From Nitrospirales bacterium (GTDB lineage: Bacteria; Nitrospirota; Nitrospiria; Nitrospirales; UBA8639), in the NCBI GenBank assembly GCA_031315915.1, contig JALDRK010000001.1, positions 62,001 through 126,000 of the forward strand: DNA of 64,000 nt, read 5' to 3'. Position 1 is the stretch's first letter; each line of letters starts with the position of its first letter. Position numbers and translations under genes: made by a program. Below the pieces are notes generated by a model that was given only the letters and a program-made list of their open reading frames with translations, did not search any database and had not been told where the DNA came from. This document shows, one piece after another, positions 1 through 64,000 of this stretch.

Positions 1-646
<646 letters not shown>

Positions 647-669
<23 letters not shown>

Positions 670-1288
670 ACGATCGGTTGGGAATCAGTCGGTGTATAAG
701 AAGATCTTTGGCTCGTTGAAGTGCCTTGGCTCGATGGCTGATTTGGTTTTTTTCCACCAGGGGTATTTCCGCCAACGTCTTACCCAATTCCGGGACAAAG
801 AATACCGGATCATACCCGAATCCCTGGCTCCCGTAAAATGTTTCCGTAATCACACCCTCCAACGCCCCTTCCACCACCTCCACGGTTCCCTCGGGGTCCG
901 ATAAGGCCATCACTGTCAAAAAGCGGGCTGTCCGCTTGTCGGCAGGTACTCCCTGCATGTCTTCCAGGAGTTTCCGGCAATTATCGGCGTATGTGGCGTT
1001 TTCTCCCGCATAACGGGCTGCAAACACACCAGGCCGCCCACCCAAAGCCTCAACATCCAATCCGGTGTCGTCCGCCAACGTCCAATGGCGGGTCCATGCG
1101 GCTATTTCCCGAGCCTTTTTGATGGCATTAGTCTGGCAGGTTTCGCCATCTTCAATGACTTCGGGACAGTCAGGAAAATTTTCGAGGGTCTTGATTTGCA
1201 GCGGAAGATCAGTCAGGAATGCCAGAATTTCCTGGGCTTTATGCCGGTTTCCTGTGCCCAACACTAATGTCACGTCCGGCTGCGCCAA
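647..1288 (-). CDS. rdgB: XTP/dITP diphosphatase (RdgB/HAM1 family)
   Basis: House-cleaning pyrophosphatase that hydrolyses non-canonical purine nucleoside triphosphates (XTP, dITP, ITP) to the monophosphate and pyrophosphate, keeping them out of DNA and RNA. The 213-residue product shows the family signatures: the N-terminal G-T-G-N-x-x-K-x-x-E substrate motif, DDTGLDVEAL, GRPGVFAARYAG, GFGYDPVF and a C-terminal S-H-R-A-K. It starts with TTG three bases behind the rph stop, so the two are probably co-transcribed and translationally linked. The last residues (about 8, an Arg/Ser-rich tail) are encoded by DNA that is also the 5' part of tRNA-Pro, an unusual 23-base same-strand overlap. Family assignment is firm. 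Confidence 0.93.
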
Positions 1289-2032
1289 CTAAGAGAGACT
1301 CCCTACCAGCTTTTTTTGGAGATTGATCAAATTTTGGATGCCGCTCCATCCCAAAGCCAAAAAATCATCCAGATCATTTTTGGAGAATGGGGCTTGCTCC
1401 GCCGTCCCCTGCACTTCCACCAGCCGCCCGTTTCCCGTCATGACTAAATTCATATCCACCTCTGCCTGGGAATCTTCCTCGTAACACAAATCCAGCCATA
1501 CTTGCCCGTTCACTTTGCCCACACTGATGGCGGCCAGGTAATCCAACAACGGACATTGCGTGATCAGCTTTTTGCCTTTCAAGGCCGCAAAGGCATCGGC
1601 CAAGGCAATGAACGATCCGGTGATGGAGGCCGTGCGCGTCCCGCCATCGGCTTGGATCACATCACAATCGATCCACACAGTCCGTTCGCCCATTTGCTTC
1701 ATATCGGTCACCGCCCGAAGTGCCCGTCCGACCAGGCGTTGAATTTCCAACGTCCTCCCTCCCTGCTTGCCTTTACTGGCCTCCCTGGACATCCGGTCAT
1801 GGGTAGAGCGGGGCAACATGCCATATTCGGCTGTGATCCATCCCTGCCCTTTGTCCCTCAAAAACGGCGGCACTTTTTCTTCTACCGAAGCGGTGCAGAC
1901 CACCTTCGTCTCCCCCATCTCTATCAGAACAGACCCTTCGGCATATTTCGTGAAGGGCCGCGTAATTTTTACCGGCCTGATGGCATCCGACGCTCGATTA
2001 TCGGTTCGATTCAGTTCTAAAGCAGACAACAT
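1289..2032 (-). CDS. rph: Ribonuclease PH
   Basis: Phosphorolytic 3'-5' exoribonuclease that trims the 3' ends of tRNA precursors, removing nucleotides as diphosphates. The 247-residue length is normal for the family (about 240). The N-terminal R-P-V-K-I-T, the phosphate-binding S-R-E-A-S[13 protein letters not shown] region and the [16 protein letters not shown] segment are all present and intact. A GAGG ribosome-binding site lies a few bases before the ATG. The rph-rdgB order is common in bacteria and fits shared transcription with the downstream tRNA-Pro. Confidence 0.95.
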
Positions 2033-2157
2033 ACATCCTCACAGTTCCAGGATTATTTTTCTCGTAATTGAAGGGACTGAATTATAATGAGCCCTCCCTT
2101 GAAACACAAATCATCAAGAGCACTGCAATGGAAGACCGCATTTCCCTCCGATCACCA

Positions 2158-2292
2158 TTATGGATAAGTCCCATCTTTTTTCTTCGCAGACCGATGCCAT
2201 CGCCATCCCAGCAGGCCGATAATCAGAACGACCAAGCCACCGATGAAATAGTTTTCCTGAGGAAAAAGATAGGGAGCGAAGAAGGCATCCAT
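2158..2292 (-). CDS. Small single-span membrane peptide, unrecognised
   Basis: A 44-residue reading frame (ATG at 2292, TAA at 2158-2160) with a clear layout: a short polar N-terminus (MDAFFAPYLFPQENYF), one strongly hydrophobic stretch (GGLVVLIIGLLGW, residues 18-30), then a basic tail (RWHRSAKKKDG). This pattern, with positive charges after the helix, is what a single-pass inner-membrane peptide looks like. It is divergent from serS and upstream of rph. No strong ribosome-binding site is visible. I cannot assign a function; the overlapping plus-strand frame is much less protein-like. Confidence 0.45.
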   Translation of the reverse strand: MDAFFAPYLFPQENYFIGGLVVLIIGLLGWRWHRSAKKKDGTYP

Positions 2293-2344
2293 GCCGAGTG
2301 AACGAAACAACCTTTCCCCCAGTGCTTTACCATCCTTTCATTGA

Positions 2345-3679
<1,335 letters not shown>

Positions 3680-3980
3680 CGTCTCTAGTACGTTTAAATG
3701 CTCTTGAAGCCACGTGACGCCTTCACCTACGACTTGTATTCGGGTACAATTCATCTCAACCAGCCGCCATTAATTTTTGTAAATCCCATCTCATTTTCCT
3801 ACGGTTCCAAGGCTTACTGCCGGATGGGTGCTAAAGTGGTCGAATAGACCAGTCGTGAAAACTTGTATTCAGACGATGCTAGAGCAAAAAAAGCAAAGAA
3901 AAAACCATGTGTTAGTGTATTCGCATTGGCGCTATAGCTGGCGCCGTTTAGCGCGGACTCCTTAGTACGTCACAGAAAAC
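3680..3980. other. Intergenic, nothing recognised
   Basis: About 300 bases between serS and tRNA-Ser. I see no reading frame of note. The promoter for tRNA-Ser probably lies in its right half, but I cannot fix its boxes. Confidence 0.4.
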
Positions 3981-4070
3981 GGTGGGTTGGCCGAGCGGTT
4001 GAAGGCACTAGTCTTGAAAACTAGCAAGGGGGTGACTCCTTCCAGGGTTCGAATCCCTGACCCACCGCCA
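3981..4070 (+). tRNA. tRNA-Ser (anticodon TGA)
   Basis: Full class II tRNA: the acceptor stem GGTGGGT pairs with ACCCACC, the anticodon loop CTTGAAA gives TGA (serine), there is a long variable arm (AAGGGGGTGACTCCTT), the T-loop is GGTTCGAATCC, the discriminator is G and CCA is encoded at 4068-4070. Confidence 0.95.
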
Positions 4071-4115
4071 TTACCACAGACCACGCTGTCTTCATGGATC
4101 GTGCGGTACAGCAAA

Positions 4116-4167
4116 GAGAAGGACGACCCCCCCTCACCCTTGGGAAATCGTGTCCGGGACGACCCGG
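4116..4167 (+). promoter_or_regulatory. Probable guanidine-II (mini-ykkC) riboswitch
   Basis: Two hairpins with the diagnostic ACGA tetraloop lie directly upstream of the Shine-Dalgarno of an SMR exporter. The second is perfect: CCGGG-ACGA-CCCGG at 4154-4167. The first, GG-ACGA-CC at 4121-4128, can be extended by GAG (4116-4118) with CTC (4133-4135) across an internal loop, so it is weaker. Guanidine-II RNAs are defined by two ACGR-loop hairpins near the start site of gdx/sugE-type genes and switch translation on when guanidinium binds. The match in motif, order and position is good; the imperfect first stem is the main doubt. Confidence 0.7.
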
Positions 4168-4186
4168 CATCGGAAAGGAGTTGGGT

Positions 4187-4507
4187 ATGGCTTGGGTAAT
4201 GCTGCTGATCGCTGGAATTCTCGAAGTCGTCTGGGCTTTTTACATGAAGCAATCAGACGGCTTTACACGGGCAGTTCCAACAGCGATCACCTTAGTGACG
4301 ATGATCGGCAGCTTTGCTTTGCTGTCATTCTCAATGAAGACGCTTCCACTAGGTACCGCTTACACCATCTGGACCTGTATCGGTGCAGTCGGCGCGTTCC
4401 TCGTAGGCATCATGGTTCTCGGCGAACAAGCTAACGCGATTCGAATCTTGGCGGCGATTCTTATCGTCTCCGGTCTTGTCCTCATGAAGGTGTCGAGTCC
4501 TCAGTAG
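4187..4507 (+). CDS. SMR-family exporter, guanidinium exporter (Gdx/SugE) type
   Basis: A 106-residue protein with four hydrophobic helices, the standard size and shape of small multidrug resistance proteins, which work as antiparallel dimers exchanging substrate for protons. The essential glutamate of helix 1 is present at residue 13 in ILEVVWAFYMK, a context typical of the Gdx/SugE (guanidinium) branch rather than EmrE. The start at 4187 is chosen because AAAGGAG sits 7-13 bases before it and the first helix begins right there; a longer in-frame version from 4094 would translate through the riboswitch. Regulation by guanidine through the upstream RNA is the natural inference. Confidence 0.85.
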   Translation: MAWVMLLIAGILEVVWAFYMKQSDGFTRAVPTAITLVTMIGSFALLSFSMKTLPLGTAYTIWTCIGAVGAFLVGIMVLGEQANAIRILAAILIVSGLVLMKVSSPQ

Positions 4508-4519
4508 CACGGCTACAGG

Positions 4520-4990
4520 CCGCCAACGGTGCCGCCAGTACCCTGGCGGCGACATGTTGGTGCGTTCCAGCTTGCGCACCCGGTAGAGTAACGTCTTGGC
4601 ACTGCCGAGGCTCATGTGGTGACTCCTTCAACTCTCGCAGTGCCTCGCCCAGCTTCCCCGCGCAGAGCAGATTCAAGGCGGACATGGTTTGCCGGTCTGC
4701 GTGCGCCTTGATCCGACGCTGTTGAATCTGCCGAAGCTCGTTGGGCGTGATGCCGTACTTGAGCAGCGCGTTCTCTTTGTCGAGGTTGTCGCTCTACATT
4801 ACAGACGTCCTTCAATGGGCCAATGCTTTGCAACAGACGCGTGGCCTCCCAGCGAATAGCGGGGGCGTCGTGCAGACCATGGACGCTTTTCACCGCAAGG
4901 GCACATTGAATGATGGTGTCGGATTCTATCCGAGGAGCACAAGGTCTGTGTGAGTCGTGGAATGTTTTCAAGCCGTCAAAAGGCGGTTTC
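4520..4990 (-). pseudogene. Decayed coding remnant(s), unrecognised
   Basis: Between the SMR gene and mscS the minus strand holds protein-like but broken frames. One (about 4800 down to 4600) reads LLKYGITPNELRQIQQRR and ends in a helical stretch with ALRELKE; another frame (about 4990-4800) reads AIRWEATRLLQSIGPLKD. Neither has a good start, and stops and frame changes separate them, so they look like pieces of one or two dead genes. I do not recognise the family. Confidence 0.35.
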
Positions 4991-5372
4991 TTCGAAGTCA
5001 TGTTGCCCCACCGAATAAAAGCCTGATTATAATGACGCCAATTATGAACTCGGTACCGAAAGGTGTAGGCGTGATGAGCCAGGGGCCATTCTCACGACAT
5101 CTACTGTACTGGCCAATTGTGCAACGACGCTATAATCGCTAACTGGTGTGTACTTCCCTCGGAGGCCCAATACCGGCGAAAATCAATTGTGCGTCAACGA
5201 AGAAGCCAGTGGTCATTTCGCCTGGAGAAGTATAGCCATGGCCTTGTTCAACTCCCACGCGCAGCATAATGAATAATTCGAGACCCACAGAACTTCATGT
5301 TAACATCAAACACAGCTATTGTTGTTCTCTGATCACTTTGAGTATGGAACATCTACGAATAGGAGGAATGTG

Positions 5373-6185
5373 ATGGAAGACGGGATGAAGGAAGTCTTGA
5401 GCCTTTTCATTACCTATGGCCTCAAAGTTATCGGAGCCATTTTCATTTTCATCGTTGGACGATGGCTAGCCAATTGGTCAAAACGAAAAGTCGCTCACTG
5501 GCTTGAACGTTCTCAAAAAGTCGATCAAACGCTCATAGGATTTTTATCCAGTTTGGTCCGTTACCTGGTATTGCTCGTCACCCTTCTGACCGTTCTGGCT
5601 CAATTTGGGATAGAGACCACCAGTTTAATCGCCGTCTTTGGAGCCGCAAGTTTGGCTGTTGGGTTGGCTCTTCAGGGTACCCTCAGTAACGTGGCGGCTG
5701 GAGTCATGCTCTTAATTTTCCGTCCGTTCAAGGTGGGAGATTACGTTGAAGCTGGAGGAACGGCCGGCACCGTTAAAGACATGACTCTTTTTATCACCGA
5801 ACTGGCTACTCCCGATAATGTCCAGATTTTGGTGCCCAACAGTCAGGTGTGGGGGACGATTGTCAAAAACTACAGTCACCATGAAACCCGACGGGTTGAT
5901 TTGGTCATGGGTATTGATTATACCGATGATATCGATAAAGCCCAGTCAGTTGTCGAAAGGGTGGTCAAAGCCGATGCACGGGTATTGTCCGATCCTGCTC
6001 CTCTGGTAGTGGTTGGGAATCTTGGAGAAAGTTCTGTCGACCTGACTATTCGGGTATGGTGTCGCAGTGGAGATTATTGGCCTGTGAAGTTCGATTTGAC
6101 CAAACAGTTAAAACAGCAGTTTGACGCCGAACAGTTAAGCATTCCATTTCCACAACGAACGATTCATCTGATCAACGCGAAGTGA
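5373..6185 (+). CDS. MscS-type mechanosensitive ion channel
   Basis: Small-conductance mechanosensitive channel of the inner membrane, opened by membrane tension during osmotic down-shock. The 270-residue protein has three hydrophobic helices; the pore helix is recognisable from the Gly/Ala-rich GAASLAVGLALQGTLSN, followed by the beta-domain signature FKVGDYVEAGGTAGTV and a C-terminal alpha/beta region. Length matches the short MscS class. The start at 5373 is chosen because AGGAGG lies at 5361-5366, six bases before the ATG; an upstream in-frame ATG at 5319 has no ribosome-binding site. Confidence 0.9.
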   Translation: MEDGMKEVLSLFITYGLKVIGAIFIFIVGRWLANWSKRKVAHWLERSQKVDQTLIGFLSSLVRYLVLLVTLLTVLAQFGIETTSLIAVFGAASLAVGLALQGTLSNVAAGVMLLIFRPFKVGDYVEAGGTAGTVKDMTLFITELATPDNVQILVPNSQVWGTIVKNYSHHETRRVDLVMGIDYTDDIDKAQSVVERVVKADARVLSDPAPLVVVGNLGESSVDLTIRVWCRSGDYWPVKFDLTKQLKQQFDAEQLSIPFPQRTIHLINAK

Positions 6186-6442
6186 GAAAAAATGATGGCT
6201 TGCCTGTGCGTAAGTATATGACATAGTCAATTGAACTCGGGTTTGGCCGACTGGGCAGTATGACAATACCTGCAAGAAAGCAGGAAAACTCCGGAATATT
6301 CGCATATACTAAGGGTAACTTCATTTATACACAATTTTCATATAATCTTCGATAGAGTCCGATTTCGTTAATTTGGCAGAAGAGTCGTCTGATCTATTGG
6401 AAGATTGCTCATTATGTAAATCTTCCATTTTAGGCATTAAAA

Positions 6443-6475
6443 GCCGCCGTGGGTTCGAATCCCGGCCCCTCCGCC
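6443..6475 (+). other. tRNA 3'-end fragment (possible attachment-site remnant)
   Basis: The sequence reads as the T-arm and acceptor 3' strand of a tRNA: GTGGGTTCGAATCCC followed by CCCCTCC, G and then CCG in place of CCA. No matching 5' half (GGAGGGG...) precedes it. A similar fragment lies at 54624-54653. Such duplicated tRNA ends are typical borders of elements that integrate into tRNA genes. Confidence 0.5.
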
Positions 6476-6561
6476 GTTAGCCAACAACACTCCAAACTCT
6501 CATAACGTTATTAGCACATGGTCCGCTCATTCATATTGGGGGGATTCGAACTAGGGGTTAT

Positions 6562-6771
6562 GAAGGGAATATTTCCCCTTCATGGGGTGACCGAAGGCAC
6601 GAGGGAACCATGCCCCCTCGTGGGGGAGGACGGGATTGATCACTTAGGAAAAAGACTGTCGTTTTTCAATGAACCTCTACGGGCTTACGCCCGTAGTATC
6701 TTTCCTAGAAGTTCAACCTTCGGTTGTCCGCCTTTGGCGGAGCAACTTCATCCACAAGCTTACGCATGTGG
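6562..6771. repeat. Array of six closely spaced hairpins
   Basis: In order: GAAGGGAA...TTCCCCTTC (6562-6581), CACGAGGG...CCCTCGTG (6598-6622), CTACGGGC-TTAC-GCCCGTAG (6677-6696), CAACC-TTC-GGTTG (6714-6726), TCCGCC-TTT-GGCGGA (6727-6741) and CCACA...TGTGG (6752-6771, which also closes on a TTAC loop). The region lies between convergent mscS and the epimerase gene. It could act as a two-way transcription end or be a structured RNA; I do not recognise it. A 90-codon frame over it is explained by the repeats and is not called. Confidence 0.5.
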
Positions 6772-6815
6772 CATTGCGGAGGTTTTGTAAAGTCTCGCTC
6801 AAAGTTTGTAGATTT

Positions 6816-7841
6816 TTACCGCTCGTTTAACAGCGATTCCAAGCCAGTGGCGATCTCATTCCGTTGATGATTGGCCACATACCAGTCGATAGTACGATGC
6901 AGGCCTTCAAGAAATCGGACCTGCGGTTCCCATCCTAAAAGATGTTTCGCTAAAGTATTATCGGCGACACGGTTGTACGGTCCGGTAGGCATATTTGGCA
7001 AACGTTCAATTTGAGGTGAATAACCCATATATCGTTGCACCTCTTGAGCCGCCTCAATGACTCGCGTTCTCTCCATGGTCCCCAGATTGATTCCCCTTCC
7101 GTCATTGATTTTTTCAGCCGCCAGAATGGTACCTTGAACAATATCGGCAACATACGTCCAATTACGAATTTGTTCTCCGGTTCCCCACATCTCAAAGGGA
7201 TCTTGGCGAACAAACGCACGGGCTATCATGGCCATAATGGCATGATCTTCTTTGCACCGTTCTCCATAGGCGGTGAAATACCGACACGAAACGGCTTTCA
7301 TTTCACGGGCCTGGCTATAAATTTGTAAGGTTAACTCCCCCATCAATTTCGCATATCCATAAATGTTGTCGGCGTCGTAAGGAGGCCCCACCATATCTTC
7401 TTTAAGATAGACCAATTCCTTCGGATGTTTTTGTCGAAAATTGGGATAGACGCATCCCGAAGAAGCATACACGACCTTTTCAACCCCAGCCTCACGACAT
7501 GCCAAAAATACCAGACCATCCAGAGCGAGATTGCCCGCACAGGCGGCTTGATGAGTTTCAAGATACCCCCGACCCCCATGATCTGCGGCCAGGTGGAACA
7601 CATACTCCATCCCCTCCACAGCATGACGAGCCACCTCCTGTTCCCGCAAATCACCCTCAATAAATTCAATGGCCCCGGCAGAAAGTTCATGCGCAAGATT
7701 GGAGAGCTTCCCGCTACTCAGATTGTCGACAACCCGGACAAACGCTCCCCGCCCTACTAAGGCTTGCACCAAATGGGAGCCAATAAAAGAAGCCCCTCCG
7801 GTGACAAGAATTTTATGTTGTGCCCAATTCATGACATTCAC
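6816..7841 (-). CDS. NAD-dependent epimerase/dehydratase, GDP-mannose 3,5-epimerase-like
   Basis: Extended short-chain dehydrogenase of 341 residues that should interconvert nucleotide sugars. The nucleotide-binding motif VTGGASFIG is at residues 13-21 (the usual central Gly is Ser) and the catalytic Y-x-x-x-K is Y161-K165. The segment HLAADHGGRGYLETH resembles the HLAADMGGMGF signature of GDP-mannose 3,5-epimerases, which make GDP-L-galactose or gulose; UDP-glucose epimerase-like activity is the alternative. It is the last gene of the minus-strand glycopeptide cluster (61 bases behind the sugar transferase) and would supply an activated sugar to the glycosyltransferases there. Confidence 0.8.
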   Translation of the reverse strand: MNVMNWAQHKILVTGGASFIGSHLVQALVGRGAFVRVVDNLSSGKLSNLAHELSAGAIEFIEGDLREQEVARHAVEGMEYVFHLAADHGGRGYLETHQAACAGNLALDGLVFLACREAGVEKVVYASSGCVYPNFRQKHPKELVYLKEDMVGPPYDADNIYGYAKLMGELTLQIYSQAREMKAVSCRYFTAYGERCKEDHAIMAMIARAFVRQDPFEMWGTGEQIRNWTYVADIVQGTILAAEKINDGRGINLGTMERTRVIEAAQEVQRYMGYSPQIERLPNMPTGPYNRVADNTLAKHLLGWEPQVRFLEGLHRTIDWYVANHQRNEIATGLESLLNER

Positions 7842-7902
7842 TTTCCTGTATCATGGAAACTCTTCCATCCATGGAATGAAGCCGCGACAGCTTCGGAACT
7901 GT

Positions 7903-8916
7903 TTATAGATACCACAAATTAGCGTTCTTATATTTTTCGATCTTGTGTTGAATATTCCTCGTCCAGCTGCAGTGAATCACATACGGCTCCTCCGGCAAAC
8001 GAATAGGCTTATCTTCACAAAATAAGTGCCCATTTGCGAAATCCATCTCAGGAAGGATGTCAATTTTTAGACCTCTGAAAAATCGACTCAAGAGCACAAT
8101 ATTGACGACTTTCTGTTGGCTGCCATAATGCAAGATCTTGTCATAATTTTCGAAAACCATATTCCAAAAAATTCTTGATTCCACCGTATTCTTTAAAAAA
8201 AAGAAGCCGCTGTTTGCGTGAAGCGGTTCGAAGTACCGACTAGGACCATCGTACATAAACTGGGCATCGAGTTCCTGCCTGGAAGGGTGAAGAAAAAAGG
8301 CCATGGGGTCTTTTTTCCAAACGATATCCGCATCCTGGAAAAGGACATGATGCCCTAGAAGCAGAACATCCTGAACAATAGCCGTTTTTGCGAACATGAG
8401 CCGTGAAAACTTCTTGTCCCCGAATGATTGTGCCGCGTCAGTAGGCTGATTTCCATAAGATTTTTCATCGTGAAAAACGGAGAATCCGAATTGTTCAACC
8501 TGCCTGGCAGATTCCGAATCAAAAACGAAAATGAGTGTCCAGGCCCGTGGATCAATGCCGTGCTTGTCGCAAGATCGCACCCAGTTCGCGAACATGTCCA
8601 TGAAACCAACATTCACCATCATTACCAAGACAACATTATTTTTATTCTTTTCCTGAAGTAGACGGGACAGCCGGCTATGTCGTGTGGGCCGGTGAAATAC
8701 AAATGAGCTCTCTAAAAGGACACGTTCTTCAATTTCGTGTCTTCGTGTGCTCGAAAGGACTGCAGGGTCATCCAAGTTTCTCCCCTTTTCGTCAAGAGCC
8801 GGGAAAAAAGGTGGCCTCTCATGAGGAGGTTGTGGAAAATTCGGAAATGTTAGAGAGCCGGAAACATTCTGGCTTCGATTACCTGATTTCTTGAGATTGA
8901 TTGGATCTTCCATCAT
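7903..8916 (-). CDS. Nucleotide-diphospho-sugar transferase (PF03407/GT77-like)
   Basis: A 337-residue GT-A type glycosyltransferase. After a Pro-rich, probably unstructured N-terminus (to about residue 90) comes a conserved core with VLFQDADIVWKKDP, in which D195-A-D197 is the metal/nucleotide-sugar-binding DxD motif typical of the nucleotide-diphospho-sugar transferase family. In plants this family includes extensin arabinosyltransferases that extend sugar chains on hydroxyproline. It starts 3 bases after the methyltransferase stop, so the two are one transcript. Family assignment is good. Sugar and acceptor are unknown; the cluster suggests a hydroxylated peptide. Confidence 0.75.
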   Translation of the reverse strand: MMEDPINLKKSGNRSQNVSGSLTFPNFPQPPHERPPFFPALDEKGRNLDDPAVLSSTRRHEIEERVLLESSFVFHRPTRHSRLSRLLQEKNKNNVVLVMMVNVGFMDMFANWVRSCDKHGIDPRAWTLIFVFDSESARQVEQFGFSVFHDEKSYGNQPTDAAQSFGDKKFSRLMFAKTAIVQDVLLLGHHVLFQDADIVWKKDPMAFFLHPSRQELDAQFMYDGPSRYFEPLHANSGFFFLKNTVESRIFWNMVFENYDKILHYGSQQKVVNIVLLSRFFRGLKIDILPEMDFANGHLFCEDKPIRLPEEPYVIHCSWTRNIQHKIEKYKNANLWYL

Positions 8917-8919
8917 TCT

Positions 8920-9576
8920 TTAAAGACCACTCGACACCTTACGGACAAACAACAAGCCTTTCCGTTGGTAATGCCCAGGTTCTGCGACATTCCTTGATTC
9001 GTATGTCAGGAATGGATCGACCGCAAAGCCGATAGCCTCTAATTTCTTGATCCAGTACGAACCAGGCTGACAATTTACATGATGCCAGCCCGGTTGCCCG
9101 GGAGAAGCGTATGTGAGCATGAGAAATTTTCCCCCTGCCGAAAACGTTTGGAAAAAATTCTCAGAAAATCGTTCTTCCACATGCTCGACGAATTCGCAAC
9201 ACCAGACCAGATCAAATTGTCTGTCAAGAAGGAATGGACCATTCACAAAGTCGTGGCTCACGTGAAAGTCGGGAATCACGCTATCTCGTTTGGCCTGCAG
9301 GCTTCCATCTATACCCAGAACGGCACAGCCTAAATCTTTGAAGAACTTCGTGCTATGACCCTCCCCGCATCCGACATCGAGTACGGAGCGGACGCTAAGT
9401 TTCTTATACGCCCATTCCCAAAGTTGAGGAGTCCAGGTAGCTGGATCACCGTGTTCCCTCAATAAACTAGAGAAACCTTGGTTTTTATCACTTCGAATGT
9501 ATCCTCCGAGGTGAGCTTCCTCGGTATTCATCCCATTGCCATGGCCAATATTCGTTTGTTCTTTCGAGAATGTCAT
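8920..9576 (-). CDS. Class I SAM-dependent methyltransferase
   Basis: A 218-residue methyltransferase with the SAM-binding motif I VLDVGCGEG at residues 65-73, an acidic motif II at the end of strand 2 (LGIDGS), and a third motif in FDLVWCCEFVEHV, typical of the Methyltransf_11/23 group. It sits 6 bases after the stop of the upstream fusion gene and 3 bases before the next gene, in the tightest part of the operon. A sugar hydroxyl, the peptide, or a nucleotide sugar could be the acceptor; the sequence does not decide. Confidence 0.85.
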   Translation of the reverse strand: MTFSKEQTNIGHGNGMNTEEAHLGGYIRSDKNQGFSSLLREHGDPATWTPQLWEWAYKKLSVRSVLDVGCGEGHSTKFFKDLGCAVLGIDGSLQAKRDSVIPDFHVSHDFVNGPFLLDRQFDLVWCCEFVEHVEERFSENFFQTFSAGGKFLMLTYASPGQPGWHHVNCQPGSYWIKKLEAIGFAVDPFLTYESRNVAEPGHYQRKGLLFVRKVSSGL

Positions 9577-9582
9577 GATTGT

Positions 9583-12075
9583 TTATTTTAATGATTTGGC
9601 CCATGCTTTTATGGAATCCGGCACGCCCGTGGGAGGAAGCATGGTTTGTCGTTGAACCCATCCATTTATGGTAAAGCGACTGTCGGCAAACGCTTGAGAG
9701 GGACAGCGGATTGGGAGAACCTCATGCCAGCAACCGCTGGGGAAGAACACAACACTGTTATGGCGAGGCTCAATCACCCGATAGGAATCGGCCTTTATGT
9801 AACAATTATTTTCAATCTTCCCATCGTAGATGACCAATTCCCCTCCGATAAACGGTTTGGGTTCTCGGTAGAAATAATACACATAGGTGAGTTCTCTGGC
9901 CTTTCTTTCTCGAGAACCATTATCTTTATGAATTTTAAAAAAGTCCCCGTCATTACTGGCCGTCAACTGAGCTTCAATTTCCTTGACGGAATAGGAGGGC
10001 ACATCCCATTCCCGCAAAATGTCGGGAAGATGGGCTCGCACCCGATTGACCATGAGATTCGCAAATTCGGAATTCTGAAAGGATTTGAGCACGACGGACT
10101 TTCGATAATCAGGATCCTGACGGGAAACAGTGCTCGTCGCATTCGAAACAGTGCTGGCCTGCCAGGAAGATTCCTGGTCCAGGGTAAAAGTCAATAGCCG
10201 AACGGTTTCGGAAGGAGATAAAAAGTCATCGATTTGTATGGCATGAGAGAGAATAACCTCGGAGACCTCCGACGAAATCTTTATTGGCTTTGACGGTCCA
10301 ATGGGGGGTTGTTCGCTTCCCATACTCGTGACTCGAACATTCGCAAATGCGCGATCATGGTGAGCCTGATCCACCAATTCCCTTGCTCGCCGACCATCTG
10401 AAGATGAGAACTGGTAGACAGGAAGCGACTGGACCAACTCACAGAGCGCTCTGACCGTGTTTTCACGATCGTTTGGCAATCTGGCGCAGGAAGCGAGGAT
10501 CTTCCCTACGGCGATTGCCGAAGAGCCACGCAAGAGTTGATCCTCCGGCTCCTGAGTTTTCTCCGGAAAAACTAGCGCACGACAAGGAATGGAGGCATGA
10601 CCAATACCAGGTTCGGAGAGAATGACCTGCTTAGCATGGATATCCAAGGTGATCTCATTGGCAGAAACAGACGTCCATCCGTAACCTTGGAGATCTTCGA
10701 TGAGGCGGACGATGTTTTCGTTAGCCGTCCCGATAAAAACGAATGCCTGTCCGTCCTTGGAAATCGCATTCCCATATATTCGCAGCAGGTCTTGTTTTTG
10801 AGGTGGATGAGTTCCAGGGTCTTTATGACTCGTCCGTGCGATATCTTGGGGGGCTTCGGCGGAAACATCGGCTTGGGGAAGGTCTCCTTGTTCTCGAGCC
10901 TTCCCCTCACGTGGGATGAAGCTCTCTGGCCACTCCCGCATCCAGGCAGGATTAATCCGTGGATTAACGCGATTCCAAGAATAAGGGCCAGAGAATTGCT
11001 CGATCATGATACCGTGTTTCATCGGGACGCACCGGCTTTTGGCATGTCGTCCACGTTGCAAGCCCACGCCTGGATCAGCCAGTTCGTTCCAAAGAAACTT
11101 AAACGGCTCCTCTCTGCCGGCATTCCCGCGGAATCGTTGAATGAGGGAGGAAAAGGTACTGTTCATTGACCCGATAAAATCCTGGGACTTACCGGCAATG
11201 AGCTGAGAAAGAAACGCCAGAGCGATGCTGTCATGCTGAGGAAGGTCCAGAAAAGATTCTCCATAATGATCAAGAAGAAACTGGTCAAGAAATACACAAT
11301 CCGGATAAGCCCCGACGATCTCGTGAAAAAAAGGGTCGTGCATGTCATCCGTTAAAATCACCAGCTTTTCATTTGGAGAAAAGTGATGTTCAAGCACCTC
11401 CAATACTTCCCGAGGGCTACGGTCAAGGGTTGTCACACCAAACGTTTTTTTGAAATCTCCACGTCGGATGTGAACCGCATTAAAAAGTCCCAAGTCAGAG
11501 ACGACTCGATCAGCAAAGTTCCGATAAGGTTTTTTCGGAACCATTTTTTTTAACAGGTCAAATACTTTTTGTTTATGGGGAGGGTCAAGATAGAAAAAAT
11601 AGGAGTAAAAAGTGAAATTCCCCATCTTATACTCATGAGGACCGATTCCAGGTCCACCGGACATCGCTAGGACCGTGGCTTCCGCTTCCGCCTCGGAATA
11701 TATCAGGCGATGTTTCCGGCCATGCGCAAAAAACCGTAAATCCTCTCTGTCTGGCTCCCAGCCTGGGGGAAAGGAACACACGGATCGGCCCAGAGGATGG
11801 GATGTCCATTCTTTGAAATCAAAACGGGTGAGATCAATATCTTGTGACTCGCACCAGGGAATGGGCAGGTGAATAAGATCTGTCACTTTGCTGGGATACG
11901 CATTGGAAATCAGGCCTGGATATTGGACGACATTCGCGGGAGGAGATTCGTTCCCCTCCAGCACTAACAACCTATTGGTAAGATGGGCGAGAATGGTGCC
12001 AATTTCTATAGACATGATGCCATTGCTCAGGCCGGAATGTCCGGAACAATACGTCGTGTAGGCAAGGTACTTCAT
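9583..12075 (-). CDS. Fusion: O-fucosyltransferase-like domain + prolyl 4-hydroxylase-like 2OG-Fe(II) oxygenase
   Basis: An 830-residue two-domain enzyme. The N-terminal third (1-340) resembles fucosyltransferases of the NodZ/O-FucT fold, with the GDP-fucose-binding signature HIRRGD at residues 202-207. Residues about 400-560 form a linker domain I do not recognise. The C-terminal part (about 600-815) is a prolyl-4-hydroxylase-like oxygenase: H716-x-D718 and H784 (in CWHEV) for iron, R800 (in RFTINGW) for 2-oxoglutarate, and a P4H-like GGELVIYDG turn. Hydroxylase and sugar-transferase activity in one chain suggest stepwise hydroxylation then glycosylation of one substrate. It overlaps the upstream gene by 4 bases. 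Fold assignments are good; donor sugar and target residue are inferred. Confidence 0.75.
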   Translation of the reverse strand: MKYLAYTTYCSGHSGLSNGIMSIEIGTILAHLTNRLLVLEGNESPPANVVQYPGLISNAYPSKVTDLIHLPIPWCESQDIDLTRFDFKEWTSHPLGRSVCSFPPGWEPDREDLRFFAHGRKHRLIYSEAEAEATVLAMSGGPGIGPHEYKMGNFTFYSYFFYLDPPHKQKVFDLLKKMVPKKPYRNFADRVVSDLGLFNAVHIRRGDFKKTFGVTTLDRSPREVLEVLEHHFSPNEKLVILTDDMHDPFFHEIVGAYPDCVFLDQFLLDHYGESFLDLPQHDSIALAFLSQLIAGKSQDFIGSMNSTFSSLIQRFRGNAGREEPFKFLWNELADPGVGLQRGRHAKSRCVPMKHGIMIEQFSGPYSWNRVNPRINPAWMREWPESFIPREGKAREQGDLPQADVSAEAPQDIARTSHKDPGTHPPQKQDLLRIYGNAISKDGQAFVFIGTANENIVRLIEDLQGYGWTSVSANEITLDIHAKQVILSEPGIGHASIPCRALVFPEKTQEPEDQLLRGSSAIAVGKILASCARLPNDRENTVRALCELVQSLPVYQFSSSDGRRARELVDQAHHDRAFANVRVTSMGSEQPPIGPSKPIKISSEVSEVILSHAIQIDDFLSPSETVRLLTFTLDQESSWQASTVSNATSTVSRQDPDYRKSVVLKSFQNSEFANLMVNRVRAHLPDILREWDVPSYSVKEIEAQLTASNDGDFFKIHKDNGSRERKARELTYVYYFYREPKPFIGGELVIYDGKIENNCYIKADSYRVIEPRHNSVVFFPSGCWHEVLPIRCPSQAFADSRFTINGWVQRQTMLPPTGVPDSIKAWAKSLK

Positions 12076-12728
12076 GGAAGCTCGGTAACAGAACCGTCTC
12101 CTTTAACCGGAGTATAGTGAAGGAATAACCCCGCATAAAATCGTCCTTCCAAAGGGTAAGGACGGCCATGCATGAGTTTGGCCCCTTCATAGAATACGAT
12201 GTCGCCTGGTTCCATGGAAATCTCATGGGGATGCCCATCAATATCTTCGATGTAGAGAGGCCAGGGTTTGGTTAAATGATGCGCGACGCAAATGGTTGAA
12301 CTTATGATGTGAGTTTCCGTTCGGTCCACGTGATTGAAAAGATAGCTGCCTGGTTGATACACACGTATGCCATAACAGGCGGCTTCTTTGAGTTCCATGC
12401 CACTCCATTCTTCGTGCAAAAATTTGAGTTCTCGGAGAAATTGTTGATTAAACGCCGAATCACCAACCAACAATGCCGGGGAATAATTTTTTTTGATGGT
12501 CTGGACATAGGGGATGTTTTGTTCCAAAAAAAATCTGTCCTTGTGGCGCAAAAAGTGATCGACAACCTCCTGGAAAATTCGAGAATCCAAAGTGGTGCGA
12601 CGGAATCCCAACCCAAAATACGGGGCAAGCGTTCTTCGCCGAGCGTTGATGTCGGCCAAGTGCTTAGGAGTGTGAAACATGCAATCTCCGTCGAGCCTTG
12701 TCCACGAGTTCGTAAAAAAATTTTTCAT
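12072..12728 (-). CDS. 2OG-Fe(II) oxygenase
   Basis: A 218-residue non-haem iron oxygenase that would hydroxylate a substrate using O2 and 2-oxoglutarate. The facial triad is visible: H133-x-D135 in NHVDRTETH and H187 in KLMHGRPY, with an arginine (R196, in LEGRFY) placed to hold 2-oxoglutarate. The jelly-roll strands between them are intact. The annotated ATG lies 65 bases inside the upstream gene; a second in-frame ATG at 12680 is possible and also overlaps. The last 4 bases overlap the next gene, so translation is coupled. In this cluster a peptide proline is the likely target, by inference. Confidence 0.8.
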   Translation of the reverse strand: MKNFFTNSWTRLDGDCMFHTPKHLADINARRRTLAPYFGLGFRRTTLDSRIFQEVVDHFLRHKDRFFLEQNIPYVQTIKKNYSPALLVGDSAFNQQFLRELKFLHEEWSGMELKEAACYGIRVYQPGSYLFNHVDRTETHIISSTICVAHHLTKPWPLYIEDIDGHPHEISMEPGDIVFYEGAKLMHGRPYPLEGRFYAGLFLHYTPVKGDGSVTELP

Positions 12729-14079
12729 GCGGGCTATTGGCCTGCAAGAAGAAATGGGAGAGATTCTCCTTCAACATATTGGTCTCAAAAAATTGCTGCT
12801 TATACCACCGAGATTGATAAAAGGCTCCCCCTTGACCATCATTGAGATCACGATAGTAATGATAGAACGTTCCAGAAGGAACGGTGGGCGCGCTGGCATG
12901 TCGGGTCAGAAATTCGGGGGCATCGGTCAGATTATAGGGGATGCCGTTGGCCGTGAGCGCTAACGCAAAGCAGGGCATTTCCGCCGTCCACACTTTAGGG
13001 ACATCGTGGACTTTCCCCATGAGATAGAGAATTTGAGTAAACCGAAAGCAGTCCTGAATAAACTTCTTATTCTTGACGGTGTCGGCGGTTAAAAATAAAA
13101 GAACGCCACCAGGCTTGAACTCATGGGGGCAATCCAAGGATTCAAGGAGTCTCCGTAGCTTGATGCCTCGTAGATTTTTTCCGTCAACAAAGAATCGATC
13201 TTGCCCGATCAACCAATTTTCAACAAGAGTATTGGTTGTGGGGAAAACCTCCAGGTTGAGATCGCGATACAAAAATATATCGGTTTCCAGAAGGCAGATC
13301 AGATCATCCGGCTGAATATGATCAGCCACGGCATTCAACGCTTCAATACGGTTTAAAGGAAAATAGAAATCATCCCCATCCGAAAAATCCATCTTTTCAT
13401 TCATAGGATGATTGGTCGTGGTGAAATACGTCACGCCATAGGCGTGAAAAATATCAGAAAGCGCTCCAGAGAGAGGGAAATGGTTATTGCAAACCACCAC
13501 GATTATCTCCCATCCCACGGGCAACTGAGTGTGTAACGATTCCAGGAGAATGGGCAATTGCCAATGAAAATACGTTTTATCTTCAATTCCCACGACAAAC
13601 TTTACCGGATTCCGTTGAACGATGCGCCGGGGTTCGAACTTCAGAAGACCGAGCTGTCGAAAAACATCCAGGGCATACGAAACATCTTCCTGGACCGCAT
13701 GGGAATGACTCTTATACTGCTCATGGAGCTTCTGAAATATCTCGTTGACGGCGCACTGACCATCACAATATTCCCATATATGCCTGGCAGGGGCATTGAG
13801 GGAAACGGCAAATGATCGATCAGAAGGAAGAAGGATTAATTCATCCCCAACCGGAAAGGAAGACAGAGTGGAGCATGGACGGGGCCGAACGGTATCTTGA
13901 AGACCTGGTTCAGACGTCTGGAAAGCGGATGGATCAGGTCTTTTAGCACTATTCTGCTCAAGGAAATTATTTTGAGGAATAGGGAATGTACTGGATTTGT
14001 CTTGTTCTTTCTTGTCCCCGGAAAACTGGCAGAAGGAAAATGTCTGAATGGCTGGTCTTTCCCATCTCACTTCATTCAA
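12664..14079 (-). CDS. Fusion: PqqD-like (RRE) domain + GT-A glycosyltransferase-like domain
   Basis: A 471-residue protein. Residues about 78-150 form a PqqD-like fold (ELILLPSDRSFAVSLNAPA, then helices ending in FRQLGLLKFEP), the type of domain that grips leader peptides in RiPP pathways. From about residue 158 a GT-A-like region follows: KFVVGIEDKTYFHW, VVVCNN, and LLETDIFLYRD with a DxD-like site near D267. Its layout parallels the two hydroxyproline arabinosyltransferase-like proteins at 16.9-18.7 kb. A leader-binding module joined to a sugar transferase implies that a leader-bearing peptide is glycosylated. Residues 1-75 look disordered. Confidence 0.72.
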   Translation of the reverse strand: MNEVRWERPAIQTFSFCQFSGDKKEQDKSSTFPIPQNNFLEQNSAKRPDPSAFQTSEPGLQDTVRPRPCSTLSSFPVGDELILLPSDRSFAVSLNAPARHIWEYCDGQCAVNEIFQKLHEQYKSHSHAVQEDVSYALDVFRQLGLLKFEPRRIVQRNPVKFVVGIEDKTYFHWQLPILLESLHTQLPVGWEIIVVVCNNHFPLSGALSDIFHAYGVTYFTTTNHPMNEKMDFSDGDDFYFPLNRIEALNAVADHIQPDDLICLLETDIFLYRDLNLEVFPTTNTLVENWLIGQDRFFVDGKNLRGIKLRRLLESLDCPHEFKPGGVLLFLTADTVKNKKFIQDCFRFTQILYLMGKVHDVPKVWTAEMPCFALALTANGIPYNLTDAPEFLTRHASAPTVPSGTFYHYYRDLNDGQGGAFYQSRWYKQQFFETNMLKENLSHFFLQANSPHEKFFYELVDKARRRLHVSHS

Positions 14080-14141
14080 TCTCCACTGTAGACTGCATGT
14101 TTCACCATGTGGGCTCTACCTGAAGTGCGCAAAGATTATTC

Positions 14142-15173
14142 TCACATCTCATGTTCCTTCGCCTTCTCCAAAATTGGATCAATGAGACGTGGGACCTCTA
14201 ATACGTCTCGACCAAAATGCAACCGGAAGCAATCAACTTGCTGGACAAGATTGGTTAAGGTCTGAAATTCTTGCTTGGCCACTTGCGGATTATAGACCAG
14301 AAGCCCGTGAGGAAGGAGATCCGCTAAGGCCTGACTTTTTGGTATTGGCTCAAGCCAACTGGTGGATTGATCGACCACATGGGGAAAAAGCAGGATCTTA
14401 AGGACGCAGGAACGTCCAATACCGGCAGGATAAAGGTCCTCCACATAAAAATACCGTTTCGTCATTCCTTGATGCAGAAATGCTCCGGCGTTTTTGAGCT
14501 CTGGAAAGAGGTTAATCGTGTTTTCCCTAACATTCACTTTGTCCGGAAACGCCAAGACCTCAATCGCATTCCCGTTTTCATGAATAAAGGGATGATCGTC
14601 AGAAAGACAGCGATAGCCCGAGCGTAGCAATGAAAGAAATGTGGTCGTTTTCCCCTGACCACTAGCCCCCGTGATCAACACCCCCCACCCATCTTTTTCA
14701 AGAGCCGTAGCATGAATAGTGTAGAATTTTTTCCATTTAAGCAGTTCCACTAAGGCTGAATGGACAAACCGAACATAAAGGTCCGGATGCATCGATTCCG
14801 GATTTACCAGATACCCGCGAGCCTCACCAGCATAGCCATCTATCAAAAGTAACCCGCGCGAGAAAAAATTAATGATCAATTGGGTATGGTCTTGAGACAC
14901 CTCACAGGGCCAATCGATCCACGTGGATCCCCCCCCCTCTTCCACCGGTCGGGAAAACAACCGACGAGCCGTTGGGGAAATCGTAACAGGAATGGACGTA
15001 GCGTGATTTACCGCCTCAAAGATTATGCGTAAGGATCCAGGGGGCGGCAAGGATCCCTGCAAAAAGTAGCGAAGATGATGCTGAGCCGACGTTGATATAG
15101 CGGAAGAAGTTGAATGGAAAGATAGGTCCAACCCGTGGATGGAAAAGTGAGAGACTGAAGCTGTCGACATCAT
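14142..15173 (-). CDS. HPr kinase/phosphorylase-like kinase of RiPP type
   Basis: A 343-residue protein. The C-terminal half resembles HPr kinase: Walker A ITGASGQGKTTTF (residues 168-179) preceded by the conserved IHATALEKDGWGVLI, and the downstream acidic pair in CLSDDHPF (191-196). The N-terminal half is not the usual HprK domain. Stand-alone HprK-related kinases of this kind sit beside PqqD-like proteins in lasso-peptide and other RiPP clusters, where some phosphorylate the precursor tail. It is 62 bases upstream of the PqqD-GT fusion. Kinase fold is well supported; peptide phosphorylation is inferred, and Ser/Thr in the precursor tails would be the targets. Confidence 0.75.
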   Translation of the reverse strand: MMSTASVSHFSIHGLDLSFHSTSSAISTSAQHHLRYFLQGSLPPPGSLRIIFEAVNHATSIPVTISPTARRLFSRPVEEGGGSTWIDWPCEVSQDHTQLIINFFSRGLLLIDGYAGEARGYLVNPESMHPDLYVRFVHSALVELLKWKKFYTIHATALEKDGWGVLITGASGQGKTTTFLSLLRSGYRCLSDDHPFIHENGNAIEVLAFPDKVNVRENTINLFPELKNAGAFLHQGMTKRYFYVEDLYPAGIGRSCVLKILLFPHVVDQSTSWLEPIPKSQALADLLPHGLLVYNPQVAKQEFQTLTNLVQQVDCFRLHFGRDVLEVPRLIDPILEKAKEHEM

Positions 15174-15452
15174 CCGGATTCACCTTTCATCATTCCTTCC
15201 CTCGAGAAGGAAGAGGCTACCGCCTCTGAAGTACCGGGTAGGGGTGAGATTTTAATTTTTTGTCCAACAATACCGGCTGGATTTATCCATAAGAATCCCT
15301 ACACTCAACTTTTAATATTTTTTCTATCTTATACATTTATATTCTCTAGCGTTCCGCCATCGCGATGCGGCCACCGGCCAAAATGGTGACCATGGGATTA
15401 AAGTAGATGGTACCCCGTGACAGGCAAGCCCAACTAGAGTAATGATATACCC

Positions 15453-15785
15453 TCAGGGACGTCGTTCGAGAGTCACCACTCCCAAGTGGTATAGGCGAAT
15501 CACCAGCTCTAACAAATCCTCGCGTGCAGTCTCTTCTGCCACCTCGTAGCGATCGCACAGAATGGCATGAATGTCAGCCAGCGTACAATCTGGTGCGATA
15601 TTTTCCCAAATGACCGTACCCACAGAATTGAGCGCATGGTAGGCACCGGTATCCAAATTGAGCAGAATTGCCTTATCGTCCAGAATTGAGACATGGGTTT
15701 CTGGGGTTGGATTGACCACGGTATTATGCAAGGAAGAAGGAAGCCAATCCTCCAAGCGTGATTCAGGTTCAAATACTTTAGACAT
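15453..15785 (-). CDS. Stand-alone PqqD-family peptide-recognition protein (RRE)
   Basis: A 110-residue protein of PqqD size and pattern: a beta-turn unit AILLNLDTGAYHALN, then VGTVIWENI, then helices ending in LVIRLYHLGVVTLE. PqqD proteins bind the leader of a ribosomal peptide and present it to modifying enzymes. The start at 15785 is chosen because AAGGAGG lies 6 bases upstream; an in-frame ATG at 15839 has no ribosome-binding site and adds a poor N-terminus. It lies between the putative precursor genes and the HprK-like kinase, the gene order seen in lasso-type RiPP loci. Confidence 0.85.
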   Translation of the reverse strand: MSKVFEPESRLEDWLPSSLHNTVVNPTPETHVSILDDKAILLNLDTGAYHALNSVGTVIWENIAPDCTLADIHAILCDRYEVAEETAREDLLELVIRLYHLGVVTLERRP

Positions 15786-16211
15786 AGTCAGCCTCCTTGT
15801 TATGTGCTTAGGCGTTGGAGAAAAAGAAACCCCACACATAATTCTATTGCTTTCAAGACAACGGCATAGAATTGTGTAAGACGAAGTAAGAGAGAAATTC
15901 TCGAGTGACTACTATCCGTCGATTATTACAAAGGCTTTTTACGCCAAGCAGTGTACAAAGATTCTACGCGTAGAAACAATTATTCAAAATGACAAGAAAC
16001 AGAAAGAGTGAGAGGGTGGGGTATTTCCGGAAAGGAGAAACGACAATATGGAAAAATAGAGATAAAAGCGGACGGGCTCCCCCGAACTCCCCATCACTCT
16101 CCTTGCACCTTGAATTCGTGTCAGATAACCCGACTTTTAGACCCATCCATCAGGACATAGGGAAAGTGGTAGGTCTCCGCTGGCCCAACCGCTATGATTT
16201 ATAACAGACGC
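15786..16211. other. Spacer between PqqD gene and precursor genes
   Basis: About 425 bases. I checked the minus strand for a third leader-like peptide and found none. A low-quality 60-codon frame (15964-16146) lacks a ribosome-binding site. The length would allow an attenuator or a second promoter so that precursors are made in excess of enzymes; I cannot identify either. Confidence 0.35.
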
Positions 16212-16331
16212 TCAGAACCGTGTGGGTTCTGGAAAGGAGACAGCCGCGGTGATATTCCGAAGCGGCTCATGGGTAAACACCTCCGGCTTGGTATACGCCT
16301 CTTTCTTCTTCCCGGGTTGCTTGTTTTTCAT
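16212..16331 (-). CDS. Putative RiPP precursor peptide 1
   Basis: A 39-residue peptide: ATG at 16331 preceded by GAGGAG seven bases away, TGA at 16212-16214. The leader (residues 1-32) is lysine-rich, with MKNKQPGKKKEAYTKPEVF and then THEPLRNITAAVS. Y13-x-x-P16 matches the YxxP motif by which lasso-type leaders bind PqqD-like proteins. The tail is FPEPTRF. It is a paralog of the neighbouring peptide, identical through residue 32 except at position 7, with a different tail: the leader/core pattern of a precursor family. Cleavage most likely follows the shared part, after AAVS or nearby; this is inferred. Confidence 0.72.
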   Translation of the reverse strand: MKNKQPGKKKEAYTKPEVFTHEPLRNITAAVSFPEPTRF

Positions 16332-16367
16332 GACCTACTCCTCATCTTTACGTTGGTTACTGGTTAC

Positions 16368-16493
16368 TTATGTTGGCGACACAGTGGGCACCGGATAGGA
16401 GACAGCGGCGGTGATGTTCCGAAGAGGCTCATGGGTAAACACCTCCGGTTTGGTATACGCCTCTTTCTTCTTCCAGGGTTGCTTGTTTTTCAC
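16368..16493 (-). CDS. Putative RiPP precursor peptide 2
   Basis: A 41-residue peptide beginning with GTG at 16493, with GAGGAGG 5 bases upstream, and ending in TAA at 16368-16370. It carries the same leader as its neighbour (Trp instead of Gly at position 7) and a different tail, YPVPTVSPT, rich in Pro, Thr and Ser. Alternating Pro-x-Pro-Thr and Ser-Pro-Thr recall plant extensin or arabinogalactan motifs, whose prolines are hydroxylated and then glycosylated. A longer in-frame version reaching to 16640 is possible, but the GTG is backed by the paralog's start and the ribosome-binding site. First gene of the minus-strand cluster. Confidence 0.72.
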   Translation of the reverse strand: MKNKQPWKKKEAYTKPEVFTHEPLRNITAAVSYPVPTVSPT

Positions 16494-16566
16494 AGAGGCC
16501 TCCTCTCGTTTAATATGAAAGCAGAAATTACATGCTCCGCACATACATAATCGGTATGGCGCGGTA

Positions 16567-16595
16567 AATATAACCGAACTGGAGTTTTTACTCAA
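16567..16595 (-). promoter_or_regulatory. Candidate sigma-70 promoter for precursor genes
   Basis: On the minus strand TTGAGT (16590-16595) and TATATT (16567-16572) are separated by exactly 17 bases, about 70 bases before the GTG of precursor 2. This would start a transcript running through both precursors and possibly the enzymes. Box matches are 4/6 and 5/6. Confidence 0.45.
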
Positions 16596-16899
16596 TACCC
16601 ATCCCTCATAAAAAGGTGGGCATTGGTCAATCCACTTCAATGCACCTTTGTATAGTCAAAATATTCGGCTATTTTGCAATTCAGACTCCTCGCATTCTTC
16701 AACTCGATGGGTTTAGTGGGCAATAGGGCTTTTCCTTTCTGCAGCAAGTAGTAAACCCTAAATTCTATATTTTTGGTATGTCGTTGGTTAAAAATCGAGG
16801 TTGATACAATTTCCTCCAATAGCGGGTTTCTTCCCTTAGCTGGGACGAGGCATACTCAATCTACTACCCGTAGCAAAAGGCAGGCGGGGTGTTTTCGAA
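16596..16899. other. Divergent intergenic region
   Basis: Separates the minus-strand precursor/enzyme genes from the plus-strand glycosyltransferase genes and must hold the plus-strand promoter, which I could not pin down. A 60-codon minus-strand frame (16637-16819) has no ribosome-binding site or recognisable sequence and is not called. Confidence 0.35.
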
Positions 16900-17802
16900 A
16901 TGATCTATACCGTATTTAGCACCACAAATAATCCTATTATGAATTGGGAATCCACCCTCTTGGAGTATTCCTGGAAACAAGTCAATCAGCCAGGAAAACT
17001 CATTCGGTTGCTGAGTACCCGCAATCGCACTCAATTGCCTTCCCATTGCGAGGCGCAGATCATTCTTACCTGGCCATGGACGACCCATCCGATGACGGGA
17101 GACCGTTATCCCGTCTACAACAAACCGGCTTCTCTTTCTCAATGGCTACAACTCCACAAGCCCGAAGGAACCATTTTATTGATTGACCCGGATTGCGTCT
17201 TTCGCGCTCCCATTCTTCAGGAAGCCATGGAAGGACATCCGGTAGGACAAAACTGGGTGAACCTCAATCTCGATCTTCCCTATCCGCCAACAGGTCGTCC
17301 CGCAAGGGAAATTGTCAATCGATTTTGCCGGAACAATCGAGAATTAGTCGTGGGAGTGATGATCCCCACTCTCATCCATACCATTGATCTGAAGCGGATT
17401 ATGCCTCGTTGGTTAGAATTGACGGCCCTTATTCGACGAGATGTGCCTGATCAACAGGGGAATGGATTATGGGAAAGCGATATGTTTGCTTACATTATTG
17501 CGGCGGCCGAGCATGGCTTGGTGCATGAAGTCGGTAATTTGGGGATCTGCACCCATTGGGCTCCCCAGGATGTGCCAAATGCCCCCATCATTCATTACTG
17601 CCATCCTATCATGTCAAAAAACCAAGAAAAAATTTGGTATAAAGGAAGTTATATCCCGTGGGAGGATGTGCCTGCCCCCGACCTTGCAGAACACGATTTT
17701 GGCAGAGACCTCCTGCAACTGGTTGATCGCTGTAGAAAACACCAACTGGAAGCCGACTCCTGCCCTGACCATACCAGTGCGGATATAAATTTATATATTT
17801 AA
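16900..17802 (+). CDS. Hydroxyproline O-arabinosyltransferase/peptidyl-serine galactosyltransferase-like protein, copy 1
   Basis: A 300-residue protein with the pattern of plant HPAT/SERGT enzymes (GT95/GT96), which add arabinose to hydroxyproline or galactose to serine in secreted peptides and extensins. Shared features are IYTVFSTTNNP...NW at the N-terminus, VYNKPASLSQWL (plants: VLNRPWAFVQWL), the DxD motif LLIDPDCVF (D96-x-D98), a WESDMFAYIIAAAEHG helix (plants: LEMYGYAIASAIHG) and the C-terminal APIIHYCHPI (plants: FIIHYTYG). No signal peptide or membrane anchor is seen, so it acts in the cytoplasm. It faces away from the precursor genes across a shared intergenic region. Family recalled from memory; donor sugar unknown. 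Confidence 0.72.
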   Translation: MIYTVFSTTNNPIMNWESTLLEYSWKQVNQPGKLIRLLSTRNRTQLPSHCEAQIILTWPWTTHPMTGDRYPVYNKPASLSQWLQLHKPEGTILLIDPDCVFRAPILQEAMEGHPVGQNWVNLNLDLPYPPTGRPAREIVNRFCRNNRELVVGVMIPTLIHTIDLKRIMPRWLELTALIRRDVPDQQGNGLWESDMFAYIIAAAEHGLVHEVGNLGICTHWAPQDVPNAPIIHYCHPIMSKNQEKIWYKGSYIPWEDVPAPDLAEHDFGRDLLQLVDRCRKHQLEADSCPDHTSADINLYI

Positions 17803-17857
17803 AATTAGATAACGTTATCGCTCTCTCAGGAGGAATGAGTAATCCCAGGTAATTTTC

Positions 17858-18730
17858 ATGATCTATACGGTTTTCAGTACCACAGATAACCCCTACATGA
17901 ATTGGCAATCTCGATTGCTGGAATTTTCTTGGGCAGAAGTGAACCAACCTGGAGAACTCATTCGATTGGTTGCCACTTCAGAGCGCAACCATTTGCCCGC
18001 ATCGCAACAGGCTAAAGTGATTCCTACTTGGCCATGGGACACGCATCCCATCACCGGCGATCGATACCTTATCTACAACAAACCCGCTTCGCTTTCACAA
18101 TGGTTGACCACTCATAAACCTGAAGGCACTGTGTTGTTTATCGACCCCGATTGTGTCTTTCGGTCTCCCATTGTCACGGAGGTCACTCCCGGGTATTCCC
18201 TTTCCCAGAAGTGGATCGATTTTCGATCTGATAGGACCTATTACTCCACAGATGATGGTTCTCCTGTTAATTTGATACAACGGTTCTGTAAACACAACCC
18301 TGAATTGATACAGGGAGTGATGATCCCGACTCTCATTCATACGGATGATCTCCGGCGCCTGGTAACGAGATGGTTGGAAGTCACCGGGCAAATTCGGCAG
18401 GGTATCCGGAATCGAGAAGGTCAACCTTTATGGGAAAGTGACATGTTTGGCTTTGTCATTGCCGCCGCTGAATGTGGATTGCTCCAAAAACCAGCTGACT
18501 TGGGAATTTGCACCAATTGGCTGCCTGCTGATGTGCCGAACGCTCCCATTATCCATTACTGCCAATCTATCCTGTCCAAAACAGATGAACCCTTGTGGGA
18601 CAAAAAGTCTTACAAACCTTGGGAAAGAGTTGTAGATCCTCAACAAGCCAAGTGTGACTATGGTCGAGACCTGTTGGCACTTCTCAACCGCTTTATCGAG
18701 AACCGAGAGTATAAAGCTTTACAATCTTGA
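17858..18730 (+). CDS. Hydroxyproline O-arabinosyltransferase/peptidyl-serine galactosyltransferase-like protein, copy 2
   Basis: A 290-residue tandem paralog of the gene 55 bases upstream, aligned without gaps over the first 100 residues, with the DxD at the same place (D96-P-D98 in LFIDPDCVF). It keeps IYNKPASLSQWL, the WESDMFGFVIAAAECG helix and APIIHYCQSI. The copies differ mostly in the middle and at the C-terminus, which suggests division of labour such as first and second sugar, or the two different precursor tails, rather than simple redundancy. A strong AGGAGG lies about 30 bases upstream, too far for this ATG; translation may depend on the upstream gene. Confidence 0.72.
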   Translation: MIYTVFSTTDNPYMNWQSRLLEFSWAEVNQPGELIRLVATSERNHLPASQQAKVIPTWPWDTHPITGDRYLIYNKPASLSQWLTTHKPEGTVLFIDPDCVFRSPIVTEVTPGYSLSQKWIDFRSDRTYYSTDDGSPVNLIQRFCKHNPELIQGVMIPTLIHTDDLRRLVTRWLEVTGQIRQGIRNREGQPLWESDMFGFVIAAAECGLLQKPADLGICTNWLPADVPNAPIIHYCQSILSKTDEPLWDKKSYKPWERVVDPQQAKCDYGRDLLALLNRFIENREYKALQS

Positions 18731-18809
18731 CGATGGTTATCATTTATGGAATGTCCGAGGGGATATGGGTGTGTGAGATAAAATCCGATGGAACTTACGT
18801 TATTCTAAC

Positions 18810-19862
18810 ATGAATGACACAAAACGAATCCGATTGCCGGCATCAAAAATTTTTGTCTGTATTGCGTCGTATTGCGATCCGGAATTGCCCTACACTCTGG
18901 ATGATTGCCTTCAGAGCGCCAAACATCCGGAGAATCTCCGATTTGGAATTTGTTGGCAGTTTGATTCCAATCATCCTGTCCCTATTGAAAAGTTCAAACA
19001 AGATCCGCGATTTCGCTTCATAGAATTTCCCATTTCGCAAAGCCAAGGAGGAACCTGGGCTCGCTATAAAGCCCAACAATTCTGGGATGGTGAACCGTAT
19101 ACCCTGCAAATCGATTCTCACATGAAATTTGAACCCGGTTGGGACGTCAAACTTATTCGTATGATGAGCACCCTGCCAAGCGACAAACCGCTCATTACGG
19201 CCAACTCTCCGGTCTTTTGGTATGACGAACAAGGGCACTTGCATCGTGATACCGACAAGGGGGTTCCGACCCATAAAATCGTGAATTGGAGCCAGGACAT
19301 GGGGTGGTCAATTTGGGCCGATTATGGGAGGCCCAACAGCCACTACCCTGCACGCACCAGAATTCTCACGGGGAATTTTGTGTTTACCCTTGGCCAATGG
19401 AACCAGGAAGTTCCTCAAGATCCAGGCCATTACTACTGGGGGGAAGAATGGAGCTTAGCGATTCGGTCTTTTACCCATGGGTATGAATTGTTTTTACCGG
19501 ATGAAATTGTGGTATGGCATATGCTTCACCGAAATGGCTCTCCCAGGCGCCATTGGGAGCAAGGCCAAGACATCGTCAACAAAAAAAATGAAATTGCCTT
19601 TGAACGTCTCCGCATGTTGATTTTTAGTGATGAGGAGGAGGAACACCAAAAATTGGGAAAATACGGGCTTGGAACGGTGAGGACTAAACGTGATTACGAA
19701 ATATTCGCCGGAATGGATTTACAGAATAAAAAAGCGCACCCGGATGTCTTTGAAGGAATTAATCCTGATCCGGTGACCATTAAATGTAAGCAGGATTGGG
19801 AGCGATGTATTACCCTTGAGGAATTCAAAAATGCAAAACGAGTCCAAGGCTCAATTGTTTAA
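18810..19862 (+). CDS. GT60-type glycosyltransferase (hydroxyproline GlcNAc-transferase family)
   Basis: A 350-residue protein matching the GlcNAc glycosyltransferase family (PF11397, GT60). Its best-known member, Dictyostelium Gnt1, adds GlcNAc to a hydroxyproline of Skp1 after a prolyl hydroxylase has acted. Visible hallmarks are KIFVCIASYCDPELPYTLDD at the N-terminus, KHPENLRFGICWQFD, and the LQIDSHMKFEPGWD motif holding the metal-binding D102-S-H104. An ARTRILTGNFVFTLG core and an EEWSLAIRSFTHGYELF helix follow. It is third in the plus-strand group with the HPAT-like pair. A prolyl-hydroxylase-like domain in the same locus strengthens the hydroxyproline link. Confidence 0.8.
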   Translation: MNDTKRIRLPASKIFVCIASYCDPELPYTLDDCLQSAKHPENLRFGICWQFDSNHPVPIEKFKQDPRFRFIEFPISQSQGGTWARYKAQQFWDGEPYTLQIDSHMKFEPGWDVKLIRMMSTLPSDKPLITANSPVFWYDEQGHLHRDTDKGVPTHKIVNWSQDMGWSIWADYGRPNSHYPARTRILTGNFVFTLGQWNQEVPQDPGHYYWGEEWSLAIRSFTHGYELFLPDEIVVWHMLHRNGSPRRHWEQGQDIVNKKNEIAFERLRMLIFSDEEEEHQKLGKYGLGTVRTKRDYEIFAGMDLQNKKAHPDVFEGINPDPVTIKCKQDWERCITLEEFKNAKRVQGSIV

Positions 19863-20082
19863 GCAATGCTTGATGACAATGGAGAATCACACGCCTAAGC
19901 AATCGGCACCCTACATTTCTGCCCACTACAACAGTGCATACTGTTAACTTTCTGAATGGCAATGAGGGTGGACGCAATTTGAAGTGTATAAATCAAAACT
20001 GTCATCTGACAGTCAAATTAAATCCTAGCACTTACACTCTATGCAACTAGAGGCAATCTTCAATAGCATCCAATTTAGTTAA

Positions 20083-20735
20083 GGGCACCTCTAAAAACTA
20101 CTGACAACTCCGACTGATTCTGGCATAAGTCCTCCCAAGGAGGATTCGCTATGTCGAGACTGAACCAACTGGGCTTTTTTGATCTCGCCAACCGCTACGA
20201 CGCCCTCAGCCAACAAGGTAACCCCTTAGAACGTCTGGCCATCCTATCCCCTGGGCCCGCTTGCGCCCTCCGCTGGAAAAGACGCTACGGCGCTCCAACC
20301 GGCAGAAGAGCGGCCGGCCCCCGTTTGATGCGGTGTTGATGTTCAAAGTCCTCGTGCTGCAAGCCCTCTATAATTTGTCCGATGACCAAATGGAGTATCA
20401 GATCCGGGACCGCCTCTCCTTCATGCGCTTCTTAAGACTCGATCTGCATCAGCGCATTCCCGATGCCAAGACGATCTGGCTGTTTCGGGAGACCTTAGCG
20501 CAAGCCGGGGTCATCGAGCGGCTCTTTCAGCAATTTGATCGCTATCTGGCTCAGCACGGGTGGCAAGCCCGCGGCGGCCAAGTGATTGCTGCCTCTCTCG
20601 TCCCGGTGCCGACCCAACGCAACACGCGCAAGGAAAACGCTGCCATCCAAGCCGGGGACTTGAAGTGGCTCAGTAAAAATGGACAGCGACAAAAGAGCGG
20701 GATAAATAAATTTTCTCAAGGGTTTTCCTGAGTTT
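20083..20735 (+). pseudogene. IS5-family transposase, 5' fragment with frameshift
   Basis: GGGCACCTCTAAAAA at 20083 looks like an IS5-family terminal repeat. The transposase starts at 20151 (MSRLNQLGFFDLANRYD, with a GGAGGA site upstream), changes frame near 20255, and continues as RPPFDAVLMFKVLVLQALYN and IPDAKTIWLFRETL (DUF772-type N-terminus). It stops near 20700 without the DDE catalytic half, where the next insertion sequence begins. Confidence 0.75.
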
Positions 20736-20795
20736 TACGAATCTGACGACCTCCATATTTGCCCTATATTGAACGATCTCTGAATGGTCCATCCC

Positions 20796-21677
20796 TCAGC
20801 CTCCCTCAATTCGCCTCCGACCGGGTGCTCCCTCTTGGCCCCGAGCCTCAAACGCATTCGGACTTTGGTATCCCAACGTCGTGTGCAACCGCTGACTATT
20901 ATAAAACATTTCCACATAGTCGATGACTGTGGCTTCGATGATTTGCGTCTTGGTGGTGGGATCCAGCCCTTCATGTTTGACGCTGCGTAGCACGCGCTCC
21001 ACCACCGCATTATCCCAACAATTGCCCCGGCGGCTCATACTGCCGATCATCTGATGGTGCCGGAGCAGGGCTTTATAGGTCACACTGGCATACTGACTTC
21101 GGCGATCGGAATGATGCAAGAGCCCCGGCGGGGGCTGTCGTCGCCCAATCGCCATCCGCAAGACCTTGACCACCAGGGCGGTCTCCAGCGTGCCTGCCAT
21201 GGCCCAACTGACAATCTTGCGTGAAAAGAGATCCACGACCACGGCGAGGTAGAGCCACCCCTCCTGAGTGGGCAAACAAGTGAGATCGCTGCCCCACACG
21301 CGATTCGGAGCGGAAACGGTGAATTGCCGATTCAACCGATTAGGGGCAATCGGCCAGGCATGGGCACTGTCGGTGGTGGGTGGCTTCCAGGGATGCGTCC
21401 CCTCCACGCTCACTCCGACTTGGCGCATCAGGGTGCGGGTGCGCCACCGCCCAACGCATAGGCCTTCAGCGCGTAAGGCCAGGCGCAGGCCCCGTTGCCC
21501 ATAGGTCCGCCGGGACGCCAGATGCAGACGACGCACCTGCCCCACAGTGCCGGTATCCAGTACTGCTGGCGCTCGGTGGAGAAAAGCATAATACCCACTT
21601 CGACTCACCTGTAAGACCCGGCAGAGCACGGTCAGCGGATAGCGCCGCCGCTCCTCCTGAATAAACGCGTATTTCAT
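20796..21677 (-). CDS. IS3-family transposase OrfB (rve integrase core)
   Basis: A 293-residue transposase catalytic subunit. The DDE residues are visible: D in VWGSDLTCLPTQEGWLY, D in LLHHSDRRSQYAS (the usual Gly after R is Arg), and E in DNAVVERVLRSVKHE. An HTH_21-like N-terminal part (RRTYGQRGLRLALR) precedes them. It starts with ATG at 21677, overlapping the expected end of orfA as in other IS3 elements. Making the fused OrfAB transposase depends on orfA, which carries a one-base slip, so the element is probably immobile. Confidence 0.85.
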   Translation of the reverse strand: MKYAFIQEERRRYPLTVLCRVLQVSRSGYYAFLHRAPAVLDTGTVGQVRRLHLASRRTYGQRGLRLALRAEGLCVGRWRTRTLMRQVGVSVEGTHPWKPPTTDSAHAWPIAPNRLNRQFTVSAPNRVWGSDLTCLPTQEGWLYLAVVVDLFSRKIVSWAMAGTLETALVVKVLRMAIGRRQPPPGLLHHSDRRSQYASVTYKALLRHHQMIGSMSRRGNCWDNAVVERVLRSVKHEGLDPTTKTQIIEATVIDYVEMFYNSQRLHTTLGYQSPNAFEARGQEGAPGRRRIEGG

Positions 21678-22035
21678 CGCGGTTCGCTCGCGAAGAAGGC
21701 CGTGGCTTTTTTAAAATCTCTCGCTCCATCCGGAGCCGTCGATTTTCTTCCCGCAGGCGATGCAGTTCCGCGTGTTCCGGTGTTTGATGGCCTTTCCCCG
21801 GAAAAGCGACGGCCCCACTTTGCCCCAGCTCCGTTTTCCACCGACGGAGTAAGCCCGCATGCACGCCGAGATTCTTGGCGGCCTCGGTCACGGAATAGCC
21901 GTGCTGGGTGACGAGCGCGACCGCTTCCCGTTTAAAATCTGGTGTATACCTTTTCCTATCTTGACCCCTCGTGCCACACCTCCTTTGACGATTATCGCTC
22001 TTTTCGAGGTGTCCATTGCAACTAGACCACTTCAT
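21664..22035 (-). pseudogene. IS3-family OrfA with one-base frameshift at a poly-A run
   Basis: Encodes the helix-turn-helix subunit: RYTPDFKREAVALVTQHGYS, then AAKNLGVHAGLLRRWK and a leucine-zipper-like LHRLREENRRLRMEREILKK. At the A-run after EIL the frame goes astray; the normal ending (KATAFFASEPR, stop overlapping the orfB ATG) lies in the -1 frame. Six As are present where seven would restore the standard reading, so either one A was lost or ribosome slippage is needed. Confidence 0.7.
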
Positions 22036-22047
22036 TTCTTGATCGGA

Positions 22048-23919
22048 CTATGAGGGCGCTTTGGGCAAAACCAAAACTTCGTCGTCGCTCTCGAGCGCAT
22101 CGGATGTGCGCTCGGCACCGTCGGCGAAGCGCCATACAGCGCTCCAGCGGTAAACGCCCAGCGGAAGAAAGACCGTGCGCGGTGTTTTGTCGCGAAACTG
22201 TTCGACGCGTTCCGTGTCGCCTCTGGCGAGGCGGACTGTGAGTTCGGGTGTGACGGCTGCGTCGAGGAACACCGGCAGCAGTTGAACTTGACGACGCTTG
22301 GAGGCGGGCACGACGATCGGCAGCACGCCCGCCTCGGTGCGAGCCCACGGATGCGATTCGAAACGGCCGTCGGCAAAGCTCAGGTGCGCGCGCCATTCGA
22401 TCGCGGTCGGGCCGTCTGGGCGCGAGGGGGCATCCCACTCGGCGAAGTCCTGGGCACCGTCCAGTGCGATGGTTTGCTCGTGCAGCCGCTCGCCGTCGTC
22501 GTAGCGCAAATCGACCATGGCGGCGGCCAACTCGTCCCAGCCGGCGCCGGCGGGCACAAGCGTCACGCGCCGGCGGTGTCCGACATAAGGATCGACGGCG
22601 AGAATCTGCTCGCCGACAACATCGTCGAGGCGCTCTTGGTAGACGGCGCCGTTACGCGCAAGAAACGTGAGGCGCGCGCTGAGGCGCCCGCGCGGCTCGC
22701 GCAGTTCAAGCGTCCACTGCGCGGCGCGCTGCTCCGCGTTGAGCTCGAGTGTGTTCACGGTGCGCCGCGAACCCAGGTGCTCGATCTCGACGCGCACGGC
22801 AGCCCAGCGGCGCTCGAAGTCAAGCCCGGAGGAGACGGCTTCCAGGCGCAGCTTGCCGAAGCTCGGCACCGCGACCAGCAGCGCGGTTTGATTCTGGACC
22901 GCCGTCCACGCAGACCACTCAGCCGCCGGTGCCCCGTCGAGCTTGATGCGCCGCCGCCAGCGGAAGTTGCGACTTCCGAGCGCGAACCGCCGCGGCAGAT
23001 CGTCGGCGAGAGCGGCTTCGGCGGGATGCCCTGCGCCGATGGGCTCGAGTTGAACGTCAACGCGCTCGAGAGTGCCCGAAAAATCGCCGAGCGCGCGCAC
23101 GTCGATGGGCGGCGTGGCGCCGATCTCCGAGGCCTCAAGCTGATGCGTTTCGACGATGCGCTCGGCATGCTCAGCGGCAACGGGATCAAGCGTGCCAGCA
23201 AGCGTGACGGGCCAGGAGACGACGTCGGACGCCGAAACGCGAACGTTGAGGCCCTCACCTGACGTAAAACGATCAAGGAGCTCGTCGAGCGCCCAATCGC
23301 GCAACGTGCGCTCGAGCTCGGCGTTGAGGCCGCCACGAATCTCGATGTGTGCGTTGGCGTCGATCACTGAGCGGATCACTGTGCGGCGCACGTCGCCGCG
23401 CACGGAATCGATGCGTCGGCGAACTTCGTCGATTGCGGCCGATGCGATAACATCGACCGCTGGCAGTTGCACGAGCGCGCGGCCGGTCCAGGTGACCTGC
23501 ATCGGCGAGACGGAGCTGCGCGTGAGCAGCGCCGCAAGCACGCCGGCCTGTTGCGTTGTGAGGTCGACGCCGACGGCGCCAAGACCACCCGCGAACACCG
23601 AAACGTCCGCTTCGACGGGTTCCATCTGCGGCCCCTCCAAACGAATACGCGCCTCGCGCCAAGGGATGGGCTGCACGTTCGCGGCGCTGAGGCCCGCGGC
23701 AACAAGCGCCGCCGCGTCCGGCGCGACGGTCAAGTCAAGATCGAGCCGGGCGCGCTGTTCGGCGCCGCCGGGCGCTACGACCCGCAACAGGCGCACGCGC
23801 GGATGTCCGTCGGCGCGTCGGGCGATTTGGGGACGCAAGAGCGCAACCGCCGGGCGCGAGTCGGCGTTGTCGTCGAACACGATCAGGGGAGGCGTCGTGC
23901 GGAGCGGGAGAGTCAGCAT
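22048..23919 (-). CDS. Large beta-module protein of the YLP family (member A)
   Basis: A 623-residue protein of the paralog family that fills 22-53 kb. The N-terminal domain (about 1-240) has a modified signature (RRADGHPRVRLLRV where other members have P-R-x-x-x-x-G-x-P), followed by an amphipathic helix (LERTLRDWALDELLDRF). From about residue 275 there are four beta-rich modules beginning with PIDVRALGDFSGTLERVDVQ, FGKLRLEAVSSGLDFERRW, RRVTLVPAGAGWDELAAAMV and RRQVQLLPVFLDAAVTPEL. No signal peptide or membrane segment is seen. It is the last gene of a four-gene minus-strand operon and begins 2 bases after the previous stop. Function unknown. Confidence 0.65.
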   Translation of the reverse strand: MLTLPLRTTPPLIVFDDNADSRPAVALLRPQIARRADGHPRVRLLRVVAPGGAEQRARLDLDLTVAPDAAALVAAGLSAANVQPIPWREARIRLEGPQMEPVEADVSVFAGGLGAVGVDLTTQQAGVLAALLTRSSVSPMQVTWTGRALVQLPAVDVIASAAIDEVRRRIDSVRGDVRRTVIRSVIDANAHIEIRGGLNAELERTLRDWALDELLDRFTSGEGLNVRVSASDVVSWPVTLAGTLDPVAAEHAERIVETHQLEASEIGATPPIDVRALGDFSGTLERVDVQLEPIGAGHPAEAALADDLPRRFALGSRNFRWRRRIKLDGAPAAEWSAWTAVQNQTALLVAVPSFGKLRLEAVSSGLDFERRWAAVRVEIEHLGSRRTVNTLELNAEQRAAQWTLELREPRGRLSARLTFLARNGAVYQERLDDVVGEQILAVDPYVGHRRRVTLVPAGAGWDELAAAMVDLRYDDGERLHEQTIALDGAQDFAEWDAPSRPDGPTAIEWRAHLSFADGRFESHPWARTEAGVLPIVVPASKRRQVQLLPVFLDAAVTPELTVRLARGDTERVEQFRDKTPRTVFLPLGVYRWSAVWRFADGAERTSDALESDDEVLVLPKAPS

Positions 23920-23921
23920 GT

Positions 23922-25532
23922 TCAGATCTTGACCTCCACGGTTTCGCCTTCGGCGTCGCGCACCAGCGACTCGACGATCGGTTGCGTGCGACCGTCTGGC
24001 GTCTTCGGCACGTGGCGCGTTTTGTAGCGCAGACGCGGCGGCACCAGCAGACTAGCACGACGGACCGGCCAGTCGAGCGGCGCCCCGGCTTCGAGCGTAC
24101 GCCAAGGTCCGCCTTCCGGTTGAACAGCGACGTAGGCGGCGCGTGCGCGGTGTTGCGTGTTAACGCTCAAACGCACAGGCATGACTTCGCCGACGCCGAG
24201 CATCGATGCGCTGATGATGAGGCCACCGTCGACCGGAAACGCGCCGAGTGCAACCGACGTTCCTCCGGGCGCCGCGGCCGAGACCTCGACCGTTGCCGGT
24301 GGCGTGCGGCCCACGGCCCAAGCTTCGGGCGCGGAGGCTGTGAGTTTGATCTTGCGAGAGCCGACGGCGCACTCGACCGATTCGGCATGCTCAAAAACTT
24401 CTGGCTCGGCGAAGAAACGCAGCGGCGTGAGTCCGAGATCCTCAGCGCGAACTTGGATTGATTGCTCGCAGTTGCGGAATCCCGTTTCGATGATGGCTGT
24501 TCCGCTCGCGGTGACGACGGTGACTTTTGCGCGCCAAGAAAGTGCCGACTCGTCGAACGTTTCGCGCACGTAGCGCAGCCGCGTAGCGCTTGGCGCGCCG
24601 GGCAAAAAGGTGTGTCGCACGCTGCCCGTCGGCCCGCCGGTGCGGACCTCGATCTCAAGCGCTGAGATTCCCGCCGGCGCGAGCGGCGTGTCGTTGCCGA
24701 TGACGATTTCCGCGGCTTCAAAAGGCGCAGGGACTTTGACGTCGATCAAGTGGCGCGAAAGGTCGGGCTGCGACGCCAGAAAGTCGCTGAACGACCAGCG
24801 CAGGCCGAAAGTCCGCGACGCGGCGACAGGCACGGCCAGGCTTATGGTAAGTTTGGACGGGGTATCGCCGCGCAACGACCAACCGGAGGCATCAGACTGC
24901 AGCAGGTGCGGCGCCGCATGGCGAGCCAGCGCTCGCAGGGCTTCGGGCGGCGGGGGGATGGCGCCGGGCTCGAGCGCGCGCCAAGTAAAAAGATCGGCGC
25001 CCAAACCGAAGAAGGCGTCTTCAACGCGCGACCAGGGAACGGGATCGCGTCCGAGCAATGGGGACAGCGCGTCGCGCAGGCGCGAACCGAAGACGCTTGC
25101 CGCCCAAGGGTGCGTGGGCGCGAAACCGTGCACGGTTGCTTCGACCTCGACGTCCACGAGCTCGCTGCCCGCTGCGCCCAGCCGCCGGGCAATGGCCGCC
25201 TCAACGGCATTGAGGGACACAGACCGATCCACCAAGGTTTGAGCCAAGACGGCGGAGGTTCGCCAAGCGCCGGCTTCTTCAGCACCGCCGGTTTTCATGA
25301 CGAGCCGAAAGCGGCTCTCCGCGATGGGCGCTGGGCGTTCGTTGGGTCCGAGCACGAGCCGGTCAGTCTCGAGCCGAATCTGTAGCGTTCCTCCCGCGTC
25401 GCCGCGGCTCAGCAGAACGCTCGGTCGGCCGTCGTCGCCAACGTGTGGTCGCAACGCGGTCGGCAGACGGTAGCGGCGTTGAGGGTCGGCGTGGTCGGCG
25501 AACCCGTCTTGGCCTGCGTCAAAAACGAGCAT
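23922..25532 (-). CDS. Divergent YLP-family protein (member B)
   Basis: A 536-residue protein. Its N-terminus (MLVFDAGQDGF, then RRYRLPTALRPHVGDDGRPS and VLLSRGDAGGTLQIRLE) is a clear version of the family signature: aromatic-x-L-P, R-P, G-R-P, then a hydrophobic strand and a Gly pair. The middle and C-terminal beta modules are more divergent than in other members. It overlaps the upstream gene by one base and runs straight into member A, so the operon is translated as a coupled set. It lacks a signal peptide, cysteine pattern or catalytic motif that I can recognise. Function unknown. Confidence 0.6.
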   Translation of the reverse strand: MLVFDAGQDGFADHADPQRRYRLPTALRPHVGDDGRPSVLLSRGDAGGTLQIRLETDRLVLGPNERPAPIAESRFRLVMKTGGAEEAGAWRTSAVLAQTLVDRSVSLNAVEAAIARRLGAAGSELVDVEVEATVHGFAPTHPWAASVFGSRLRDALSPLLGRDPVPWSRVEDAFFGLGADLFTWRALEPGAIPPPPEALRALARHAAPHLLQSDASGWSLRGDTPSKLTISLAVPVAASRTFGLRWSFSDFLASQPDLSRHLIDVKVPAPFEAAEIVIGNDTPLAPAGISALEIEVRTGGPTGSVRHTFLPGAPSATRLRYVRETFDESALSWRAKVTVVTASGTAIIETGFRNCEQSIQVRAEDLGLTPLRFFAEPEVFEHAESVECAVGSRKIKLTASAPEAWAVGRTPPATVEVSAAAPGGTSVALGAFPVDGGLIISASMLGVGEVMPVRLSVNTQHRARAAYVAVQPEGGPWRTLEAGAPLDWPVRRASLLVPPRLRYKTRHVPKTPDGRTQPIVESLVRDAEGETVEVKI

Positions 25533-26986
25533 TAGAAGTCGAACTGCACCACGGCTTGTCCCACTTGGATGTCAGCCGAGCCTTGTCCAGGCTTCCACGT
25601 TGTGCGTGCGCCTTCACCGGCGGCGTGCAGATTGGTGACGCGGTAGAAATAGCGCTGTTGATCGTCGGCCTCGCCCATCAACTGGTCGATCATGCGCCCG
25701 ACGAGCGTGACTTCGGACTCCGGCTCCTCAGGAGTCAGCTCGACCTTGGATCCGTCGTCGAACTCGACGAGCAGGCCGATCAGCGGCTCGGTGCCGCCCG
25801 CGGCCGCGCCGAACACGCCGTCCGCAGCCCGAACCGTAAACGAGAAAATGAGCGAGCTGTAACCCTGGTTCAGCATCAGCAGCTTGAGCAGCGCGGCTAG
25901 GTTCGGCTCGACGCGGCCGAAGACGATCGGCTCGAGCCACTCGACCGGCGCCTCGGGCGGAGTCACTTGATACTCAACGTCGACCCACTCTTGCGGTTGC
26001 AGTGTGCGATTGAGCAGCGAGCTCGAGTCCACCGGCGCCGCCGCGGCTTCATCAGAGACCCGCTCAGAAAGCAAGCGTTCGATGGCGACGGGACTTTCGA
26101 TGCGGTTGCGGACGCGCACACGGTAGCGGCCCGACGTACCGCCGACGGCCCCGAGAAAGTCGACGTCAAAAACGTCGGGCGAGGTTTGCCACAACGAAAG
26201 CGAGACGCGGCTCTGGGCGGGAGTGCCGTCGAAGAGCTGATAAGTGACTTCGCCGGTTACGCCCGTCGCAGGGTTGGCCAGGCGCTCACGCCACAGGCGG
26301 GTGAAGCGGTTGTGATCGAGGATGAGCGTGTCCGCGATGCCGACCGAGGCCTCGATTTCCGCTTCGTTCCGCTCCTGTTCGGCGTCGAGCAAGTCGAGCT
26401 CAAGGCGCAGCTTGGCTGCACGTGGCACGATGGGCGTGAACCGCGCGACGAGGCCTTCAGCGGCAAGCTCGGCGCGGGCGAGCTCGATGATCTCGGGATC
26501 GAGCCAGGGGTCGAGCTCGTAGGAAACGATTACGTTAAACAGCACTTCGGCCTGGTCGGCCTCACCGGTGGTGGCGAAATCCGCGGTGAGCAGGCTGAGG
26601 CTTGGCAGGTAAGGCGACTCCTGCGAGCGTGCCAGCCGGAACTCGGTAGGCGCCAGGTGGATAACGTCCGGCATCAAGTTGTCTTGGAAAACGACGCGGT
26701 CGGCGCGACCGCTGGGATCGGTCAGCGTGCGCGGCAGCAACAGGTGGATGGCGCTCGTTTGAAACGTTTCCGTCGCGTAGACCGAGGACTGCGTGCGCGG
26801 GTTGAAGTGAAAGGGCAACTGCGCGGACGCCTCTCGATCCGTATTGATGATGGCCGGCTTCCCGGTGCGGTCCAGCGGAATACGCAAGGGAACGACGGCG
26901 CGATTGTTCACACGCAAATCGCTGGCGGCGACAGCGGCGTTGAACGCGGGCGCGTTGACGCGGGTGAGCGTCGCTGAAGTCACCAC
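25532..26986 (-). CDS. Divergent YLP-family protein (member C)
   Basis: A 484-residue protein. The resemblance to the family is in the first half: a strand-rich start, then SPYLPSLSLLTADFATTG, LDPEIIELARAELAAEG and FTPIVPRAAKLRLEL, which parallels LRWDPELVENARAKLRAEE...LTPIFFREGSVKL in the protein at 34193. The C-terminal third (VEWLEPIVFGRVEPNLAALL onward) has no match I know. Start codon overlaps the end of the upstream gene by 7 bases. No signal peptide. Function unknown. Confidence 0.6.
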   Translation of the reverse strand: MVTSATLTRVNAPAFNAAVAASDLRVNNRAVVPLRIPLDRTGKPAIINTDREASAQLPFHFNPRTQSSVYATETFQTSAIHLLLPRTLTDPSGRADRVVFQDNLMPDVIHLAPTEFRLARSQESPYLPSLSLLTADFATTGEADQAEVLFNVIVSYELDPWLDPEIIELARAELAAEGLVARFTPIVPRAAKLRLELDLLDAEQERNEAEIEASVGIADTLILDHNRFTRLWRERLANPATGVTGEVTYQLFDGTPAQSRVSLSLWQTSPDVFDVDFLGAVGGTSGRYRVRVRNRIESPVAIERLLSERVSDEAAAAPVDSSSLLNRTLQPQEWVDVEYQVTPPEAPVEWLEPIVFGRVEPNLAALLKLLMLNQGYSSLIFSFTVRAADGVFGAAAGGTEPLIGLLVEFDDGSKVELTPEEPESEVTLVGRMIDQLMGEADDQQRYFYRVTNLHAAGEGARTTWKPGQGSADIQVGQAVVQFDF

Positions 26987-28014
26987 CGGGCGAACGGCGG
27001 CCGTCGGCTCGGTGGCGCGGCGGACAACAGGTGCGGCAACGCGAGCGGCCGCGGGGTCGCCCGCACCATGACAGGCGCCGCTCGAACGGTCGGCCTGGCA
27101 CGCGCCGTGGCCGGTATGACTCGCGCAGCCGCGGGAGCGGCGCGAACGCGCGCGGCCGGCTGCGCCGCGAAGCGTACCGCTAAATGGGGCCGGTCGAGCA
27201 GCACGCTCATGTTGTGTATGCGCGCGGTTTCTACCGGCGGATTGGCGCGTACCGTCACCCGCGAGGTAGTCGTATTGGCTGTTGTCGTCGCCGTTCGCGC
27301 CGGAACGCGCACAGCCGAAAGCGTCTCGCGATTGAGCACGCTCGTGACCAGCGCGCCGCTTGTGGCTAGTGCGTTTGCCTGGTCGAGCTTGCTCACCATG
27401 CCGCCCAACATTACTTGCCGCCAGGTGCGCACGCCGACGCGGGCGCTGTGCTTTAGGTGCAGGGTGGCGCTCCTTTCCGGGTCGCGCATGGCCTGATACA
27501 CGGCATCGAACTGCGCTTTTTCGGCAAAAATTGTGACCGACTGGGTACGCTCGCCATCGCCGCGCACGGGCGGCTGTAGCGGTACGACCTCCTCCGCCGC
27601 CGCGGCAGAGCCCTGGACTGGAAGCTTGTAGCGCAGCTCGAGGTCCGTGGCGTGGTCAAGCACGCGCAGATCAAGGCGCTCCGCAACCGGCGGTATCCAG
27701 GAAAATTCGATGGTCAGCCGTCCGGCCTCGCCGTCGTCCTCATCGCCGTCGTAGCGCAGCTCGACCCCCGGACGGCTGTCGAGCCGGGCTATCTGATAGA
27801 GCGGCAGGTAGAAACGGACGTGCGACGAACCGGCCGAAGGGTACAGCTTGTTGGGCTCCAGGGAGTCGCCGCCGGAAAGCACCGGACGCTCGACGGCCGC
27901 CGGAGCCGAGCGCCCGACCGTCTTGTCCTGGATGATCCGCTCCCGGACCAGGTGCAGTTTCGAAAGTTGGATCGCGCCTAATTTTGCGTCGACCAGGAGT
28001 GTGGATCTGTCCAT
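26980..28014 (-). CDS. Short YLP-family protein with Ala/Arg/Pro-rich tail (member D)
   Basis: A 344-residue protein, first gene of the minus-strand operon. Residues about 60-130 hold the family signature (VRFYLPLYQIARLDSRPGVE and then EAGRLTIEFSW). Instead of beta modules, the last 100 residues are low-complexity, with repeated R-V-R-A-x-P, A-A-x-A-R and T-A-R-A-R-P runs, strongly basic and probably disordered. This could bind an acidic partner or nucleic acid, or be a packing tail; I cannot tell. It faces the plus-strand operon across an A+T-rich gap of about 600 bases. Confidence 0.55.
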   Translation of the reverse strand: MDRSTLLVDAKLGAIQLSKLHLVRERIIQDKTVGRSAPAAVERPVLSGGDSLEPNKLYPSAGSSHVRFYLPLYQIARLDSRPGVELRYDGDEDDGEAGRLTIEFSWIPPVAERLDLRVLDHATDLELRYKLPVQGSAAAAEEVVPLQPPVRGDGERTQSVTIFAEKAQFDAVYQAMRDPERSATLHLKHSARVGVRTWRQVMLGGMVSKLDQANALATSGALVTSVLNRETLSAVRVPARTATTTANTTTSRVTVRANPPVETARIHNMSVLLDRPHLAVRFAAQPAARVRAAPAAARVIPATARARPTVRAAPVMVRATPRPLALPHLLSAAPPSRRPPFARW

Positions 28015-28632
28015 TTTGGAGCGCCTCCCGCACTCTGATCCCCGCCGTCTTTGGGCGATTCAACCGAGAGATGCGGACAGCCATTAGGACCAGCGTGAGA
28101 CCAAATATGAGATATTGTGGTTTTCGCTATTGCCATCAAATGGACTTCTATAGTATGTATGCTCCGTGTCATAAATCAAGTTCCAGCGATTTCGTGTCGG
28201 TGGACTTTTTGCATCATTATTCAACATGCCCCTGGAGCATGTATTTCTCCCCGGTCCCTATTATCGCCCACCGTCGGGACAAATTTCTCTGATGAGATTT
28301 CTCCAGCGTGAGTCACACCTTATCGAACCCAAAATCCCACTCCCCTCTTATTTATCTCCCTCACTCACATCGTGTCTGCAGCCTCCGCCGCTTCGGCTGA
28401 TTATCTGTTTGTATACATTTGTTATCCGAATGGATACAGTTTTTTGTTCCTTTATTTTTATCTGAGCCACATCAAATTTCATTTTATTTTTCACAGAATC
28501 AAAGACTTCTGCCGCCCCCATCAGGATAAATTTGGCTTTACCGGCAAAGGCATGAGCCTTGCAGTTTACTCATGAAAGGACTTTCCGGACCCGCTATTTG
28601 ACCAGGGGATGTATTATCCATGATGACGTTGG
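28015..28632. promoter_or_regulatory. A+T-rich divergent intergenic region
   Basis: Between two G+C-rich divergent operons this stretch is clearly A+T-rich (for example TTTATTTTTATCTGAG near 28452). It carries no convincing gene. It must contain the promoters of both operons, but I cannot assign boxes with confidence. The sharp change on both sides makes it stand out as a control region or a piece of different origin. Confidence 0.4.
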
Positions 28633-31491
28633 ATGTTTGTCCGTACCAATGAGCTGAGCCTGAAAACAGAACCGCCGCGTACCCTTATGCTGCTTATCCC
28701 ACCGATCCGCAAAATCGGCGACATTACCGTCTACCAGGACGACACCGTCTGGCATCGCTTTTATCTGCTGCCTTCGCTGCCCACCGTACGCACTGACGCC
28801 GAGGGTCGCCCGATTTTCCTGTTGGCCCTGTATCACATCTCGGATCAGGACCGCGCCGAGGATTCTACGCTGCCGCGCGGCGGCGGCTACATGAACTTCG
28901 ACGTGCAATTCGCCGTCAGCCCGGCCGACACAGAGTCGGCGAGAAGCGAGCTGCAGCAGTGGGTGGACGAGGAGTACCGCAAACGGCGCGCCGACCCGCA
29001 GCTCGCCCATCTGCCTGAATTCGCCTCGCCTACGCCGCCCAAAGTTGAGTTCGCCGACCCGCTGCTCTCTGGCGGTCGAGTGACAAAGCACACCACGCAG
29101 TCCGAGCATCTGGTGTCGGCGCGGTTCGCCGAGGCGCCGGCATCGCTGGTGAGCGGCTCGACGGCGGTTTTCAATCTCGACCTGACGACGACCGGCGCCT
29201 CCTTCATGAAGGACCTGATGGTCGGCCCCGACGGCGCCGGTGCGCGCGACTTGACGCCTGTCCAGGTGATCTACGACCTCAAGATGTGGGCGCGCGCGCC
29301 GGCGGTGAAGATCACCGTCAAGGGCCACTCCGAACGAATCCACAAAACGCTGCAGAAACTGTCGGAGACGAACCGCGACAATCCCTGCACGCCGCGAGAG
29401 GTGGAGACGTATCGCGAAAACGGAGTGAACAGCTCGACGCTCAAGGAGTCGGGGCATGTGGAGGTTCACGTCGACAAGGGCGATGCTTCGGTTCCCGACG
29501 AAATCGTCGAGTCGCTGCAGGAATACGCGCTCGACCTGTTCGACACGATGATCGAAGAGCGATTTCTCGTTCCGGCGGAGAGCCAGGACGACGCGCTAGA
29601 GTTCGATCGCGACGATCCCGCCATGCGCGACGCCGATCCGGGCTGGGTCGCCGTGCGCACGGGCGCCAACTACAGCGGCACATCTCGGGAGATCTCCGAA
29701 GACACCGACTCAATCGGCGACATGAACGACAAAGTGCGCTCGGTGCGTGTTCGCTCCGGCCACCGGGTCACACTGTACCAGCACGTCAACTACGCGGGCT
29801 CGGCCAAACAGCTGTCTTCGTCGATCAGCGACCTGGGCGGCTGGTGGGGTCAACACGTTTCCTCGGTGCGCGTTTGGCGGCCGCCTACGACGCGGTACAA
29901 GGTTCGCGAGACGCTAAATCAGTCGACGATGAATTTGGAGATCACCATCGACCGTTCGCAAGTCGTGGAATGGCCGCTGGTGGGGCAGGCGACGCTGCAA
30001 ACGTTTTTCGCCGATTCGGACGCGCAGGCGATGCGCCGCCACATCGTCGAGGTCATCCCTGACGATTTCAATACGTTGGGCGTGGCGGTGCAGGTTTTCG
30101 TGAACTTCCAGGACTCGCCGGTGCAAGCCGTGGAAGTGCAGACCGAGTACGAAGCCAAGGATTCGACGGGCGAGCGCCGAGTGACGCCCGCGTCGTTCAC
30201 GTTTCGCGCCGGGGCGCTTGAGCCGAAGAAGTTCGACCCGGCCGTGGTCAGCGGCAAGCGCGAGTACCGCTTTCGCTACCGCGTCATCTACGACGACGGC
30301 TCACAGTCGCCTTATACCGAGTGGGAGACGACGACGAATCGCGCGCTCAACGTGAGTGTCGTCGACCCGGGCTTGTTGCAGCTTGACGTCAGCGGCGCCA
30401 CGCTCAACTGGGATCTGCTGCGCGGCGTCACCGTGGCGTTGAGCTACGCGGATCCGAACGACCCGCAGGCCAACGCGCAGAAGACGTTTGAGCTGACCGC
30501 CGTCGCGCCGTCGCGCAAATGGCAGACGCGCCTCGGCAAAGGCGGCGGGATCGTCACCGCTAAACCGACGTATTTCCTCAAGGACGACAAAGTCGTCGAA
30601 GGTAAGGTGCATACGCTTGACACCACAGAGACGCTCTACGTCGTGCCGCCGCCTCAGCTTGACGTGCTCAACGTGAGCCTTGTGCCCGCGGGCGCGTGGG
30701 ACGGCGTCAACCAAGCCGTGGTCTCGCTCGAGTACGACGCGGGCGACGGGCGAATGTTCGACAAGACCTACCGCTTCACCAAGGTCGACGAGATGGCCGA
30801 GTGGGCCGTGTTGCTGCAGGATCCGACCAGACGCACGTTCCGCTACAAAGTGCTGGTCACTTACAAAAACGGCGATGTCGACCAGGGCCAGTGGAAGACC
30901 GAGTCCGGCGACCAGGCGATCGCCGTGAAAGTCAAGAGTGCGCCGAAGCTGCTGGTCAACGTGCTGGCGAACCTAGTCGACTTTTCGCGCACGCCGGCCG
31001 TCACAGCGTCACTGAGTTACGGAGACGAGCGCAAAACCCTTTCTTTTACGGCGCCGGGAACCCAGACGTGGCAGGTGCCGCTGATCGCGGACCTCGGACG
31101 CGAATACGCCTACGAAGTAACATGGCATCCGCTCGACGGCGACCCCATTAAATCGGGCGTCAAACGGACGGCCGATACGGAGCTGTTCATCCGCAAGGCG
31201 GTCATCTCGACGCCCGGCAAGTTTGATGTCATCGTGCGCGGCTTCGCCGTCGATTTTGCGGCCACGCCGTTCGTCGACGTCACGATCACACTCGCCGAGG
31301 GCGGCGAACGCAAAACGCTCACGCTGCACCAGGAGCAGAAGAACGCCACTTGGTCGGTCGACATCGGTGACCGCACCAATCGCAGCTATCAATACGAAGT
31401 CGTCTACAACCTCGCCGACGGGACGCGCGTGGACGGCCCTTTGGGCGAGAGCGACGACCCCGTCATCTCGGTCACGCCACATCGTCCTTAA
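28633..31491 (+). CDS. YLP-family protein with beta/gamma-crystallin domain (member E)
   Basis: A 952-residue protein, first of the plus-strand operon. The N-terminal family domain (about 20-240) shows ITVYQDDTVWHRFYLLPSLP, G-R-P, LPRGGGYMNFDV and APASLVSGSTAVF. Residues about 337-416 form a beta/gamma-crystallin-like unit with two Greek-key motifs (GANYSGTSREI and QHVNYAGSAKQL), a fold that often binds calcium. From about 500 there are five beta-sandwich-like modules with a recurring W...R-x-Y-x-Y-x-V-x-Y-x-x-x-D-G pattern. No signal peptide. The start could also be the ATG at 28687, where the similarity to other members begins. Function unknown. Confidence 0.68.
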   Translation: MFVRTNELSLKTEPPRTLMLLIPPIRKIGDITVYQDDTVWHRFYLLPSLPTVRTDAEGRPIFLLALYHISDQDRAEDSTLPRGGGYMNFDVQFAVSPADTESARSELQQWVDEEYRKRRADPQLAHLPEFASPTPPKVEFADPLLSGGRVTKHTTQSEHLVSARFAEAPASLVSGSTAVFNLDLTTTGASFMKDLMVGPDGAGARDLTPVQVIYDLKMWARAPAVKITVKGHSERIHKTLQKLSETNRDNPCTPREVETYRENGVNSSTLKESGHVEVHVDKGDASVPDEIVESLQEYALDLFDTMIEERFLVPAESQDDALEFDRDDPAMRDADPGWVAVRTGANYSGTSREISEDTDSIGDMNDKVRSVRVRSGHRVTLYQHVNYAGSAKQLSSSISDLGGWWGQHVSSVRVWRPPTTRYKVRETLNQSTMNLEITIDRSQVVEWPLVGQATLQTFFADSDAQAMRRHIVEVIPDDFNTLGVAVQVFVNFQDSPVQAVEVQTEYEAKDSTGERRVTPASFTFRAGALEPKKFDPAVVSGKREYRFRYRVIYDDGSQSPYTEWETTTNRALNVSVVDPGLLQLDVSGATLNWDLLRGVTVALSYADPNDPQANAQKTFELTAVAPSRKWQTRLGKGGGIVTAKPTYFLKDDKVVEGKVHTLDTTETLYVVPPPQLDVLNVSLVPAGAWDGVNQAVVSLEYDAGDGRMFDKTYRFTKVDEMAEWAVLLQDPTRRTFRYKVLVTYKNGDVDQGQWKTESGDQAIAVKVKSAPKLLVNVLANLVDFSRTPAVTASLSYGDERKTLSFTAPGTQTWQVPLIADLGREYAYEVTWHPLDGDPIKSGVKRTADTELFIRKAVISTPGKFDVIVRGFAVDFAATPFVDVTITLAEGGERKTLTLHQEQKNATWSVDIGDRTNRSYQYEVVYNLADGTRVDGPLGESDDPVISVTPHRP

Positions 31492-31506
31492 TTTCGGAGA
31501 AACGCC

Positions 31507-34188
31507 ATGATCAGACTACCCGCCTTTCAACACTTCCAGTTCGACGACGGCGAAACAGCAACCGTCTTCCAAGATGATCGCCGTTTTTGGGTTTTCTACG
31601 CCATCCCCGGCTTCCCCAGAGTCCGCATCGACCAGAACGAGAACCCGGTTTTCATGATGGTCAAGTACAACCTCTCGGACGAGTCCCGAGAGGCCGACCC
31701 GACGTTGCCGAGGGGCGGTGGCTACCTTGTTTTCGACTCCGAGCTCAAGCTCAGCAATGACAACCAAGAGACAGTCGTCAATGCACTCCAGGACTATGTC
31801 GATGATCGTTGGAATAAGCTCAAGAATCGGCCGCCGAGCAAAGGCAAGACGCTCGAGTTGCAGGCCACCTTCAACGACCAGATCGGCTCGCACTGGGGCG
31901 GGACCGGACACGAAGGCGGGCCGCGGGCCTCCGGGACCACGCATACCGACATGTCGTTGACCATTCCCGGGACCGGTTTTACGCCACCGACGGGCGACCC
32001 GCCCAAAGTGCAGCTCGGCGAGCCGCTGTGGAAGTCCGGCAAGGTGACGATGACAGCCCCGACGGCGCCCGGCTTGGTAAACGGCATGATCGGCGAACGG
32101 CCGGCGTCGCTGATCGGCAACAACGTGGCGGCGTTCAGCATCGACTTGACGCCTGACGGCGCCATGTTCATGGAGCAGACGCTGGTTGCGCCCGGCGGCG
32201 GCGGCGCCACGGATCTGACGCCGATTCAGGTGGTCTACGAGCTGACTATGCTGGCCAAGCTGCCGCCGGCGAGCATGTATCTCAAGTTTAACAGCGCTCA
32301 GGTCTACCACGCCGTGCAGGAACTCTTCCACGAGCACAACAACTGCAGCGACGACTATTTCACGTCGGAAAACATGATGACGACCGCGGTCGAGTCCGGG
32401 CTGATCCAGGTGAAGATCGACATGGGGGGCGTCACCGACGACGACCTCCAGCAGATGCTGATGCAGCAGGCGATGAACACGACGCAGCAGTTACTCACCC
32501 AGAAATTCGCCGACAAGGAACGCAAGCCCCTCGAAGAGTGGGCGGACTCGGATCTCGCGGAAAGCAGCCGGGAAGTCTATCGTCTCAAGCGCCAGAGCGA
32601 AGTCGAGATGATCGACTTCGAGCAAACCATCACGCTTGACACGACCACCGAGTTCACCATCGCTCCGCAGGCGACGATGCAGGCGTTCTTCCGTAAGCAA
32701 CAGGACATGGCGCCGTTCGTCCGCACGGTCAATACGAACAACGATCCGTTCTTCAAGACGCTGGGCCTGAGCGCGCGCGCTTTCGCCAAGTGGCAAGAGG
32801 ACGGCGTCGCTTTCGTCGAGCTTGAGATCAAATACTCGCACCGCGGAGAGACGAAGACGCAGACTTTCACCTTCACTCCCGCCGACAACGAGCCGAAGAA
32901 GTGGGACCCTGCGCTGATCGACGGCAAGCGGGACTACGAGTACCGCTGGCGCGTCGGTTTCCAAGGGCGCGACGCCGGCGATTGGTCGAAGTGGGAAAAA
33001 TCCACGTCTCGCAACTTAAACGTGGCCGTCGAGACGCCCGGCAAGCTCAACGTCGAAGTCACCGGCGTGGGGCTCGACTTCAACCATGTCCTCGACGCCG
33101 CGCTCGTGCATCTGCGCTACGAAGACCGCCGCCACGACGTCCCGATGGCGGGCCAGTCGATTCTGCTTTCGCCCGACCGCAACTCGGGCAACTGGACGCG
33201 GCAACTGTTCGCGCCCTGGGAAAACCCGGTCGAGTATCGCGTTGAGTACTTGCTCAAGTCGGGGACCGTGATCGACCAGTCGTGGACGAAAACCGATGGG
33301 CCCACGCAGAACATCCTGATCAAACGGCCGAAAGTCGATGTGCTTGATTTGACCCTGATCCCGGCGGGCAACTGGGCGGACGTCATTCAGTCCGTGTTGT
33401 CGCTCAAATACATCGACGGCGACTACGCGGCGGACGAGCAGTTCAACTTCCGCAAGTCCGACGAGTTCAAAGAGTGGGCGGTGCTGCTGCGCAACTCGAG
33501 CCAGCGAAAATTCCAGTACCGCATCCTGACCACGTTCAAGAACGGCGATACCCAAGAGACGGCGTGGCTCGAGCGCGAAGGCGACCAGGCCTTGCCGGTG
33601 ACTGTCGCCGGGCCGCCGCGTTTGGACGTGGCCGTCACCGGCGCCGTGCTCGACTATGCCAGCACGCCGCTCGTCAAGGTGGATCTCGAGTACAAGGACC
33701 CCGACGGGCAGGGCGACATCCAGAGCTACTCGCTGCAGAAGCCCGACGACGTTCACAAGTGGTCGGTTCCGCTGCGGCAGAACGGGCCGCGCGCTTATCG
33801 CTACATGCTGACTTATTTCCCCATTGAAGGCGACCCGGTAGAGCGCGCGTGGGTGGACACGGAGACGGAGCTGATCGTCGTGCCGCGCTACTCGATTCCC
33901 AAAGTGGGCGCCAAGGTGCTGCCCACGCTGCAGGATTTCACCAAGACACCCGGCGTCGAGGTGGGCTTCTCCTATGACCACGCGCAGAGCGGCACGCATC
34001 TGGATCACACGCTGATCTTCACCGACAAGACGCCGCAGGAGTGGTTCGCTCCGATTCCCGACGACGCTCCGAAGGAATACACGATGGCCACGACGTGGTT
34101 CTTTGCCGACGGGACGCAGCGTTCTTCGGAAATCAAGCTCGAAAAACCCGCCGTTTTGCTGCCGCCGCCGCCGGCGGGAGGAGCATAG
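31507..34188 (+). CDS. YLP-family protein (member F)
   Basis: An 893-residue paralog of the upstream gene, 15 bases behind it. The N-terminal domain has TVFQDDRRFWVFYAIPGFPR, LPRGGGYLVFDSE, ERPASLIGNNVAAFSIDL and LTPIQVVYEL, all in the same order as member E. An extra Gly/Thr/Pro-rich insert of about 60 residues lies at about 115-175. It lacks the crystallin unit. About five C-terminal modules follow (for instance GKLNVEVTGVGLDFNHVLDA and PRLDVAVTGAVLDYASTPLV), ending in a Pro-rich tail PPPPAGGA. A CGGAGA site precedes the ATG. No signal peptide. Function unknown. Confidence 0.68.
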   Translation: MIRLPAFQHFQFDDGETATVFQDDRRFWVFYAIPGFPRVRIDQNENPVFMMVKYNLSDESREADPTLPRGGGYLVFDSELKLSNDNQETVVNALQDYVDDRWNKLKNRPPSKGKTLELQATFNDQIGSHWGGTGHEGGPRASGTTHTDMSLTIPGTGFTPPTGDPPKVQLGEPLWKSGKVTMTAPTAPGLVNGMIGERPASLIGNNVAAFSIDLTPDGAMFMEQTLVAPGGGGATDLTPIQVVYELTMLAKLPPASMYLKFNSAQVYHAVQELFHEHNNCSDDYFTSENMMTTAVESGLIQVKIDMGGVTDDDLQQMLMQQAMNTTQQLLTQKFADKERKPLEEWADSDLAESSREVYRLKRQSEVEMIDFEQTITLDTTTEFTIAPQATMQAFFRKQQDMAPFVRTVNTNNDPFFKTLGLSARAFAKWQEDGVAFVELEIKYSHRGETKTQTFTFTPADNEPKKWDPALIDGKRDYEYRWRVGFQGRDAGDWSKWEKSTSRNLNVAVETPGKLNVEVTGVGLDFNHVLDAALVHLRYEDRRHDVPMAGQSILLSPDRNSGNWTRQLFAPWENPVEYRVEYLLKSGTVIDQSWTKTDGPTQNILIKRPKVDVLDLTLIPAGNWADVIQSVLSLKYIDGDYAADEQFNFRKSDEFKEWAVLLRNSSQRKFQYRILTTFKNGDTQETAWLEREGDQALPVTVAGPPRLDVAVTGAVLDYASTPLVKVDLEYKDPDGQGDIQSYSLQKPDDVHKWSVPLRQNGPRAYRYMLTYFPIEGDPVERAWVDTETELIVVPRYSIPKVGAKVLPTLQDFTKTPGVEVGFSYDHAQSGTHLDHTLIFTDKTPQEWFAPIPDDAPKEYTMATTWFFADGTQRSSEIKLEKPAVLLPPPPAGGA

Positions 34189-34192
34189 AGCC

Positions 34193-36481
34193 ATGCTCTA
34201 TCTCGGCGCCGGCGCCCGCGAGGTCAAAGTCGATGACCATCGCTCGATGCAAGTTTTTCCGGATTTTTCGGACAAGTATCAGTACTACTACCTCCCAAAC
34301 TTCCCTCGCGTCGCATTAATGGAAGGCGGGACGCCGGCGATCCGGCTGCTGATCTTTCGCGAGGACTTGGATACGATTCCAGCCGGTGCAGAGGAGGCGG
34401 TCGGTTTTCTGAGTCTCGATGTGGATCTGCGCTGGGATCCCGAGCTGGTCGAAAACGCACGGGCCAAACTGCGCGCTGAAGAACAGCTTGATCAGAAACC
34501 GCGGCTGACGCCGATCTTCTTCCGCGAAGGCTCAGTGAAGCTGATGCTATTGGACGCGGTGACGCCCGAGCCGGAAGCGGGGCGTCCACCGACCGAGCAG
34601 CCCACGCAGTTCGTCACAAAGATCATGGGCGCCGGCTCGCCGTCGCTCTATGGCGATAACCGAGCAATCTTTCAAGCTTCACTCAGCAAGAAGGGAGCGA
34701 TCGCGCTGTCGGCCGCGCTCGACGGCGTGACGCCGATCGGCGTCGTCTATTCGCTCACCTTCGCCGGCTTGCAGCCCGCCTTCAACATTCGAGCCAAAGT
34801 CGAATGGGAAAAGGTGATGGACCACTTCAGCGAGCAGAAGCACCTGGACCTGTTGTTCTACGAGCGCGACATTCAAAAGTCCATCGACAAGCTGGTCGAG
34901 AACAAGGTGATCGAGGTCGAATCGACGATCGAAGGCATTGGGGCCGAAGCGATGGACTCCGAGCGCGAGCAAGTGATGGCCTCGGTCCGCCAATTGATCT
35001 TCGACAAGTTTTTCGAAGCCACGTTCAAACGCGAGACGGCGGCCGGCGACAGCACAGCGGACGACGTGGTCGACACGCTGACGCACATTCACCAAAACGC
35101 GCTGACGTTGGGCGTCGGCTACACGTACAAACGCAAGGAAGTGCGCGTCGAGGAGTTGCGCACGCTTAATCTCGACTGGACGGCGCGGCGCGGCGCCGAG
35201 CGAACGATCTACCCGCAGGCGCACATGCACAATCTGCTCACCGGCTCGGGCATAACGCGCGAGCAGTTGGTGACGGTGGTCGACGGCTCGGAGGCCATTT
35301 GGAAGAACCAGCCGTTCGAAGTGCACACGACGGCCAATTGGGAAGCCGACGGCATCGCCGGCATCTCGGTGGACATCGAATACGACGATCCGCAAAGCGG
35401 AAACGAACGGCACTGGAGCGCGTTTCTCGAAAAGGCCAAAGACAGCGCGACGCATCGCGACTGGATGGATCGCACCTCCGGCAATAGCTTCCGCTACAAG
35501 TACGAAGTTGTTTTTCTCGACACCGACGTGCCGGGTCCGCGGCCCAAGGTCAACTCCGGCGAGTGGCGCGAGCACGAGGGCACAGCGCTGGTCATCCACC
35601 CGCGCGAGCTGTATGAAAGCGTGGAGCTCGAAGTCGCAGCCATCCCGAAATTTCCGTTCGACCGTTGGCCCGCCGTGCAGGCTATCCTGCGCTACCGAAC
35701 CCTCGACGGCAGCTTTGAGCACTACGAAGACGGCGTGCTCAAGGACGGCGCGGACAGCTTCACCACGCGGTTTCGCATCGACAAAGGCGTCCCCGGCCGG
35801 CGCGAAGTGCTGCTGCGCTACGTGGGCGCCTCGGGCGAACGCGAAGAGACCGGCTGGATGCCGATGCCGCAAGACCAGTGGGTGGTCGAGGATCCGCACG
35901 ACGACAAGCTGGTCATCCGCGCAGTCGTGGCGGGCAAACGCGAGAACATCCTCAATCTGCTGGTGAATCTCGAATATGTCGATGAAGAGAACGACATTCA
36001 TGAGTCGGGCAGCTTGCAGTTCGCTTCCGAGAACATCAATCAGCCGCTGTCCTGGACGGTTCACTTGGCCGATCCGGCCAAGCGGCGCTACCGCTACCGC
36101 ATGACGCTGATTACCGCGGATGGCGATTTTCTGCAGACGGGCTGGATCGGAACCGACGCGCCGACGCTGCCGGTAGGCGAGGTTTATGTGCGGCGTCTCA
36201 CGGTCGAGGTCGCGGTCGGCCAACTGGGCCGCAACATCGAAGCGGTCGAAGTGGATCTGGTGTACGACGACGACGGCAACGATCTGCACGAGACGAAAAC
36301 GTTTCGGCTTACCTCAAACGGCCGCGCCGAGTGGCAAGTGCAGCTCAAGGACGCCGGGCAGCGCTCGTATCAGTCGACCATCACTTGGTTTCGCACTGAC
36401 GGCTTCAACAAGAAGCTCGGACCCACCAGCCACACCAGCACTTACTTGGCGATATCCGGGAGCCCGCCGGAGAATCTCTGA
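34193..36481 (+). CDS. YLP-family protein (member G)
   Basis: A 762-residue member starting at the ATG at 34193, which has GGGAGGAG upstream; a longer frame from 34103 would run through the previous gene. The N-terminal domain is typical: MLYLGAGAREVKVDDH, then FSDKYQYYYLPNFPRVAL, GFLSLDVDLRWDPELVENA, GSPSLYGDNRAIFQASL and YSLTFAGLQPAFNI. An amphipathic helical region (about 205-300) precedes four beta modules (such as ISVDIEYDD, VQAILRYR, LVNLEYVDEE and VEVDLVYDDDG). Its TGA overlaps the ATG of the next gene (TGATG), so the two are translationally coupled. Function unknown. Confidence 0.68.
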   Translation: MLYLGAGAREVKVDDHRSMQVFPDFSDKYQYYYLPNFPRVALMEGGTPAIRLLIFREDLDTIPAGAEEAVGFLSLDVDLRWDPELVENARAKLRAEEQLDQKPRLTPIFFREGSVKLMLLDAVTPEPEAGRPPTEQPTQFVTKIMGAGSPSLYGDNRAIFQASLSKKGAIALSAALDGVTPIGVVYSLTFAGLQPAFNIRAKVEWEKVMDHFSEQKHLDLLFYERDIQKSIDKLVENKVIEVESTIEGIGAEAMDSEREQVMASVRQLIFDKFFEATFKRETAAGDSTADDVVDTLTHIHQNALTLGVGYTYKRKEVRVEELRTLNLDWTARRGAERTIYPQAHMHNLLTGSGITREQLVTVVDGSEAIWKNQPFEVHTTANWEADGIAGISVDIEYDDPQSGNERHWSAFLEKAKDSATHRDWMDRTSGNSFRYKYEVVFLDTDVPGPRPKVNSGEWREHEGTALVIHPRELYESVELEVAAIPKFPFDRWPAVQAILRYRTLDGSFEHYEDGVLKDGADSFTTRFRIDKGVPGRREVLLRYVGASGEREETGWMPMPQDQWVVEDPHDDKLVIRAVVAGKRENILNLLVNLEYVDEENDIHESGSLQFASENINQPLSWTVHLADPAKRRYRYRMTLITADGDFLQTGWIGTDAPTLPVGEVYVRRLTVEVAVGQLGRNIEAVEVDLVYDDDGNDLHETKTFRLTSNGRAEWQVQLKDAGQRSYQSTITWFRTDGFNKKLGPTSHTSTYLAISGSPPENL

Positions 36482-38781
36482 TGCTGGCGCTCGATCATCC
36501 CCGGGCGTCGTGGCCGACCTGACGCTGTTCGGCGATCACGCGGACCGCGACTGCGTACTGCGTTCCCACCCGGCCGCGCTTGGCGCGCGCGGGTCCGGGC
36601 GATGAGCTGACGCTGGTGAAATTTCGCGGCTCGGACGCGGCCGCGCACGGCGGCGTGGGGCTGCTGGCGTTCACCACAGAGCTGGTCGCCGGCGAAGAGC
36701 AGCTCGAGGCGGCGCGCGATCTGGCCGTCGATCAAGGAGTCGCGCGGCCGCGCCTGGTGCAGGTTCCCTGGATCGGCGGCAAGGCGTATCTTGCGGCGGC
36801 GCTGGCCGAGGGTGACGGTTTCGTCGAGAAACTTTTCGGCGAGACCAAACCGGATCTCGCGGGTCTCAATCGCGCGACGTTTTCGGCCATGCTCAGCGAA
36901 GACGGCGCGCAGTTGGTCGAGGCGCTGCTACAGGCCGACGTTCCCAATCCGCTCGGCGTGCGTTATGAGCTCGAGTACGCCGGTTTGCGCCCGGCGCTCG
37001 ACGTGCGCTTGCGCGCCGACTACAAGCGCGTTTATGAAGAACTGTCGTGGGGGTTTGAGATTGGGGCTGCGTACCAAGGCGTGGGTGTGCGCGCCGGCAC
37101 CGAGTCGGCCACGCAGAAGCTGATCGAGTCGGGCGCCATCCAAGTAGAGGTGCTGCACTTCACCGACGACGCGCAACTGCACGCGCGCGTCGATCAAGCG
37201 ATCAAGTGGTTCCAAGATCGTATCCTCGAAGAGTTTTTTGTCAGCAGCCTGCAGCCGCCGCTCAAAGAGAACCTGCTTGAGCGCGCGATCGCGGCGGCGA
37301 CCGCGATGGGGGCGGCTACGCTCAACGAGGCGCTGGCCAACGAAGGCCTTGCAGAAAGGTTGGCCGAGGAGCTCGGCCTTTCGACTAACGCGCTGGGCGC
37401 ACTGGCCCAAGGCGGTGGCCAAGCCGGCGCTGCCGGCGGCGCCGAATCACCCTTCGCGCTCAAAGCCCAGTTCACCTTCCGCGATATCGACCAGACCGAG
37501 CTCAAGACGATCACTCTCGATTGGACGGAGGCGCGCGCCGAACGCCGCACAGCCGCGCCGCAAGGGCTGTTGACCGGCATGCAGGCGGCGCCGAACATTG
37601 TCGAGGCCGACGCGTCGGACGATTTTTGGGATCGCCTGCGCGTCAACGTGCGGCCGTTGGGCGATTTCCCGTCGCTCGGCGTGCGTCGTCTGGTCGTGCA
37701 GCTCGCCTACCCGAACGAAGAGGCGCCGACGGAGCAGAAAGCGTTCACGTTCGAAACCGGCGAGGATGCGCCGGAAGTTTTCGCCGCCTGGACCGAAGGC
37801 GGTCCGATTGCGTATCGGCTGCTGACGGAGGCGCATTTTGTCGACGACGGTCCGTGGCCGGGGCCGCCCGTGCAGGGATCACCGTGGCGTTTGAGCCGTT
37901 CGCTGGAGTTGGCCGTGCATCCATTGAGCGAGCTGCCGCGCGTTGAGCTCGAGCTTTCGCCGGGCACGGTGAATTTCAGCGAGACGCCGCAAGTGCAAGT
38001 GGATGTTCGCGTCGGCGACAAACATATCGCTACGAAGAAACTGAGCGAAGACACGCCGGTCGCCGTCGTGCGTCGTCGTCTGGATCCGGCGGCCGAGGGC
38101 GCGATGCCGACGCTGGCGGCCAAACCCACGTGGTTTCTGGCCGAAGGCGGAAGAGTCGAGGGCGAGTGGACGCCGGTGGAGGGAACGGCGTTTCTGGTTC
38201 ACGCGCCATGGCGCTCAAAGCGGTCGATTCGCGTCTTTCCGTTGTTGCCGCCCGACTTCATCGACGCGATGGTGACGTTGACGATGACCGAAAACGGGCG
38301 TTCGGCCTCGGAGGTGGTGCGCTTTGCCGCCGGCGAGCGTGCGACCAAAACAATCGAGCTGCCGTCGCTCTCCGAGCCGCCGCCGCCGGTGCGCGTGGAT
38401 GCGCTGGTGATTCGCGGCGACGGCAGCACGTTTCTCGGTTCGCCGTTCGACACGACGGATCCAGTCATCTTGGTCAGCGATCGTGAAGGCCCGGTGCGGC
38501 AAATCGCAGTGCGGCTGCTCTCGGGCCCCACTTTGGCCGAGCATAAACTGATGGCGGTGCAGGTGGAGTTTTTGGACCCCGAGGACAATGCAGTTGACTG
38601 CGTGGTTTTCACGGAAAGCCGCCGCGAGCCGACGATGGTCGTGTGGCCAGTGGAGCCCGGGCAGCCGTTCAAGGTTCGTTATCGCGTCACGCGTTATTCG
38701 CTCGAAGGCATCTCCGCCATGGGCGCAATCGAGCAAACGAGCGCTTCGCCGCTGCTCATCCGGGCGGTTGTGGCAACCTAG
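36481..38781 (+). pseudogene. YLP-family protein (member H) with two compensating frameshifts near its start
   Basis: The coupled start at 36481 gives MLALDHP, but its frame hits a TGA within 13 codons. The next family-like stretch (VVADLTLFGDHADRD, to about 36553) lies in another frame, and the rest (YCVPTRPRLARAGPGDELTL, from about 36560 to 38781) returns to the first frame. Two opposite one-base indels explain this. The remaining 730 residues are intact: N-terminal domain, helical part, an Ala/Gly-rich stretch around 37300-37440, and four beta modules ending in IRAVVAT. Either the gene is damaged or the two sites are sequence errors; a GTG start in between might still give a nearly full protein. 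Confidence 0.6.
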
Positions 38782-38809
38782 TGTTACGTGTCCTAATTAT
38801 GGCGATTTA

Positions 38810-39550
38810 TGATCGTCAGTCTGATAGGGAACCGCATCAGGAGGGACTCCCGATACGACGTGCCATCCCCCTCACCCTGACCGATGACGAACGGATCACC
38901 TTGGAACGTGGGGCCCCGGAGACGCCAGCCTCCCGCCCGCGTGGTCTTGCGCGCCAAGATTGTACTGCGGGCGGCGGCTGGCCTCAGAAACACGGCCATC
39001 ACGGCGGAGCCGCACACCGACCGGGAGTGTGTGGGCCGCTGGCGTACGCGCTTTGCGACACATCGGCTGGCTGGCATCGCGCGTGATGCGCCGCGCTCAA
39101 TGTCCTGACGGGCGAGGTCATCGGCACCTGTCAGCCCCGGCATCGGCATCAGGACTGGCTGCGGTTTCTGAAGCGGCTGGATCAGGAGACCCCGTCGGAT
39201 CGGCCGCTCCATCTCATCGTGGATAACTATGCCAGCCATACGCATCCGACGGTTCGACGCTGGCTCACGCCACATCCGCGCTTCCGTATGCATTTCGTTC
39301 CCACGAGCAGTTCGTGACTCAATCTCATCGAGCGGTGGTTGCGGGACCTCACCACCCGGCGCCTGCGGCGCGGGGTCTTCCGCCAGGTGCGGGAGGTGAT
39401 TACGGCGATCATCGAGGCGCACATCGCGCACGACAACACCCGCCCCCGCGTGTTCACGCAGGTCGTCCAGGTTGAGGACATCCAGGCTACACAGTCGGTC
39501 GCGCCCGACCAGTCTTACATAAGACGCCATCTGTATGACACGGTACACTA
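38810..39550 (+). pseudogene. IS630-family transposase remnant
   Basis: Broken frames of one transposase. An N-terminal helix-turn-helix part reads PPARVVLRAKIVLRAAAGLR and CVGRWRTRFATHRLAGIA; then, after a deletion of the first catalytic region, [33 protein letters not shown] with the second catalytic Asp, and LNLIERWLRDLTTRRLRRGV with the Glu. A TGA interrupts just before LNLIERW. It sits right after the plus-strand operon. Confidence 0.75.
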
Positions 39551-40052
39551 GCCTGAACCGGACTAGACACCCCCTCCACGACCTTGCGGGTCGACCAGCG
39601 GTGAAATAGGACGAAGATGACCGATCCTGCAATCAAAACCCAATCTGCGGCGAGCTGGGATCGGTCGGGCGACAAGGCCAGAGTTTTCGTGGCGCATCCG
39701 GTTTCGGGATCACGGAGCCCCACGAGGGCCGTCTTGTACGGCCCGTGTTTGGAATATGGTGAGGGCAGATCCCGAATCCGCAGTCCGGACGAATTGGATC
39801 TGAGCCTCACTCAACGCCCCGATCGATGACGCAGGGGTCATCTTTGTTGACAGCGCCGCCGCCGATCTGTGAACGGGCTAGGCTGCTTCGAGCCAGTTGT
39901 AGCGATGATGCAAACCGCCCCGCAGCGTGTCGGAGATGACCGTCGTTTTCCAACTCGGCTTCTCCTCCTCCTCCCGTCGAAGCGGTATGTCCTAGCGGTC
40001 GTCGAGCAACGGTGAGAGACGAGGGGGTGCGCCGGCATGAGCGTGAAAGAGG
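39551..40052. other. Degenerate mobile-element debris
   Basis: No intact gene. On the minus strand near 39920-39880 a frame reads LHHRYNWLEAA, like the end of an rve integrase, and other scraps surround it. I see nothing else interpretable in these 500 bases. Confidence 0.35.
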
Positions 40053-40355
40053 TTGCCAGCTGCCTCAGAGTACCGCGGTATCCTGTCCGCGATGCCGAAT
40101 CGAACGGCGCAATGGTTCTGGGCGCGGTGCTGGATGACCTGTTTTTTTGATCGCGAGACAAAAATAGGGCACAAAGCCAGGACACATCAGCGTCGCTACA
40201 GCAAAAACCGCTACAAACAGGGCCACAAAATCGAGAGCATGTTCGGCCGAATCAAGGATTGGCGTTGCATCGCCATGCGCTATGACCGCTGTGCCTATAC
40301 CTTCTTCCGCGCAATCTGTCTCGCCGCAACCGTTATCTTCTACCTCAAAGAATGA
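40053..40355 (+). pseudogene. IS5-family transposase, C-terminal fragment
   Basis: About 100 codons. The last part reads YKQGHKIESMFGRIKDWRC and RYDRCAYTFFRAICLAATVI, the conserved C-terminal end of IS5/IS427-type transposases around the catalytic Glu. The part before it is out of frame or lost. It is a different element from the IS5-like fragment at 20.1 kb, which keeps only the other end. Confidence 0.7.
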
Positions 40356-40364
40356 GTCCTGAGC

Positions 40365-40718
40365 CTAGCGCCCGTCGTGATAGACCAGATTGCCCGCCCA
40401 CACGCCCTTCAAATTCTCGCCCATCTTGTCAGACCCATACGCGGGATGCCAGTCGAGTTGTTCGTAGACGTGGCCGATCAGCATCCAGTTCAGCCGGTTC
40501 TTCGACTCCGCGATCGTCATCCTCGGCGCGTAGTGGTTCGTCGACGCAATTAAGTAATCCGTGTCGCGGCGCAGCTCGATATCGACGTCGGGACAGTCGC
40601 CATTGAGAATTGGGTTGCGGGAGATCCCATCGCCTTGATCGACCCAGGCGCAAGGTTACGCCAAGGCCAAGCCGACGAGAAACACGATCACGATTGAGAG
40701 ACGGAAGGCAATCAACAT
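40365..40718 (-). pseudogene. Small secreted protein gene with in-frame TAA after the signal peptide
   Basis: From ATG at 40718 the frame encodes a classical signal peptide (MLIAFRLSIVIVFLVGLALA) and then meets TAA at codon 21. The same frame continues without another stop for 96 codons: PCAWVDQGDGISRNP, CPDVDIELRRDTDYLI, HYAPRMTIAESKNRLNWM and a C-terminus with GVWAGNLVYHDGR. The reading frame kept on both sides of one stop, exactly at the expected cleavage point, suggests a recent nonsense mutation or a sequence error in a real exported protein of about 117 residues. No family recognised. It is the last gene of the 53-40 kb minus-strand operon. Confidence 0.5.
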
Positions 40719-40739
40719 GAGCAAGCGAAAGCGTAACAC

Positions 40740-41672
40740 CTACACCGGCGGCGTCAGAAACAGCCGTACGCGCGTCCCGCTCTCGCCGGGTTCCACTTCG
40801 AGCGCGCGACCCACGCGCCAACCCGGCGGTGCCAACCCGCGGCACAGGCTCCACATCGCTTCCCCATAATCACGAGGACCGTCGAGAACCCGCAGCAGCT
40901 CGCCGACGCCGCGGTGTTTTCGCTCGTCCTCGGGAACCAGCGTCCAGCCAGAATTACCCACGCCGATTTTCTTTGGATCGCCGTCGAGCGGCGCCCGAAT
41001 CAGCCAGCGCCCCGATTTGCCGGGACACTGCAGCAACGGTGCCAGCGCCGCCACCACCTGTGCCCAAGCGCCCGGCTGCATTCGCTCGACCGACGACTGA
41101 GCCGAGCCGCTGCGACTGAGCAGCCAATAGACGCGCGCAGCGCCGCCTGACTCCCACTCAACTGCCCACGGCCTCGCCTCGGGCAGCAATCCGCGTTGCG
41201 CCTCAAGCGCCTCCATCTGCGCCGGTCCGAGTGCGCCGCGAATGCGCACCAGCGCATCCGCCGGGCGTGGGTCGCGTAAATCGACCAGCATCGATTGCTG
41301 GCGCCGCGTCAAAAAAATCCAGCGTCCGAAGTCCGCGTGCGCCCCCGGCAGCAACGCGCGCGCCGATTCTACGAGTCGTTCCGCCGCCCCGGCTGGGAGC
41401 AATGCGCCAAGAGCCGTCGGCGTCACATCGGCGGCCACGCGCACGCCAATACGCAACTCCGCCTCGCCCGGCGCGTCGATCGTGATCTGTAGCGGCGCGC
41501 CCGCTTCCACGCACGAACGTCCAGGCGCAGTGGCGACCAACTCGCCAACCTGCGCCGCGAGTGCGCGCGCCTCGCGGCCGTAACCGGCCAGCAAGGCCGC
41601 GCGCAGCACGAAGTCTTCGACGCCTACGGCAGCCGCTCGAGCACCAGTTGCGTCTCCGACGACTCGATCCAA
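40740..41672 (-). CDS. Unrecognised protein of the G+C-rich locus
   Basis: A 310-residue alpha/beta protein unlike the YLP family. It has long alanine/leucine helices (LRAALLAGYGREARALAAQV), a segment RWIFLTRRQQSMLVDLRDPR, and a Gly-rich GDPKKIGVGNSGW followed by RVLDGPRDYGEAMWSLCRGL. No signal peptide, membrane helix or catalytic motif that I can name. The ATG at 41672 overlaps the end of the upstream gene by 49 bases; a GTG about 20 codons further in (FVLRAALL region) is an alternative start. Its place inside the operon suggests it works with the large proteins. Confidence 0.55.
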   Translation of the reverse strand: MDRVVGDATGARAAAVGVEDFVLRAALLAGYGREARALAAQVGELVATAPGRSCVEAGAPLQITIDAPGEAELRIGVRVAADVTPTALGALLPAGAAERLVESARALLPGAHADFGRWIFLTRRQQSMLVDLRDPRPADALVRIRGALGPAQMEALEAQRGLLPEARPWAVEWESGGAARVYWLLSRSGSAQSSVERMQPGAWAQVVAALAPLLQCPGKSGRWLIRAPLDGDPKKIGVGNSGWTLVPEDERKHRGVGELLRVLDGPRDYGEAMWSLCRGLAPPGWRVGRALEVEPGESGTRVRLFLTPPV

Positions 41673-44600
41673 TCCGTCTCCTTCCGACCGCTGCGGTGGA
41701 ACTCGGTGACCTTATAACGATACGCGCGCAGCCGAGGATTAACGATCGCAATCGGCCAATCAAACATGCCCGAGTGATCGCCGCGAATCAGCTCCGAGCG
41801 CCGCCAGTCGACGCCGTTCAGCCGATCTTCGTACTGCAAATCGACTTTGACGGCCTGGAAATCGCCGCTCGGCAGATCAAGCAACGTCACCTGCACCGGA
41901 ATCACGTCGGCCGCTTGCACGCCCAGAATGAGCTGCCCGCCTTCGCCGTCAGTCCACTCGATCGTGTCGATGTCGCCCGTTTTCTTCACCAGCGTCGCTT
42001 GATATTGCCACTCACGGTGCGCCGCATCCTCGAGCCGTACCGCCCAGTTCTTCATCTCGGCGTGATTCCGCAGCTCGAACGTTTCCTCGACCACGCGATT
42101 GGCATGCTCGTACTTGAGCCGCGCGTTCACCCGTTCGTAAATATCGCCCGGATCGGCCAGCAACACGTCCACGCGCAGAATATTTTCGCGCGGCTCATTG
42201 ATCACGATCAGCTCTTGCGATTGCCACTCTTCGGCCCTGAGCTTCACCTGCGCGCCGTCTTTGTAGAACAGCGTGCCTTCGGTGCGCAGCACCGCATCCT
42301 CGAGCCCCTCTTCCGGACGAATGACGAGCTGCCGGTTGGGCGCCTCGGCTGAAAGCGTGATGTTCTGCCGATACGGACCGTACGTCAGCACGACTTGCGC
42401 ACGTTGGAGCAAATCGAAGCGCATGATGCCGGTCGTCACATTGACCGTGATTGCCGGCGTGACCTCGCGCGGATGAATCACCAAATTGCGCTCTGTGGAA
42501 TCGATCCACCCCTCGGCATCCGCGCCCTCAATGCCCACGCTCGTCACTGCGCCCGACTGGTCGCCCAACGCGACATCGGGCAAGTAGTGCACCGTCACGC
42601 GGTACTGATACTTGTAGAGAACCGGCGAGCGATTGTCGCCTTCGACGGCGTGCAGCACACCCACTTTCCAGCCGCCGGTCGCCTGCCCCGCAGATAACGC
42701 CACCTCGCCCGCGCGGCGGAATCCGCCGTCGCGCGGCGCGTAGCGGAACTGCACATGAATCGCGCTGATGCCGTCGGCCTCCCATTGCGCCGTGGTCGAA
42801 GCGCGAACATCAAGCCACTGGAAGAAGTCGATGGCGCCGTCGGCCTCAAGCACATAGTCTTCGGGATTGATCGCATCGAGGATCAACTGCCCCTGCGGAT
42901 GCACCGGCTGCGTGCGCGCCTTGCGCGTGTTCAGCTCGTACGTGGCGGTTAGGCGCTCTTCACGCTCGATCATCTCGAGGTTGATCTCGAAGCTCGCCTT
43001 CACCGTCGGGTCGCTACTCGACTCGCCCGAGCCGTCGGCCGGACGGTGGAAGTGACCCTTCAGCGTACACTCAGGCTTGGCGGGCGGCGGCGTGCCGCCG
43101 GGGCCCGGCTGCGGACGATGCAAAGTTCCGCGCAGTACTTGCCCGGCTGCACCGCGGACCTGGCCTTTGATGATCACCACGCGGTGGGCCAGCCGCCCCG
43201 GGCTGCCGCCCGCGCGCGCTGCGCCGACGCCCGTATCGCCTGTCAACACGGGGATCCGCGTCGGCGTTGTCGGGCTTGTTTGGTCGTCCTTCGAATCGGC
43301 GTGGCCGCGATCTATGTGCGTCGTCGTGAACGAGCTGGGGATCAACGCCTGAGCGACCTCACGCCGGCGACGCGATAGCGCCAGGTTATCGCTCGCTTCC
43401 GAGTCGCGGCCCTCGTAGCTGGCGTGACCAAACAGCTCTAGCGTCGCGCCGGGCTGAATGTTGCCCAGCCAGGCTTGCAACGCGGCCGGGCCCCGCGGCG
43501 ACGCCGCACTTTCGGTTGATTTCGCTCGCGACAGCGGCAAGAACCGATCCTCATCGCCGCCCGACCCCGTCCCCTCGGCTGGAGACGGCGTACCGCCAAC
43601 GTAACCACCCTTGTCAGCGTCATCGCGTGGACGCTCGTAGTCGAAAAATAAATGGAACGTATCCTGCCTCGCCTCGCCGCCGGGCCAGGTGATCTCGACG
43701 TGTTTCGTCTGCCCATTTCCTACGTCCACCTGGATGCGCCCGCCGCTCACCTCGACCGGTTGCAGCGACGTGGCGCTGTCCCCAACTTTCGCCGTCGCGC
43801 GCTCGCCGCGAATCGTCAGCGTCTCCTCCGTGCCGCTGGCCGACGGCGTATAGTCCACGCCGCGTTCGGATGTTTGTTGACCCACCGGCGTCCACGTGGC
43901 CGGCTGTCGTTGACCGCCTGAGCCGCTTGTGCCCGCCGGAACCGCCGGCCACTTGATCTCTAGGTGCCGCGTGCTGTTGGCCGGCACCTCCACTTCAAGA
44001 CGCCCGTTGCTTATCGAAGCCGCCTGCAGCGAGCTGGCAGACTCACCCACTTTCGCCGTTGCGCCCTCGCCGCGAATCGTCAGCGTCTCTTTGGTGCCGC
44101 GCGGCGAGGCTGCGAACGGCCCCACGCCGCGATCGGCAGGAAACCGGACGGGCGTTTTCGAGTCCTCGGTCCACGTCGCCGCCCGCCGCCCGTCGCCGGA
44201 GGAACCGGACCCCGAACCGCTGGCGGCGCCTGCTCCGCTCTCCGTGGCACTCGTCCCGCCGGCGCCCAAGTCAGCCATTTGGGCGGCCTGCGCCAAAGTC
44301 GGCCGGAACCACTTTGCGCCCATCAAGTTTGAAATGATCTCGTCGATGCGCGCCTGGTCAACCGGCGTGCGACCGTTCTCGCCGGGAATGGGATCCGTTT
44401 CCTCGACAATGATCGCCCGGCTCTCCCGCAGCTCTTCCATCAACATGTGGAAGCCGGCCTTACCGACAAACGACGAGCGCCCCTGCGAAACATCGACCGC
44501 CGCGCGTAGCCGTAAATCAAGTTGCTCGAACACACGTTGATAGTCGACCGTGATTTTTAGGTTGTACGCCGGCCCGATGCCGGCGTAAGTCAAGTGATAA

Positions 44601-45121
44601 ATCGCCAGCGCCATCGTCGCGCCGCCTTCGCGAATCACTTGCTGCATCAACGCCGCGCCGTCACGGTCGAGCACCACGGAAAACGCCGCCCGGTTGGTGT
44701 CGTACAGCGACGGAATCGTCGAGCCCGCCACCTTCCGCACGAACGGCTGGCCTTCGTCCTCGCGGCCTACGCCCAGCAACACCAGCTCGACCGTGCCCGA
44801 GATAAACGGTACCGGCACAAGATTGGCCCGGCCGCCGAAGCGATGCCGGACTTCTTCCGTCGCTTCCTCGATTGTGTTCTCGCTCACCGCAAGATCGACA
44901 TCGAGGTTCAAAAAGCCGCCGCCGTTCTCGAAACCCTGCGGTGCGGGCGCGTTGGGATCCGGCCGATAGAGCACCAGCCGCATTGCATAATTATTCGGGT
45001 TCTCGGGGCTGCGCGCGATACGCGGCGCCGAGGGCGGCAAGAAGTAGTACTGCTCTTCGTTGCTGAAGTCGCGATAGATCGTCAGCCCACGGAAGTAAAG
45101 GACGGGTTCGTCGAACAGCAT
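41624..45121 (-). CDS. Giant YLP-family protein with OmpA-like domain (member I)
   Basis: At 1165 residues, the largest member. The start at 45121 has GGAG about 8 bases upstream and begins like other members (MLFDEPVLYFRGLTIYRDF, then YYFLPPSAPRIA, GGGFLNLDVDLAV and IPSLYDTNRAAF). Residues about 320-480 contain two similar beta units (SGTEETLTIRGERATAKVGD and TKETLTIRGEGATAKVGES). Residues about 550-640 are OmpA-like: ATLELFGHASYEGRDSEASD, NLALSRRRREVAQALI and GHADSKDD, the peptidoglycan-anchoring fold. Four terminal modules follow (such as ISAIHVQFRYAP, RVNARLKYEHAN and AVKVDLQYEDR). No signal peptide is visible despite the OmpA-like part. Function unknown. Confidence 0.68.
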   Translation of the reverse strand: MLFDEPVLYFRGLTIYRDFSNEEQYYFLPPSAPRIARSPENPNNYAMRLVLYRPDPNAPAPQGFENGGGFLNLDVDLAVSENTIEEATEEVRHRFGGRANLVPVPFISGTVELVLLGVGREDEGQPFVRKVAGSTIPSLYDTNRAAFSVVLDRDGAALMQQVIREGGATMALAIYHLTYAGIGPAYNLKITVDYQRVFEQLDLRLRAAVDVSQGRSSFVGKAGFHMLMEELRESRAIIVEETDPIPGENGRTPVDQARIDEIISNLMGAKWFRPTLAQAAQMADLGAGGTSATESGAGAASGSGSGSSGDGRRAATWTEDSKTPVRFPADRGVGPFAASPRGTKETLTIRGEGATAKVGESASSLQAASISNGRLEVEVPANSTRHLEIKWPAVPAGTSGSGGQRQPATWTPVGQQTSERGVDYTPSASGTEETLTIRGERATAKVGDSATSLQPVEVSGGRIQVDVGNGQTKHVEITWPGGEARQDTFHLFFDYERPRDDADKGGYVGGTPSPAEGTGSGGDEDRFLPLSRAKSTESAASPRGPAALQAWLGNIQPGATLELFGHASYEGRDSEASDNLALSRRRREVAQALIPSSFTTTHIDRGHADSKDDQTSPTTPTRIPVLTGDTGVGAARAGGSPGRLAHRVVIIKGQVRGAAGQVLRGTLHRPQPGPGGTPPPAKPECTLKGHFHRPADGSGESSSDPTVKASFEINLEMIEREERLTATYELNTRKARTQPVHPQGQLILDAINPEDYVLEADGAIDFFQWLDVRASTTAQWEADGISAIHVQFRYAPRDGGFRRAGEVALSAGQATGGWKVGVLHAVEGDNRSPVLYKYQYRVTVHYLPDVALGDQSGAVTSVGIEGADAEGWIDSTERNLVIHPREVTPAITVNVTTGIMRFDLLQRAQVVLTYGPYRQNITLSAEAPNRQLVIRPEEGLEDAVLRTEGTLFYKDGAQVKLRAEEWQSQELIVINEPRENILRVDVLLADPGDIYERVNARLKYEHANRVVEETFELRNHAEMKNWAVRLEDAAHREWQYQATLVKKTGDIDTIEWTDGEGGQLILGVQAADVIPVQVTLLDLPSGDFQAVKVDLQYEDRLNGVDWRRSELIRGDHSGMFDWPIAIVNPRLRAYRYKVTEFHRSGRKETDWIESSETQLVLERLP

Positions 45122-45153
45122 GATTACGTCTCCGTTTTGTGTAGTCTGTTTGT

Positions 45154-47217
45154 CTAGGAATCCTCCGGCGGCAGCTCGATAACCAGCACCGCCTTCAGCT
45201 CCGACCAAGTCGTTTCCACGATCCGCCCGGAGTCCCGAAACTCTCGCGCCCGGGCGCGCGCCGCCGGGCCAGCCATGGGCGCCGTCAGCGTCAGCGTCGC
45301 TTGATCGGCGTTGTCTTCAAGCAGCGTCGTCGCGCGCTCATCGCCCGCTTCAAGCGATAGCTCGATGGCCAGGCTGCCGCGCGCCACCGGCCCGCCGCCC
45401 AACACAAAAAACTCCACACGGTACACCTTCACCGGCTCATCCGCGCCCACCGCGATCGTCGCGCTTTCGCTCTCGATCCAGTCGCCTTGCTCGAGCGCGC
45501 CGTCGAACCCGAGCTTCGTCGTCCGGGACTGGTAACTGCGAGGCGATCCGGGCAACCGCCGCAACGCCGCTTCGCGCAGCGTCCGGTCGCCCGCTTCCCA
45601 ACTAAGGGAGCGCTCGCAAACAAAATCGCCGTCGTGCACGCGCAACTCGAGCGTCAGGCCCAGCACGTCGGCAAGCGGCATCGGTGCCGCAAGCACTCGA
45701 ATCGAACGCCCGAACGGACTGTCGAGCGTCACAATCTCCTGCTCGGTTTCGAACGGCTCGACCGCTCGTTGCGGCTCGTGGCCCGCGCCGCGCCAATACG
45801 TTTTTATCCCAATCGGACCGGCGCCGGCTCCCGGAAAGCTGATTTCTTGCAGCGGATGTTCTCTGCTGAGCAACACCGTACGCTCCGGCTCGCGCGGCGC
45901 CGCCAGCCGCACTTCGACGTGATCGATCCAGTCGAGCTCGCCAGCTCCCAGCAACAGCGTCATCGTGCGTGACGGAAAAAGTTTTCCCGCCGGCACAAAA
46001 ACGAAATCGCCCTGCGCGTCGATCCACTCCGTCTCGCGGTCCCCCATCCGCGTGCGCGTAGGATCGAAGCGGGACCGCGCGCGATAGCGCAGCCGATCGC
46101 CGAGACTGCGCTCCACGCTGAAACGCCGTTCCACGTCGTCGCCGCTGAAGGCGACCGTCCGGTCCACGTCGCCCCCGTCGTCGAAGTCCAGATCCACCTC
46201 GAGCGCCGCTAGCCCCAGCCGGTCCAAGCCCGGCGATGTGCGCACTGTGATCGTGCGGGTCCACGGCCGGTCCAGATCAACGAAAGTAATGTGCGCGTCG
46301 GCATCCGCGTCGCGCAGAAAGTCGATTAGATTCGCGCCCGCATAGTGCATGATGCGCACCGCACGCCGCTCGGCAAACGACCAGCGGCGCGTCTGCGCCA
46401 GCTCTTCCCGCCGCATGGTAAGCCTGAAGCTTAACTCGAACGGCGCCACGTGTTCATCGTCGAGTTGCGGCGGCCGCTCCGGGGGCGGGAAGGGAGAGAA
46501 CATCTCGGCGGTGAGCTGCTCGCCAACGCGCCGCACTGCTTCCGCACGCCGGCTTTCGACATGGCCGCTCTCATCAACCACGCGCACACGTATCAAGTTG
46601 TCGCTGGTCATCTCCTCCCAGGTTTTTGCGATGCGCGCGCGGCCGTAGGGAATCGTCAGCGCGCCTTCGGCGGTCAATCGATCGTGCATGGCCTGCAAGT
46701 CGGCTTCGACCTCGACGCCCAGCGGCCCGGCCAACCCCAGCGTCTCCAGCCGCCACAACAATGCCGTCGGCAGCGCGTTTCCGCGCAGCGCCTGTTCCGC
46801 CATCGCGGCGCCCGCCTGGTCGAGTCGCGCCGACAGCACTGCGCGCGGAGATCCGACCAACAAAGGCGCCCCGAGCGCCAACGACACCGGCTTCAGCTCG
46901 TCCACGGCCAACCATCCCGCCACTTCCACTTCGCCCGTTCGCCAATCCGGTTGCGCCACCCGCGGTGGCGGTCCGCGCCGCGCCAACTCGCGCGAAAGCT
47001 CTTCGACCTGCTCGTCGCGCGGCGCCAGCTCGGCCTCCAACTGCAGCAACCCGCCTTGTGCCCCTTCGCCGCGGAACAGCAGCAGCGAGATCAACGGATC
47101 CGGTTTGCGCGCGATGCGCGGAACGCTCGCCGCCACGTAACGCAAGTTCGGGTCGACGTGATCGTAAAAGACGATCAGTCCACGGTGAGTCTCCGGCGCA
47201 CGACCGGCGTCAATCAT
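45154..47217 (-). CDS. YLP-family protein (member J)
   Basis: A 687-residue member. The start at 47217 has GAGGGAGG upstream and lies after the stop of the protease gene; a longer frame to 47289 would overlap it. The N-terminal domain is a diverged version: GLIVFYDHVDPNLRYVAASV, PRIARKPDPLISLLLFRGE, GGLLQLEAELAP and LLVGSPRAVLSARLDQAGA. Helices (about 200-270) precede four modules (LAALEVDLDFDDGG, HVEVRLAAPRE, GLTLELRVHDGD and SLAIELSLEAGDE). The end, VVETTWSELKAVLVIELPPE, lies 32 bases before member I. No signal peptide. Function unknown. Confidence 0.65.
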   Translation of the reverse strand: MIDAGRAPETHRGLIVFYDHVDPNLRYVAASVPRIARKPDPLISLLLFRGEGAQGGLLQLEAELAPRDEQVEELSRELARRGPPPRVAQPDWRTGEVEVAGWLAVDELKPVSLALGAPLLVGSPRAVLSARLDQAGAAMAEQALRGNALPTALLWRLETLGLAGPLGVEVEADLQAMHDRLTAEGALTIPYGRARIAKTWEEMTSDNLIRVRVVDESGHVESRRAEAVRRVGEQLTAEMFSPFPPPERPPQLDDEHVAPFELSFRLTMRREELAQTRRWSFAERRAVRIMHYAGANLIDFLRDADADAHITFVDLDRPWTRTITVRTSPGLDRLGLAALEVDLDFDDGGDVDRTVAFSGDDVERRFSVERSLGDRLRYRARSRFDPTRTRMGDRETEWIDAQGDFVFVPAGKLFPSRTMTLLLGAGELDWIDHVEVRLAAPREPERTVLLSREHPLQEISFPGAGAGPIGIKTYWRGAGHEPQRAVEPFETEQEIVTLDSPFGRSIRVLAAPMPLADVLGLTLELRVHDGDFVCERSLSWEAGDRTLREAALRRLPGSPRSYQSRTTKLGFDGALEQGDWIESESATIAVGADEPVKVYRVEFFVLGGGPVARGSLAIELSLEAGDERATTLLEDNADQATLTLTAPMAGPAARARAREFRDSGRIVETTWSELKAVLVIELPPEDS

Positions 47218-47239
47218 CGACGCCCTCCCTCGGCGCTCG

Positions 47240-50039
47240 TCACGGTCGCAGCAAGACCGAGGCGTCGACTCGGCCCAGCCCCCAGTCATCCACGCTATCC
47301 GCCGCGCGCCGCGTGCTCGAAATCTCCAGACGGTTGCGTATGTCGCCCGTATCGAGATTCGGGTTCAGTTGGAGCAATGCGGCCACCAAACCAGTCACCA
47401 CGGGCGTCGACATGCTTGTGCCAGACATGTCGGTCACGCCGCGGGCACTGCTGCTGGGCGTCCAGGAGTTGGCCGAGCTGATGCGGTGGCCCGGCGCGGT
47501 CACGTCGATCGCTCGCTGGCCGGGCGCGGCGGCTCGCAGCGGACCCGGCGAGGAAAAGAACGCCAGCTCGTCTACCGGGTGACCGGCCATGCCCGGGCGG
47601 CTGGTAAAAGCAGCAACGCAAATCGTGCCGTGACCAGTGCCCGGAGTGCCTACTTTGTTTCTCTCGAAGTTGCGCAGCTCATCCGCCGTATAGGTTAGTC
47701 CGAGCAGCACATTCGTCTGCGCCGCCGTGAATACGAACCCGCCGCGCCACTCTCTGAAGGCCGCATAACCATGGACGATGCAAGTCGAACGCGCCGTGTT
47801 GCGCAGGCGAATAATCCACGGCGCCGTCGCCACGGACGCCCCGGGCGTGGGCCGAAGCCAGTACACCTCCTGGTTGTAGTGCCGGTTGTTGGGCCGTTCA
47901 GGACCGTTGTGGACATTCACGCGGAAGCTGCCTGGCAGATTCGTCGTGATCGCTGCGCCCGAAGTGCGCGGTCCAACTTCGGCCGTCGCCATCACTGCGT
48001 TGGAGGAGTGCCGCGTTGAGATGAAAAGCCGCACCCTCGTGCCGTCTTCGTTGTAGCTCCAGAAAGTGACTCCATCGTCGCGTTGCTGCGATTGAGCGCC
48101 GCGTCCAAACGGCTGGTAGAGAACGGAAATTTCTCCGCCTGCGGGAATCGAAGCCTGCCAGTGCGGGATCTCCGCGCAAGTTGCCGGCCGACGCACAAAT
48201 CACCCGACCGTCGATGTACTCAGGCATTGCGCTCGGAAGAACGCCCAAGCCCAGTGCCGGAACGAAATTCCTGCTTACAAGCTGCGCCAGCGCGATCGAG
48301 AGCGGATCCGTCCCGTCGTGCGAGTGCCGCTCCGTCCCCAGACTGATGTTGACCACGCAGGGCATCCCCAGCTCAGTCGCCTTTTGAAAGCAGTACTTCA
48401 CCCCCGCAATCACGTCGTTCACAAATCCGCCCACCGAACCGGTCGATGCCACAACAATCGTCGCCGCCGGCGCGATGCCGCCGGGCCAACCAGTCAGCGG
48501 GCGTCCGGCGGCGATCCCGGCGACGTGCGTGCCGTGCCCTGCGCGGTGCGTACCGTCCGCGTTGGTCGCAAAATCACGCGCCGTGATCACTTCGTCGTGT
48601 CCAATGAGCTCGCGGCCGAAGTGCATCGAGCGGTACGCGACGTTTCTTCCGCTCTTCGTCCATGGCGAGTCGCCGCCCGACTCCCCCATCTGCCACACCG
48701 AGTGGATGCGCGTTTTTGTCGCGTCGTCCGCGCGGCCAAGAAACGCCGGGTGCCCGCCGTCGATTCCACTGTCGACAATTCCGACGACGATGCCTTGGCC
48801 TGTGTTCGCCGCCGTCACACCGGCCGGAAACGTGCGCGCCGCCAAATTGATCTCGTTGCGCGCGTCCGTCATGTCCGGCCACACCGGGGTGGACAACGTC
48901 AGCTCCAGAACGTCAGAGCGCTCGGCCAGCGCCATCACCTGGGCCGGTGGACACCGAAACGTCCGCATCGCGCCCTCGCCGTCTGCGATCACGCCCTCGG
49001 GGAGGTCGCCTTGCGGAAAATTCTCCGCCACTGTTGCGATCAGTAGCACATAGGGGTTGTCTTCGGCGCCTACGAGCGGCGTGTTGGGATCGGCGAGCGA
49101 GGACTGCAGATTCTCCACTAAACTCGGCAACTCCTCAAGGAACCCGGCCGTAGACGCGCCCAAGGCGCCGCGCGCGCCTTCCGGTACCTCCAATCCCAAA
49201 CCCACAGGCGCATGAAAGAAAACAAAACGACTCGCTTCGTTGGCTTGCCGCGCCGCCGCCGTATGCAACAACGCCGTCCGATATCGTGGCGACGCCTCCT
49301 CGCCCTGATCGTCAATCCGATACACAAGCTGCCGAGCGTTTCCCACCGGCGCCTGAGGATTCCACAACCGCTCGGACACGACCGCATAGCAGTAGAAATC
49401 GTCGCGATGTAGGCGAATCTCGGCCAAGTTCCCCGTGTCGGCACCCAAGTACGCCGATGAAACCCCGGCCGGAAACGCGCCTTCGGCCACCGTGCCTTTG
49501 GCGTAGTACTCGCCCGTCGGTTTGTACGTGCCAAAGTGCAGCAGGAACGATTTCAGCTCTTCGAGGTCCGTTGTGGGCAAACCGCCGGGAACCTCGGTAA
49601 TCGTGACCAGATTTTTGGCCAGCGCCGTGCGAACCGAATCCGCCGTCAGCCCGTCAGCCCAGCTTCCCGCCGCCGCCGACGTCAAGCTCCCGCCCTCGGC
49701 GCCGCCCGCTTCGGAAGGCCGCCGAAAGTCCGCCAGAATGCGTGCGATCGTTTCGCGCGTATCCGTAGCCACGTCAAAACGCTCGACCACCCACAACATC
49801 ACGTAGGTGCGCGCGCCGCCGTCGCCTGCTACGCCGATCGAAAACTGCGGCGTGATCGAGCCGTTCGCAATCGGCGTCAGCGCTGCCCCGGTATAGGCTT
49901 GGTAATCGCCGGCCAGAACCAGCGGCGCGCCCGCCGGTTGCCGCTCCTCGAGCTCTTGGCGCGTCGTCGTTCCCGGCAGCTCGGCGAGGAACACTTTAAA
50001 AAATCCGTCTTGGTATTGCGCGAGACCAGGGTGCGGCAT
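47240..50039 (-). pseudogene. Subtilisin-like (S8) serine protease, frameshifted near 48180
   Basis: The catalytic triad is complete but split between two frames. The first frame (from ATG at 50039) holds Asp423 in GIVVGIVDSGIDGGHP, His505 in HRAGHGTHVAGIAAG and the oxyanion Asn region VICASAGN. Near 48180 the frame is lost. The second frame (47240-48196) continues with EIPHWQASIPAGGEI and has the nucleophile in DMSGTSMSTPVVTGLV. About 400 residues precede the catalytic domain and begin MPHPGLAQYQDGFFKVF, without a signal peptide. A single indel or sequence error would explain the split. It sits between YLP-family genes and could process them or act as a partner. Confidence 0.8.
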
Positions 50040-50062
50040 GGGGTTCTCTCTCGTTCGACCGA

Positions 50063-52534
50063 TTAGGGCCCCAGCGGATCGAGCAACAGGATCTCGTCCG
50101 AGCTCGTCACCGGCCCCGTCTGACGACGCGAGCCATCAGTTCCAAACCAAGTTACTTCGTACGTGTACGATTTAGCGTCGGCGCGCTCCATCGGCACGCG
50201 CCAGGTGAGCTCCTCGGTGCCCAGCCGGAATATCTGCTCGATGTCTGAATCCGCCCAGCTCGGCGCATCCGGATAGTTGAGCCGCAGCTTCACCAGACGA
50301 AACCCGCCCTCGGCCGGCGGCGACAGGAACAGCACCTGCACCACCAGCACGCCCGCAATCCGGTCGCCCACAATCAGCAGGGGATTGTCCGTCGCCTTCC
50401 ACGGCTCCTCGGCAATGGCGCCGCCCTTCAGAAACGCCGTCACCTTGTAGGAGAACCGCGCGTCGCCCCCCGTCGCTTTGCGGAACGACCACTGCGCTTC
50501 GTTCAGGCCTTCGCCCAGATTCAAGGTCCGTTCTGGCTGCGGCGAGGCCGCAGCGCCTTTGGCCAACTGGACCGTTACCTTCTCGTAGCGGGTCAACTCG
50601 TCCGCCAGCCGTATGTCGACCACGGCCGTCTTATCCGCCGGCTGATTGATCACGAACGGCTCGTCGCCGGGTTGTGCGATCGTGACCACGTCAGTCTCGC
50701 CTTGCGCGTCAAAAAACGCCGCGCGTACGGTGACTTGTTTCTTCTCCGCTTTCTTCGGCCGAATCTTCAGCGCCGCCGTCGGCGATTCCCGCGTCAGGAT
50801 CTTCGTGTCCGCCGCAGCGAGCCCCGAGTCCGGATCGTTGTAGCTCACCTTGGCTTGAATCTGCTGAACCGTGTTCCAATCCACCATCGCCGCCGTCAGC
50901 TCCACCGGCAAGATCGAGCTATAAGCGGCCGGGTTGATGTCAAAGTTTCGGGTCGTCGTCCTGATCCATGGCGATTCTTCCTTTGTCGTCTCGTCGCCGA
51001 TCGAGGCTTCTGGCCGGTAATTAAGGATCACCTGGAACTCGAGCTCGGACGACCCCGCGTCGTCCACCGCAAAACGATAGGCATGCGACTGGCCCGTCGC
51101 CGAAAGCGTCTTCTCGACTTGATCCTTCCAACGCGAGCCATCTGGTTTCACGCCGTAGCGCAGCTTCACTTGCACCGACGCGACGCCCAACGCCGCCAGA
51201 TCCGCCGACGTCGAAATCGTCCCTTCGATCGTCTTGAAAAACTCGGCGTCCAGATCGGCCATCACAATGCGGCCTGGCAGGCTGCTCGCTCCCGGCAGCA
51301 GCCGAATCTGACCTTGCGGAGCGATACTGCGCTCCACGGCCGAAACCTGCCGCAGCTTATATTCGATGTCTTGCTGCTCGACCTGCGACAAGCTGCGCAG
51401 CAAGTAGGCGCCTTGCGGCCGTCCAGCGCGGTTCCACGCTTCGACCGCCGTCGGCGGCCCTCCAGAGGCGGCCGCAGGCACGGGTTGATCGCCGCCCCTT
51501 TCCGTTGTTTCGCCTTCCGCCGAACCGCCTTCTGTCGTGCCTCCTTCGCTTCCGGCTTCTTCCACCGCGCCCGTTGCCACGCCAACGCCCGGTCTGCGCG
51601 GCGCCCCGGCGTCCGCGCTCGCGCCCACGCCCGTCAGCGCCGCCCGCGACGCACTCGTCAGCCCAGCCGTGATCCCCGTCACCGCCGTCGTGGCGTCATA
51701 GGCCTGCAGGGTGCCGCGATCAGACGCCAACACAGCGCCGGGATTCAAACCCGGCGTAAAGAACGACCACTGCGCCAGTTCCTTGGCCAGCGTGTTCAGT
51801 CGCGTCATCCGGGCCGACGTCTGTTCGGGCGACTCCGTCTCGTAAACCACTTCCTCAATGTCGATCGCGCCTGACTTGATCAAGCTCTCGAACTCGCGGT
51901 CTATATCGGAGCGAAACCACAACGTGTTCATCTGCGAACGCTGCCGCAAGTGCTCGTACACTTGCCGGAACTTGATCTTGATCGTCACGTCGTAGGCCGG
52001 CAGCAGACCCACGAACTGCAGCTCGTAGAGGAGGACCACCGGCGTCGCGCCGTCGCCTTCGAACGCCGCTTTCATCAACTGCGCGCCCTTGCCGCTAAGC
52101 TCCGCTGTGAACGCCGCGCGCTGATCGCCGTACAAGCTCGGTTTGCCTGGCGCGATCAGGTTTTCCACAAACCGCGGCTCGGCGCCGTTCTCGCCCGGAA
52201 CCGTTCCGCTGTCGAGCGCCGTCACGCGAACCGACCCGCCTTTCACCGGAACCGGCGCCAGCGTCGCCTGCATTCCGAACCGACCCGAAAGTTCGCTCTC
52301 GGTCTTGGTGATCGTCGCCGACGAAACGCCCAAGTCGGTCGTCATCGTCAAAAAACCGCCGGCCGACGTCGCCGTCTCGCTCACATCGCGATAGACGAGC
52401 AACTGGAACATTGGCTGCCCGCCTTCCATCGAAAGACGCGGCGATTTTGGGAGATAGTAGAAACGGGTTTTGTTGCTGTAGTCCCGGTAGACATAGAGAC
52501 CGTTCAGCTCAAGGGGCGCGTCGAGGTAGAGCAT
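50063..52534 (-). CDS. YLP-family protein (member K)
   Basis: An 823-residue member with the clearest signature: MLYLDAPLELNGLYVYRDYS, KTRFYYLPKSPRLSMEGG, AGGFLTMTTDLG, GKPSLYGDQRAAFTAEL and YELQFVGLLPAYDV. A low-complexity Gly/Glu/Thr/Ala linker (about residues 295-360; for example EAGSEGGTTEGGSAEGETTE) separates the N-terminal half from four beta modules (ASVQVKLRYGVKPDG, IQAKVSYNDPDS, VTVQLAKG and LVKLRLNYPD). The protein begins right at the family domain, so it has no room for a signal peptide. It is 23 bases ahead of the protease gene. Function unknown. Confidence 0.68.
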   Translation of the reverse strand: MLYLDAPLELNGLYVYRDYSNKTRFYYLPKSPRLSMEGGQPMFQLLVYRDVSETATSAGGFLTMTTDLGVSSATITKTESELSGRFGMQATLAPVPVKGGSVRVTALDSGTVPGENGAEPRFVENLIAPGKPSLYGDQRAAFTAELSGKGAQLMKAAFEGDGATPVVLLYELQFVGLLPAYDVTIKIKFRQVYEHLRQRSQMNTLWFRSDIDREFESLIKSGAIDIEEVVYETESPEQTSARMTRLNTLAKELAQWSFFTPGLNPGAVLASDRGTLQAYDATTAVTGITAGLTSASRAALTGVGASADAGAPRRPGVGVATGAVEEAGSEGGTTEGGSAEGETTERGGDQPVPAAASGGPPTAVEAWNRAGRPQGAYLLRSLSQVEQQDIEYKLRQVSAVERSIAPQGQIRLLPGASSLPGRIVMADLDAEFFKTIEGTISTSADLAALGVASVQVKLRYGVKPDGSRWKDQVEKTLSATGQSHAYRFAVDDAGSSELEFQVILNYRPEASIGDETTKEESPWIRTTTRNFDINPAAYSSILPVELTAAMVDWNTVQQIQAKVSYNDPDSGLAAADTKILTRESPTAALKIRPKKAEKKQVTVRAAFFDAQGETDVVTIAQPGDEPFVINQPADKTAVVDIRLADELTRYEKVTVQLAKGAAASPQPERTLNLGEGLNEAQWSFRKATGGDARFSYKVTAFLKGGAIAEEPWKATDNPLLIVGDRIAGVLVVQVLFLSPPAEGGFRLVKLRLNYPDAPSWADSDIEQIFRLGTEELTWRVPMERADAKSYTYEVTWFGTDGSRRQTGPVTSSDEILLLDPLGP

Positions 52535-52642
52535 CTAGAAGGAGCCCTCTTTTTAGGAGTTCATGGATGTAGATAATACTACTAAGATCCGCCGACATCA
52601 ACAAGGAAATATTTCGGGAAAAAAGGTCGTAAGACTATTTCG

Positions 52643-53236
52643 TCAGTCGAGTTTCACTCGCTGGATCCAACCGACCGGCTCGTCCTGCTCGGAAATCAAT
52701 GGGCCGCGAAAAACGAATGTCGACGAGTCTGTTGTCTGTCGGCCGCTCAGGCAGAGCGAGTATTCGGTGATCAGTTCAGCCCTGCCGGACGTCCAATCTT
52801 CCTCGAGCCTTACCGCCTGCCTGGAGCTGAGCTTGCCCTGAAACACGCACTCGTTGTCGCCGAACAGCGCCGGTCGACCAACCAGCTCGATATCCTCGAG
52901 CAACCGCAGCCGTACGATCCCGTCGTGCCAGTCCAGCGGCGACAGCCGGGGCTCGCCGGCGCCTACGCTACGGACCCGGAGATCTCTAGATAGAGCGAGT
53001 TGGACGGCGTTGCGCTCCGTCTGGGTGACGCCCAGCGTCGTCGTCGCGGTGAAAACGGCGCCGCTGGGCTGATCGCCCTCCACGTGCACCAGCAACCGCA
53101 CTTGAGCCTTGCCGTCCACCCGCGCCAACCGTGGTCGCGACGCCAGGAGGTAAAAGCAAACCGGATCGCGATCGTCACCGTAAACGGCAACCTCAGGGGC
53201 CTCATCGATCTTAATTGGGTTCCGGCGGTCGAGCAT
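52643..53236 (-). CDS. Minimal YLP-family protein, N-terminal domain only (member L)
   Basis: A 197-residue protein that holds the N-terminal domain and nothing else: VAVYGDDRDPVCFYLLASRP, RLARVDGKAQVRLLVHV, VFTATTTLGVTQ, GRPALFGDNECVFQGKLSS and TEYSLCLSGRQ. It shows that this domain can stand alone and sets its length at about 200 residues. I chose the ATG at about 53236 because the family similarity begins there; a GTG at 53308 adds 24 unrelated residues. First gene of the 53-40 kb minus-strand operon; the neighbouring insertion sequence lies about 80 bases upstream and may have removed its promoter. Confidence 0.65.
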   Translation of the reverse strand: MLDRRNPIKIDEAPEVAVYGDDRDPVCFYLLASRPRLARVDGKAQVRLLVHVEGDQPSGAVFTATTTLGVTQTERNAVQLALSRDLRVRSVGAGEPRLSPLDWHDGIVRLRLLEDIELVGRPALFGDNECVFQGKLSSRQAVRLEEDWTSGRAELITEYSLCLSGRQTTDSSTFVFRGPLISEQDEPVGWIQRVKLD

Positions 53237-53462
53237 TGTCCGTGAGCGTCCCGGATTTGTTTCGCCAAGCTCGGTCGATCTATCCCGTCTATACGTAAAA
53301 AATCTCACCCTGCGTGTAGTGCACCCCAGTTGTCAAGCAGCCACGAACTGAGTTCCGTGGCTGACATGGTATTCTTGTTTGACGTCTCCCCCAAAAAGGA
53401 CAGCACCTGAAAACGAGAGTAAAATGGCGACTGCGGCGGTCCAAGACACAAGGAGGGGGCCC

Positions 53463-53729
53463 ATGAAGCGCTCAACATTTTCGGAGGAACAAGTCATCTA
53501 TGCCCTTCGCCAAAGCGAAGCCGGCACCCCGGTGGGGGACATCTGTCGCCAACTGGGCGTGGCAGAAGCAACGTTTTATGTGTGGAAGAAAAAGTATGCC
53601 CATCTGGGGGTGAGTGAACTGCGGCGACTCCGGCAATTAGAAGAAGAAAACAGCCGGTTGAAGCGCCTAGTCGCCGATCTCTCGCTGGACAAACACATGT
53701 TGTCGGAGGCGTTACGAAAAAACGTCTGA
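53463..53729 (+). CDS. IS3-family transposase OrfA
   Basis: An 88-residue helix-turn-helix protein: MKRSTFSEEQVIYALRQSEA, VGDICRQLGVAEATFYVWKK, then a leucine-zipper-like LRQLEEENSRLKRLVADLSL and KHMLSEALRKNV. This is the OrfA of an IS3 subgroup with the KRSxFSEEQI start. The ATG at 53463 follows an AGGAGG sequence; a longer in-frame start at 53379 is unlikely. Apparently intact, but without a functional OrfB partner next to it. Confidence 0.85.
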   Translation: MKRSTFSEEQVIYALRQSEAGTPVGDICRQLGVAEATFYVWKKKYAHLGVSELRRLRQLEEENSRLKRLVADLSLDKHMLSEALRKNV

Positions 53730-54558
53730 GGCACGCCCGCCGCCGAGAATTGGCCAATGGTTTCAACGGACGTTCTCGGTGAGTTATGCGCGGGCCTGTC
53801 GCTTAGCACAGTTTATCCGTTCTTCGTGGTATCGACGGAGTCGGGCGAAGGATCAATCAGCCTTACGCCTCCGGATTCGGGACTTAGCACATACTCGTCC
53901 GCGATTGGGCTTTCTACGGATCTGGGTCCTCTTGCGTCGCGAAGGCCGGCTCGTGAATCGGAAGCAGGTCCGCCGCCTTTATCGTCTTGAAGGGCTCCAA
54001 CTCCGTATGCAGATCCGGAGATGAAAGCATATCGCGCTGCATCGGGGACCCGCACCCACGCCCATGGGACCAGCTGAGCGCTGGAGCATGGATTTCGTCC
54101 ATGATACGCTGGCGGATGGTCGCCCGATTCGGATTCTCACGGTCGTCGATAACTGGAGTCGGCAAAGTCCGGTGCTAGAGGTGGGGTTTCGGATGTCCGG
54201 TGAACTGGTGGGCCAGGCCTTAGATCGTGCCCTGAAAGGAAAACCTGGCCCACGATCAATTACCGTCGATCATGGCACCGAATTCCAATCCCGAGCCCTA
54301 GAAGATTGGGCGTACCGGCGTGAAGTCCAACTCGATTTCATTCATCCGGGTAAACCCGTGGAAAATGCCTTTATAGAATCCTTTAACGGGCGGTTGCGGG
54401 ACGAATGCGTGAACGTTCATCAGTTCCGGTCTCTTGACGAGGCCCGAACGATCATCGAAGCCTGGCGGCAGGATTATAATCACCGTCGTCCGCATAGCTC
54501 ACTCGGCCATCTGACGCCGAATGAGTTTGTGAGACAACGTCAGGAACTTACAAGGTGA
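53706..54558 (+). pseudogene. IS3-family OrfB with a frameshift and an internal TGA
   Basis: The integrase is recognisable end to end: [40 protein letters not shown] (first Asp), [20 protein letters not shown] (second Asp), and [20 protein letters not shown] (Glu). A one-base loss near 53757 breaks the frame before VSYAR (ANW-F reads ANG-F), and a TGA replaces an Arg codon after LRMQIRR near 54022. Both defects make the element inactive by itself. Confidence 0.8.
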
Positions 54559-54623
54559 CCCAAACTACGCAAAGGTACGAGAGGGCGTGGCCATTTGGCG
54601 AGAGTGCGGGACTCGCAGGGTCC

Positions 54624-54653
54624 GCACGGCTTCGAATTCCCACCCCCTCCGCC
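54624..54653 (+). other. tRNA 3'-end-like fragment (possible second attachment-site remnant)
   Basis: GGCTTCGAATTCC followed by CCCCTCCGCC resembles a decayed T-arm and acceptor end. It shares the exact 10-mer CCCCTCCGCC and the T-loop TTCGAAT, at nearly the same spacing, with the fragment at 6443-6475. The rest of 54569-54801 holds no gene. Confidence 0.4.
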
Positions 54654-54801
54654 ATAACCTTCACAGGACAACGATGAAGAATGGCGGACAAACCATCCAA
54701 AGTCTTTGGACAAATTCACAAACATGTCTTCTGGAGGCATATCACTTCGCAGATGCACCTGAAAAATTCGTTCCTAACTACATCGGATGCTAAATGCATT
54801 T

Positions 54802-57306
54802 CTACCGGCTCGGCTGTTCGGCTTTGCTGTGGATGACGAAATAATCCAGTTCAAGTTCGCCGGATTCCGAGGGCACCTCTAATGTGAACGTATGGGGACC
54901 TGCCGGAAGTACTTCAGATATACACCTCTCATCGGTCATGCCATATTCGCCTGGAATGCCTTTGTCTGGCATCTCTATCGTTGATCGGCGTCGGCCATCT
55001 ACAGAAATTTTGACCACATCACCTGTGCTTTTTGCCTTTGTATATCGCATGCGTATGCACGGATTTGATATGTCATCGGTCAGATTCACCACATAGTTCG
55101 CGGTCCCCGTTCCTCGTATTGTAAATCCATTTGAAGCGGTCTTGCGCGGCATTTTCACCAACGTACCTGATTTAAAGTCTTCCGCCTGCATGGTCAGAAG
55201 ATAGCCCTTCGGCTCCAGTACCTCGACCTTGAAATCCGGGCAGGATGTATTGTGTCGCGAATAGGTTGGCCGGTAAAAAAACCAGGAGTCGCCCGGCAAG
55301 GTGGTCCATCTCTCATGCTTCGGATCAATCGGATATGTCTGCGTCACTCCACTCAAAGAATTCGTCTTGATCCGGGCAACATCGCAGTTATCATCCGCCA
55401 CCCACATGGACCGCATCGTGACAAACGGCACGGTCAGGGTGTCATAGGTCACATCCGTCACCCGCACGGTTGTCTTACCCGGTTCGGCTTGCAGACGTAA
55501 TACGGCTGAGGATCCGTTTTTATACCTCACCTTGATCGTCATCCTTTTCGGATCGATATCCAGCCTTTGGATCGGTATGACCGGATACAAGGGGTCTTCG
55601 GCTGCCGGCCCAATGATCATCGATGCCCCGAAACAGACCCGCTTTTCCCTGCCCACCGGAGGTTGCGGGATGATCCGTGCATAACCATTGGCATAGAGGA
55701 CAAATATTTGCGGAGGATCGTGATCGTTGTCGGCCCGTTTGATGAACTGGATAAAATCGTGATCCGGCCTCCATGCCCCCCCATCGATATGAACGGCCAT
55801 CCCCGATTCAAAGGCCCATCCGGACACATCCATGACTCGAACGGCCACATCGCCGTCGTTGTACAGATCCATGCCCTGGAGATCGACAAGGTCCACAAAA
55901 CCCGACGTCACTAAACTCGCATACTGTCCCGCTCCCCCGGAGGCAATCACCTGAGGCTTGTCCCAAATTGGGGCGGTGGCTTTTGTCTTCGAGAGAAATT
56001 TTAAACTCTGATTATCCGCATCGTAATAGGCAATGTTCGGATACCCTCTGGCCGACACCCCTAATGAGGCAAACCGGCCGACATCCCCCTCTGCATCCAA
56101 AACCTTCCCTCCTGACCACTGTGACATGCCGGCTTTTTTGTATAGGTATTTTAAATCCTTATTCGTGGCATCATAATAGGCCGCATGCAGACTCCCATCT
56201 GGACTAAACGCCATCGAGGCATATTGACCGACATCTGAGGCTTCATCCAATGCCACTGGGATGGACCATCCCTGTTCGTCCAGATAGATGTATTTTAAAT
56301 TCCCATGGCTTTTATCGTAATAGGCGATATGCGGATAGCGCCCTTCATACGCTCCGTTCATCTTCTCTTTCCGGCCTTCATAATAGACAGTCATCGAAGC
56401 GTAGGTTCCCACATCTCCGACGGCATCCAACACCACCGGCGCCGACCATCCATGCCCACCATTATTGGCGACGTATTTCAAATCTTTGTTGTCCGCATCA
56501 TAATAGGCCACATGCAGCCTGCCATCCGGACCTATCGCCATTGTGGCATGCCGCCCGACATCCCCCTTCGCGTCCAGAATCATCGGTATGGCCCATCCTC
56601 CGGCCTTTTCCGGATCGCGTTTGTAGGTATATTTCAAATCCCCGTTTGTCGCATCGTAATAGACCACGTGATGCCGCCTGTCCCGGTCAATGCGTAGCGA
56701 GGCGAATTGCCCCACATCGGCGATGGCATCGACAGCCTCCGGCTCGCTCCAGTTCCCCTTTGTATCCCGGACTATGTACATCAGCCTCTTGTTCTGGGCG
56801 TCATAATATGCCATGGCCGGCGGCGCGGCTAAACCCACCCAATGCCTGTCAGTGGGCGGATAGGCCAGCGAGACGTAGTGACCGATATCGGCATTGACCG
56901 AGTCCGGTGTTTCGATCGGATACCAATAGTACCCCGGCGACTGCCAGGCAAATTTCAGCGTGCGTTGCGCGGCATCAAAGTAGGCGATTTGCGCCGTCGG
57001 CCGCATATCCCACGCCCGCTCGCAATTGGCCATGTCGGAAAGACACTGATCCGTCTGCCCGGGTTCGAGCGGATAAAAGGTTGGAAATGTTGCGGTGATT
57101 TGATAGTCGGACACATACCCGCCATAGATCGGAACATTCACGTTGTCTTCTTCCGCACATTGTGACGGAAAACTCAGATTTTTGGCATGCCGCACTGTCG
57201 TCGTCTCCGCAATAGTGAGACTGGGACTGCCTGCCAACATGACACACAGCATTCCGATTATCGCCCGATACTTTGCTTTCCATATACGCCAACCTCTAAC
57301 CATCAA
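54802..57306 (-). CDS. Secreted repeat protein (beta-propeller-like) with C-terminal carbohydrate-binding-like region
   Basis: An 834-residue exported protein with a signal peptide (about residues 1-33, ending SLTIAE). Residues about 100-470 contain about seven tandem repeats of about 50-58 residues with the pattern D-V-G-x-Y-A-S-M...H-x-A-Y-Y-D-A-x-N-K-D-L-K-Y, which should close as a beta-propeller. A middle region with VRVMDVSGWAFESGMAVHI follows, then a C-terminal domain (about 715-825) with FTIRGTGTANYVVNL and HTFTLEVPSESGELELDYFV, like a CBM6-type sugar-binding sandwich. No catalytic motif is recognised. It lies downstream of the glycosidase operon after a 216-base gap; binding polysaccharide at the cell surface is a guess. 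Confidence 0.65.
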   Translation of the reverse strand: MMVRGWRIWKAKYRAIIGMLCVMLAGSPSLTIAETTTVRHAKNLSFPSQCAEEDNVNVPIYGGYVSDYQITATFPTFYPLEPGQTDQCLSDMANCERAWDMRPTAQIAYFDAAQRTLKFAWQSPGYYWYPIETPDSVNADIGHYVSLAYPPTDRHWVGLAAPPAMAYYDAQNKRLMYIVRDTKGNWSEPEAVDAIADVGQFASLRIDRDRRHHVVYYDATNGDLKYTYKRDPEKAGGWAIPMILDAKGDVGRHATMAIGPDGRLHVAYYDADNKDLKYVANNGGHGWSAPVVLDAVGDVGTYASMTVYYEGRKEKMNGAYEGRYPHIAYYDKSHGNLKYIYLDEQGWSIPVALDEASDVGQYASMAFSPDGSLHAAYYDATNKDLKYLYKKAGMSQWSGGKVLDAEGDVGRFASLGVSARGYPNIAYYDADNQSLKFLSKTKATAPIWDKPQVIASGGAGQYASLVTSGFVDLVDLQGMDLYNDGDVAVRVMDVSGWAFESGMAVHIDGGAWRPDHDFIQFIKRADNDHDPPQIFVLYANGYARIIPQPPVGREKRVCFGASMIIGPAAEDPLYPVIPIQRLDIDPKRMTIKVRYKNGSSAVLRLQAEPGKTTVRVTDVTYDTLTVPFVTMRSMWVADDNCDVARIKTNSLSGVTQTYPIDPKHERWTTLPGDSWFFYRPTYSRHNTSCPDFKVEVLEPKGYLLTMQAEDFKSGTLVKMPRKTASNGFTIRGTGTANYVVNLTDDISNPCIRMRYTKAKSTGDVVKISVDGRRRSTIEMPDKGIPGEYGMTDERCISEVLPAGPHTFTLEVPSESGELELDYFVIHSKAEQPSR

Positions 57307-57522
57307 TTCATCTCCTCACATGTCATCATCTTGTGACTTTGCCCGAAGTTCGACTGGCTTGTACGATGAATACCCAATCGAGAGACCACCGCGACGCTCA
57401 TTTTCCTTCTGCTACCGACAATTAACGGTCATGTCTTCCCACCTCAAGGGGTTCGGTTTTGATAAGCGTCGCGTGGCATGAACACGACATCAAGACCTTG
57501 AAAAGGAGACAAGCCTCGTCTT

Positions 57523-60500
57523 TTACCATCTGGCAACCAATTTGAAGCTTGGGGCCGACAACCAGATACCATTATTATCGACATGGTAGTTCTTCTCACC
57601 CTCAACAGTTACCTGAGCAGGCTTTCCCTTTATGTGGATTGGCCAGCGAACATAAATTTTTCCGGCAGTGCCTTTGGGCATCTCCACATCCAGACTCAGC
57701 CTTTGGTCGCCGTCCTCCCAGTTCGCCTGCATCGTCAGAGTCCCGAAATGTGTGGGGTAATCCGTCAGAGCGATGCCATCCTCCACAAGCCATTCGCGTG
57801 GAGTCCCAAACAGCAGGTTCAGGATTTTCTTTTCGTCCTCTTCCATCAGGATGAGCCCCCGGACCGCATTGACATAATCCGACCCGACCCACGTATGTGG
57901 CATATCCCCGATATAGGCCCCTTTGCGACTGTCGGAATGGACGACCTCGGCAAATTGATTCCAGGTCGCAGGGCGCCTACCCCGGAATAGGATTTCATGA
58001 AGTTCGAATGCTTCCAGACGAAAACCCAGGGTGGTCAAAGCTAGAATATTGCGCAATTCGTAAGGGGCATACGCATAGGGTTCGGTCCAGGCATCACGGT
58101 CCTTCACCATCCGGTAATAGTCCCGAAAAGTCCGGTCCAGGATATCTGCCGGCAGGACATGTCTGGCTTCAGTGGGAAACAGGGCGATGGCAATAGAAGT
58201 CGGATCAGGCGTGCCCCGATCGGCATCCACCGGGATATAATCGAGCGACTTCCAGGCAATGGTTTTTTCAATCGATTCTTTGACGCTGTTGCTGAAATTT
58301 TTCCCTTCGGTCTTCGCCCAGCCGGCCAAATATTCACGGCCCAGAATCTCCGCCATCTCACTCCCGTCCGCCCAGCCGCGAATGGCCCAGAAATCGTCCC
58401 AATAGCTGTGGACCGGCTTAATAAAACCTTCATGACTGATGGATGGCGGCAGGATGCCTTTCAGACGCTCGCCGGCTTCAATTTTTCCGTAATATTCAGG
58501 ATCGAGGGTGCGCTCCCGTAAAGTGACAAGGTAGGTCATCGCCCGGCGAACGGCATCAAAATGCTTTTCCAGAAATTCTCTGTCGCCGGTAAAGCGATAG
58601 TATTCCATAATTGCATAAATGAATTGGCCCTGGCTGTCCCATTCGATATTTCTGCCCCAACCGTCATACACCGTACCGCTTGTGTCTAAAATAGGAGGCA
58701 CGAGACCATCCGGCTCAACGCGTTCGGCATACCAGTCCAGGTATTCTTTGGCCTCCTCGAAAAACCCAAGCCGCATCATGGTCGAGGCAATCATCGCGCC
58801 ATCCCGCATCCAGGTCCGATTGTAGCTGCGCGCACCCGGCTGAAGGACTACGCCATCCTGGGTGAGCAAAATGTAGGCTAACTGCGACTTCACGGTATCG
58901 ACGACCGCCTGGTCGGCCAACTCAAATCCCACGCGGTTCAGCTCGCCGGTCCAGAAGGTCACATACTCCTGCCGCAATTCCCCGAAGGCCTCAGCCGTTT
59001 TCAGATTTTCCAGGGTTTCATGTAGGGGCGCAGCAAACACGACCTCCTTAAATTCACCGGGATTCAAATCAAACGCAAAGATCCAGGCAGCCGAGAGCAG
59101 ACCCATCCCGGTCTCGTCCTGAACAGATCTGTTCTCATCCTTGTCGTCAACCTTCGCTGTCGGGACGGCTTTACCGCGCAGAAGGTTGGCAATATCCCCA
59201 TGAGCATATTGCGTGACAAGAAAACGGTCGGCAGGCGATAGGGAGACATAACTGTTCTTGTCGTTGATCATCACTTGCTTCCCGGTTTCATGCACGTACC
59301 TGATCGAACGAATAGGCGACAGTCCTCCATATTGCCATTTAGGGTTGATCTGGGCAGGCCTGATCGTGACAATGATTTCTCCCTTTCGCACCGTATCGGA
59401 ATGATTGGTCAGCCTATGCCGTATATAGGTAATGCTGCCATCGACAGAACCGCTGGTAATAGCCTCTGACCTGAAATACAGGTCATTCTCCGTCTCCCAT
59501 AGCACTACGGGAACCGGCAAATACCCCTCATCCAACTCCTGGCGTAGATTCACGGCTGTGGCCGCCGAATACAGATGCTCACCCTCCTTCACATAGGCCA
59601 TCAGGGATGGAGCGTCACGACCGAATTCCAGATTGCCATATTCATCGAACAGGCTTTCTTCGCTATCTTTCGGCAAACCGACGAGGGTCCAGTACGTCTG
59701 GTGTCCTAGGAGGTGTAGCGGATAATCCCCGAAAGGTGCTTTTCGCGCATCAAACTGATACCGCACAAATGGGGTGAACGCTTCAGTTGGGCCACGCAAC
59801 GAAATTTCGCCAATCCCAAAACCGCCCCCGGCTTTCACAGGGTTGGCCAGCACCAGCCTGATATAGCGGACCTCGGCTGCTTCATGAGAAAGAAAATCGG
59901 TTTGACCCTGTGCTTCGGAGACGGAGATGTGGGCAATCGGCTTCCATTCCTTTCCATCCGTCGAAATAGCCATATCCACGGAACTCGCATACAGTTGGTC
60001 CCAGTCAATACGCAATCCGGAAATCGTCCTCGGCCTGCGAAGGTCCAACAGCAATTCCGCCCGGTCAACAGGCTCGCTTTTCCAGACGGTCTCCCGTCGA
60101 CCATCCATTAGAGTCGAGACATTCTCCCCGCCACCGGCGACCGCTGTAATCTCCACAAGCTCTTCCGTCCCCTTGACGTCCAGTTCCCAGAGAGAATGCC
60201 CCCAGCCGGTGGCTCTTGCCTTTGTGTCCAGCCGGACATATTGTCCGGAGACGGGCCGGATATAAATATCGTCCATCTTCCCGTCACTGTCATCGTTTTC
60301 ATACACCGTGGTCCATTCCCTGCCATCGGTAGAAACCAGCAGACGGTATTTGCTGGCATACGCGTGTTCCCAGTTCAGGGTAAAGCCGGCGATCTCAACC
60401 ACCCTGCCAAGATCAATGTAAACCCATTCCTGCTCCTTCGGCTGACTGGACCAGCGAGTCCCAGTATCACTATCGGCCAGATAACCCGGTTGGAATTCGT

Positions 60501-60642
60501 CGCTCTGTACCGAAGACGCGGATACCTTCCATTCGATTTTTGGCGGGATATTGGATGCCGACAGTACCGGTGTCATGAGCCATCCGTTCAGTACCAGGAC
60601 ACTTAAATACGGCATCACGCTTCTTTTGAAAATTGTCATCAA
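57523..60642 (-). CDS. Secreted (alpha/alpha)6-type glycoside hydrolase with two F5/8 C-type domains
   Basis: A 1039-residue exported enzyme. A signal peptide (1-29, ending TPVLSA) is followed by two discoidin-like (F5/8C, CBM32) domains at about 35-155 (GYLADSDTGTRWSSQPKEQE) and 160-285. From about 300 there is a supersandwich-like region and then an (alpha/alpha)6 barrel with YNRTWMRDGAMIASTMM, SQGQFIYAIMEYYRFTGD and GDMPHTWVGSDYVNAVRG, as in GH15/GH63/GH65-like enzymes. The exact family and catalytic acids I cannot fix. Its start overlaps the ABC ATPase stop by 4 bases (ATGA), so they are coupled. The likely job is release of sugars from external glucans or similar polymers. Confidence 0.75.
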   Translation of the reverse strand: MMTIFKRSVMPYLSVLVLNGWLMTPVLSASNIPPKIEWKVSASSVQSDEFQPGYLADSDTGTRWSSQPKEQEWVYIDLGRVVEIAGFTLNWEHAYASKYRLLVSTDGREWTTVYENDDSDGKMDDIYIRPVSGQYVRLDTKARATGWGHSLWELDVKGTEELVEITAVAGGGENVSTLMDGRRETVWKSEPVDRAELLLDLRRPRTISGLRIDWDQLYASSVDMAISTDGKEWKPIAHISVSEAQGQTDFLSHEAAEVRYIRLVLANPVKAGGGFGIGEISLRGPTEAFTPFVRYQFDARKAPFGDYPLHLLGHQTYWTLVGLPKDSEESLFDEYGNLEFGRDAPSLMAYVKEGEHLYSAATAVNLRQELDEGYLPVPVVLWETENDLYFRSEAITSGSVDGSITYIRHRLTNHSDTVRKGEIIVTIRPAQINPKWQYGGLSPIRSIRYVHETGKQVMINDKNSYVSLSPADRFLVTQYAHGDIANLLRGKAVPTAKVDDKDENRSVQDETGMGLLSAAWIFAFDLNPGEFKEVVFAAPLHETLENLKTAEAFGELRQEYVTFWTGELNRVGFELADQAVVDTVKSQLAYILLTQDGVVLQPGARSYNRTWMRDGAMIASTMMRLGFFEEAKEYLDWYAERVEPDGLVPPILDTSGTVYDGWGRNIEWDSQGQFIYAIMEYYRFTGDREFLEKHFDAVRRAMTYLVTLRERTLDPEYYGKIEAGERLKGILPPSISHEGFIKPVHSYWDDFWAIRGWADGSEMAEILGREYLAGWAKTEGKNFSNSVKESIEKTIAWKSLDYIPVDADRGTPDPTSIAIALFPTEARHVLPADILDRTFRDYYRMVKDRDAWTEPYAYAPYELRNILALTTLGFRLEAFELHEILFRGRRPATWNQFAEVVHSDSRKGAYIGDMPHTWVGSDYVNAVRGLILMEEDEKKILNLLFGTPREWLVEDGIALTDYPTHFGTLTMQANWEDGDQRLSLDVEMPKGTAGKIYVRWPIHIKGKPAQVTVEGEKNYHVDNNGIWLSAPSFKLVARW

Positions 60643-61763
60643 GAATCTCCCTGCTTGGCCATCTTATTTTTGGTAGGTGTTTGCCGAAGCCCCTTGCCGT
60701 CTTCCCCGAACAGATGGCAGGCGTCCACCGGAAAAACAACAGTCAGACGGTCTCCCTTCATGCCACGGAAATCGCCCGGAGCACGAATGATGAGTGATGC
60801 ATCGGCACCCGATATTTCCAAATACACATAGGAATGGCTACCCAACGGCTCCACAAGGGTAACCGTAGTCTCAACAAAATTATGATCACCCCTCGTTGCC
60901 ACGTGCTCCGGACGAATGCCAAGCGTGACAGGAGAGCCCGGAGACAACCTCTCGGAACCGGCATTCACCTGAATCGTCGCTCCATTTGCAAGCCGGACAA
61001 CAGTCTTAGTTGAGCCGCTTTCGAGCACCGATCCGGCCAGAAAGTTCATCGACGGCGATCCGATAAACCCGGCCACAAAGCGGTTTGCAGGATAATGATA
61101 CAGGTCATGCGGCGAACCGATTTGTTCAACACAACCTTCTCTGAGCACCACGATACGATCTGCCAAAGTCATGGCCTCGACCTGATCGTGCGTGACATAG
61201 ATCATGGTCGTCTCCAGCGTTTCGTGCAATCGCGAAAATTCATGACGCATCCTCACACGCAGAGAGGCATCCAGGTTTGACAGCGGTTCATCAAACAGGA
61301 ATAGGCTCGGACGCCTGACCGTCGCCCGGCCAATGGCTGCGCGCTGACGTTCTCCACCGGAAAGCTCTTTCGGTTTCCGATCAAGCAACGCAGTCAGGCC
61401 GAGCGTCTGGGCTGTCGCTCGCACCGCCCGGTCAATTTCTTCCGCAGAGGCTCCGGCAATTTTCATCCCAAAACTCATATTTTCATAGACGGTCATATGC
61501 GGATACAGCGCATAGGACTGGAACACCATCGCAATTCCCCGTTTCGAAGGCGGAAACCCGGTCACATCTTGTTCACCGATTCTGACCGTTCCTTCATCTA
61601 TCTCCTCCAGGCCGGCAATCGTCCGCAACAGTGTTGATTTGCCGCACCCGGACGGACCGACAATCACGGCAAATTCGCCATCTGCGACATCAAGATCAAT
61701 GCCCGACAACACGGCCGTTTTGCCAAAACGCTTGCGAATATTTCTCAGGCTGAGACTAGCCAT
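60639..61763 (-). CDS. Sugar ABC transporter ATP-binding protein (MalK/MsmK/UgpC type)
   Basis: A 374-residue ATPase energising a CUT1-type sugar importer on the inner membrane. Walker A is GPSGCGKST (36-44), the Q-loop lies in VFQSYALYPHM, the signature is LSGGERQR (134-141), Walker B is LFLFDEPLSNLD, and the switch His is in YVTHDQVEA. The last 130 residues form the MalK-type regulatory (TOBE) domain (GIRPEHVATRG). The start at 61763 is chosen because the ATPase fold begins there; an upstream in-frame ATG at 61928 would run through the GH1 gene. It overlaps that gene by 8 bases. Permeases and binding protein are not in the window. Confidence 0.92.
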   Translation of the reverse strand: MASLSLRNIRKRFGKTAVLSGIDLDVADGEFAVIVGPSGCGKSTLLRTIAGLEEIDEGTVRIGEQDVTGFPPSKRGIAMVFQSYALYPHMTVYENMSFGMKIAGASAEEIDRAVRATAQTLGLTALLDRKPKELSGGERQRAAIGRATVRRPSLFLFDEPLSNLDASLRVRMRHEFSRLHETLETTMIYVTHDQVEAMTLADRIVVLREGCVEQIGSPHDLYHYPANRFVAGFIGSPSMNFLAGSVLESGSTKTVVRLANGATIQVNAGSERLSPGSPVTLGIRPEHVATRGDHNFVETTVTLVEPLGSHSYVYLEISGADASLIIRAPGDFRGMKGDRLTVVFPVDACHLFGEDGKGLRQTPTKNKMAKQGDS

Positions 61764-63144
61764 GACGCGTATGGAGCGAAAGAGGCAGGAAGGGTTCGTC
61801 CAGAACCGCACCATTGGATTCGATAATTTTTGAATAATACCGGGCAGTATCCTTCGGAGTCCGTTCAAGAGTCTCAAAATCCACATGAACGATGCCAAAT
61901 CGCTTTGCGTACCCAAGAGACCATTCATAGTTATCCATCAAAGACCAGGCCATATAGCCACGCACATCCACCCCCTTCTCAATCGCGGTCCGGACCGCAC
62001 AAAGATGCTGATTCAGATAATGCATGCGTACCGGATCAACGACCCGACCATGTATGGCTTTCGGCGGATCGAAAAATGCCGAGCCGTTTTCGGTGATATA
62101 TAGCGGTATTTCCCCATAACGACTCTTGAACCACAACAGCGTGTCGGAAAGCCCGTCCGGATAGACTTCCCAGCCCATTTCCGTATAAGTCTTGTGGGGC
62201 TGGCAAACCGTCCCGGCCCTGACAGGCAAGGCATCCGGCTTATCGCAGGTCACAGCCCGAGTGTAATAATTCAATCCGACAAAATCGATCTTCTGGCAAA
62301 TCAGATCGAAATCCTTGACGGGCCATTCCGGCCAGGCGTCACCGAATATCTCCTTCATTTCCTCCGGATAGGCTCCCAGGAGAGCGGGATCGAGAAACTG
62401 TCTATTCATGTATGCATCCGCGCGGTTCGTGGCCGCCAGATCTTGCGGATCATCCGAGGCCGGATATTTCGGCTCGATATTCACCACAAGGCCGATTTCA
62501 TGTGCCCCGACTGCCCGATACACCTGCACGGCCGCCCCATGCGCGAGCATCAGATGATGTGCGGCAACCGGCGTCTCATAATGGCAGGCATGTCCCGGTG
62601 CCAGCACCCCATGCAGATAGCCGCCGTCCGTGACCACCCAGGGTTCGTTGAGTGTGATCCATTTTCTAACCCGGCCATCCAGCCGCCGGTACATGGCTTC
62701 CCCATAGTCGGCAAACCAATATGCAATGTCCGGATTCAGCCATCCACCCAGATTGTCCAACGCTTCCGGCAAATCCCAGTGATATAGGGTCAACAGCGGT
62801 TCAATCCCCGCTTCCAGCAGGCCGTCCACAAGTTTGTCGTAGAAATCCAGACCTTTCTGATTCAGACGTCCTTTGCCTTCAGGAAAAATTCTCGCCCATG
62901 CCACCGAAAATCGATAGGCCTGCAACCCTAACTCCTTCATGAGCGCGATATCCTCTCGCCAGCGATGGTAATGATCGCAGGCAACGTCGCCGGTATCGCC
63001 ATTCAGGATATTGCCCGGCGTGTGGGAAAAACGCTGCCAAATGCTCGGGCCCGCCCCATCGGCCAGGGGCGCTCCCTCAATCTGATAGGCCGAGGTGGCC
63101 GCACCCCAGAGAAACCCCTCAGGAAAGGTCGCTTTCTTTTTCAT
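61756..63144 (-). CDS. GH1 beta-glucosidase
   Basis: A 462-residue glycoside hydrolase family 1 enzyme that removes beta-linked glucose (or galactose) from oligosaccharides with retention. Both catalytic glutamates are visible: acid/base Glu167 in WITLNEPWV and nucleophile Glu352 in YITENGSAF. The N-terminal FLWGAATSAYQIEG and the DVACDHYHRW block are classic GH1 signatures. No signal peptide, so it is cytoplasmic and would cleave sugars brought in by the ABC transporter encoded next. The GH1 stop overlaps the ATPase start by 8 bases. Confidence 0.93.
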   Translation of the reverse strand: MKKKATFPEGFLWGAATSAYQIEGAPLADGAGPSIWQRFSHTPGNILNGDTGDVACDHYHRWREDIALMKELGLQAYRFSVAWARIFPEGKGRLNQKGLDFYDKLVDGLLEAGIEPLLTLYHWDLPEALDNLGGWLNPDIAYWFADYGEAMYRRLDGRVRKWITLNEPWVVTDGGYLHGVLAPGHACHYETPVAAHHLMLAHGAAVQVYRAVGAHEIGLVVNIEPKYPASDDPQDLAATNRADAYMNRQFLDPALLGAYPEEMKEIFGDAWPEWPVKDFDLICQKIDFVGLNYYTRAVTCDKPDALPVRAGTVCQPHKTYTEMGWEVYPDGLSDTLLWFKSRYGEIPLYITENGSAFFDPPKAIHGRVVDPVRMHYLNQHLCAVRTAIEKGVDVRGYMAWSLMDNYEWSLGYAKRFGIVHVDFETLERTPKDTARYYSKIIESNGAVLDEPFLPLSLHTRHG

Positions 63145-63202
63145 ATATTCTCGTCCTCATTTTTATAACGCCTGCCGATGATCCGGTCCGTACCAGCCGG
63201 TT

Positions 63203-64000
63203 TTATGGAGATGTCCGCGAAACGTCAACAGGCTCTCCATTGAATATCACCCTGACGTCGCCTTTCAGGGAGGTTGGCAGGACAAAGCCGCCGGGTGGCC
63301 TTATTGATCCTATCAAATTAATGAACACCTTCCCGTCTTCTTCCCTGGCCGTATAGGACACCTCGCCATACGGGCTTTTCAGTCCACGCACCCGGATACC
63401 TTCATCCTGCAGCCAGGATCGTGGCAGACCGGCGCCAATGACCAGTGAGCCGGTTTCGGCATTTGTATAGACAAAAAGATCAAGCACCGCCCGAATGAAA
63501 TCCGATCCCACCCAGGTATGGGGTAAATCACCGATGAAGTGCGGATCCCGCTCATCTCGGCTGATCACCTCGCTCCACTGGTTCCATGCTATCGGGCGGC
63601 GGTCCTTCATGTAAAAATCCAACTGAGCATGAGCACGCTCCAACTCTCCCAGGCGCACGAGCGCGCTTACCTGACGGAATTCATAAGGAGTATAAACCTT
63701 CCATGCCTTATGACCATCGCGCCGCATCACAAATTCGGACCAGGCTTTTTCGAACGTGGCCATCAGCAATTCCCTGGGCAAAGCTCTTGCCGCACCTGTG
63801 GGCGAAAGCGCAATTGTGGTGGATGTCGGATCGAAATCCTTCCGGTCGGCTGCTCCCGGAACATGTCCGAGTTCTTTGCCCAGCAGACGAACAGATGCCC
63901 CAATGTCTCCGGCAAATTCGGTCGCATTCGCTCTGATTTCGGCTGCGCGATGCGTGCGCCCCAATTCATCGGCAACAAACCCGGCATCCCTCAGGCCTTT
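63203..64000 (-). CDS. (alpha/alpha)6-type glycoside hydrolase, C-terminal part (cut by window edge)
   Basis: The frame is open to the end of the window, so only the last 265 or so residues are seen. It is a paralog of the C-terminal half of the 1039-residue enzyme: AWNQWSEVISRDERDPHFIG followed by DLPHTWVGSDFIRAVLDLF (there: NQFAEVVHSDSRKGAYIGDMPHTWVGSDYV), then a strand-rich cap ending PVDVSRTSP. An internal ATG at about 63964 is not the start. It lies 58 bases upstream of the GH1 gene on the same strand and probably belongs to the same operon. Confidence 0.8.
   Translation of the reverse strand, partial: KGLRDAGFVADELGRTHRAAEIRANATEFAGDIGASVRLLGKELGHVPGAADRKDFDPTSTTIALSPTGAARALPRELLMATFEKAWSEFVMRRDGHKAWKVYTPYEFRQVSALVRLGELERAHAQLDFYMKDRRPIAWNQWSEVISRDERDPHFIGDLPHTWVGSDFIRAVLDLFVYTNAETGSLVIGAGLPRSWLQDEGIRVRGLKSPYGEVSYTAREEDGKVFINLIGSIRPPGGFVLPTSLKGDVRVIFNGEPVDVSRTSP

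Follow-up and report, generated by a model that had tools for sequence, protein, structure and literature searches.

An insertion-sequence-flanked array of paralogous proteins with a shared N-terminal domain and an exchangeable linked peptidase in a Nitrospirales genome

The 64,000-nucleotide stretch of a Nitrospirales genome analysed here (the window) carries, between 22.0 and 53.3 kb, a horizontally acquired array of paralogous proteins built around a common N-terminal domain (hereafter the N-domain) and tandem beta-sandwich modules, together with a subtilase. Homologous arrays are scattered over very different bacteria, and in what we searched there appears to be no matching family, fold or described array. 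We propose that these operon arrays encode a hetero-oligomeric cytoplasmic assembly with a linked, exchangeable endopeptidase, most likely for use in conflict; we favor this reading tentatively, and it falls somewhat short of being probable.

The large ORFs of the island lie in three co-directional runs: run 1 on the minus strand from 28.0 to 22.0 kb (transcription order m12-m3-m4), run 2 on the plus strand from 28.6 to 38.8 kb (p1-p2-p3-p4), and run 3 on the minus strand from 53.3 to 40.7 kb (q1-q2-subtilase-q3-q4-q5), in agreement with an earlier, sequence-only reading that had described three coherent operons. That reading also counted at least eleven paralogues (A to L) and called them giant; ten members are supported, or eleven with m12, which the count had taken as two genes, and “giant” is too strong for proteins of mostly 480-1165 aa. 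The array ORFs are real coding sequences, because their GC content at third codon positions is 0.73-0.84 versus 0.59-0.61 in the flanking genes. A tRNA call (tRNA-???) at 32591-32667 falls inside p2 and was judged spurious. The features are as follows.

20796..22035, minus strand: IS3-type transposase genes at the left island flank (orfA 21466-22035, orfB 20796-21677; from ORF content)
22048..23919, minus strand: m4, 623 aa, divergent N-domain and beta modules (N-domain profile E 1.8e-5; full profile 1.4e-46)
23922..25532, minus strand: m3, 536 aa, a remote member, orthologous by BLAST to Rhz_12841 and the Hydrogenophaga m3
25532..28014, minus strand: m12, a single gene frame-broken into m1 (26980-28014) and m2 (25532-26986), as judged from the L017 ORF
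28633..31491, plus strand: p1, 952 aa, N-domain, beta/gamma-crystallin (I36-like) insert and beta modules (Pfam I36 1.1e-8; orthologue tree); an alternative ATG lies at 28687
31507..34188, plus strand: p2, 893 aa, N-domain, helical part and tandem beta modules (alignment; tree)
34193..36481, plus strand: p3, 762 aa, N-domain (residues 1-279) leading into tandem beta-sandwich modules (from an AlphaFold2 model)
36481..38781, plus strand: p4, an array family member with a frame-broken 5' end, open from 36580 (733 aa)
38793..40404, unstranded: intergenic stretch with IS/transposase remnants (short transposase-like ORFs)
40740..41672, minus strand: q5, about 310 aa, a conserved partner with no detectable N-domain (43% to the cyanobacterial-bin q5), also present in the Hydrogenophaga and Rhizobiaceae arrays
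41624..45121, minus strand: q4, 1165 aa, N-domain, an insert with an OmpA-C-like pattern (43151-43672) and beta modules
45154..47217, minus strand: q3, 687 aa, N-domain and beta modules (N-domain profile)
47240..50039, minus strand: S8 subtilase, frame-broken at about 47.9-48.2 kb (Pfam Peptidase_S8; motifs)
50063..52534, minus strand: q2, 823 aa, N-domain and beta modules (alignment; tree)
52643..53308, minus strand: q1, short or truncated, N-domain only (N-domain profile 2.9e-17)
53463..54558, plus strand: IS3-type transposase at the right island flank (sequence and ORF)

The island was acquired horizontally, as is evident from its base composition and codon use, its IS flanks and its absence in relatives of the host. 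Its GC content is 63-65% versus 48-54% outside, climbing from 0.50 to 0.67 just past the left-flank IS3-type transposase genes, and the third-position values given above set its genes apart from their neighbors. IS3-type transposase genes stand at both ends, with IS remnants in mid-island at about 38.8-40.4 kb. Within its own genome the family is confined to this island, and it is absent from 59 of the 59 sampled genomes of the host's family and order. Both this foreign, IS-flanked origin and the frame breaks described next had escaped the sequence-only reading.

In the window copy m12, p4 and the subtilase are all frame-broken, which makes a minimum of three breaks. The m1 and m2 pieces match, in different frames, one 865-aa ORF of the closest relative (L017), p4 has breaks close to its 5' end (36481-36590), and the two parts of the subtilase occupy 47240-48196 and 47898-50039. 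As sequenced, the window copy may thus be non-working, and the breaks may reflect either sequencing error or decay. One possibility, which is substantial even if we lean against it, is that the island in this genome is a decaying passenger, its parts being genuine elsewhere and this copy functionless. In addition to the three breaks, the truncated q1 and the IS remnants inside the island speak for this; however, the long ORFs p1, p2, p3, q2, q3, q4 and m4 are intact, p3 and p2 show dN/dS values of 0.12-0.16 between the window and the cyanobacterial bin, and one of the p4 breaks lies in a homopolymer-rich stretch, making an assembly error possible. Such decay is compatible with the conflict-related assembly that we favor for the intact relatives.

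Eight ORFs (p1-p4 and q1-q4) align over the N-domain, which spans about 270 residues, opens with the motif D-x-x-D-P-x-x-F-Y-Y-x-P and continues with G-G-G-F-L, P-S-L-Y-G-x-N-R-A-x-F-S-x-x-L and Y-x-L-x-x-x-G-L-x-P-A. Asp24 and Gly, Pro, Leu and Tyr residues make up most of the near-invariant positions, and the aligned members display no conserved catalytic constellation. A profile built without m3, m4, q1 and p4 recovered q1 (2.9e-17), p4 (5.7e-45) and m4 (1.8e-5), far above shuffled controls, the best of which reached 0.19 with the full-length profile. The common domain asserted by the sequence-only reading is thereby borne out, though its extension to all of members A-L holds in part: it is clear in the eight ORFs, m3 and m4 belong by homology, m12 is remote, and q5 has no detectable copy of the domain. 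In the case of m3, membership comes only by way of the Hydrogenophaga, Mesorhizobium and Shinella orthologues, with the Hydrogenophaga orthologue (hyd_m3) matching the N-domain profile at 8.7e-10 and the window m3 (win_m3) at only 0.13. In orthologues of m12 the profile only weakly recovers one or two N-domain copies (E 6e-4 to 5e-3).

Apart from the I36 insert in p1, nothing in Pfam, NCBIfam, PHROGs or PADLOC matched the paralogues above threshold, and PDB sequence profiles revealed no relatives of the array proteins; matches to TOBE_3, PotI, V4R, T3SS_WxxxE and phrog_30595 were below the cut-off or spanned few residues and were discarded. Within the databases searched, the earlier view of the locus as undescribed hence stands. 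An AlphaFold2 model of p3 (pLDDT 78) predicts a mixed strand/helix N-domain followed by tandem beta-sandwiches. With the full model, Foldseek retrieved only generic tandem beta-sandwich proteins, which we rejected as homologues at TM ≤0.15; these include alpha-2-macroglobulin/complement-type proteins and pilins, with which the architecture is shared at E values down to 5e-9, but TM is ≤0.15 by query length and identity only 6-11%, a generic resemblance of modules, and Pfam detects no A2M domains in the window array proteins. For the N-domain modeled on its own (pLDDT 76), no PDB match falls below E 0.07, and the domain may provisionally be regarded as a new fold, provisionally because the model is only of moderate confidence. 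Its sole match in the structure libraries came from the viral one, A0A7S7YF07 of Medusavirus stheno (E 1.4e-5, TMq 0.33), but this is an uncharacterized single viral protein that superimposes with a large rmsd, and kinship is unproven. No relatives were found among viral contigs, tblastn with p3 gave no match in phages, and the open-licence literature yielded no description of such arrays.

Searches for related multi-copy loci, a check that the sequence-only reading had suggested, recovered such arrays with a p1/p2 alignment and with full-length and N-domain profiles, and showed them to be rare and patchily distributed across very different bacteria. Homologous arrays occur on plasmids of Paracoccus and Pararhizobium, in three Hydrogenophaga genomes, in Shinella, Rhizobium and Mesorhizobium, and on contigs of a cyanobacterial bin; sampling of the host phylum, the Hydrogenophaga family and the Alphaproteobacteria added further ones. 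Counting the center genome each time, the full-length profile found the family in 5/296 genomes of the host phylum, 3/301 of the Hydrogenophaga family, 1/386 of the phylum of the cyanobacterial bin and 5/298 of the order of Shinella (four of these five being weak), and the N-domain profile in 4/308 of the class of Shinella and 3/293 of the class of Hydrogenophaga. The closest relatives are the contigs of the cyanobacterial bin, which have low coverage and are possibly misbinned; identity to them is 55-70% for p1-p4, with p3 at 70%. The genes adjoining arrays are generally not defense genes. A PatG/S8 cyanobactin-like pair in L052 was not counted as linked, because some 5 kb and a change of strand separate it from the array.

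The operon order m12-m3-p1-p2-p3-q5-X-p4 (X being a domain considered below) is kept in Pararhizobium, Rhizobium, Shinella, Mesorhizobium and Hydrogenophaga. In a maximum-likelihood tree, in which some long branches (q3, Paracoccus) are unsafe, p2, p3 and p4 each form one orthologous group with support of 99-100, spanning the window, the cyanobacterial bin, Hydrogenophaga and the Rhizobiaceae; p1 and p2 together make one supported group of ten, and the p3 and p4 of the caspase-type arrays attach to their own classes at lower support (81/93 and 92/94). All eight rhizobial genes have dN/dS of 0.06-0.18, X being the lowest at 0.064, and the values in Hydrogenophaga are 0.13-0.27; the caspase of the caspase-type arrays has 0.074. 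At the sequence level these comparisons show the subunit classes to be ancient, to travel together and to be under purifying selection: because the classes are orthologous across distant hosts, duplication preceded dispersal and each class was kept. One could instead suppose redundant enzymes or independent adhesins arising by recent tandem duplication, as many paralogues side by side might suggest; but the duplications are older than the spread of the arrays and the N-domain has no conserved catalytic constellation, so that we give this alternative next to no credence and, as stated, class-wise orthology refutes it. The pattern is what would be expected for fixed, non-interchangeable subunits of one complex, and is the strongest evidence for an assembly, although not proof of contact. 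By the genetics, namely, class-wise orthology, operon order and dN/dS of 0.06-0.27, the earlier suggestion thus appears well supported: the paralogues would be parts of a single, still putative assembly and not enzymes that duplicate one another.

The two pieces of the window subtilase each match Pfam Peptidase_S8 (4.1e-16 and 1.1e-14) and between them retain the Asp, His and Ser motifs; there is no signal peptide. In three Hydrogenophaga genomes an S8 domain is fused to domain X; four Rhizobiaceae have X by itself, its Cys337, His519 and Asn535 being invariant. Such a Cys/His/Asn set is of the kind seen in papain-like enzymes, and X has no Pfam or PDB profile match. Three loci (L048, L049 and L051, from two genomes of the host's order and one of the Hydrogenophaga family) instead encode, between p4 and q4, a caspase of the C14 family whose dyad is intact and whose SGHGGR and DSCHSG motifs are complete. 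In Paracoccus a trypsin lies at the array end, with EAD1-trypsin, EAD1 and an AAA/STAND-like NTPase encoded directly upstream. Two alphaproteobacterial arrays of the caspase type (L090/L091 and L092) have neither a caspase nor any other peptidase. The co-occurrence with S8 that had been proposed for checking therefore does not identify S8 as a fixed component: its role as an obligate partner is rejected by the arrays with caspase, X or trypsin, and a peptidase in every array by L090-L092. As read from gene content, the comparison shows the peptidase to be exchanged among arrays.

Hydropathy reveals no signal peptide in the large arrays, window copies included, as the sequence-only reading had held; q2 has one 19-residue hydropathy peak of 2.17, inside a beta module. 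That reading had missed short N-domain relatives with typical signal peptides, found in Ruegeria, gammaproteobacteria and one member of the host's order, of which one carries a peptidoglycan-binding domain and one lies beside a CsgG-like gene. Since the short relatives are secreted and the large arrays lack signal peptides, the N-domain works in more than one compartment, which would argue for a structural or assembly role over one particular function and keeps alive the notion of a structural or surface apparatus, that is, an adhesin, appendage or shell (extracellular, periplasmic or particle-like) that the peptidase processes or releases, with no role in conflict. The secreted short arrays are easier to reconcile with such a structure at the surface or in the periplasm than with a conflict device acting inside the cell, and the tandem beta-sandwich modules (whose likeness to pilins and adhesins is one of fold only), the OmpA-C-like insert in q4 and an M15 peptidoglycan hydrolase beside two Burkholderiales arrays point the same way. 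On the other side, the large arrays have neither signal peptides nor a linked export system, PHROGs gave no structural matches and there are no phage matches. The OmpA match of q4 is weak: the pattern is there with the Arg kept and the canonical Asp replaced, the best PDB profile match is to RmpM (1r1m, E 0.058), and Pfam OmpA gives none. On balance we consider a surface apparatus somewhat unlikely.

A further alternative is suggested by neighboring enzymes, namely, a P450-DyP peroxidase fusion in Rhizobiaceae, a tyrosinase in Paracoccus and a Rieske ring hydroxylase in two alphaproteobacteria: the array could furnish a storage or enzyme-hosting scaffold or compartment for redox or other enzymes encoded nearby. 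However, these enzymes differ from one array to the next; the rhizobial and alphaproteobacterial ones are encoded beyond the operon itself, and the window, Hydrogenophaga and L048 arrays show no such neighbors. We consider a scaffold of this kind very unlikely.

Returning to the cytoplasmic assembly with a linked endopeptidase, we infer hetero-oligomerization as follows. Each subunit class has the same new-type N-domain, which would most likely act as the packing interface of unlike subunits, with the class-specific helical part and tandem beta-sandwich modules projecting from or extending the assembly; q4 would add its OmpA-C-like module and p1 its beta/gamma-crystallin module. The linked endopeptidase is most likely the catalytic part, which might either mature the assembly or cut targets once the assembly has activated it. 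As to purpose, biological conflict (defense or regulated killing) is the likeliest, if only weakly so; this is hinted at by the arrays being rare, mobile, peptidase-coupled and, once, directly downstream of an EAD1-trypsin/EAD1/NTPase operon. Against this reading, the peptidase is not essential to the array, as L090/L091 and L092 have none, adjoining genes are mostly unrelated to defense, secreted relatives of the N-domain exist, and PADLOC has no model for the array proteins. A bolder version, which we consider unlikely, is a new class of multi-subunit machine, cytoplasmic and hetero-oligomeric: four to ten paralogous subunits, diverged long ago and bearing a new N-terminal fold, would form a platform that activates, or is processed by, interchangeable unrelated proteases, with the logic of an apoptosome or inflammasome but unrelated parts.

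Bacterial gasdermin operons encode partner proteins together with interchangeable proteases. The arrays resemble them in this respect (for gasdermins, see PMC9079055), but their members are for the most part far larger, Pfam and PADLOC picked out nothing gasdermin-like among the array proteins scanned, and the fold of the N-domain has no PDB match. In the peptidase-/EAD-coupled NTP-dependent conflict systems, which are encoded by mobile operons, trypsin, caspase and S8 peptidases can take one another's place (Kaur et al. 2020, PMC7159879). The exchangeable peptidase across arrays and the Paracoccus array directly downstream of the EAD1-trypsin/EAD1/NTPase operon recall these systems, whereas the core of the array consists of large beta-module paralogues with a new N-domain, and its own proteins lack NTPase, EAD or vWA domains: no NTPase domain (MoxR, STAND or GTPase) and no EAD is present in the window proteins, an NTPase adjoins the array only in Paracoccus, and EAD1 is found only on the two upstream Paracoccus genes. 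The canu nuclease-protease (caspase-nuclease) antiviral loci, which deploy protease-activated effectors (PMC12799240), likewise pair a caspase or trypsin gene with a larger neighbor, possibly its substrate, but the arrays have many partners rather than one proenzyme, and no metallo-beta-lactamase (MBL-fold) nuclease of the canu, Hachiman or AVAST type was found in the array proteins scanned. Because the defining NTPase, EAD and nuclease domains are absent, we do not file the array with the peptidase-coupled conflict systems (PMC7159879, PMC12799240). Ten array proteins gave no PHROGs structural match to the sheath, tube or baseplate of contractile injection systems or tailocins.

Taken together, a fold with no PDB match, a conserved set of non-interchangeable subunits and several unrelated types of peptidase make a combination for which the family libraries we used hold no counterpart. 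Should the assembly prove real, it would be an undescribed class of bacterial complex, and if the peptidase is its output, it would add another, independent way of executing immunity or cell death by proteolysis. Intact operons in culturable soil and water genera (Hydrogenophaga, Shinella and Rhizobium) make these proposals directly testable.

Within p2, one of the island paralogues sharing the N-terminal domain (N-domain; window 31507..34188, plus strand), a minus-strand tRNA of undetermined type is predicted by ARAGORN at 32591-32667; this call is probably spurious. Outside the island, glycosyltransferase-, methyltransferase- and oxygenase-like genes were seen by eye to cluster at window 6816-19862, including two related genes in tandem (16900-17802 and 17858-18730). 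The ORFs at 57523-60642 and 63203-63964, again judged by eye, resemble each other in glycosidase-like C-terminal stretches, and the second looks like a fragment.

The homologous rhizobial arrays of N-domain paralogues have upstream a large cytochrome P450 protein (at 4984-9252 in locus L012 and at the upstream ends of L014, L015 and L016), the C-terminal part of which gives a DyP-peroxidase-like match. Between its gene and the arrays lies a divergent gene, which in Pararhizobium encodes a Crp/Fnr regulator. The caspase-type arrays encode an 850-aa protein (L048, 2983-5532) with two N-domain-like stretches, possibly an internal duplication. Downstream of these arrays, several genes share the motif 'LGIGTQEPQAQLHL' (L057, 552-1874; L058, 723-2468), one of them encoding a Peptidase_S74 tail-fibre-type chaperone domain.

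Secreted N-domain relatives also occur. On a Ruegeria plasmid (L063, 11829-17262), short N-domain proteins are encoded in tandem; several of them carry signal peptides, and one contains a peptidoglycan-binding domain. In a gammaproteobacterium (L094, 1397-4734), the gene of a secreted N-domain protein overlaps that of a CsgG-like protein, and in L052 an S8 protease (subtilase) and a PatG-like protein of the cyanobactin type (14539-16640) are encoded some 5 kb away from the gene for a secreted N-domain protein.

In Burkholderiales, two different array types are flanked by the gene for an M15 peptidase that also carries a peptidoglycan-binding domain:

L051, 1325-2011: M15 peptidase gene
End of L059 with end of L013: M15 peptidase gene

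The two peptidases are 67-80% identical to each other, and they could be a component of the system or else the product of a common local gene.
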